A stretch of 28,531 nt of DNA. Source: a virus. Within the stretch, counting starts at the first letter, position 1, and each line of letters begins with the position of its first letter. Below, one piece after another: positions 1 to 28,531 of the stretch. Under the pieces are notes generated by a model that was given only the letters and a program-made list of their open reading frames with translations, was not told the DNA's origin and ran no database searches. The position numbers and the translations under genes are program-made. The DNA lies in the IMG/VR virus record IMGVR_UViG_3300036817_000127, positions 1-28,531 of that record; one strand, written 5' to 3'.

Positions 1-196
1 CCTCGCCCGATCTCTCCCCCCGCCGCCCGATATTGAATTACCCGAATTACCAATTGCCGATACCGAATTGCGGCGCTGAATTGCCCCCCGAATAACCCGA
101 TTACGGCCGCCGACAATTAAGCGCTTTTACGCGCGCGCTATTCGGGTAGTGAATTCGGCGTGACGGTAAACGATCCGTTGACGGCCGGCGGGCGCG
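1..196. repeat. AT-rich non-coding end with AATT/CCGA iteron-like repeats
   Basis: No convincing gene lies here. Between about 27 and 155 the sequence is far more AT-rich than the rest and contains seven AATT tetramers (36, 45, 52, 66, 79, 115, 152), mostly in the contexts CCGAATT, CTGAATT or CAATT. CCGA recurs at 27, 42, 57, 63, 88, 97 and 110. Such clustered short repeats in an AT-rich island of a GC-rich phage fit a replication origin, a packaging (cos/pac) site or a regulatory region. Which one is not determined. A degenerate copy of the dispersed GTAAACG motif sits at 166-172. Confidence 0.5.
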
Positions 197-562
197 GTGG
201 GCGCGGCTAATCCGCTGTGGGGCCGGCGCGGCAACACGCGTGCGTGGGCGCGGCTGCGGGCTCACTTCGAGGCGTGGTTCCCGCTGCCGTGCTGGCGGTG
301 CGGGCTGCTCATCCGGCCGGGGGAACCGTGGGTGCTGGGGCACCTGGAGGACCGCTGGCGCGGGGGAGGGGACGACCGGCTGGCGCCTGAGCACGAGCGC
401 TGCTCGCTGAAGTCGGCGGGCGAGGCGTCGGCGGCGGCGTCGCGGGCGCGGCGGGCGGCGGCGGCGGCGGGCCGGCCGCTTCCGGTGTCGGAGGCGACGC
501 TGCGGTGGCGGAAGGCGCAGGCGCGTCGCGCGTCGCGCCGCGCGCCCTCGCGCGACTGGTGA
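197..562 (+). CDS. HNH endonuclease
   Basis: A 121-residue protein with the zinc-ribbon HNH layout: C32-x2-C35, then GHLED with H49, then H66-x2-C69. The spacing matches small phage HNH nucleases that sit next to the terminase genes and help the terminase cut concatemeric DNA during packaging in several siphoviruses. The tail after residue 75 is Ala/Arg-rich and probably a flexible DNA-contacting extension. The GTG at 197 is the first usable start in the frame; no strong ribosome binding site is seen before it, so the start is uncertain. It is the first gene after the AT-rich end, and terminase follows two genes downstream. A homing-type HNH nuclease is the alternative. Confidence 0.8.
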   Translation: MGAANPLWGRRGNTRAWARLRAHFEAWFPLPCWRCGLLIRPGEPWVLGHLEDRWRGGGDDRLAPEHERCSLKSAGEASAAASRARRAAAAAGRPLPVSEATLRWRKAQARRASRRAPSRDW

Positions 563-582
563 TGGATGGCAGACTAGTCACC

Positions 583-915
583 ATGAGCACGGACGAGAGC
601 ACGGACGATTGGCTGGCCGGCCTCGAAGACGGGAGCGGCGACGCCCGGGACGCGGTCGACCTGCGCGCGATCGGCGAGGCGCTGATCGCGGCCGACGAGG
701 GCCGGCTGCCGGCGGCCGTGGCCGCCGCGCGGGCCGCCGGGCGGAGCTGGACCGAGATAGCGGCGGTGCTGGGCACCAGCCGCGAGGCGGCGCAGGAGCG
801 GTTCGCGGGCGAGTTCACCCGCGAGTTGGCCGAGCAGATCCGCGAGGAATCCGAGCGGACGAAGGATGACCCGTACCCGCCCGGCACGCGGTGGACCCGG
901 CCGAACGCCGGGTGA
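583..915 (+). CDS. Helix-turn-helix protein, possible small-terminase or regulator
   Basis: A 110-residue protein if read from ATG 583; an in-frame ATG at 562 overlaps the HNH stop (TGATG) and would add seven residues. The middle part carries a helix-turn-helix with the signature RSWTEIAAVLGTSREAAQERF, split here as RSWTEIAAVLG / TSREAAQERF. It resembles the short actinobacterial HTH proteins of the form 'G-SW-x-EIA-x-LG-x-SR-x-AA-x-x-RF'. The C-terminus is charged (RELAEQIREESER) and probably helical. By position, between the HNH gene and terminase large subunit, it could be the DNA-recognising small terminase. By sequence, it could equally be a transcription regulator. No other small-terminase candidate is visible. 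Confidence 0.65.
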   Translation: MSTDESTDDWLAGLEDGSGDARDAVDLRAIGEALIAADEGRLPAAVAAARAAGRSWTEIAAVLGTSREAAQERFAGEFTRELAEQIREESERTKDDPYPPGTRWTRPNAG

Positions 916-919
916 CCGG

Positions 920-1213
920 CTAGTTCAGGCGGTCGCGCTCGGCGGCGAGGGTTACGACCTCGATGACGGCCTCGGCGCTGGCGAGGATCGCGGACCCGGC
1001 CGGGACGGGCCGCATGTCGGTGCCGGTCGCGACGACCGTCTGCCCGTCGTCGACCGTGACGAGCCACGGGACGCCCTCGCGGTCGGCGGCGGCGGCGCGG
1101 CGGGCGGCGGCCTGCATGGCGTCGAGCATGGCGGGGGAGCGGGCGGGGGCGGCGGTCTCGGCGACGACGGCGGCGTTCAGGTAGAGGCGCACGGTGAACT
1201 CGGGCATGGTCAT
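920..1213 (-). CDS. Hypothetical protein, reverse strand
   Basis: A 97-residue protein, not recognised. It is acidic overall and looks like a compact alpha/beta fold: strand EFTVRLYL near the start, an Ala-rich helix around residues 25-45, then strand-rich PWLVTVDDGQTVVATG and a C-terminal helix ending AAERDRLN. It converges on the HTH gene, with only four bases between the stop codons, and diverges from terminase. The reverse strand reads TACACT about ten bases before the ATG at 1213 and has no clear ribosome binding site, so leaderless translation is possible; ATG 1207 is an alternative start. The dispersed motif at 1252-1263 lies 39 bases upstream. Coding status is inferred from protein-like composition. 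Confidence 0.6.
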   Translation of the reverse strand: MTMPEFTVRLYLNAAVVAETAAPARSPAMLDAMQAAARRAAAADREGVPWLVTVDDGQTVVATGTDMRPVPAGSAILASAEAVIEVVTLAAERDRLN

Positions 1214-1251
1214 GGCGCACGAGTGTAGACCCGCCGGGCCGCTGACCGGGG

Positions 1252-1263
1252 GCGTTTACACGC
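1252..1263 (+). promoter_or_regulatory. Dispersed motif GCGTTTACACGC, copy 1
   Basis: Exact GCGTTTACACGC in the 74-bp divergent gap between the reverse-strand gene (start 1213) and terminase (start 1288). This placement suits an operator acting on one or both genes. Other exact copies are at 5008, 12725 and, inverted, 16625. Confidence 0.65.
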
Positions 1264-1287
1264 TGTCGAGTTACCATCGCTGACAGT

Positions 1288-2724
1288 ATGGGTTCGCGTC
1301 CGACGTGGGGGATCGGCCCGCCGCCGCCCGGGGCTGCGGCGTGGCCCAGGCTGATGACGCGCCGTCACCCGCTCGCCCGGGGCACGTACGGCATCGAATG
1401 CGCGAACTGGGCCGAGGCGCAGCGGATGCACTCCAAGCCCTCGCCGGGTAACAGGTGGTGGCAGCGGCTGGTGCTCGCGCGGGCGCTTGAGCACGACGCG
1501 GCGGGGCGGCTGCTGTGGCCCGTGGTGATCATCAGCGGCCCGCGCCAGGTCGGCAAGAGCTGGCTGGAGCGGATGCTGTGCGCGTGGCGGATCAGGCAGG
1601 CGGCCCGGTTCGGCGGCGAGGAGCAGGCCCTCTTGCACGTCGCTCACAAGCTGATCGCGGCGCAGGAGGTGTGGCGCCCGGCGGCGCGGTGGTCGGCGGG
1701 GCTCGGGGACATGGTGCGGTGGGCGAACGGCGAGCAGATGATCGAGCGCCCGGACGGGTCGCGGTGGCTGCTCCAGGCCGCGAACGACGGGACCGGCGTC
1801 GCGTTCAGCCTTTCCATGGCGCTCATCGACGAGGGGTGGCGGATCGCCCGGTCGGTGTACGAGGAGGCGATCGAGCCGACGCTGGCCGAGGCGGAGTCGC
1901 CGCAGACGTACCTGATCTCCACGGCGGGCACGGCCGCGTCGGACCTCATGGCGACGTACCGCGCGAAGGGCGTCGAGCAGCTCGACAGCCCGCGCGACGT
2001 GCTTTTGATCGAGTGGAGCGCGCCGCCCGGCCCCGAGGTGGACATCGACGACGTGGCGGTGTGGCGGGCGTGCCAGCCGCACTGGGACGCCAAGCGCGAG
2101 GCGTGGATCGCGCGCAAGCGGCAGCAGGCCGGCGAGCGCGCGTTCCGGCAGCAGGCCCTCAACCAGTGGGTGCCGTCGCTGACCCCGCCGGCGCTGCCGC
2201 CGGGGACGTACGGGTCGGTCGTGACGCGGGCGGCGCCGGCGGGGAGCATCGCTTTCGGGGCGGAGGTCGCCGAGGACCACAGCAGGGCCGTGATCGTGGC
2301 GGTGGGCTCGAACGGCGTCGCGGAGGTCATCGAGGAGCGCGAGCAGGCCGGGTGGGTGACGGGGCGGCTCGCGGACCTCGCCGCCGAGCACGGCGTGGCC
2401 GCTGCGGTGGACGGGTCCGGCCCGGCGCGCGGCACCGCCGCCGAGCTCAAGCTCGCCGAGGGGCTGCCGTTCGTGGCGCTGAACGCGGGGGAGATGGCCT
2501 CGGCGTCGGGGCAGGTCTTCGACGCGCTGACCGCCCGCCCGCCCGCTTTGCTGCTGCGCGATCACCCTGCGTGGGAGGCCGCGGTCGACACCGCGCGGCG
2601 CCGCAAGGTGGGCGGGGCGTGGGCGTGGACCCGCGACGAGCTGACGCTGCCGGCGGTCACCGCCGCGTGGTGGGCGCTCGCGCACGCCCCCGAGGCCGCC
2701 GACGAGCCCGAGGTGTTCGCGTGA
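1288..2724 (+). CDS. Terminase large subunit
   Basis: The 478-residue packaging motor that drives DNA into the prohead by ATP hydrolysis and cuts the concatemer. The N-terminal ATPase shows Walker A GPRQVGKS at residues 84-91, Walker B ALIDE at 178-182 with the D-E pair at 181-182, and the coupling motif ISTAG at 210-214. The C-terminal half holds the RNase H-like nuclease, with acidic candidates near D330 (AEDHSR), D375 (AAVDGSG) and D450 (TRDEL). Length is a little short of the usual 500-580, mostly at the N-terminus. The ATG at 1288 has a weak ribosome binding site; an ATG 22 codons in (residue M23) is an alternative. It overlaps the next gene by a GTGA. Confidence 0.92.
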   Translation: MGSRPTWGIGPPPPGAAAWPRLMTRRHPLARGTYGIECANWAEAQRMHSKPSPGNRWWQRLVLARALEHDAAGRLLWPVVIISGPRQVGKSWLERMLCAWRIRQAARFGGEEQALLHVAHKLIAAQEVWRPAARWSAGLGDMVRWANGEQMIERPDGSRWLLQAANDGTGVAFSLSMALIDEGWRIARSVYEEAIEPTLAEAESPQTYLISTAGTAASDLMATYRAKGVEQLDSPRDVLLIEWSAPPGPEVDIDDVAVWRACQPHWDAKREAWIARKRQQAGERAFRQQALNQWVPSLTPPALPPGTYGSVVTRAAPAGSIAFGAEVAEDHSRAVIVAVGSNGVAEVIEEREQAGWVTGRLADLAAEHGVAAAVDGSGPARGTAAELKLAEGLPFVALNAGEMASASGQVFDALTARPPALLLRDHPAWEAAVDTARRRKVGGAWAWTRDELTLPAVTAAWWALAHAPEAADEPEVFA

Positions 2725-2990
2725 GCGCCGAGCCGTTCCGCCTCGACGGCGCCGCGAAGCCCGCCGGGAAGCCGCTGCGGTTCACGTTCGCCGGGGCGGA
2801 CTACGTGCTGCCGGCCATGGCCGCGTGGCCGGTCACCGCGATGTCCGACGCGCTGGCGGGGCGCCTCGCCGAGGCCCTCGGCGGGCTGCTGGGGGAGGAG
2901 GCCGCCGCGCGGCTCACCGACGACGGGCTGACCGTGGGCCACATGCTGGCCCTGTTCGAGCAGGCGGGGGGCGGGGACCGTGCAAGTTGA
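2721..2990 (+). CDS. Small tail-assembly-chaperone-like protein, paralogue of the 9023 gene
   Basis: An 89-residue protein started by a GTG that overlaps the terminase stop (GTGA). By eye it aligns along its length with the tail assembly chaperone encoded at 9023. Both have a core of FT-x-x-GADY followed by a Pro and WPV, then AGRLAEAL versus AGQLDEAL, LLG, and a final DGLTVGHMLALF versus AGLDVGEMTALF. Roughly two residues in five are identical over about 66 positions. Chaperones of this type bind the tape measure protein and are normally encoded only next to it, so a copy between terminase and portal is unexpected. It overlaps the portal start by 11 bases. The function of this copy is unknown. 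Confidence 0.8.
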   Translation: MSAEPFRLDGAAKPAGKPLRFTFAGADYVLPAMAAWPVTAMSDALAGRLAEALGGLLGEEAAARLTDDGLTVGHMLALFEQAGGGDRAS

Positions 2991-4386
2991 GTCGCGGCAG
3001 GCGATCGGCCGGGGGCGCCAGGTGTGGGGGCCGGGCCGGGACGTGGGCGCCCCGTCGGTGCGGGTGCTGACTGCCACCGACGGCCGCGACATGCTCATGA
3101 ACGACCCCGACGGGTGGGAGGTCGACTCCCCGTGGCTGTGGTGGCAGGGGCCGGCCGGGGGCGACGGGACCGGGGGGCCGCTGGGGAACCCGCCGCCGGG
3201 GGCGGGGGCGCCGCTGCGGCTGCCGGCGGCCGTGACGCGGTGCACGAACCTGATCTGCGACACCCTCGCCGGGCTGCCGTGGCAGGTGCGGCGGGACCTG
3301 GTGCGGATGCCGACGCCGGCGTGGATCGAGGACCCGCAGCTCCTGCGGTCCGACGCGCGGATCGACGGCGGCCCGGTGCCCGCGACGCGCCGCTCGTACG
3401 TGGAGTTCCGCTCGTACCTGATGAAGTCGGTGCTGTGGCGGGGCGAGGGCATGATCTACGTGCCGACGCGCAACGAGGACGGGTCGCCGTCGCCGCCGGT
3501 CTACCAGCTGAACCCGGACATGGTCGGCGAGGAGGACGGCCGCTACTTCGTGAAGGGCGCCAACCCGATATCGCCGTACCTCGGCGACTACGCGCCCGGC
3601 GCGGTGGAGCCCGAGTACGAGTTCGGGCCGCGCGAGCTGATCGTCGTGCGGGGGATGCTGGACGACGGGCCGCGCGGCCTCGGGGTGATGGGCGCGCATT
3701 TCTGGGAGCTGGCATTGTCGGGGCTGCTGCCGGAGTTCGCGTGGAACATGCTGCGCCGGGGCGTCCCGAACGGGTACCTGAAGGTCAACGCGCCGAACCT
3801 CAGCAAGGAAAAGGCGCGCGACCTCCAGCGCAACTGGATGGCCGCGCACGGCGGGGTGAGCAAGCGGATCGCGGTGCTGAACGCGACGACGGAGTTCCAC
3901 GCGCTGGCGATGGACGCGAACGCGCTCCAGCTCGCGCAGATGCGCGACTACGCGACCGCCGACGTGTCGATGATCTTCGGGGTGCCGCCCTACATGCTGG
4001 GGCTCGCCGGGCAGGGCTCGCGCGACACCTACGCCAACGTCGAGTCGCGGATGATCGAGTTCGCCGAGTTCACGCTGCTGCCGTGGGCGCGGCGGCTGGA
4101 GGCGACGTTCAGCGCCGAGCTGCCGCGCGGCACCGGCATGAAGGTCAACATGGACGGGCTGCGCCGCGCGGACACCAAGACCCGCTACGAGGCGCACCAG
4201 ATCGCGCTCGGCGGCGGCGGCGGGCCGGCGTTCCTGACCGTCGACGAGGTCCGCGAGATCGAGGACCGCCCGCCGCTGACCGACGAGCAGAAGGCAGAGA
4301 TGGGGCTCGCCGCCGCGCCGGCGACCGCCCCGCCGGCCGTCCCGGAGATACCGGGGCTGCGGGTCGTGGAAGGAGGCCCGGCATGA
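2980..4386 (+). CDS. Portal protein, HK97 family
   Basis: A 468-residue portal that forms the dodecameric ring at one capsid vertex, through which terminase packages DNA. The order is typical: a variable N-terminus, then RLPAAVTRCTNLICDTLAGLPW, given here as RLPAAVTRCTN..AGLPW, at about residues 80-102. The wing and stem region has PNGYLKV and the ATADVSMIFGVPPYMLG stretch near residues 325-345, and is followed by YANVESRMIEF and LLPWARRLE, hallmarks of the PF04860 portal family. The C-terminal tail is Pro/Ala-rich. The GTG at 2980 follows a G-rich ribosome binding stretch and overlaps the previous gene. It ends with an excellent AAGGAGG that serves the protease gene, overlapping by ATGA. Confidence 0.93.
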   Translation: MQVESRQAIGRGRQVWGPGRDVGAPSVRVLTATDGRDMLMNDPDGWEVDSPWLWWQGPAGGDGTGGPLGNPPPGAGAPLRLPAAVTRCTNLICDTLAGLPWQVRRDLVRMPTPAWIEDPQLLRSDARIDGGPVPATRRSYVEFRSYLMKSVLWRGEGMIYVPTRNEDGSPSPPVYQLNPDMVGEEDGRYFVKGANPISPYLGDYAPGAVEPEYEFGPRELIVVRGMLDDGPRGLGVMGAHFWELALSGLLPEFAWNMLRRGVPNGYLKVNAPNLSKEKARDLQRNWMAAHGGVSKRIAVLNATTEFHALAMDANALQLAQMRDYATADVSMIFGVPPYMLGLAGQGSRDTYANVESRMIEFAEFTLLPWARRLEATFSAELPRGTGMKVNMDGLRRADTKTRYEAHQIALGGGGGPAFLTVDEVREIEDRPPLTDEQKAEMGLAAAPATAPPAVPEIPGLRVVEGGPA

Positions 4387-5000
4387 TCGGTAACGGGGAG
4401 ACCGCGCTGGTGGCGGTCGAGGTGCGGTCCGCCGACGAGGCGCGCCGCGAAGCCCTCATGGTGGTCTGCCGGTACGGCGAGACGACCGACCGGCTGCCGC
4501 GCCGCGAGCGGTTCATGCCGGGGGCGTTCACCCGCAGCGTGGGCGAGCGGGGGCTGCGCGTGCCGTTCACGACGGCGCACACCGGGGGGTCCGGCGCGGT
4601 GGACAAGGCGACGATGGTCGCCCGCGCGGCGGCGTGGGAGGCGGGCGACACGGAGCTGCGGGCGCGGCTGAAGTTCTTCGACACCCCCGACGGGTGGGAG
4701 GCGTTCTGCGACGCCCGCGACGGGAAGCTCGACGCCGGGTCGGTGGGGTTCCGGCCGGTCGAGGAGCGGACCGCCGCCGACGGCACCCGCGAGATCACCG
4801 AGGCGATGCTGCACCACGTGGCGCTGCTGAACCGCGCCGAGGTGCTGCCCGCCTACGACGCGCCGACGCTGCTGGAGGTGCGGGCCGCCGCCGACGCGGC
4901 GACCGTGGCCGCGCTCCTGGCGGTCAAGTGGGACCCGGCGCTGGCGGAGCGGTCGGCGATCGCGGAGCTTGCGCGCGGCGCCGTGCCCGGCACACAATAG
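4383..5000 (+). CDS. HK97-type prohead maturation protease
   Basis: A 205-residue serine protease that cleaves the capsid N-terminal scaffold domain during head maturation. The family signature PGAF is at residues 46-49. The catalytic His is H66 in TTAHTGG and the catalytic Ser is S120 in DAGSVGF, the usual spacing for the U35/S78 prohead protease fold. The ATG overlaps the portal stop (ATGA) and sits behind a strong AAGGAGG ribosome binding site, so the start is well supported. The natural partner is the capsid protein at 5208, which carries an N-terminal coiled-coil segment suited to removal. Just after the stop come the dispersed motif (5008) and a 43-bp tandem repeat. Confidence 0.93.
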   Translation: MIGNGETALVAVEVRSADEARREALMVVCRYGETTDRLPRRERFMPGAFTRSVGERGLRVPFTTAHTGGSGAVDKATMVARAAAWEAGDTELRARLKFFDTPDGWEAFCDARDGKLDAGSVGFRPVEERTAADGTREITEAMLHHVALLNRAEVLPAYDAPTLLEVRAAADAATVAALLAVKWDPALAERSAIAELARGAVPGTQ

Positions 5001-5007
5001 GCACGGA

Positions 5008-5019
5008 GCGTTTACACGC
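5008..5019 (+). promoter_or_regulatory. Dispersed motif GCGTTTACACGC, copy 2
   Basis: Exact copy, seven bases after the protease stop and at the head of the 43-bp tandem repeat array that precedes the capsid gene. The 207-bp gap is the longest within the structural operon, which makes a regulatory role likely. Confidence 0.65.
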
Positions 5020-5020
5020 C

Positions 5021-5180
5021 GCGACTGTGCGTGCCCCGCCGGCGGCCGTGACGCCCTTACGCCGGGTCCGTGCGTGCCCCGCCGCCGGCGACAACCTCAT
5101 CAGGCCGCGCCCGTGCGCGCCCCGCCGGCGGCCGTTCCCTTGTATGCGCCGCGCCTGTGCGTGCCCCGCCGGCGGCGCGA
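5021..5180. repeat. Four-copy ~43-bp tandem repeat upstream of the capsid gene
   Basis: Four direct repeats share the core GTGCGTGCCCCGCCGGCGG, starting at 5027, 5070, 5113 and 5157, a period of 43, 43 and 44 bp. Copies 1, 3 and 4 contain the perfect palindrome CCGCCGGCGG; copy 2 has it shifted to GCCGCCGGCG. Sequence between cores is more variable but keeps an upstream CGCCGCG-like stretch. The array fills most of the gap between protease and capsid. It could be protein-binding iterons, tandem promoter elements for high capsid expression, or RNA hairpins affecting translation or processing. No gene is supported here; the translations open through it are repetitive Arg/Pro/Ala. Confidence 0.8.
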
Positions 5181-5207
5181 TCTTCCGATCGCGCCCGGGG
5201 AGGGCAC

Positions 5208-6581
5208 ATGGCTGGATCAGTGAACGTCTACCTGAAGACGAAGATCGAGGAGCGCCAGGCGCAGGCGGCCGTCCTGGAGCAGCTCCAGAGCACCGCCGCC
5301 GGGGCGGCGCGGGACCTCACCGAGGACGAGCGCAAGACCTACGACGGCATCGTGGACCGGCTGAAGTTCCTCGACGCCGAGATCGGCCGGATCACCGCCG
5401 CCGAGTCCGGCGCCGCGAAGTTCGCCGAGGTGTACGGGGCGCACCAGGCCGCCCTCGCCCGCGCGGACGCGGACCGGGCCGCGCGCGAGGAACAGGCCGC
5501 GCGGCGCACCCCGGAGGAGCGCGCGGCGGTCAAGTCGTGGGGCACGCGGTTCACCGAGTCGGAAGAGTTCAAGTCGTACAACAAGCACGGCTCGTCGGGG
5601 TCGTTCACCATCACCGGGGACTTCCTCGGCGTGGAGGAGCGCCAGGCGTTCAGCTTCGGCCAGGGGCAGAACATCATGGCCTCCAACATGGAGGGGCTCG
5701 CGCCGATGGTCTGGGGCGGCCCGACCGAGGCCGCGTTCCGCACGCCGCTGTTCGACGTGATCGGCCGGGTGCCGACCACGATGGGCTCGGTCGAGTACAT
5801 GTACTGGGAGCCCGGCGACGAGGACAACATGGCCGCCGAGGTGCCCGAGGGCGAGATGAAGCCCGAGGCGGCCCTCGCCGGGGAGATCAAGGCCGTGCCG
5901 ATCAGCACCTACGCGTGGTGGAAGGGCATCACGCGCCAGGCGCTGGACGACATCCCGCAGATCCGCACCATCGTCGACTCGTTCCTGCGCCGGGGCGTCA
6001 TCCGCAAGATCAACTACGAGGCCGGCGCGCAGCTGACCACCGACCCGAACATCCCCGGGCTCGACGGGGGCGCGACCGAGCTGCTCGCCGTCATCCGGGC
6101 GGGCATCGCGACCGTCGACACCGCCGGGTTCGGCGTGAACGCGGTGCTGCTCAACCCGATGGACTGGGCCGCGATGGACATGGAGATGCTGCGGCTGACC
6201 GGGGCGGGCATGAACATCCAGAACGCGTTCTGGGGGCTGTCGCCCGTCGCGCTGCCGAACCTGCCGAGCGGCACCGCCTACGTCGGCGACTTCCGCGAGG
6301 CCGTGACGTTCTTCGACCGGCAGCAGACGCAGGTGCTGATCACCGACAGCCACGCCGAGTACTTCCTGCGCAACAAGATGGTCATCCTCGCCGAGGCGCG
6401 CGGCCGGGTGGCCGTCACCAACGCGGCGGCGGTCGTCAAGTGCACGGGCGAGGTGCCGCAGCTCGGCGTCGGGAACCCCGGCAACGGCGGCGGCGACGGC
6501 GGCGAGGGCGGCGAGACGTACGCCGCGCGGCGGCGCCGGGGCGTCCCGGCCCGCACCGTGAACCTCAGCCCGGGGGAGTAG
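5208..6581 (+). CDS. Major capsid protein, HK97 fold with N-terminal delta (scaffold) domain
   Basis: A 457-residue capsid protein. Residues 1 to about 110 are charged and helical (YLKTKIEERQAQAAVLEQLQ onward), typical of the delta domain that acts as internal scaffold and is removed by the protease. The HK97 core follows, with an E-loop region rich in acidic residues (YWEPGDEDNMAAEVPEGE) near 197-214, TRQALDD near 244, and VVLLNP-like NAVLLNPMDW near 315. The C-terminus carries a Gly-rich linker (about 425-440) and a basic tail. The ATG 5208 is chosen over upstream frame extensions because it follows GGGGAGGG and begins the plausible helical domain, while upstream codons run through the tandem repeat. 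Confidence 0.93.
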   Translation: MAGSVNVYLKTKIEERQAQAAVLEQLQSTAAGAARDLTEDERKTYDGIVDRLKFLDAEIGRITAAESGAAKFAEVYGAHQAALARADADRAAREEQAARRTPEERAAVKSWGTRFTESEEFKSYNKHGSSGSFTITGDFLGVEERQAFSFGQGQNIMASNMEGLAPMVWGGPTEAAFRTPLFDVIGRVPTTMGSVEYMYWEPGDEDNMAAEVPEGEMKPEAALAGEIKAVPISTYAWWKGITRQALDDIPQIRTIVDSFLRRGVIRKINYEAGAQLTTDPNIPGLDGGATELLAVIRAGIATVDTAGFGVNAVLLNPMDWAAMDMEMLRLTGAGMNIQNAFWGLSPVALPNLPSGTAYVGDFREAVTFFDRQQTQVLITDSHAEYFLRNKMVILAEARGRVAVTNAAAVVKCTGEVPQLGVGNPGNGGGDGGEGGETYAARRRRGVPARTVNLSPGE

Positions 6582-6584
6582 CGC

Positions 6585-6971
6585 GTGAGCGGCCTCGGCG
6601 GGCGCGACGCGGGCGCGGGGTGCGACCCCGCGCGCCCGCGCGTGCCCGCCGAGGAGCCGACGGTCGACGAGGTCCGCGAGTGGATCGGCGTGCCCCGCGT
6701 GGAGCTGCCCGATCACGTGCTCGCCGACGTCCTGGCGGGCGAGCGGCAGGTGCAGGAGGACTTCTGCGACACCGACCCCTACGACGCCGGGCTGCGGATG
6801 GCGATGTTCCGCCGCTGCGCGCGCGCGGCGGCGGCGCGGGGGCTGCCGCTGGGGACGCTGCCCGTGCAGATGACCGGCTACCCCGACGCGTACGGGGCGA
6901 TGGTCATACCGCGCCTGGACGCGGAGGTCGAGCGGTACGAGGCGGCGCGGCGGGTGATCGCCATTGCCTAG
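6585..6971 (+). CDS. Head-tail connector (adaptor) protein
   Basis: A 128-residue protein in the slot directly after the capsid gene, where HK97 gp6/SPP1 gp15-like adaptors are encoded. It is mostly helical: PTVDEVREWIGVP, then LADVLAGERQVQEDFCD, then LRMAMFRRCARAAAARGLP, ending in an Ala/Arg helix. The helical bundle with DEV-x-x-WIG is characteristic of these connectors, which dock onto the portal ring. The GTG 6585 lies three bases after the capsid stop and behind GGGGGAG, which supports the start. Identification rests on position plus fold-like pattern rather than a unique motif. Confidence 0.75.
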   Translation: MSGLGGRDAGAGCDPARPRVPAEEPTVDEVREWIGVPRVELPDHVLADVLAGERQVQEDFCDTDPYDAGLRMAMFRRCARAAAARGLPLGTLPVQMTGYPDAYGAMVIPRLDAEVERYEAARRVIAIA

Positions 6972-7251
6972 CTCGCGCTTCCAGGTCACCGACGCCAGGG
7001 CGCCCCGGCGGGCGTGCCGCGACGGCATCGCCGACATCGCCCGGGGCGTGATGACGGACGCGCGCGCCGGGACGCCCGTCGCGACCGGGCGGCTGCGGGG
7101 CGCGTGGCGGACCCGCACGAAGGCCGACGGCGACACCGAGGTCTTCAACGAGACCCCGTACGCGCGGTTCGTGGAGTACGGCACCCGCCACATGGCGCCC
7201 CGGGCGATGCTCGGGCGGGCCGTGGCGCGCGCGAGGGGCGCGAGCCTGTGA
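6964..7251 (+). CDS. HK97 gp10-like head-tail joining / tail completion protein
   Basis: A 95-residue protein with the HK97 gp10-like signature: TPVATGRLRGAW near residues 37-48, then VFNETPYARFVEYGTR near 60-75 and MAPRAML near 77-83. The 'TGxLR...N..PYA.FVE.GT' pattern is diagnostic for this neck protein family, which helps close the head-tail interface. The likely start is TTG 6964, overlapping the stop of the connector gene by eight bases. TTG starts are rare and no strong ribosome binding site is seen, so the start is moderately secure. It overlaps the next gene by GTGA. Confidence 0.85.
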   Translation: MPSSRFQVTDARAPRRACRDGIADIARGVMTDARAGTPVATGRLRGAWRTRTKADGDTEVFNETPYARFVEYGTRHMAPRAMLGRAVARARGASL

Positions 7252-8288
7252 CCGTCCCCGCCGAGCTGGCCGTGACCGCCGTCCTGCCGCCCGCGACGGC
7301 GGGCGAGCCCTACTCGGCGCGGCTGACCGCCTCCGGCGGCGTCCCCCCGTACACGTGGGAGGCCGAGGGGCTGCCGCCCGCGCTGGAGCTGGCCGGGGAC
7401 CGCATCTGGGGCACCGTCGCCGACTACGGGCTGCACCCCGTGACCGTGACCGTGACCGACGCCGTCCGGGCCACCGCGTTCGCCGGGCTGCTGATCACCG
7501 CCGCGCCCGACGTGCCGCTGCCGCCCGGCGCCGACCCGGCCCTCGCCTACCGGCGCACCGACGTGGAGTGGATCGTCTACCTCGCCGTGAAAGACCTCGG
7601 CGGCACCGTCGACTGGGCGCTGTGGGCCGAGGAGGGCGACCCCCGCGCGTGGATCACCACCAGCGGCATCCAGGTCGACGTGCGGGCCGCGACGAAGGCC
7701 CTGGCCGCCGACCGCGCCGACGAGGTGCGGCGGGTGGTGGCGGCGCTGCCGTGGGCGCCCGGGATCAACGGCGTGATCGCGGCCGTGGACGTGATCGGCG
7801 GCCCGTGGTGGGAGCCCGACCCCGACGGCCGCCCCCGGTACGTGGTCCGGTTCGCCGTGACCACCCACCCGCCCCGGCGGGCCGGCGCCCGCGTGCCCGC
7901 CGGGGCGGGCCACCCGGACCCGGTGCTGCGGTACGCGCGCCCCGCCGTCGAGCTGGCGGCCCGGGACGCGGTGCGCAACCTCGGCGGCACCGTGACGTGG
8001 TGCTTCGCCGCGACGGAAGGACAGCCGCGCGGCTGGCTGAGCGTGGTCGACGTCCAGGTGGACGTGCGCGCCAACTCCAAAAGCGCCGCGTGGCGCCGCG
8101 CCGACGCCTGCCGGCGCGCAATCAAGCTCATGCCGTGGGGGGCTCACCCGCACGGCGTGATCGCGCGGGTGGACGTGACCGACGGCCCGTTCTGGCTGCC
8201 GGACCCCCGCCCTCGCTACGTAGCCCGGTACGCCGTCTGGTGCCATCCGAGGCGGCCGGCGAACCTGCCCGATGTTGGAGGCGTTTAA
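7248..8288 (+). CDS. Tail-terminator-like protein with Ig-like domain and duplicated terminator domain
   Basis: A 346-residue protein in the tail-terminator slot (after gp10-like, before tail tube). Residues 10-86 look like a putative Ig (He_PIG) domain: PYSARLTASGGVPPYTWE, GLPPALEL, then HPVTVTVTD. Two homologous domains follow, about 98-210 and 226-336, matching at LGGTVDW/LGGTVTW, IQVDVRA/VQVDVRA, ADEVRR/ADACRR, LPW/MPW, INGVIAAVDV/PHGVIARVDV, GPWWEPDP/GPFWLPDP, and RPRYVVRFAV/RPRYVARYAV. Tail terminators normally have one such domain of about 130 residues and act as a hexameric ring that stops tube growth. Function is inferred from synteny and this repeated pattern. GTG 7248 overlaps the preceding stop. 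Confidence 0.7.
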   Translation: MTVPAELAVTAVLPPATAGEPYSARLTASGGVPPYTWEAEGLPPALELAGDRIWGTVADYGLHPVTVTVTDAVRATAFAGLLITAAPDVPLPPGADPALAYRRTDVEWIVYLAVKDLGGTVDWALWAEEGDPRAWITTSGIQVDVRAATKALAADRADEVRRVVAALPWAPGINGVIAAVDVIGGPWWEPDPDGRPRYVVRFAVTTHPPRRAGARVPAGAGHPDPVLRYARPAVELAARDAVRNLGGTVTWCFAATEGQPRGWLSVVDVQVDVRANSKSAAWRRADACRRAIKLMPWGAHPHGVIARVDVTDGPFWLPDPRPRYVARYAVWCHPRRPANLPDVGGV

Positions 8289-8290
8289 AC
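8281..8290. promoter_or_regulatory. Dispersed motif variant GCGTTTAAAC
   Basis: Variant of the GCGTTTACACGC motif. It contains the TAA stop of the preceding gene and lies between the GGAGG ribosome binding site and ATG 8292 of the tail tube gene. The core GTTTAAAC is a perfect palindrome. Confidence 0.45.
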
Positions 8291-8291
8291 A

Positions 8292-9026
8292 ATGGCAACT
8301 GGCGTACTCGACCCGGCCGAGGTGCAGGTAGGCACCGCCAACGGCCCCGGTATCTACCTCGCCCCGGCGAGCACCCCCGGCCCCGCCGACACCACCGAGG
8401 ACTGGGCGCCCCCGTGGTCCTGCCTCGGCTACCTGAGCGACGACGGCCCCACCGTGGGCCAGTCCACCGACTCGGCGGACATCACGCCGTGGCAGTCCGT
8501 CGTGCCGATCCGGTCGGTGATCACCTCGCGCGGCGTCACGGTGCAGTTCACCATGTGGCAGCTCAACGCCGAGACCATCGCCCTGTACTTCGACGGCGAC
8601 ATGCCGGTCGAGGACGAGGACGGGTCGATGGAGATGGACGTGCGCACCGACAGCGCGCAGCACGTCTACGCCGTGGGCATCGACACCCAGGACGCCGACC
8701 GGGTGATGCGCATCGTGTTCCCCCGCGCGTCGCTGACCGACGTGGGAGACATGCAGATCCAGCGCGGCGCGGCGATCCCGCTCGACGTGACCCTGTCGGC
8801 GCTCGACGACGGCGGCTCGCTGGCGAAGATCCGCATCGGGCCGTCGTCGCGAACGGGCGCGGGCGGCGGGCAGCAGGCGGCGAGCTTCGACGTGGTCGCC
8901 GAGGCCGTGGCCCGCCACCAGGAGGCGGACACCAAGGGCCAGGCCGGGCGCGTCCCGCGCGTGAGCCGGGCCGACGCGCAGGCACGGGCAGCGGCCCGCG
9001 CCGGCGGGACCGGCGGCGGACAGTGA
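8292..9026 (+). CDS. Major tail tube protein
   Basis: A 244-residue protein that polymerises into the hollow siphovirus tail tube. Around residues 57-75 it reads QSTDSADITPWQSVVPIRS, followed by a strand-rich region (RGVTVQFTMWQL, then ETIALYFDG), the typical loop and beta-sandwich pattern of actinophage tail tube proteins. Further strands run to about residue 190, and the C-terminal 45 residues are Ala/Gly/Arg-rich and probably disordered. A good GGAGG lies nine bases before the ATG. The next gene, the tail assembly chaperone, overlaps by GTGA, as expected in the order tube, chaperones, tape measure. Confidence 0.88.
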   Translation: MATGVLDPAEVQVGTANGPGIYLAPASTPGPADTTEDWAPPWSCLGYLSDDGPTVGQSTDSADITPWQSVVPIRSVITSRGVTVQFTMWQLNAETIALYFDGDMPVEDEDGSMEMDVRTDSAQHVYAVGIDTQDADRVMRIVFPRASLTDVGDMQIQRGAAIPLDVTLSALDDGGSLAKIRIGPSSRTGAGGGQQAASFDVVAEAVARHQEADTKGQAGRVPRVSRADAQARAAARAGGTGGGQ

Positions 9027-9400
9027 CGGCGCCGAGGGCGGCAGTGGCGAACGGGCACGGCCCGGTGAGGACGGCGGTCAAGTGGGATCTCGAAACGGCC
9101 GCAAGGGCCGCCGCTACCGAGGCGGACCTCGTCCCTTTCGCGTTCACCTACAAGGGCGCCGACTACACCGTCCCGCCGCAGCGCAAGTGGCCCGTTAAGG
9201 CCCTGGTGTCGGTGGCGGCCGGGCAGCTCGACGAGGCCCTGCCGGCGCTGCTGGGCAAGGACGCGTTCGCCGCGATGTGCGACGCCGGTCTGGACGTGGG
9301 GGAGATGACCGCCCTGTTCGACAAGCTCGCCGAGGCCGCCGGAATGGGCAACCTCCCAAATTCCGGGCCGCCGCCGCAGCGCGGTTCGACCCGGACGTAG
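9023..9400 (+). CDS. Tail assembly chaperone, zero-frame product (gpG-like)
   Basis: A 125-residue protein encoded directly before the tape measure gene, where the lambda G/GT-type chaperones lie. They coat the tape measure protein and recruit tube subunits. Residues 38-105 (FAFTYKGADY, RKWPVKAL, AGQLDEALPALLG, DVGEMTALFD) form the conserved core and match the paralogue at 2721. Near the end, codons CTC CCA AAT form a canonical slippery heptamer (9355-9361), so most ribosomes would end at the TAG at 9398-9400 and a fraction would shift back by one. GTG 9023 overlaps the tail tube stop. Confidence 0.88.
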   Translation: MTAPRAAVANGHGPVRTAVKWDLETAARAAATEADLVPFAFTYKGADYTVPPQRKWPVKALVSVAAGQLDEALPALLGKDAFAAMCDAGLDVGEMTALFDKLAEAAGMGNLPNSGPPPQRGSTRT

Positions 9401-9799
9401 AGGCGGCGGTGCTCGCCGCATTCGGGGTCGACGTGCTCGACCCCGGCGTGAGCACGCGGCGCGTCCAGGTGCTGCTTGAGCGCATCCCGCCGTCGGCGCG
9501 GCGGGGCGGGGAGCAGTGGTCGACCGAGGCGGACCTGCTCGCCGCGCTGGTCGACCACGTGGCCTACCTGACGTGGGTCACGCTGAAGGCGCACGGCGCC
9601 AAGGGCGCCGCCAAGCCCAAGCCCGTGCCCCGGCCCAAGCGGAGCCCGGTCAACGCCGCCGCGGAATCGGCCCGTAAACGAGCCGTTGACGCCGCTCGGG
9701 CGCAGCCGCGCGCCCTGGCGGGAACGGTCACGGACGCCCCCGCGAAGGCCGCGTCGTGGGCCGACGCGATTCTCGCCATCGCCAAGGTGCCCGGGGTGA
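9023..9799 (+). CDS. Tail assembly chaperone, -1 frameshift fusion (gpGT-like), end uncertain
   Basis: After slippage at CCCAAAT the message reads KFRAAAAARFDPD and continues in clearly protein-like sequence. This includes STRRVQVLLERIPPSAR, WSTEADLLAALVDHVAYLTW, a Lys/Pro-rich segment, then WADAILAIAKVPGV, up to about 9800. This matches the long form of siphovirus tail chaperones, in which the added T domain contacts the tail tube protein. The frame has no stop before the tape measure start at 9812 and stays open to 15489. A TGA at 9797-9799 lies one base out of frame, directly after a GGGG run, and would be the natural terminator if one G were absent. The stated end is therefore inferred. 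Confidence 0.7.
9355..9361 (+). promoter_or_regulatory. -1 ribosomal frameshift slippery site CCCAAAT
   Basis: C CCA AAT is an exact X XXY YYZ heptamer in register with the zero frame (codons CCA at 9356, AAT at 9359). Slippage re-pairs the tRNAs on CCC AAA and joins the downstream protein-like frame exactly. A GC-rich stretch (CCGGGCCGCCGCCGC) follows and may provide a stimulatory structure. Confidence 0.85.
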
Positions 9800-9811
9800 G
9801 GACGGAACGCG

Positions 9812-12800
9812 ATGCCACCTCGTTACGGCCGCCTGGTCGTCGTCGCGACGGCCGACACCACGCAGCTGGAGGCGTCGGTGCGCAAGGCCGCGCTCTCGGG
9901 CGCGGAGACCACCCAGCAGACGTTCGGCCGCGCGTGGTCGGGGGTGACCTCGGCGGCGCAGCGCGCGGCGGCGGCGGTGTCGAGCGGGTTCAGCCGCGCC
10001 TGGTCCGGGGTGTCCTCGGCGGCCTCGCGCGCCGCGTCGGCGGTCACGTCCGGGTTCAGCCGCGCCGCGTCGGGGGTCTCGTCCGGGTTCAGCCGCGCGT
10101 TCGCCGGGGTGCAGACGGCGGCGGGCCGCGCCGCGTCGGCGGCGTCGTCGGTGTTCAGCCGCGCGTTCGGCGGGGCGGGCGCGGCGGTCAGCAACGGGCT
10201 CGGCCGCGCGTTCAGCGCCGTGCAGGCCGCCGCCGGGCGCGCCGGGTCGGCGGCGTCGTCGGTGTTCACCCGCGCGTTCGGGTCGGCGGGCGCGGCGGTG
10301 CAGTCCGGGCTCGGCCGCGCGTTCGAGGCCGTGCAGGGCGCGGCGGGCCGCGCCGGGGCGGCGGCCTCGTCGGCGTTCACCCGCGCCGGGGACGCCGGGT
10401 CGGCGATCACCAACGGGCTCGGCCGCGCCTACGCGTCGGTTACGCAGGCGGCCGGGCGCGCGGCGGCGAACGCGGGCGGCGCGTTCACCCGCGCGGCGGG
10501 CTCGGCCGGGTCGGCGATCCAGACCGGCCTGGGCAAGGCGTTCGAGGCGGTGTCGACGGCCGGGTCGCGGGCCGCCGCGACGGTCGGGTCCGGGTTCAGC
10601 CGGCTCACCGGCTCGATCAACGCCGCCGCCGGGTCCGGCAGCGGCGGCGGCGGGGGCGGGGGCGGGGGCGGCCTCGGCGGCATGCTGGGGGCGCTGAAGG
10701 CGATGCCGCTCGCGGGGAGCCTCGCGGCGGGCGGGATAGGGCTGGTCACCGGGTCGGTGCTGAAGGCCGGCATCTCCTACAACACGCTCATGCAGACCAG
10801 CCGCGCCGCGTTCACGACCATCCTCGGGTCGAGCGAGGCCGCCGACAAGATGCTGTCGGACCTGCAGAAGTTCGCGAGCACCAGCCCGTTCCCCCGGCAG
10901 GCGTTCATCGAGGCCACCCAGCAGATGGTGTCGTTCGGCATCGAGTCGAACAAGGTGATCCCGTACCTGAGCGCGATCCAGGACACCGTGGCGGCGACCG
11001 GCGGCAACGCCCAGACGCTGAGCGAGATCACGCTGGTGATGTCGCAGATCCAGGCGGCCGGGAAGATCACCGGCGTCGACCTCATGCAGTTCGCGCAGCG
11101 CGGGATCAACGCCGCCGACCTCATCGGGTCCGCCATGGGCAAGACCGGCACCCAGATCAAGGAGGAGATCACCGCCGGGTCGCTCGACGCCACGACCGCC
11201 CTCGACGCCCTCGCCAAGGGCATGGACACCAACTTCGGCGGCGCCGCCGACAACCTGAAGACGACCTGGTCCGGCACGGTCGACTCCATGAAGGGCGCGA
11301 TGCGCGACATGGGGTCGGCGCTGATCGCCCCGTTCATCGACCCCAAGGGCGGCGGGTACGCCGTGGAGTGGGGTCAGAAGCTCGCCAACGGGCTGCGGTC
11401 GGCGCTGCCCGTCGCCCAGGCGGTCATGACCGGGATAAGCCAGGTCATCCGCGTGGCCGTCGCCGTGATCAGCTTCCTGTTCAGCACCGCGTTCGCGGTC
11501 GCCCGGGGCATCTTCGAGGGCATCGCGCAGGCCCTGGCGCCGCTCGTCGCCAAGCTGCGCGAGGTGTGGGCCGAGCTGAGCGAACGGCTCACCCCGGCGA
11601 TGCAGCAGGCCGCCCCCGCCGTCAACGTCCTCGGCGTCGTGATGCGGGTGATGGGCAATATCGCGAAGTGGATCGCCGTCGCGGTGTTCAGCGTGATCGG
11701 GTTCGTGCTCCTCAACGTCGTGGTGCCGGCGCTGCGCATCCTCATCCTGACCATCGTCAACGTGATCACGTTCTTCGGGTCCCTCGGCGGCGCGGCGCGC
11801 GCCGTCACGGCGGCCGTCGCCGGCGCGTGGAACGCCGTGCTGGGGGCGACCCGCACGGCGTGGGCGGCGGTCACCGGGGCGGTCGCCGGGGCGTGGAACG
11901 CGGTGCGGTCGGCCACCGGGGCGGCTGCCGGGTGGGTCCGCAGCACGGTCACCGGGGCGTGGAACGCGCTGCTGTCCGCGACCACGGCCGTGTGGAACGC
12001 GATCCGGGGCGCGATCAGCGCCGTGTGGACCGCCATCCGCAACATCGCGTCGGGCGCCGCGAACGCCGTGCGGGGCGCCGTCACCGCCGCGTGGAACGCC
12101 GTGCAGGCGCTGACCGCCCGGGTGTGGAACGTCATCCTGTCCACGGTGAGCGCGGTCTGGGGCCGCATCCGCAACGTGACCGCCGGCGCGGCGGCGTGGG
12201 TGCAGCAGGCCGTCGCGAACGCGTGGAACTGGATCTCGGCGACCACGGCCCGGCTGTGGAACGCGATCTTCGGCGCGATCAGCGCCGCCTGGGGCCGCAT
12301 CCGCAGCCTGACCGGGCAGGCCGGCGCCTGGGTGCAGCAGGCCGTCACCAACGCGTGGAACGGCGTCCTCGGCATCACGGGCCGGATCTGGGGCGCGATC
12401 GGCAACACCGTGCGCGGCGCGTGGGAGAACATCAAGAACATCAGCCGCAACGCGTGGACGTGGATCTCGACCGGCATGGCGAACACGTGGAACGCGATCC
12501 GCGACAACGCCGGGCGGGCGTGGGGCGCCGTCGCGCAGGCCGTCGGCAACGCGTGGAACAAGGTCAAGTCGGCGGTCGGCGCCCCGGTGCGGTTCGTGGT
12601 CGACAAGATCGTCAACCCGCTGGTGAAGGGGATCAACGCCCTCGTTACCAAGATCGGGATTCCGGCGATCCCGTCGATCGCGCTGCCGGGCGGGTTCCGC
12701 GAGGGCGGCGAGGTCCCGCTCCAGGCGTTTACACGCCCTGCCGCGGCCGACCCGTGGTGGGGCCGGGTGCCCGGCGGGTACGGCGGCGGCGACACGCAGC

Positions 12801-14437
12801 TGATCATGGCCGAGCCGGGGGAGTGGGTGCTGACGAAGCGCCAGGCGCGCGGGCTCGGCTACGGGTTCCTGCGGGGGCTGCCCCGCTACGCCGACGGCGG
12901 CATGGTCGGCGGCGGCGGCGGCGGGGGAGCGGGCGAGGGCACCGCCCCCACGCCGCGCTGGCCGAGCTGGGCGAACCCCGGCGCGTGGGCGAAGGGCATC
13001 GCCGGCGGCGCCGTGAAGGCGTGGGACGAGACGCTGAAACTCGGCAAGGGCATCGTGGACGAGTTCAGCGGCATGCTGCGGTGGGCCGCCGCCGAGGCGT
13101 TCGAGGCGATGACCTCGCCGCTGCGCAAGGCCGCCGAGGGCATGGGCAAGAGCGACCACCTGTTCACGCAGTACTTCGGCAAGCTCGGCGTCGAGGTCAT
13201 CGACGGGGCGATCGAGTTCATCAAGGGCAAGAGCACCCCGGACATCATGGACGGGATGGGCGGGGACATGATCAACCTCGCCACCTCGTTCAACGGCCGA
13301 AGGTACGTCTGGGGCGGCGGGGCGAACCCCGAGACCGGGTTCGACTGCTCCTCGTTCGTGTCCTACGTGGCGGGCACGTCCGGTTTGCCGCTGCCGGGCA
13401 ACTTCAAGGTGCCGTCGAAGGTGCACGGCCCGGTGACCGGCGACTACCTGAGCTGGGGCGGGATGACGACCATCCCGTGGTCGCAGATCGGCCCCGGCGA
13501 CGTGGGCGTCAACAGCCACCACATCATCCTGTCGATCGGCACGGGCGGGAAGGGGTTCGCCGCGAGGTCGACCGCCACCGGCATCGGGCCGCAGACCATC
13601 ACCAACGGCGCCTACACCGTGCGGCGGTGGAACGCGATCAAGGCCGCCGGCGGCTACGAGAAGATGTTCAGCATGTCGGGCGGCATGGCGCCCGTGTCCG
13701 CCGGCAGCAAGTCGCAGAACCTCATCACGATCGCCCGCGCGCTGATCGGCATGGGCTGGTCGCCGGCCGGGGCGGCGGGCGCGTCGGGGAACATCTACCA
13801 GGAGTCGATGGGCGACCCGCTGTCGGCGGGCACCGGGGGGCGCGGCCTCATCGGCTGGACCCCGCCGGGGCGGCTGCCCAACTCGGCGTTCATCCCGGGC
13901 AACCCGTCGGTGTCGATGCAGCGGCAGATACCGCTGGTCAACTCGTTCTTCCGGCAGAACATGGGCCGCTACTGGGCGCTGGCGCAGCAGCAGAGCGACC
14001 CCGGCCGCGCCGCGCTGGTCATCATGAACATGGGCGAGCGCCCCGCCGGGTCGTCCCAGAGCAACCCGTTCTTCCCGGGGACCGGCACCTCGAAGGGGAG
14101 CCTGCGGGCGTCGATCGCGCGCACCGTCTTCAACAGCGTGCGGAGCATGATGCAGAACGCGCGCGCCATGGCCGGCGGCGGCGTGCTGCGCGAGGAGGTC
14201 GTCGGCATCGGCCCGTCCGGGCACTTCTACCACCTCGCCGAGCGCGGCCCCGAGCTGGTCTCGCCGCTGAACGGCGGGGAGACCACCGCCGAGCGCCGCA
14301 TCATGTCCGAGCTGCGGGTCGCGCAGCGCGGCGGCGCCGTGATCAACGTGTACCCGCAGGCCGGGCAGTCCGAGGAGGCCGTCGCCGCGATGGTGGCCCG
14401 GCGCATCGCGTGGGCGGACGCAGGAGGGCTGATATGA
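9812..14437 (+). CDS. Tape measure protein with NlpC/P60-like and phage-tail-lysozyme domains
   Basis: A 1541-residue protein that sets tail length and is released during DNA entry. Residues 105-251 hold four 36-37-residue Ala-rich repeats. The tape-measure domain lies near 313-510, including FASTSPFPRQAF and DLMQFAQRGINAADLIG. Hydrophobic segments are near 540-567 and 613-660. From about 671 to 927 Trp recurs at roughly 11-residue steps (AWNAV..., VWNAI...), a known tape-measure pattern. Two cell-wall hydrolases follow: an NlpC/P60-like fold at about 1152-1277 (FDCSSF with C1179; HH at 1236-1237) and a tail-lysozyme domain at about 1305-1450 (IYQESMG with E1331). ATG 9812 follows GAGGACGG. 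It ends in an ATGA overlap. Confidence 0.95.
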   Translation: MPPRYGRLVVVATADTTQLEASVRKAALSGAETTQQTFGRAWSGVTSAAQRAAAAVSSGFSRAWSGVSSAASRAASAVTSGFSRAASGVSSGFSRAFAGVQTAAGRAASAASSVFSRAFGGAGAAVSNGLGRAFSAVQAAAGRAGSAASSVFTRAFGSAGAAVQSGLGRAFEAVQGAAGRAGAAASSAFTRAGDAGSAITNGLGRAYASVTQAAGRAAANAGGAFTRAAGSAGSAIQTGLGKAFEAVSTAGSRAAATVGSGFSRLTGSINAAAGSGSGGGGGGGGGGLGGMLGALKAMPLAGSLAAGGIGLVTGSVLKAGISYNTLMQTSRAAFTTILGSSEAADKMLSDLQKFASTSPFPRQAFIEATQQMVSFGIESNKVIPYLSAIQDTVAATGGNAQTLSEITLVMSQIQAAGKITGVDLMQFAQRGINAADLIGSAMGKTGTQIKEEITAGSLDATTALDALAKGMDTNFGGAADNLKTTWSGTVDSMKGAMRDMGSALIAPFIDPKGGGYAVEWGQKLANGLRSALPVAQAVMTGISQVIRVAVAVISFLFSTAFAVARGIFEGIAQALAPLVAKLREVWAELSERLTPAMQQAAPAVNVLGVVMRVMGNIAKWIAVAVFSVIGFVLLNVVVPALRILILTIVNVITFFGSLGGAARAVTAAVAGAWNAVLGATRTAWAAVTGAVAGAWNAVRSATGAAAGWVRSTVTGAWNALLSATTAVWNAIRGAISAVWTAIRNIASGAANAVRGAVTAAWNAVQALTARVWNVILSTVSAVWGRIRNVTAGAAAWVQQAVANAWNWISATTARLWNAIFGAISAAWGRIRSLTGQAGAWVQQAVTNAWNGVLGITGRIWGAIGNTVRGAWENIKNISRNAWTWISTGMANTWNAIRDNAGRAWGAVAQAVGNAWNKVKSAVGAPVRFVVDKIVNPLVKGINALVTKIGIPAIPSIALPGGFREGGEVPLQAFTRPAAADPWWGRVPGGYGGGDTQLIMAEPGEWVLTKRQARGLGYGFLRGLPRYADGGMVGGGGGGGAGEGTAPTPRWPSWANPGAWAKGIAGGAVKAWDETLKLGKGIVDEFSGMLRWAAAEAFEAMTSPLRKAAEGMGKSDHLFTQYFGKLGVEVIDGAIEFIKGKSTPDIMDGMGGDMINLATSFNGRRYVWGGGANPETGFDCSSFVSYVAGTSGLPLPGNFKVPSKVHGPVTGDYLSWGGMTTIPWSQIGPGDVGVNSHHIILSIGTGGKGFAARSTATGIGPQTITNGAYTVRRWNAIKAAGGYEKMFSMSGGMAPVSAGSKSQNLITIARALIGMGWSPAGAAGASGNIYQESMGDPLSAGTGGRGLIGWTPPGRLPNSAFIPGNPSVSMQRQIPLVNSFFRQNMGRYWALAQQQSDPGRAALVIMNMGERPAGSSQSNPFFPGTGTSKGSLRASIARTVFNSVRSMMQNARAMAGGGVLREEVVGIGPSGHFYHLAERGPELVSPLNGGETTAERRIMSELRVAQRGGAVINVYPQAGQSEEAVAAMVARRIAWADAGGLI
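10124..10564 (+). repeat. Four 111-bp in-frame repeats within the tape measure gene
   Basis: Four consecutive units of 37, 37, 36 and 37 codons share GRA-x-(3)-A-x-(3)-F-x-RA and NGLGRAF/SGLGRAF/NGLGRAY/TGLGKAF. DNA similarity is high, so unit gain or loss by slippage or recombination would change tail length in 37-residue steps. A looser 11-residue SGFSRA repeat precedes it. Confidence 0.8.
12725..12736 (+). promoter_or_regulatory. Dispersed motif GCGTTTACACGC, copy 3, inside tape measure gene
   Basis: Exact copy inside coding sequence, read as GCG TTT ACA CGC (A-F-T-R). TTT and ACA are rare in this window, where TTC and ACC dominate, so the motif appears kept at DNA level rather than for its amino acids. 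Confidence 0.6.
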
Positions 14438-15489
14438 CCACCCCCCCGACGGAGGCGACGCGCGGCTACGGCCCCGGCGCCGAGCGCGGCTACGACCGCG
14501 ACTACGACCGCGCCTACACTCTCGAGCCGGACGCCCCGCCGCCGCCCCCGCCGCCGGTCGTCCCCCCGGCGCCCCCCGAGGACTGGACGGCGGGCGCCGG
14601 GAGGCTGGTGCCGGTCGTGTGGCACGGCATGGACCTCGACCCGGGGTGGGTCAGCGAGTGGTTCACCGCGATCGTGGAGAACGTCGAGGGCTGGTACGCC
14701 TCGCCGCCGCTGAACGGCGGCGACGCCGAGCGGGCGCTCGCCGACGGCGGCTTCTACGGGCTGAAGACCCTCGGGCCGCGCGAGGTCACCATCACCGGGT
14801 CGTGCATCGGCCCCCGCGCGGACATCATGGGCTGGCGCGACCGCATCGCCGGGCTCGCCGCCGAGCGCCAGCCGTCGGAGCTGGCCGTCACCGACCCGTG
14901 GCTCGGCACCACCCGAACCGCGATGGTCCGCGCCGACAGCGACACGTTCAGCCACGAGTTCTTCGGCGGGCGGCGCGGGTGGCGCTACCAGGTGACCGTG
15001 ACCGCCGCCGACCCGCTGCTGTACGGGTCGACATGGAAGCAGGCGGTGCTGACCAACCTGAGCTCTACCGACACCGGCCGCCCCTACCCCCGCTTCTACG
15101 TTCACCCCCGCGAGGACCAGCCCGAGCCCCCGGACGGGCTCAACGGGTGGGGCTACGAGTCGTCGGTGCCCGCGAACTCCACGGCGGTGCTGGTCAACGA
15201 CGGGAACGTGCCCGCGCCGGTCTACGCGGTGTGGACCGGCGACCTCGGGCCGTCCACCGTCACCGACGACAGCGACTCGATCATCATGGGCGGGCTCGCC
15301 GCCGGGGTGCAGGTCGCGGTGGACACCGCGACGCTGGTCGCCGAGGCGCCCGGCGGCGGCAACCGCTCGGGGATGATCGCGCCCGGGTCGCGCCCCATGT
15401 TCGTGCCGCCCCGCTCGACGGCGCTGTGGCACCTGTACTCGACCGGGTCCGGGTCGGTCACACTCTTGTGGCGGGACGCGTGGGCATGA
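14434..15489 (+). CDS. Distal tail (Dit-like) protein
   Basis: A 351-residue protein in the Dit position, immediately after the tape measure. A low-complexity N-terminus (Tyr/Arg/Asp, then a seven-proline run near residues 35-43) precedes a conserved part. In that part, VENVEGWYASPPLNGGDAER, DGGFYGLKTLGPREVTITG and the strand-rich WRYQVTVTAADPLLYG resemble siphovirus tail-component Dit proteins, which form the hub joining tube and tip. The C-terminal half is beta-rich with a galectin-like feel (GGLAAGVQVAVDT, then PRSTALWHLY). ATG 14434 overlaps the tape measure stop (ATGA) behind CAGGAGGG, so the start is firm. Its frame equals that of the upstream chaperone T domain, which has no stop before here. 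Confidence 0.82.
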   Translation: MTTPPTEATRGYGPGAERGYDRDYDRAYTLEPDAPPPPPPPVVPPAPPEDWTAGAGRLVPVVWHGMDLDPGWVSEWFTAIVENVEGWYASPPLNGGDAERALADGGFYGLKTLGPREVTITGSCIGPRADIMGWRDRIAGLAAERQPSELAVTDPWLGTTRTAMVRADSDTFSHEFFGGRRGWRYQVTVTAADPLLYGSTWKQAVLTNLSSTDTGRPYPRFYVHPREDQPEPPDGLNGWGYESSVPANSTAVLVNDGNVPAPVYAVWTGDLGPSTVTDDSDSIIMGGLAAGVQVAVDTATLVAEAPGGGNRSGMIAPGSRPMFVPPRSTALWHLYSTGSGSVTLLWRDAWA

Positions 15490-16667
15490 GCCCCCCCGCG
15501 CTCGCCTCCCGCCCCCGCCCGGCGCCGCTGCCGGACCAGTGGACGTTCTGGGCGTCGACCGTGGTCGGGAACCAGAACCTCGGGCTGCTGCGCCCGCACG
15601 GCTTCTCGTGCTCGTCGCGGCTGTCCGCGTTCGGGTCCGGGCAGGTCACCCTTCCGATGGAGCCCGGCACCCTCGACGGCGCCCGCCTCACCAACCTGTG
15701 GTCCTACAAGATCTGGGCGTACTACGGGGCGAGGCCCTACTGGTGCGGCGTCCCGTCCGGCATCGCCGACGACGGCTCGAACTACGTGAGCCTCACCCTG
15801 ACGGAGCTGTCCGGCTACCTGAACAGGCGCGCGCTGGACGTGGCCGCCGGGCTGCGGTTCGACCAGGTCGAGCAGACGGAGATCGCGCGGCAGCTCGCCG
15901 CGCCCGTGGCGGACGTGGGCGTGGTCCTGGCGGTCAGCGCCGGGCCGGGGTTCCCCCGCGACCGCAGCTACGAGTACCTCGAAGGGGAGTCCCGGGGCGG
16001 CCTGCTCGCGAACCTGTCGCAGGTCATCAGCGGCCCGGAGTTCCGCACCGAGTACGACCGCGACCCCGCCGGGGCGCCCCGGTGCACGCTGCGGATCGCC
16101 TACCCGCGCGTCGGCGGGAACTCCTACCTGGTGCTGTCGGTGCCGGGCACCGCCACCGGCTACAGCGCCGCGTGGGACGCCGACAGCCTCCGCACCCGCA
16201 CGTTCGCCGTCGGGGACCTGCCCGAGGACGCGCCCGAGGGCGCCGTGCGGCCCGTGGTGGTCGTGGACCGCCCGCAGCCCGACCTGCCGCGCCTGGACGC
16301 GGTCGACTCGTGGGAGCAGACCTACCTGATATCGACCCTCACCGAGCGCGCCAACACGAACGCGACCATCTACGCCGAGCCGTCCCTCGACCTCGCCGCG
16401 ACCGCCACGCTCGCCAGCCCCGACCCCGGCACCTACCGGGTCGGCGACGACGTGACCATCCGGCTGGTGACGCCGCTGCTGGAGGACGGGCTGGACGTGC
16501 CCGGCCGCCTCACCCAGGTCGACGTCTCGGCGGGCGAGGGCACCGTCACGTGGACCGTCGCGGTCACCGTGCCGGCGCCGCGCGCCCGCCCGCCGCTCAC
16601 CGCCCGGCTGACCAGCGTCAACCAGCGTGTAAACGCGGTGTTCCGGCGCCGCATGGCCCCCGTGTAA
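15486..16667 (+). CDS. Tail protein, siphovirus ReqiPepy6 Gp37-like family
   Basis: A 393-residue beta-rich protein immediately after Dit, where the baseplate hub or tail-associated protein is encoded. Recognisable stretches are GSGQVTLPMEPGTLDGARLTN, given as GSGQVTLPM/GTLDGARLTN; WSYKIWAYYG; SLTLTELSGYLNRRAL; and YEYLEGESRGGLLANLSQVI. The pattern, with a final domain ending in VTWTVAVTVP, matches the Gp37-like tail family common in actinophages. ATG 15486 overlaps the Dit stop by ATGA. Two copies of the dispersed motif lie at its 3' end: one inside codons 380-384, the other containing its TAA stop. Confidence 0.78.
   Translation: MSPPALASRPRPAPLPDQWTFWASTVVGNQNLGLLRPHGFSCSSRLSAFGSGQVTLPMEPGTLDGARLTNLWSYKIWAYYGARPYWCGVPSGIADDGSNYVSLTLTELSGYLNRRALDVAAGLRFDQVEQTEIARQLAAPVADVGVVLAVSAGPGFPRDRSYEYLEGESRGGLLANLSQVISGPEFRTEYDRDPAGAPRCTLRIAYPRVGGNSYLVLSVPGTATGYSAAWDADSLRTRTFAVGDLPEDAPEGAVRPVVVVDRPQPDLPRLDAVDSWEQTYLISTLTERANTNATIYAEPSLDLAATATLASPDPGTYRVGDDVTIRLVTPLLEDGLDVPGRLTQVDVSAGEGTVTWTVAVTVPAPRARPPLTARLTSVNQRVNAVFRRRMAPV
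16625..16636 (-). promoter_or_regulatory. Dispersed motif, inverted exact copy 4
   Basis: Reads GCGTGTAAACGC on the forward strand, the exact reverse complement of GCGTTTACACGC. It lies near the 3' end of the Gp37-like gene and uses the uncommon codons CGT and GTA. A second, shorter copy follows 36 bp later. Confidence 0.65.
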
Positions 16668-16670
16668 ACG
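16661..16670 (-). promoter_or_regulatory. Dispersed motif core CGTGTAAACG, 24-bp gap upstream of a tail gene
   Basis: Ten-base core of the motif, inverted. It contains the TAA stop of the Gp37-like gene and lies 15 bases before ATG 16685. Together with 16625 it forms the only closely spaced pair. Confidence 0.6.
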
Positions 16671-16684
16671 GACTGGAGGACACG

Positions 16685-17734
16685 ATGCCCGCACGTACCC
16701 GAACCCGCGCCCCGCACCCCGCCGAGGCCGTCCCGGTGCCCATGCCCCAGGTGCCGCCCGTCATGAGCGACGACCTGGAGGGCAGCGACGGCGACGGCAA
16801 CCCAACCGGGCTGCTCATGTGGGGGCAGGCCGGCATCTACAACGGCGTCGACGACCGCGCCGTCATCACCGCCGTGACCGACAACGCGGTCGGCGGCGTC
16901 GTCCGCCCGCCGGGGCTGTCCGCCGGGTCCGGGCTCACCCTCAACGTGGCCGGCGGGTGGATCGCCGTCGCGTCCTGCGGCGACGGCACCAACGCCGTGG
17001 TGCGGGCCGCGATCACCCACCAGGTGCAGGTCCCCGCCGGGGCGCCGGGCGTGACCCGCCGCGACCTGCTGTGGTGCGACACCTACCCCGACGACGGCCG
17101 CTGGGTGCTGCGCGTCATCCGCGAGGCCGAGATGCCCGGCCGGGCGGGGATACCGCTCGCCCGCATCACCGTGCCGCCCGGCGCGAACCTCGCGTCGCAG
17201 ATGACGTTCACCCACGACGTGCACTTCCTGTCGCCCAAGGTCGACTCCGACCCGCGCAGCAACCACGGCACCGGCACCTACACCGACCTGACGCCGCCGT
17301 ACCCGTTCGCCCTGTACGGCATCCGCCGTGACGCCATGTTCCGGCTGACCGCGTTCGGCGTCATCGACGTGGGCGCGGGCAGCGCCGCGCTGCGGTGGCG
17401 GATCGGCGGCGTCACCCTCGACTGGAGCCCGTCCACCCTCGGCGGCGGCATGGCCAACCGGCTGTTCCACTGGGACGCCTCCGCCGTCGTCGTGTTCGGG
17501 TCCGGGTTCGCCGCCGGCGTGGGGAACACGAAGCTGACCGTCACCGTCTCCCGCGCGTCGGGCCGCGCCGACCTCGGCAGCACCCTGTCGGCCACCCGCT
17601 ACGCCGGGTCGGTCAACTTCGGCGCCGGGCCGTGGCTGACGTTCGGGCTCCAGGCCGCGTGGCTGTCGGCGATGCCCAACGCCAACGTCGTGTGCCAGTC
17701 GTCGGCTTTCGAGGCCGTCGGCAAGCCCTGGTGA
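16685..17734 (+). CDS. Minor tail / fibre protein A, shares an N-terminal module with the next gene
   Basis: A 349-residue protein. Residues about 43-170 form a module that recurs in the next gene: LLMWGQAGIYNGVDDR, GVVRPPG, GGWIAVASCGDGTNAV, VTRRDLLWCDTYPDDGRW, GRAGIPLARITVPPGANLASQM. This N-terminal module likely fixes the protein to the tail tip. The C-terminal half (about 185-349) is a separate beta-rich domain (FRLTAFGVIDV, then SAALRWRIGGVTLDW) that may contact the host or form a jelly-roll. The ATG follows GGAGG. Function is inferred from position after the tail hub and from domain style. Confidence 0.72.
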   Translation: MPARTRTRAPHPAEAVPVPMPQVPPVMSDDLEGSDGDGNPTGLLMWGQAGIYNGVDDRAVITAVTDNAVGGVVRPPGLSAGSGLTLNVAGGWIAVASCGDGTNAVVRAAITHQVQVPAGAPGVTRRDLLWCDTYPDDGRWVLRVIREAEMPGRAGIPLARITVPPGANLASQMTFTHDVHFLSPKVDSDPRSNHGTGTYTDLTPPYPFALYGIRRDAMFRLTAFGVIDVGAGSAALRWRIGGVTLDWSPSTLGGGMANRLFHWDASAVVVFGSGFAAGVGNTKLTVTVSRASGRADLGSTLSATRYAGSVNFGAGPWLTFGLQAAWLSAMPNANVVCQSSAFEAVGKPW

Positions 17735-17751
17735 GCTGAGAGGAGCCACCC

Positions 17752-19077
17752 ATGACAGAGATGATCACCGGCCGCTCGATGTGGGGGCAGGCGTCCCGCT
17801 ACACCGCGTTCGACGACCGCCTCGCCCTGACGGCGCTGACCGGGGGCCGCGCCGGCATCGTGCGCCCCGCGTCGTTCGCGGCGACGCCGGCGCCGCTGGA
17901 GGTGACCATCGACGGCGGGTGGCTCGCCATCGCCGACGCCGGCGACGGCACGGTCATGGTGGCCGGCACCCTCGACGCCGCGACGCTGACGCTGCTGCCC
18001 GGCGACGGGAACGCCACCCGCCGCGACGTGATCTACTGCTACGTCATGCCCGACGAGGGCACGTGGTTCGTGACGGCCGCGCTCGCCGCCGACGCCGAGG
18101 GCCGCCCCGGCATCGCGCTGGCCACGGTCGACGTGCCCGCCGGGGCGGTCAGCGCCTCGCAGATGGTCATCACCCCGCGCCCGGCGGAGTTCCTCATCGA
18201 GGGCGCGCGCGGCCCGCAGGGGCCGGCCGGCACCCAGGGGCCGCCGGGCGCCGCCGTCAACATCCGGGGCGGCCTCGACAGCCCCGCCGAGCTTCCCGCC
18301 GAGGGCAGCCCCGGCGACGCGTGGCTCATCGGCGGGGACCTGTGGGTGTGGACCGGCGGCGGCGAGGCGGCGGCGGCGGCGGCCGTGGCGCCCCTCGCCA
18401 ACTGGGCGCTCGCCGACCCCGCCGGCTCGCCGACCGTGCTGGAGACCGTCGCCGGCGGCGACGGGATCGTGAGCGCCACCGGGGTTGCCCTCGGCGCCGC
18501 CGACCCGTGGGGCGCCGCCAGGGCGGCCCAGTTCACAACGGACTTCCAGTCGGCGATCTGGATTCCCCCCGCGATCGTCAACCGGATGCTGTCCGGCCCG
18601 CACACCGTCAAGGCGCGGATGCGCACGTCGTCGAACCCCTTCCTGACGATCCTCGGCGGCAACGACCGCAGCGACAATCAGTTCGTGTTCTTCGGCGTCG
18701 GGGTGGGAGGCGCGCTCGGGTACCGGCGGGCGCCGGGGCAGCTCGTCACCGCGACGGGCAGCCCGCCGGTTAACGACGGGAACTGGCACCAGGTCGGGTG
18801 GCGTGTCGCCGCCGACGGGGTGACCCTCTCGTTCTGGGTCGACGGCGCCAACGTCATGCAGGCCACGCTGAACACCAACCCGCCCAGGACGCTCACGGCG
18901 GCGGCGATCGGCCACAGCGGCGCCGCCAACGAGCCGAACAGCTACACCGGCTACCTCGCCCGGGTCCGCGTCTGGGACAGGGCGCTCACCGACGCCGAGA
19001 TGGCCGGCACGGTCGTCCAGGGGATCTACCCCGCCGGCGACGACCCCGGGCAGGCACGGAAGGGAGACGAGCGATGA
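17752..19077 (+). CDS. Minor tail / fibre protein B with collagen-like linker and LamG/ConA-like lectin domain
   Basis: A 441-residue protein. Residues 9-138 repeat the module of the preceding protein ([51 protein letters not shown]). A short collagen-like stretch, [13 protein letters not shown], follows near 152-164, then a linker. The C-terminal 190 residues resemble a concanavalin-A/laminin-G sandwich: FTILGGNDR-like [16 protein letters not shown], then [16 protein letters not shown] and [20 protein letters not shown], the last being the typical LamG closing strand. This suggests a carbohydrate-binding adsorption protein. The start follows GAGAGGAGCC. It overlaps the next gene by ATGA. Confidence 0.8.
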
Positions 19078-19646
19078 CCACGCCCTCGTTCGAGACATGG
19101 GAGAACGTCGGCTCGATCCAGGGGCCGCAGGGCGACCCCGGCCCGCCGGGCGAGACCGGCCCGCAGGGCGCGACCGGGGCCGCCGGGCCGCCGGGCGAGA
19201 CCGGGCTGTCCGGCTCGCCGGGCGCGACGGGCCCGCAGGGGCCGCAGGGCCCCGCCGCGCCGCCCGCCTACGTGTTCTCCGTCGCCGGCACCGAGCCGGC
19301 CGGCACCGGCCCGGTGACGGTCAACGTGCCCGCCCCCGCCGCCACGTTCACCGTGGACACCGCCGGGACCTTCCTCGTCTGGGGCAGCCTCAGCACCGGG
19401 GTAGGCGGCGGGCTGGCCGGCGGGGTGCGGCTCGCGCTGCTCGTCGACGGCGCCGCCCACCGCGTGGCAAGCGCGATCGCCCAGGCCGGCTGGGCCGGGT
19501 TCCTCGACTGCACCGGCATGGCGCAGGTGACGCTCGCGGCCGGGAGCCACACCCTGCAAGCGCAGATCAGCAACCCCGCGCCCGGGGGCAGCTCGAACCT
19601 CAACGCCGTGAACTGGCGGGTCGGCGTGCTGCGGACCGGCCCGTGA
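19074..19646 (+). CDS. Collagen-like short tail fibre protein
   Basis: A 190-residue protein. Residues 16-60 are Gly-x-y collagen-like triplets ([16 protein letters not shown], then [13 protein letters not shown]), able to form a triple helix. A C-terminal domain of about 125 residues follows with alternating strands ([50 protein letters not shown]), like the small trimeric jelly-roll caps of collagen-like phage fibres. It probably forms a trimeric appendage at the tail tip with the preceding proteins. ATG 19074 overlaps the previous stop, and GGGAGACGAGCG provides the ribosome binding site. Confidence 0.8.
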
Positions 19647-19671
19647 TGGCATGCCAGGGAGGAGAAACCCA

Positions 19672-19782
19672 ATGACCGTCCCCGCGCACTCCGACGAGGA
19701 CTTCGACCCCGACCACCCCGACCTCCAGCACGAGGACGGGCAAGAGGCAAGCGAGCCCGGCGACATCATCGAGGAGGACTAG
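19672..19782 (+). CDS. 36-residue acidic peptide
   Basis: A short gene with a very strong ribosome binding site (GGGAGGAG, seven bases before ATG 19672) and a TAG at 19780-19782. The product is highly acidic: 14 of 36 residues are Asp or Glu, ending in DIIEED, with no hydrophobic segment and no recognised domain. The following amidase begins four bases after the stop, and the peptide's own final codons (GAG GAG GAC) supply the amidase ribosome binding site, so translation is probably coupled. Function unknown; a lysis or tail-related accessory peptide is possible. Confidence 0.7.
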   Translation: MTVPAHSDEDFDPDHPDLQHEDGQEASEPGDIIEED

Positions 19783-19786
19783 CCGG

Positions 19787-20836
19787 ATGGCACCGCCCAT
19801 CGTGACCCGCGCCCAGTGGGGCGCCGCGTTCACCATCCCCGGCGGCCGTCACGTCGCCCCGTCCGCGCGCCGCTGGTTCGTCGTGCACTGGCCCGGGTCC
19901 GCCGTCGGCAGCGACGAGCGGGCCGTGGTCCGCTCCATCGAGCGCAGCCACCGCAACGGGCAGGGGTGGGCCGCCGCCCCCGGCTACAACTACCTCGTGG
20001 GCCGGTCGGGGACCATCTACGAGGGCTGCGGGCGCGACGTCCGCGGAATCCACTCCCCGCCCCGCAACACCGACGGGTGGGGCGTCTGCGTGATGGTCGC
20101 CGTGGGGGAGACCCCGCCGCCGGCCGCCCTCGCCGCGACGCGCGCCCTCTACGAGTGGCTCAACACCGTCGCCGGGCGCACCCTCGGCATGAGCTGGCAC
20201 GGGCAGCACCACCCCACCGCGTGCGCCGGGCCCGCCCTCACCTCCTGGGTGCAGCGCGGCATGCCCGCCGCCGTCGCGCCCGTCCCGCCCGGCCCCGGCG
20301 GCTCGCCCGGGTTCCCCGGCCGCGTCCTGCGCCAGCCCCCGGTCATGCGCGGCGAGGACGTGCGGACGTGGCAGACACGGGTGAGGGCGCGCGGCTTCGC
20401 CGACGTCGCCGCCGACGGCGCCTACGGCCCGGTCAGCGAGGGCGCGTGCCGCGAGGTGCAGCGGATCGCCGGGCTGCCCGTCGACGGCCGCGTCGGGCCG
20501 AACACGTGGCCCGCCACCTGGGCGAGCAATGCCGGGCCGGGCGGCAACCCGTCCCCGCCGGCGCCCGGCACCCCGACGGGCATGGCCGAGTCGCCCATCG
20601 CGGTGATCGCCCAGGTGAACCTCGCCTGGGACACCGTGCCCGGCCCCGCCGCGCAGTTCACCGTGCAGGTGCAGCGCGGCACGACGGGCACGGCGAACGT
20701 CCGCACGTTCACCGTCGACGTCCCGTCCTCGCCCCGCACGAGCTTCGCCGTGCGCGACCTCGCCCCGCGCGAGGCGCACCGCTGGCGGGTGTCGCGCGGC
20801 GCCTGGTCGGACTGGCGCGAGTTCCGCACACCATGA
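19787..20836 (+). CDS. Endolysin-type N-acetylmuramoyl-L-alanine amidase (PGRP) with peptidoglycan-binding and FN3-like domains
   Basis: A 349-residue enzyme that cleaves the amide bond between muramic acid and the peptide stem. The PGRP/amidase-2 domain spans about residues 5-160: zinc-ligand candidates H34 (VVHWPG) and the WHGQHHPTAC segment (H138 or H142, C146), with YNYLVGRSGTIYEG near 67-80. A PG_binding_1-type domain follows at about 185-245 (GEDVRTWQTRVRARGF, then DGAYGPVSE). The last 80 residues (NLAWDTVPGPAAQFTVQV, then HRWRVSRG) resemble a fibronectin-III fold. No signal peptide is seen, so export would rely on a holin. The start follows GAGGAGGACTAGCCGG. Confidence 0.88.
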   Translation: MAPPIVTRAQWGAAFTIPGGRHVAPSARRWFVVHWPGSAVGSDERAVVRSIERSHRNGQGWAAAPGYNYLVGRSGTIYEGCGRDVRGIHSPPRNTDGWGVCVMVAVGETPPPAALAATRALYEWLNTVAGRTLGMSWHGQHHPTACAGPALTSWVQRGMPAAVAPVPPGPGGSPGFPGRVLRQPPVMRGEDVRTWQTRVRARGFADVAADGAYGPVSEGACREVQRIAGLPVDGRVGPNTWPATWASNAGPGGNPSPPAPGTPTGMAESPIAVIAQVNLAWDTVPGPAAQFTVQVQRGTTGTANVRTFTVDVPSSPRTSFAVRDLAPREAHRWRVSRGAWSDWREFRTP

Positions 20837-20848
20837 GGGGAGAAGACC

Positions 20849-21676
20849 ATGAACGTCGACACGCTGTGCACCGCGATGCCGGGGCTGTCCCGGCCGCTCG
20901 CGACCTCCTACCTGCCGCCGATGGAAGCCGCGATGCGCGAGTTCGGGATCACCAACGTTCACCGCTGCCGGATGTGGCTCGCGCAGGTGGGTCACGAGTC
21001 GGTGAGCCTGCGCTACTTCGAGGAGATCGCGAGCGGGCAGGCGTACGAGGGGCGCCTCGACCTCGGCAACACCCAGCCCGGCGACGGGAAGCGGTTCAAG
21101 GGGCGCGGCCCCATCCAGCTCACCGGCCGCGCCAACTACACCGCCGTCGGCAAGGCCCTCGGGCTCGACCTCGTCGGCAACCCCGCCTTGGCCGCGCAGC
21201 CGCAGCACGCCTTTCGCGTCTCGGCCTGGTGGTGGAAGAACCACGGCCTCAACGAGATCAGCGACAAAGACGACGTGAGCGCCGCGACCCGCCGCATAAA
21301 CGGCGGCCTCAACGGCCTCGCCGACCGGACCGCGCGGTACAACAGGATCAAGCCGCTGGGGAACGCGGTCCTCGTCGGCGCCGGCGCCGCCCCCGCCCCG
21401 CCCAAGCCGCCGCCCGGCGGCGGCACCGTCCCGCCGCTGCACGTCGACTACTTCTCCACCGCGCACAACGCCCGGGTGGCGGACGTGCGGACATGGCAGG
21501 CGCAGATGCGCGCCCGTGGCTGGAAGGCCGGCGGGGCGCCGCTCGCCGCCGACGGCATCTTCGGCCCCAAGTCGGACGAGGTGTGCCGGGCGTTCCAGCG
21601 CGAGAAGGGGCTCGGCGCCGACGGGAAGGTCGGCCCCAAAACCTGGGGCGCCGCGTGGACGGCGGCGGTCACGTGA
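20849..21676 (+). CDS. GH19-type lysozyme/chitinase-like endolysin with peptidoglycan-binding domain
   Basis: A 275-residue enzyme expected to cleave glycan strands. The GH19 lysozyme-like domain covers about residues 1-170: AQVGHES with the catalytic-acid candidate E50, YEGR at 66-69, and GKRFKGRGPIQLTGRANY near 80-97, diagnostic for this family. A Pro/Gly linker (183-192) leads to a PG_binding_1 domain (about 205-272) that is clearly paralogous to that of the amidase: ADVRTWQAQMRARGW versus EDVRTWQTRVRARGF. ATG 20849 follows GAGGGGAGAAGACC. Together with the upstream amidase it makes a two-enzyme lysis pair, an amidase plus a muramidase-like enzyme, as is common in actinophages. Confidence 0.9.
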   Translation: MNVDTLCTAMPGLSRPLATSYLPPMEAAMREFGITNVHRCRMWLAQVGHESVSLRYFEEIASGQAYEGRLDLGNTQPGDGKRFKGRGPIQLTGRANYTAVGKALGLDLVGNPALAAQPQHAFRVSAWWWKNHGLNEISDKDDVSAATRRINGGLNGLADRTARYNRIKPLGNAVLVGAGAAPAPPKPPPGGGTVPPLHVDYFSTAHNARVADVRTWQAQMRARGWKAGGAPLAADGIFGPKSDEVCRAFQREKGLGADGKVGPKTWGAAWTAAVT

Positions 21677-21996
21677 ACGGCCGCGACTGGGCCGGGCCGA
21701 TCGCGCTCGTGCTCGCCGCCGGGGTGTCCATCGCGCTGTGCACCTCGCTGATCATCATCACCCTGTCACCCAAGCCCCTCGACGCCGAGCTCATGGCCGT
21801 CGTGACCACCCTCGCCGGGGCGGCCGTCGGCGCCGTCGGCACCTACCTCGGAATCAGCCGCGCCCCGGCCCTGTTTGGAGCCCCGCAGGGCGGGCAGGAT
21901 GCGGGAACCCCTCCCGGGGTACAGACCCCGCCTGCCCCGGAAAAGGGCGGGACGCGGCCCGAGCCGTTGGCGCCGGGCGGACCGCGTCCCGCTTAG
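21673..21996 (+). CDS. Holin-like membrane protein
   Basis: A 107-residue protein with two hydrophobic segments: about residues 6-31 (WAGPIALVLAAGVSIALCTSL) and 41-61 (MAVVTTLAGAAVGAVGTYLG), joined by a short polar loop. A Pro/Gly-rich, charged C-terminal tail of 40 residues follows. It is encoded right after two endolysins, with a GTGA overlap, so a holin that permeabilises the membrane is the best call. It could instead be an accessory lysis membrane protein, since holins share no strict motif. It is the last rightward gene before a hairpin terminator and a set of reverse-strand genes. Confidence 0.75.
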   Translation: MNGRDWAGPIALVLAAGVSIALCTSLIIITLSPKPLDAELMAVVTTLAGAAVGAVGTYLGISRAPALFGAPQGGQDAGTPPGVQTPPAPEKGGTRPEPLAPGGPRPA

Positions 21997-22004
21997 AGAG
22001 GCCA

Positions 22005-22031
22005 GGCCCCCCTGGGGGTTCCCGGGGGGCC
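22005..22031 (+). terminator. Hairpin terminator candidate after the late operon
   Basis: Perfect 8-bp arms GGCCCCCC (22005-22012) and GGGGGGCC (22024-22031) with an 11-base loop, starting nine bases after the holin stop. No U-tract follows, as is common in actinobacterial terminators. It probably ends late rightward transcription before the convergent reverse-strand genes. Confidence 0.6.
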
Positions 22032-22228
22032 GCGCCGAGGGGGCGCGACGGGACGGGCGCGACACGGGCCGAGGAGCTGGGGGCCGTACAGCCCGTGCGC
22101 ATGCCCGCCCCTCATGTGCGTCGCGCGCCCCCGGACAAAACCAACTGGGAGTTGTGGCCCCCCGGGAACCCGTGTCACAGACCGTAGTGGGGTTGTTACG
22201 CGTAAGACAACGAACTTGGCCGGAGTTT
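22032..22228. other. Convergent intergenic region with two small inverted repeats
   Basis: No gene is supported. The stretch holds a CAACT-GGG-AGTTG inverted repeat (22142-22154) and a perfect 10-bp palindrome TTACGCGTAA (22196-22205) framed by GTTG and CAAC arms, in a less GC-rich segment (about 22135-22240). It could terminate leftward transcription or hold an attachment site; it lies downstream of the integrase gene set. Confidence 0.35.
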
Positions 22229-22345
22229 TTACGATTCTTTAGATCCGCCATGGCCGCGCCGCTGCCGCAGCCACAGCAACGCCAGGACCGCGTACCCCGC
22301 CGCGAACACGCCCCCGATGACCTCGGCGGTCACCCCGTACCCCAT
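22229..22345 (-). CDS. 38-residue single-span membrane peptide
   Basis: A short reverse-strand gene with ATG at 22345 and a TAA ending at 22229. It is preceded on its strand by GAGGAGGGGCC, a strong ribosome binding site. The product has one hydrophobic span (about residues 8-26, EVIGGVFAAGYAVLALLWL) followed by a basic tail (RQRRGHGG). The architecture suits a small phage membrane protein, for example a lysis regulator or antiholin-like peptide, or a superinfection-exclusion peptide; sequence alone does not choose. It is the last of three leftward genes starting with the integrase and faces the holin gene across the terminator region. Confidence 0.65.
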   Translation of the reverse strand: MGYGVTAEVIGGVFAAGYAVLALLWLRQRRGHGGSKES

Positions 22346-22417
22346 GGCCCCTCCTCGCGCGCTGAGCGGGCCGGGCCGCCCCGGGCCGGGGGTGGCGCCC
22401 CGGGACGGCCCGGGTCA

Positions 22418-22684
22418 TCAGGCGCGCGCCGCCCGGTAGCGGTCCGCCAGCGCCTCCAGCTTCGCACCCGCCGAATCATCGCGCAGCGCCTCGACCGTCG
22501 CGTCCGTCAGCAGCACGTGGTAGCCCTCGCGCAGGTAGCCCAGCGCCATCACGAGGGCGTCGAGCGGGTCGCCGGCCGTGAGCCGCGTCGGCGGCTGCTG
22601 GGTCTTGCGGACGATGATCCCGAACGCCTCGCCCGGGTCGTGCGTGACAGTCTGCGCGCTGTATGCGTGATTGCGTTTCGTCAT
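22418..22684 (-). CDS. Hypothetical 88-residue protein downstream of integrase
   Basis: Read from ATG 22684, which lies ten bases after GGAAGGGG on the reverse strand; longer in-frame starts run through Arg/Trp-rich sequence that does not look coding. The protein has a polar N-terminus (TKRNHAYSAQTVTHD), a central FGIIVRKTQQ strand, a helix (DPLDALVMALGYLREGYHVLLTD, given as DPLDALVMALGYLREG) and an acidic/basic C-terminal helix. No family is recognised. It could be transcribed with the integrase. A small protein beside a serine integrase is a natural candidate for a recombination directionality factor, but nothing in the sequence shows this. Confidence 0.6.
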   Translation of the reverse strand: MTKRNHAYSAQTVTHDPGEAFGIIVRKTQQPPTRLTAGDPLDALVMALGYLREGYHVLLTDATVEALRDDSAGAKLEALADRYRAARA

Positions 22685-22775
22685 GGGTATGCGGCCCCTT
22701 CCGGTGTGCAATGACATCGGCAGACATCGTAACGCCGCACGCGTGATCATGCGATAGCGCCGAGTGATTCCGCGA

Positions 22776-24428
22776 TCAGGCCGCGCCCCTGAGCAAGTGA
22801 GCGAGTTCCGCCGGCGGCTTCGCCGCATCGCGCCACACCATCTCCACCAGCCGGGGGTCAAACTTCCCCCGGCCGCCCGGCGGAACCTTGTGGATGACCA
22901 CGCGCTCGACCAGCGCCCTGAGCACGTTAGTCTGCCTCGCCAGCACCAGGCTTCCCCACACCTCGTCGGCTGGCTTGCCCGTCCGGAACTCCTTTAGCGG
23001 GTCATCCGTGGGGGCCGGCGTCCGCAGCGCCGCCTCGGCCTCGTTCAGCTTGTCCCGCAGCTTTCGCAGGTCCGCCGTCGCCTGGGTGTCATCGATCAGC
23101 CCCTCGGTGTGCATGGCGTTCTTCGCCGCGATCAGCTTCCGAATCCGGCGGATCTCCGCCCGCCAATGAGCCGCGTCGGCGGTCGCGATCGGCGGCGCCG
23201 GCCTGAGCAGGCCGGCCACGTCCGGCATCGACAGCCGCATGATCACCGCCTCGGTGATGGTCTCGTCGGCCCGGTGAATCGCCCGCGTGACGTGCCCGGA
23301 CGGGTAGCACGCGTAACGCGGCTCGCGCCCGCTCTTAGGCCCCGTCTTCCCACCGGACATCGCCTTACCGCACTCGCCGCACACCGCGACGCCCGACAGC
23401 AGGTAGGAACGCGGCGTCGGCTGCGGGCCGCGCCGGCGCCGCTCTGCCGGGGACAGCCTCGCGACCATCGCCGTCCACCGCTCCACGGTAACGATCGGTT
23501 CCCACGCCTCCGATTTCACCAGGGGCTGGTTCGCGCCGCCGTGGTGGTCGAGCCCGGCCACCGACGGTTTAGTGAGCGCGCCCTTGAGCGTGGTCTGTGT
23601 CCACTGCCCGCCCCGCCTGGTTGGCACGCCCGCGTCGATCAGCCCCTGGGTCACCACCGACAGCTTTAGGCCCCGGTCGAGGATGTTCACGTACGCGTCG
23701 AGGATCACCTCGGCCTCGGCGGGCTCATGCAGCAGCCGCTTCTTCCCGACCTCCTTGGGAGCGTTCGGGTCGTAACGGAACCCGTACCCGGCGCCGCCGC
23801 CCCGGTAGGACTTGCCGTGCAGCCGCGTGTGGTACCGCGCGACCTTCGACGCCGTCGACCGGCTCAAGTTGTTAGCGAACGCCACCAGGACGCGCGTCAT
23901 GGTTATCCCGTCGCTGGTCGTGAGATTGACCTGCCCGGGGGTCAGCGACTGGAAGATCGCGCCGCTTTGCTCGGCTGCGTCGATGCAGTCTTCGAGGTCG
24001 CGCGGGTCGCGCGCGATCCGGTCGAGGTCCTCGGCGAGCATGGCGTGAATGGTGCCCGCGTGCAGTTCCGCGATGATCCGCTGGAACTCGGGCCGCAGCA
24101 CCCGCCACCCCGTGACCACCGTGCCGTCGGTCAGCGTGAACGAGATCTTGCGCCGTTTAAACGCGCTGGCCGGCTTCGGCTTGTCGCCGTCCATGTCATT
24201 CTCGATCCGCACGCCGTCGGCCGGGACGATGTACCCGAGCCGCTTGGCGAGCGCGCGGAGCAGCTCGACGCGGCCCGTCATCTGCTCTTTGCTGTCCATG
24301 TCCGACAGCCGCAGGTACAGCACGCAGATCACCGCCGTGCCGGGCGCCCGCCACCCCGGGACCGGCCGCGCGCGCGACGTGACTTGCCCGGTGTCCTCGT
24401 CGTACTCGATCATGTGCTTAACAGCCAT
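22776..24428 (-). CDS. int: Large serine recombinase (phage integrase)
   Basis: A 550-residue enzyme that integrates phage DNA at a host attB by serine-mediated strand exchange. The catalytic motif YLRLS places the nucleophile at S42. EDLDRIARDPRDLEDCID at about 133-150 completes the resolvase fold. A recombinase domain follows from about residue 205, with YRGGGAGYGFRYD and VPTRRGGQWTQTTL. The zinc ribbon has C350, C353, C374 and probably H379. A charged coiled-coil-like stretch lies near 420-470, then a C-terminal segment. The N-terminal 35 residues before the catalytic strand are longer than in many relatives. ATG 24428 follows GAAGGGGGA. The motif CGTTTAAACG lies in codons 89-91. Confidence 0.95.
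   Translation of the reverse strand: MAVKHMIEYDEDTGQVTSRARPVPGWRAPGTAVICVLYLRLSDMDSKEQMTGRVELLRALAKRLGYIVPADGVRIENDMDGDKPKPASAFKRRKISFTLTDGTVVTGWRVLRPEFQRIIAELHAGTIHAMLAEDLDRIARDPRDLEDCIDAAEQSGAIFQSLTPGQVNLTTSDGITMTRVLVAFANNLSRSTASKVARYHTRLHGKSYRGGGAGYGFRYDPNAPKEVGKKRLLHEPAEAEVILDAYVNILDRGLKLSVVTQGLIDAGVPTRRGGQWTQTTLKGALTKPSVAGLDHHGGANQPLVKSEAWEPIVTVERWTAMVARLSPAERRRRGPQPTPRSYLLSGVAVCGECGKAMSGGKTGPKSGREPRYACYPSGHVTRAIHRADETITEAVIMRLSMPDVAGLLRPAPPIATADAAHWRAEIRRIRKLIAAKNAMHTEGLIDDTQATADLRKLRDKLNEAEAALRTPAPTDDPLKEFRTGKPADEVWGSLVLARQTNVLRALVERVVIHKVPPGGRGKFDPRLVEMVWRDAAKPPAELAHLLRGAA
24154..24163. promoter_or_regulatory. Dispersed motif palindromic variant CGTTTAAACG inside integrase gene
   Basis: A perfectly palindromic variant of the motif core. 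In the integrase frame it produces TTT AAA (F90-K91), codons that are rare in this window. Confidence 0.4.
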
Positions 24429-24458
24429 GGTGCGTCCCCCTTCGTGGGCATGGTCCTA

Positions 24459-24472
24459 CCCCCGAAAGGGGG
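24459..24472 (-). other. Small hairpin in the integrase leader
   Basis: CCCCC-GAAA-GGGGG, extended by one A-T pair on each side, about 30 bases upstream of the integrase ATG. In the leftward message it would form a short stable stem with a UUUC loop and may affect translation. Confidence 0.4.
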
Positions 24473-24478
24473 TTGTTA

Positions 24479-24508
24479 ATTTGTGGGCGGGCTTGCCCGT
24501 CCACAAAT
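24479..24508. promoter_or_regulatory. 30-bp near-perfect inverted repeat: integrase operator or attP candidate
   Basis: Arms ATTTGTGGGCGGGC (24479-24492) and GCCCGTCCACAAAT (24495-24508) differ at a single position and flank the dinucleotide TT. The repeat overlaps the -10 and expected start point of the integrase promoter candidate. Serine integrase att sites are also imperfect inverted repeats around a non-palindromic dinucleotide, often beside the integrase gene, so attP is the alternative reading. Confidence 0.6.
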
Positions 24509-24536
24509 CATAGTACCTCTTAAACCAGCAGGTCAG
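24507..24536 (-). promoter_or_regulatory. Leftward integrase promoter candidate
   Basis: On the reverse strand, -35 CTGACC (24536-24531), an 18-base spacer, and -10 TATGAT (24512-24507), five of six matches to TATAAT. Transcription would start near 24500, about 70 bases before the integrase ATG and inside the 30-bp inverted repeat. Confidence 0.5.
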
Positions 24537-24562
24537 CGGCATTTCCCGCATGTTGGGCGGGG

Positions 24563-24591
24563 TTGCGCGCCGAGTCGGCGCGGGTTACGAT
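24563..24591 (+). promoter_or_regulatory. Rightward promoter candidate of the recombination operon, with palindromic operator in the spacer
   Basis: -35 TTGCGC (24563-24568), a 17-base spacer and -10 TACGAT (24586-24591). The spacer region holds a perfect odd palindrome, CGCGCCGA-G-TCGGCGCG (24566-24582), the expected arrangement for a dimeric repressor that blocks RNA polymerase. A start near 24598 would give a leader of about 140 nt before ATG 24738. Confidence 0.5.
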
Positions 24592-24620
24592 CCCGTCACA
24601 CCCGGTGAACATTCCCGGGG

Positions 24621-24702
24621 AGCCCTACCGGGGGAGGCGGCTAACCAAAACGCCCCCGGACAGCCCTACCGGGGGAGACGGCTAACCAAAACGCCCCCGG
24701 AC
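24621..24702 (+). repeat. Two tandem 41-nt hairpin repeats in the recombination-operon leader
   Basis: Two head-to-tail copies (24621-24661 and 24662-24702) differ at one position (G24637 versus A24678). Each forms a stem CCGGGGG / CCCCCGG (24628-24634 with 24653-24659; 24669-24675 with 24694-24700), then a three-base bulge AGR, a CG pair pair and an 11-base loop GCTAACCAAAA. The only difference falls in the bulge, so stem and loop are kept. No known riboswitch class is recognised by eye. Confidence 0.8.
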
Positions 24703-24729
24703 GAATCCACGCGCTCATTCGTCCGGGGG
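24694..24729 (+). promoter_or_regulatory. RBS-sequestering hairpin, mutually exclusive with repeat 2
   Basis: Perfect 13-bp arms CCCCCGGACGAAT (24694-24706) and ATTCGTCCGGGGG (24717-24729) with a 10-base loop. The right arm contains the G-rich ribosome binding site of ATG 24738; the left arm reuses the CCCCCGG needed by the second 41-nt repeat. The two folds therefore compete. It may act as a translational switch or as an intrinsic terminator without a U-tract. Confidence 0.7.
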
Positions 24730-24737
24730 GACCGGCC

Positions 24738-25010
24738 ATGCCCATGTCGCACGCGGCCCGCGAGGCCGCAATCAGAACCGCAATCCACGAGTGGGCTGAG
24801 GAGCAGGTAGCCAAGGCGCCGCCGCTGCGTGAGTGGCAGCGCGCGATTCTTAGGCCGCTGCTCGACTGCACCGACGGCTCGGTATCACTACGCCGGCGGC
24901 CCACGCAACACGACACGCCGGCGAGCGTGATTCGACCGCCGGGAGGTGGGGAAGGGAACGCATCGGCACGCCGTGGGGGCGGCGTGACCAGCGAGGACTA
25001 CCGGCCGTGA
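24738..25010 (+). CDS. Hypothetical 90-residue first protein of the recombination operon
   Basis: Read from ATG 24738, eight bases after a GGGGGG ribosome binding site that lies in a hairpin arm; ATG 24744 is an alternative. The first 43 residues look helical and amphipathic (HAAREAAIRTAIHEWAEEQ, then REWQRAILRPLLDC); the rest is Arg/Gly/Pro-rich and probably disordered. No family is recognised. It overlaps the exonuclease gene by GTGA, so it is translated first in the operon. Its place beside the integrase control region makes a regulator, an exonuclease partner or a directionality factor conceivable, without direct evidence. Confidence 0.6.
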   Translation: MPMSHAAREAAIRTAIHEWAEEQVAKAPPLREWQRAILRPLLDCTDGSVSLRRRPTQHDTPASVIRPPGGGEGNASARRGGGVTSEDYRP

Positions 25011-25837
25011 CCGCCGCCCAGGCGACGGAAACGACAGGTATCAAACGTCGCGCGTATGGCGCCGGGCACGCGTACACCATCGACGGCTCGAAGGTGCCCG
25101 GCGTGACAAAGATCCTGGCCATGCTCCCCAAAGACGCCCTGATCACATGGGCGGCCAACAGCGGCGCGGACTACGCCACCGACAACTGGGACGACCTCGC
25201 GAAGCTCCCGCTGTCCCAGCGGCGCAAGCTCATCGCGAACGCCCACCGCGAGGACCGCGACACCGCCGCCCGCAAGGGCACGCAGGTGCACCGCATCGCG
25301 ACGGGGCTCATCGACGGCGAGGCCGTGGAGTACCCCGAGGAACTCGCCGGCCACGTGTGGTCGTACGTCGACTTCCTGGACCGCTACAACGTTCAGCCCG
25401 TCGCGGTCGAGCTGGTCGTCGGGAACCGCACCGAGCGCTACTGCGGCACCCTCGACCTCATCGCGGACCTGCCCGCCGTCATGCTGACCAGCGGGCGCGT
25501 CATCCCGACCGCGCGCTGGCTGCTCGACCTCAAGACCAGCCGCAGCGGCATATGGCCCGAGACCGCACTGCAGACGTGCGGCTACTGCCGCGCCGAGGTC
25601 TACCTCGCCGCCGACGGCACCGAGCGCCCGTTCCACGAGCTCGGGGTGCAGCGGACCGGCGCCGTCCACGTCCGCGCCGACGGGTGGGACCTGCGCCCGC
25701 TCGAATCCGGCGAGCCCGTGTGGCAGTTCTTCCGCCACCTCATCGCGGTCAACGCCGCGAAGGAGGACATGCGCGGCTGGGTGGGCGAGGCCGCAGAGCC
25801 GCCGCCCGTCCACGCCGCCGAGCCCCCCGGCAGGTAG
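25007..25837 (+). CDS. Cas4/RecB-like PD-(D/E)XK exonuclease
   Basis: A 276-residue nuclease. The fold is shown by G91-T-Q-V-H95, E135 in AVELVVG, D150 in GTLDLIAD and the catalytic DLK (D174, K176 in WLLDLKTS). The RecB-type motif ALQTCGYCRAEVY follows, with Q189 and Y193. No four-cysteine iron-sulfur arrangement as in true Cas4 is evident. In actinophages such nucleases are paired with RecT-type annealing proteins; they resect double-strand ends to single strands for phage recombination. The GTG overlaps the upstream stop, and a hairpin and a 22-codon reading frame separate the gene from the RecT-like gene. Confidence 0.85.
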   Translation: MTAAQATETTGIKRRAYGAGHAYTIDGSKVPGVTKILAMLPKDALITWAANSGADYATDNWDDLAKLPLSQRRKLIANAHREDRDTAARKGTQVHRIATGLIDGEAVEYPEELAGHVWSYVDFLDRYNVQPVAVELVVGNRTERYCGTLDLIADLPAVMLTSGRVIPTARWLLDLKTSRSGIWPETALQTCGYCRAEVYLAADGTERPFHELGVQRTGAVHVRADGWDLRPLESGEPVWQFFRHLIAVNAAKEDMRGWVGEAAEPPPVHAAEPPGR

Positions 25838-25847
25838 CCGGGGGCGG

Positions 25848-25887
25848 GGGGCGGGCGATCGCAGTCCCCCTGCGCGGCGCCCGCCCC
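25848..25887 (+). terminator. 10-bp hairpin between exonuclease and RecT-like gene
   Basis: Perfect arms GGGGCGGGCG (25848-25857) and CGCCCGCCCC (25878-25887) with a 20-base loop, ten bases after the exonuclease stop. It may be a partial terminator or an mRNA-stability hairpin separating expression of the two recombination proteins. The rest of the 119-bp gap before 25957 shows no gene. Confidence 0.5.
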
Positions 25888-25956
25888 TCTGTGTCATCAG
25901 CGCCTCAATCACCGCATAGGCAACCACCTCCGCCACGGAGAGAGGAGACCGTTAAA

Positions 25957-26025
25957 GTGACGCCGATCACGCTAGCAGCCCGTAGCAGGTCCCGCACGGG
26001 AAGCGAGCGACGACATGCCGGGTGA
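25957..26025 (+). CDS. 22-codon leader ORF overlapping the RecT-like start
   Basis: GTG 25957 follows a very strong AGAGGAG (nine-base spacing) and reads 22 codons to a TGA at 26023-26025. The product is basic, with the ending SERRHAG. The RecT-like ATG at 26015 lies inside it in another frame and has no good ribosome binding site of its own. It is best seen as a translational-coupling leader. A second possibility is that the strong site serves the RecT-like gene through an unrecognised start. Confidence 0.45.
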   Translation: MTPITLAARSRSRTGSERRHAG

Positions 26026-27034
26026 GGTCAGCTTCCGCGACTGGTACGCGGAAGCCGAGGCCGCCGCCCACGTCGCGACGCAGCTCGCCGACACCCCGTT
26101 CGTGCCCGACACGCTGAAGAGATGGCGGGCCGTCAACGGGCGCAAGATGCTCGACCTCGACGGCACCGTCGCCGTGGTCACCGCCGCGCTGCTGACCGGG
26201 CAGGAACTCGGCTTCGGCCCCATGGCGTCGCTCCGCTCGATCGATATCATCCGGGGCACCCCCGCGCTGCGCGCCATGGCGCTGCGGGCGCTCGTGCAGA
26301 AGTTCGGCCACGACATCACCGTGGTCGAGTCGACCGCCACCCGCGCCGTGGTGCGCGGCCGGCGCTCCAACGGCGAGACGCAGCAGTCCGTGTGGACGCT
26401 CGACCGGGCGCGCGCCCTCGGCGTCTACCCCGGCCCCGCCGACGGGCAGTGGCAGCGCCAGCCCCAGTCCATGCTCGTCGCGCGGGCGTCGGCTGAGATC
26501 TCCCGCTGGATCGCTTCCGACGCGATCCTCGGCATGCCCTACGCCGCCGAGGAACTCGCCGACGAGCCCAACGAGGTCTACCCCGGCGAGGCCCCCGCCG
26601 AGGCCCCGGCCGCGAAGCCGCCGCCGAAGACCGCCCGCCGCAAGACCCGTGTAAACGGCGCCGCGGACAAGCCCCCGCTCGCGCTCGCCCCGCCGCCGCC
26701 GCCCGCGCCCGAGCCCGTCGCCGGCACCCACGGGCCGCCCGCCCCGCCCGTCGACGCCGAGGGCGAGCCCGTCCCCTACCCCGCCGAGCCCGCCGCCGAG
26801 GACGATCCGCCGCCGACCGTGTCGCGTAAGCAGCTCATCTCGATTCACGCCCAGCTCCGCGAGGCCGGCATCACCGACGCCGCCGAGGGGCTGCGCCGCA
26901 TCGGCGAGTGGATCGGCCGCCCCATCACCACCACCAAAGACCTCACCGTCGCCGACGCGAGCACCGTGCTGGACCGCCTCGCCGACGCCGCCGCCGAACA
27001 CGCACCCGAGGAGGCCCCCGATGCTGATCAATGA
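26015..27034 (+). CDS. RecT-like single-strand annealing protein
   Basis: A 339-residue protein. The N-terminal 185 residues show the RecT-type pattern: LLTGQELGFGPMASLRSIDII with I-RGTPAL after it at about 60-85, split here as LLTGQELGFGPM / IDIIRGTPAL; then FGHDITVVE at 97-105 and SMLVARASAEISRWIASD near 152-169, followed by YAAEEL. A Pro/Ala-rich linker covers about 190-267, then a small helical C-terminal domain (SRKQLISIHAQLREAGI, EGLRRIGEWIG) starts near 270. It would anneal strands made by the upstream exonuclease. ATG 26015 has no clear ribosome binding site. A copy of the dispersed motif sits in the linker codons. Confidence 0.75.
   Translation: MPGEVSFRDWYAEAEAAAHVATQLADTPFVPDTLKRWRAVNGRKMLDLDGTVAVVTAALLTGQELGFGPMASLRSIDIIRGTPALRAMALRALVQKFGHDITVVESTATRAVVRGRRSNGETQQSVWTLDRARALGVYPGPADGQWQRQPQSMLVARASAEISRWIASDAILGMPYAAEELADEPNEVYPGEAPAEAPAAKPPPKTARRKTRVNGAADKPPLALAPPPPPAPEPVAGTHGPPAPPVDAEGEPVPYPAEPAAEDDPPPTVSRKQLISIHAQLREAGITDAAEGLRRIGEWIGRPITTTKDLTVADASTVLDRLADAAAEHAPEEAPDADQ
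26648..26657 (-). promoter_or_regulatory. Dispersed motif core CGTGTAAACG inside RecT-like gene
   Basis: Inverted ten-base core of the motif in the RecT-like linker, read as CGT GTA AAC GGC. CGT and GTA are uncommon codons here, again suggesting DNA-level constraint. Confidence 0.55.
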
Positions 27035-27296
27035 CCAGGCGTTCCATGAGCTGGCCGGCCGCGCCGACGTGTACCTGCGGTTCGGCGGCGCGATGATCTC
27101 GCGCGATGACCTCGCCGCGATCGTCGCGGACTGGGCCGAGGCCCGCGCGACCGTTACCCACGTGATCGCCCTCAACCGCAAGGCCCTCGACGACCTCAAC
27201 GAGCTAGAGCTCACCGGGACCGGCGGGCACGGGCCGATCGGGTGGGGCGGCGCCATGAGCCCCGCCGCGCGCCGCGTCGCCGAGGACTCCGCGTGA
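27021..27296 (+). CDS. Hypothetical 91-residue protein
   Basis: ATG 27021 lies behind CGAGGAGGCC, a strong ribosome binding site, and overlaps the RecT-like stop by 14 bases. The protein is helical: NDQAFHELAGRADVYLRF, then SRDDLAAIVADWAEARATVTHVIALN, given as DDLAAIVADWAEAR, then KALDDLNELELTG. No family is recognised. It is sandwiched between annealing and resolvase-like proteins with overlapping starts, so it probably works in, or is co-regulated with, phage recombination. It ends in a GTGA overlap. Confidence 0.7.
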   Translation: MLINDQAFHELAGRADVYLRFGGAMISRDDLAAIVADWAEARATVTHVIALNRKALDDLNELELTGTGGHGPIGWGGAMSPAARRVAEDSA

Positions 27297-27667
27297 CCCG
27301 CAACCGGGGCAACCGCGCCCCGCACTGGGTCGCCGCCTACCTGCGCCCGTGGTGGCCGGACATCGAGCCCACGCCGAACAGCCGCAAGGGGCGCGACCTC
27401 CTCGGCACCCCGGGCACCGCGATCGAGATCAAGACCGGCGCCGAGTGGCGCAGCGCGTGGCTGAAGCAGGCCGCCGGGTACGCCGACGACGGCGAGGTCC
27501 CGCTCCTCGTCTACCTCCCGCCTGGCCTCGGCGAAAAGCACGTCGCCGACAGCATGGCGATCATGCCGCTGCGCGTGGTCATGCCGCTGCTCGTCGCGGC
27601 CGGGTTCGCCCCGTCGCCGCGCGACCTCGCCGCCGACCCGCCCGACGACGAGGGCGGGCCGTGGTGA
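27293..27667 (+). CDS. PD-(D/E)XK nuclease, Holliday-junction-resolvase-like
   Basis: A 124-residue nuclease. The active-site pattern is NSRKGRDLLGTPGTAIEIKTG: D35, then E45-I-K47, followed by a helix with Q59 (AWLKQAAGYADD). This spacing is that of Hjc/VRR-NUC-type resolvases and related small phage nucleases acting on branched DNA. A C-terminal alpha/beta segment (PLLVYLPPGLGEKHV, MPLRVVMPLLVAAGF) completes it. GTG 27293 overlaps the upstream stop; longer reading into the upstream Arg-rich shadow is rejected. It fits with exonuclease and RecT-like proteins as a third recombination function. Confidence 0.8.
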   Translation: MTRNRGNRAPHWVAAYLRPWWPDIEPTPNSRKGRDLLGTPGTAIEIKTGAEWRSAWLKQAAGYADDGEVPLLVYLPPGLGEKHVADSMAIMPLRVVMPLLVAAGFAPSPRDLAADPPDDEGGPW

Positions 27668-28194
27668 CCGGCCCCGGGCGCGACTACCTCGCCGAGATGG
27701 ACAAGAAGATAGCCGACGCCACGGCGGGCACCGAGTGGATCGCGCCCGTGGTGGCCGCCAAGCTGCACGCCGACCTCCTCGCCGACGACCCTGAGCTGCT
27801 CGACGGGTGGCTGCGCGCCATTGCCCCGGAGGTGCTGCGGCAGGCGATCGGCAACAGGTCACGCGCCGCTCGGCTCGCCGCGCGCCACGGCGCGAAGCCG
27901 CGTGCGTTCGCCGCCGCCGCCGAGGCCGGGGACACGGCCGCCCTCGTCGGGATGTTCGCGGTCGACTACGTGGTGGCGCCCGACCGGACCCGCAAGCGCG
28001 CCGGGGACATGACCGGCCCCGATCACGAGTACGTCGCCGGGGAGTACGCCGACACGGCGAACACCGCGCGCCTCCTCGCCGCGTTCCACCGCGCCGTGGC
28101 CGAGCAGGTCGGTGGCCGCCGCACCGCCGACGTGTTCAGCCTCGACCAGTACGAGGCGATGTACCGATCGATCACCGGCCGCAAGGCAGCGTGA
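27664..28194 (+). CDS. Hypothetical 176-residue protein
   Basis: GTG 27664 overlaps the nuclease stop. The protein is mainly helical and mixed-charge: DYLAEMDKKIADATAGTEW, KLHADLLADDPELLDGWLRA, then an Arg/Ala-rich region (RSRAARLAARHGAKPRAF) and, after YVAGEYADTANTARLLAAF, a C-terminal ADVFSLDQYEAMYRSITGRK. No known family is recognised. Similar-looking genes follow recombination nucleases in actinophages, but function is unknown. It is the last gene supported in the window. Confidence 0.7.
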   Translation: MTGPGRDYLAEMDKKIADATAGTEWIAPVVAAKLHADLLADDPELLDGWLRAIAPEVLRQAIGNRSRAARLAARHGAKPRAFAAAAEAGDTAALVGMFAVDYVVAPDRTRKRAGDMTGPDHEYVAGEYADTANTARLLAAFHRAVAEQVGGRRTADVFSLDQYEAMYRSITGRKAA

Positions 28195-28201
28195 CCTAAC
28201 G

Positions 28202-28531
28202 ATGACTACCCAGCCCGCCGCCTCCCGGCCCTACCCGACTACCCCGCCCGGCCCAGACCCGGCCTCACCAAATCCGCCCCGACTGCCCGTGCCCGCCCAG
28301 CCCTGCCCGACCCGACCGCCCTGCCCCGCCCTGCCCCGCCCTCCCCGCCCGCCTCGCCCCGACATCCCTGGCCCACCCGACATGCCGGCCCTGGCCAGAC
28401 CATCCCGTCCCGGCCCGAGCCATCCCGTCCCGACCCGACTATCCCCGCCCGCCTGCCTCGCCTCATCCCACCCCGCCCCGACAGGCCAGGTCAGCCCCGC
28501 CCCTATCCCATCCCGCCCCGACATCCCTGGC
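28202..28531. repeat. C-rich quasi-pentameric low-complexity end
   Basis: The final 330 bases are dominated by CCC runs every four to six bases (CCCGA, CCCGC, CCCTG, CCCGT) with a strong C-over-G bias on this strand. Exact direct repeats include CCATCCCGTCCCG (28400 and 28420) and GCCCCGACATCCCTGGC (28356-28372 and 28515-28531, the window's last base). An ATG at 28202 opens a Pro-rich frame to the end, but without a ribosome binding site or complexity it is not called. The reverse strand is rich in GGG runs suited to G-quadruplexes. Confidence 0.75.

Follow-up and report, generated by a model that had tools for sequence, protein, structure and literature searches.

What function could a 10-bp motif serve that recurs throughout the late and recombination genes of a GC-rich phage, partly within coding sequence and at the cost of rare codons? 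The question is raised by a linear viral record of 28.5 kb, called the window here. Its GC content was measured at 74.0 %, close to the 73 % estimated beforehand. PHROG matches in the late half comprise the large terminase subunit (1288..2724, + strand, phrog_9, 1.6e-30), portal, protease, major capsid protein (5208..6581, +, phrog_10, 1.5e-35), major tail protein (8292..9026, +, phrog_117, 3e-37), tape measure and two endolysins. Further matches are an exonuclease, RecT, RusA and a serine integrase (22776..24413, − strand, phrog_95, 3e-60) that points to a temperate lifestyle. What the window contains is thus the late half and the recombination genes of a temperate siphophage, and its host is probably an actinobacterium, judged by weak relatives. 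Searching 50,697 phage records with capsid and terminase revealed no isolated phage close to the window, with at most 30 % identity among the best matches, and terminase or capsid patterns retrieved no prophage or host among 84,980 genomes.

The motif in the window and its relatives

The consensus CGTTTAMACG is present in seven exact copies and one near copy. The initial annotation, made by reading the letters, had described a 12-bp form, which we located as GCGTTTACACGC at 1252, 5008 and 12725 (forward) and at 16625 (inverted); the inverted ten-base core CGTTTACACG lies at 16661 and 26648 as reported, and the two palindromic relatives are CGTTTAAACG at 24154 and, with one mismatch, CGTTTAAACA at 8282. 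The core 10-mer CGTTTACACG thereby occurs six times against 0.015 expected from a first-order Markov model. Allowing up to one mismatch to CGTTTAMACG, 16 strand-matches were counted, compared to a mean of 0.97 in dinucleotide shuffles, none of 100 of which reached 16. Codon-preserving shuffling, named beforehand as a test that could refute the idea, yielded a mean of 0.028 genic sites and a maximum of 1 in 1000 shuffles, as opposed to the four observed. The codons that the genic copies were said to force are indeed rare, each making up 1–8 % of its amino acid's codons: TTT 2.4 % of Phe, ACA 2.5 % of Thr, CGT 2.7 % of Arg, GTA 1.2 % of Val and AAA 8 % of Lys. Gene boundaries, in the window as in the relatives, were taken from a home-made codon model; four of the eight window sites fall no more than 40 bp from one (13 % expected, p=0.012). 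Among the asymmetric sites, three are oriented with transcription and three against it.

Presence in related phages, another check proposed at the outset, was likewise confirmed, with the motif found in four relatives. The largest, G001 (IMGVR_UViG_3300036792_000156, 43.3 kb), has a terminase 93 % identical to that of the window; the others are G002 (8.3 kb, terminase 84 %), G004 (13.2 kb, capsid 87 %) and G005 (5.0 kb, capsid 58 %). In G001 we found 18 exact sites, 13 of them dispersed and five at early promoters. Twelve of the 13 dispersed sites have the asymmetric form CGTTTACACG, eight oriented with transcription and four against, and nine of the 13 are no more than 40 bp away from a gene boundary (p=6e-5). 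Eight G001 sites are fully genic, compared to 0.17 after codon shuffling. One genic site of G001 (L013 1142) spends a TTA leucine codon, which represents 0.2 % of the Leu codons.

Following the window from left to right, the first CGTTTACACG site (1253..1262, +) is situated between a divergent gene (920-1213, −) and the large terminase, and is identical in G001 despite unrelated sequence just upstream. The second (5009..5018, +) lies 9 bp past the protease stop and about 190 bp ahead of the capsid ATG; the window, G001, G004 and G005 share it without a mismatch, the last of them despite strongly diverged flanks, and the capsid leader of G002 carries CGTTTAAACG in its place. The variant CGTTTAAACA (8282..8291, +) overlaps the TAA of the upstream gene and abuts the ATG of the major tail protein; G004 has the same variant, and the corresponding G001 junction carries GGTGTAAACG. 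Within the tape measure gene, the CGTTTACACG site at 12726..12735 (+), which brings in TTT and ACA codons, is conserved in G004. The minor tail site (16626..16635, −), lying within the end of its gene and read as CGT GTA AAC, is identical in G001. The adjacent site (16661..16670, −) holds the TAA stop of gene 15480-16667 just ahead of the next gene, and its counterpart in G001 is the palindromic CGTTTAAACG instead of the asymmetric form. Two copies, at 8282 and 16661, therefore include a TAA stop as initially described, with the genes ending at 8288 and 16667. The palindrome CGTTTAAACG within the serine integrase gene (24154..24163), which uses TTT and AAA codons, is not conserved in G001, and the CGTTTACACG site within recT (26648..26657, −) is intact there amid flanking indels. 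The remaining sites were gained or lost between the window and G001, and site-for-site conservation is modest, with 4 of 7 aligned sites identical against 30 % expected.

Between the pre-capsid site and the capsid ATG (window 5019-5207), four copies of a repeat of about 20 bp resembling GTGCGTGCCCCGCCGGCGGC were observed. It also occurs in the leaders of G001 and G004, and different repeat units are found in those of G002 and G005; the capsid-leader repeats fold no better than shuffles (z -0.39).

Early promoters and a candidate repressor

The relatives supply the half of the genome that is missing from the window. At 37.2-40.5 kb, G001 encodes five leftward early transcription units, each headed by CGTTTAAACG and following the layout CGTTTAAACG - 13 bp - TATAATGTAAGTG(C/T)AGGGCGGAGGGGC. 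As the palindrome precedes TATAAT by exactly 13 bp in all five of these promoters, it overlies about −35 to −26. The same G001 units (L014 16880-20000, L015 4980-5420) share a near-identical promoter-to-RBS cassette of about 30 bp, as if it had been copied with each unit, and this operator cassette had no match in the 50,697 phage records.

The outermost palindrome (40412) is located between the first leftward early gene and a divergent gene (40511-40840) whose 109-aa product contains a single HTH_3 domain (Pfam HTH_3, 1.2e-10; PHROG transcriptional repressor). The AlphaFold model of this product is of low confidence (pLDDT 63) and displays one HTH domain, with a C-terminus that is modelled at low confidence. 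G002 encodes a homologue of this repressor (64 % over 74 aa) that has kept the recognition-helix segment GVSESA..YEQG, and beside it lie two operator-promoters with the same geometry as in G001. A divergent cI/cro-type arrangement of HTH repressor, operator and early operon is hence present in G001 (40352/40412/40511) and in G002, and it is a classical immunity-region layout. The neighbourhood suggests the HTH_3 protein as the putative binder of the motif; the product of another small HTH gene of G001 (36411-36635) is a rival candidate. The divergent immunity-switch region is absent from the window contig, and with it the repressor gene and the early operators.

The two forms of the motif are separated by location. 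In G001, the ratio of palindromic to asymmetric sites is 5:0 at the promoters vs 1:12 among the dispersed sites (p=0.0007), and no dispersed site has a good −10 element at the early-operator spacing, the best matching 4/6 positions.

Probable operators, possible roadblocks and competing explanations

Since the motif overlies early promoters beside a repressor gene in the relatives, it is most likely a repressor landing site that silences the phage genome. We consider it probable that an immunity repressor encoded by the phage itself recognises the 10-bp motif, which would form operators on the one hand and stoperator-like dispersed sites on the other. A repressor of about 100 aa with a single HTH domain (HTH_3/Xre), encoded outside the window fragment, would bind the motif, probably as a dimer on the palindrome. 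At the CGTTTAAACG operators over the −35 region it would block initiation at several early promoters. It would also bind the second set of sites, CGTTTACACG, which differ by one base, lack a promoter and are spread through the late and recombination genes. Repressor bound at these dispersed sites would, in the lysogenic state, obstruct RNA polymerase leaking into the structural genes, and most of the roadblocks would stand where a key gene begins or shortly ahead of it. That the promoterless sites hinder elongation and thereby silence the late genes in the lysogen is an assumption we favour slightly over its opposite. The window phage should carry the same immunity region beyond the end of the contig.

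The dispersed sites might instead act on initiation, as conventional operators belonging to numerous local late promoters, similar to phiC31 CIRs or BPs operators. Several sites do lie in the leaders of the terminase, capsid and tail genes, and ACAATA/TACAAT is found just upstream of the capsid-leader site in four relatives. Local late promoters may exist near some sites (terminase, capsid). As a general explanation we nevertheless regard this as rather unlikely, as a good −10-like element at the early-operator spacing is lacking at every dispersed site and as some sites are buried deep within the tape measure, recT and integrase genes or placed at stop codons.

A more distant relative, G003 (terminase 51 %), contains no CGTTTAMACG. 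Its 18.6 kb harbour 20 copies of a different dispersed quasi-palindrome, TGACTTAAGCCA, of the type TGAC(T/G/A)TAAG(C/T)CA and mostly one base off a palindrome such as TGACTTAAGTCA; at up to two mismatches, 24 matches compare to 0.44 in simulations. These sites are located just upstream of the terminase, 10 bp past the protease stop ahead of the capsid, and at other boundaries, with 9/20 within 40 bp of a gene boundary (p=0.002). If repressor specificity had been exchanged, a different motif would be expected at corresponding boundaries, as seen in G003, and we infer that its sites may serve the same role as the window motif. Related sites of the type TGACGTAAG occur in contigs L148 and L150, and no convincing dispersed quasi-palindrome was detected in other portal relatives (L125-L129 and others). 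On the reverse complement of the G003 contig L017, a perfect 14-bp palindrome, TGGGAACGTTCCCA, is also present in four copies (3548, 8587, 13626, 18204) at spacings of 5039, 5039 and 4578 bp.

The binder could also be a regulator or nucleoid protein of the host, for instance in xenogeneic silencing or as a replication or repair factor, the phage being merely the carrier of the motif. A viral-contig scan for paired sites returned 102 stretches, most of them apparently unrelated to the window. Dispersed copies of the 10-mer also occur in a group of phages unrelated to the window, which would fit a host factor. Contigs of this group (L026, L029, L038, L039, L056, L058, L065, L084, L106, L111, L121 and L122), several of which contain mostly the asymmetric form, encode SprT-like and MoxR/VWA proteins and an 80-aa LexA-like DNA-binding protein. 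As the 10-mer is thus shared by phages of another kind that encode a LexA-like HTH protein, the identity of the motif alone cannot name its binder. Against a host factor stand the 30 other portal relatives, which in 321 kb of GC-rich sequence contain zero copies against 0.63 expected, the joint occurrence of motif and HTH_3 gene in G001 and G002, and the presence of another motif at the same places in G003, which together make this explanation improbable. Contig L100 (IMGVR_UViG_3300025141_000488), with 22 copies, was discarded as an operator case, its copies being largely the hairpin of twister ribozymes: fourteen Twister-P5 ribozymes score above the Rfam gathering threshold within 6 kb (5672-11422), and their hairpins contain CGTTTAAACG, CGTTTACACG or CGTGTAAACG.

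It appears very improbable that the motif is a promoter element, such as an activator box or a −35 box of a special kind, or a site for segregation, packaging or chi-like recombination. It does sit at the −35 position of the early promoters, but is unlike any −35 box and perfectly palindromic at that position, and most copies lack a −10; an early promoter adjoining a divergent repressor gene is moreover the classical operator position. The occurrence of both orientations speaks against a chi-like site, and no partition gene was found among the G001 genes scanned. A chance or compositional artefact has next to no probability, being excluded by both kinds of shuffles with nothing found in its favour.

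Returning to the repressor-binding sites, we tentatively propose, at somewhat less than even confidence, that a single-HTH repressor of about 100 aa combines promoter repression with a genome-wide elongation block; that one palindrome-breaking base separates the CGTTTAAACG operator from the CGTTTACACG stoperator; and that relatives have swapped the whole site set for TGACTTAAGCCA, giving heteroimmune versions of a system that arose independently of L5. To our knowledge, the only repressors for which dispersed stoperators have been well described are the two-domain monomers of the L5 type. If the proposal is true, genome-wide roadblock silencing evolved more than once, and these phages offer a natural test of how site symmetry separates the control of initiation from that of elongation.

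Comparison with known repressor systems

The initial annotation had likened the sites to L5 stoperators, and this reading is supported as the best one. It is favoured by the dispersed sites in close relatives and by the palindromes over early promoters beside a divergent HTH_3 gene. In detail the system departs from L5 in the quasi-palindromic site, the mixed orientation and the short single-HTH candidate, which is unrelated in sequence to the L5-like repressor of R4. Temperate actinophages of the L5/Bxb1 type (Cluster A) have 20-30 repressor sites across the genome, at gene boundaries and in some cases over the early promoter, and their motif changes between related phages (PMC6550527, PMC9283540). 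The dispersed copy number is similar here, with 18 exact sites in G001, five of them at promoters, and seven in the window fragment. The L5 site, however, comprises 13-14 bp without dyad symmetry, operators included, whereas the present one has 10 bp and is a perfect palindrome at the operators and one base off in dispersed form. L5 sites are oriented with transcription and those described here point both ways; the L5 repressor is a 183-aa monomer with HTH and Stoperator domains, in contrast to a candidate of 109 aa with HTH_3 only; and L5 has no divergent cI/cro arrangement, whereas this candidate is divergent from the early genes. Membership in the L5 type was rejected on site symmetry at the operators, orientation and repressor family alike. 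Streptomyces phage R4 is an actinophage with an integrase and intergenic stoperators (PMC10276819). Its repressor is annotated as L5 gp71-like and its enriched repeat, CACTTGCACA, is not palindromic; the HTH_3 candidate has no similarity to this repressor, and the L5/R4 repressor family was set aside.

An enrichment scan of phiC31 returned the palindrome TACTCACGTGAGTA 15 times, which we take to be its conserved inverted repeats (CIRs). phiC31 has several dispersed palindromic repressor sites (PMC4557955), as proposed for the phages studied here. It differs in its large repressor (CDS 19274-21325), encoded downstream of the structural genes on the same strand. An identity of the motif with the CIRs was dismissed, as phiC31 lacks CGTTTAMACG, has its own repeat ACTCACGTGAGT and possesses a c gene of 2,052 bases vs the 109-aa candidate. 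In BPs (Cluster G), a repressor of about 100 aa is divergent from the early genes and 12-bp palindromic sites occur at several loci (PMC4557955), resembling the present system with its candidate repressor. BPs differs in having only about six operators, mostly promoter-associated and with paired half sites, and no dispersed genic sites. Judged from sequence, the system may work like that of L5 or phiC31, yet would not be a member of the L5 type.
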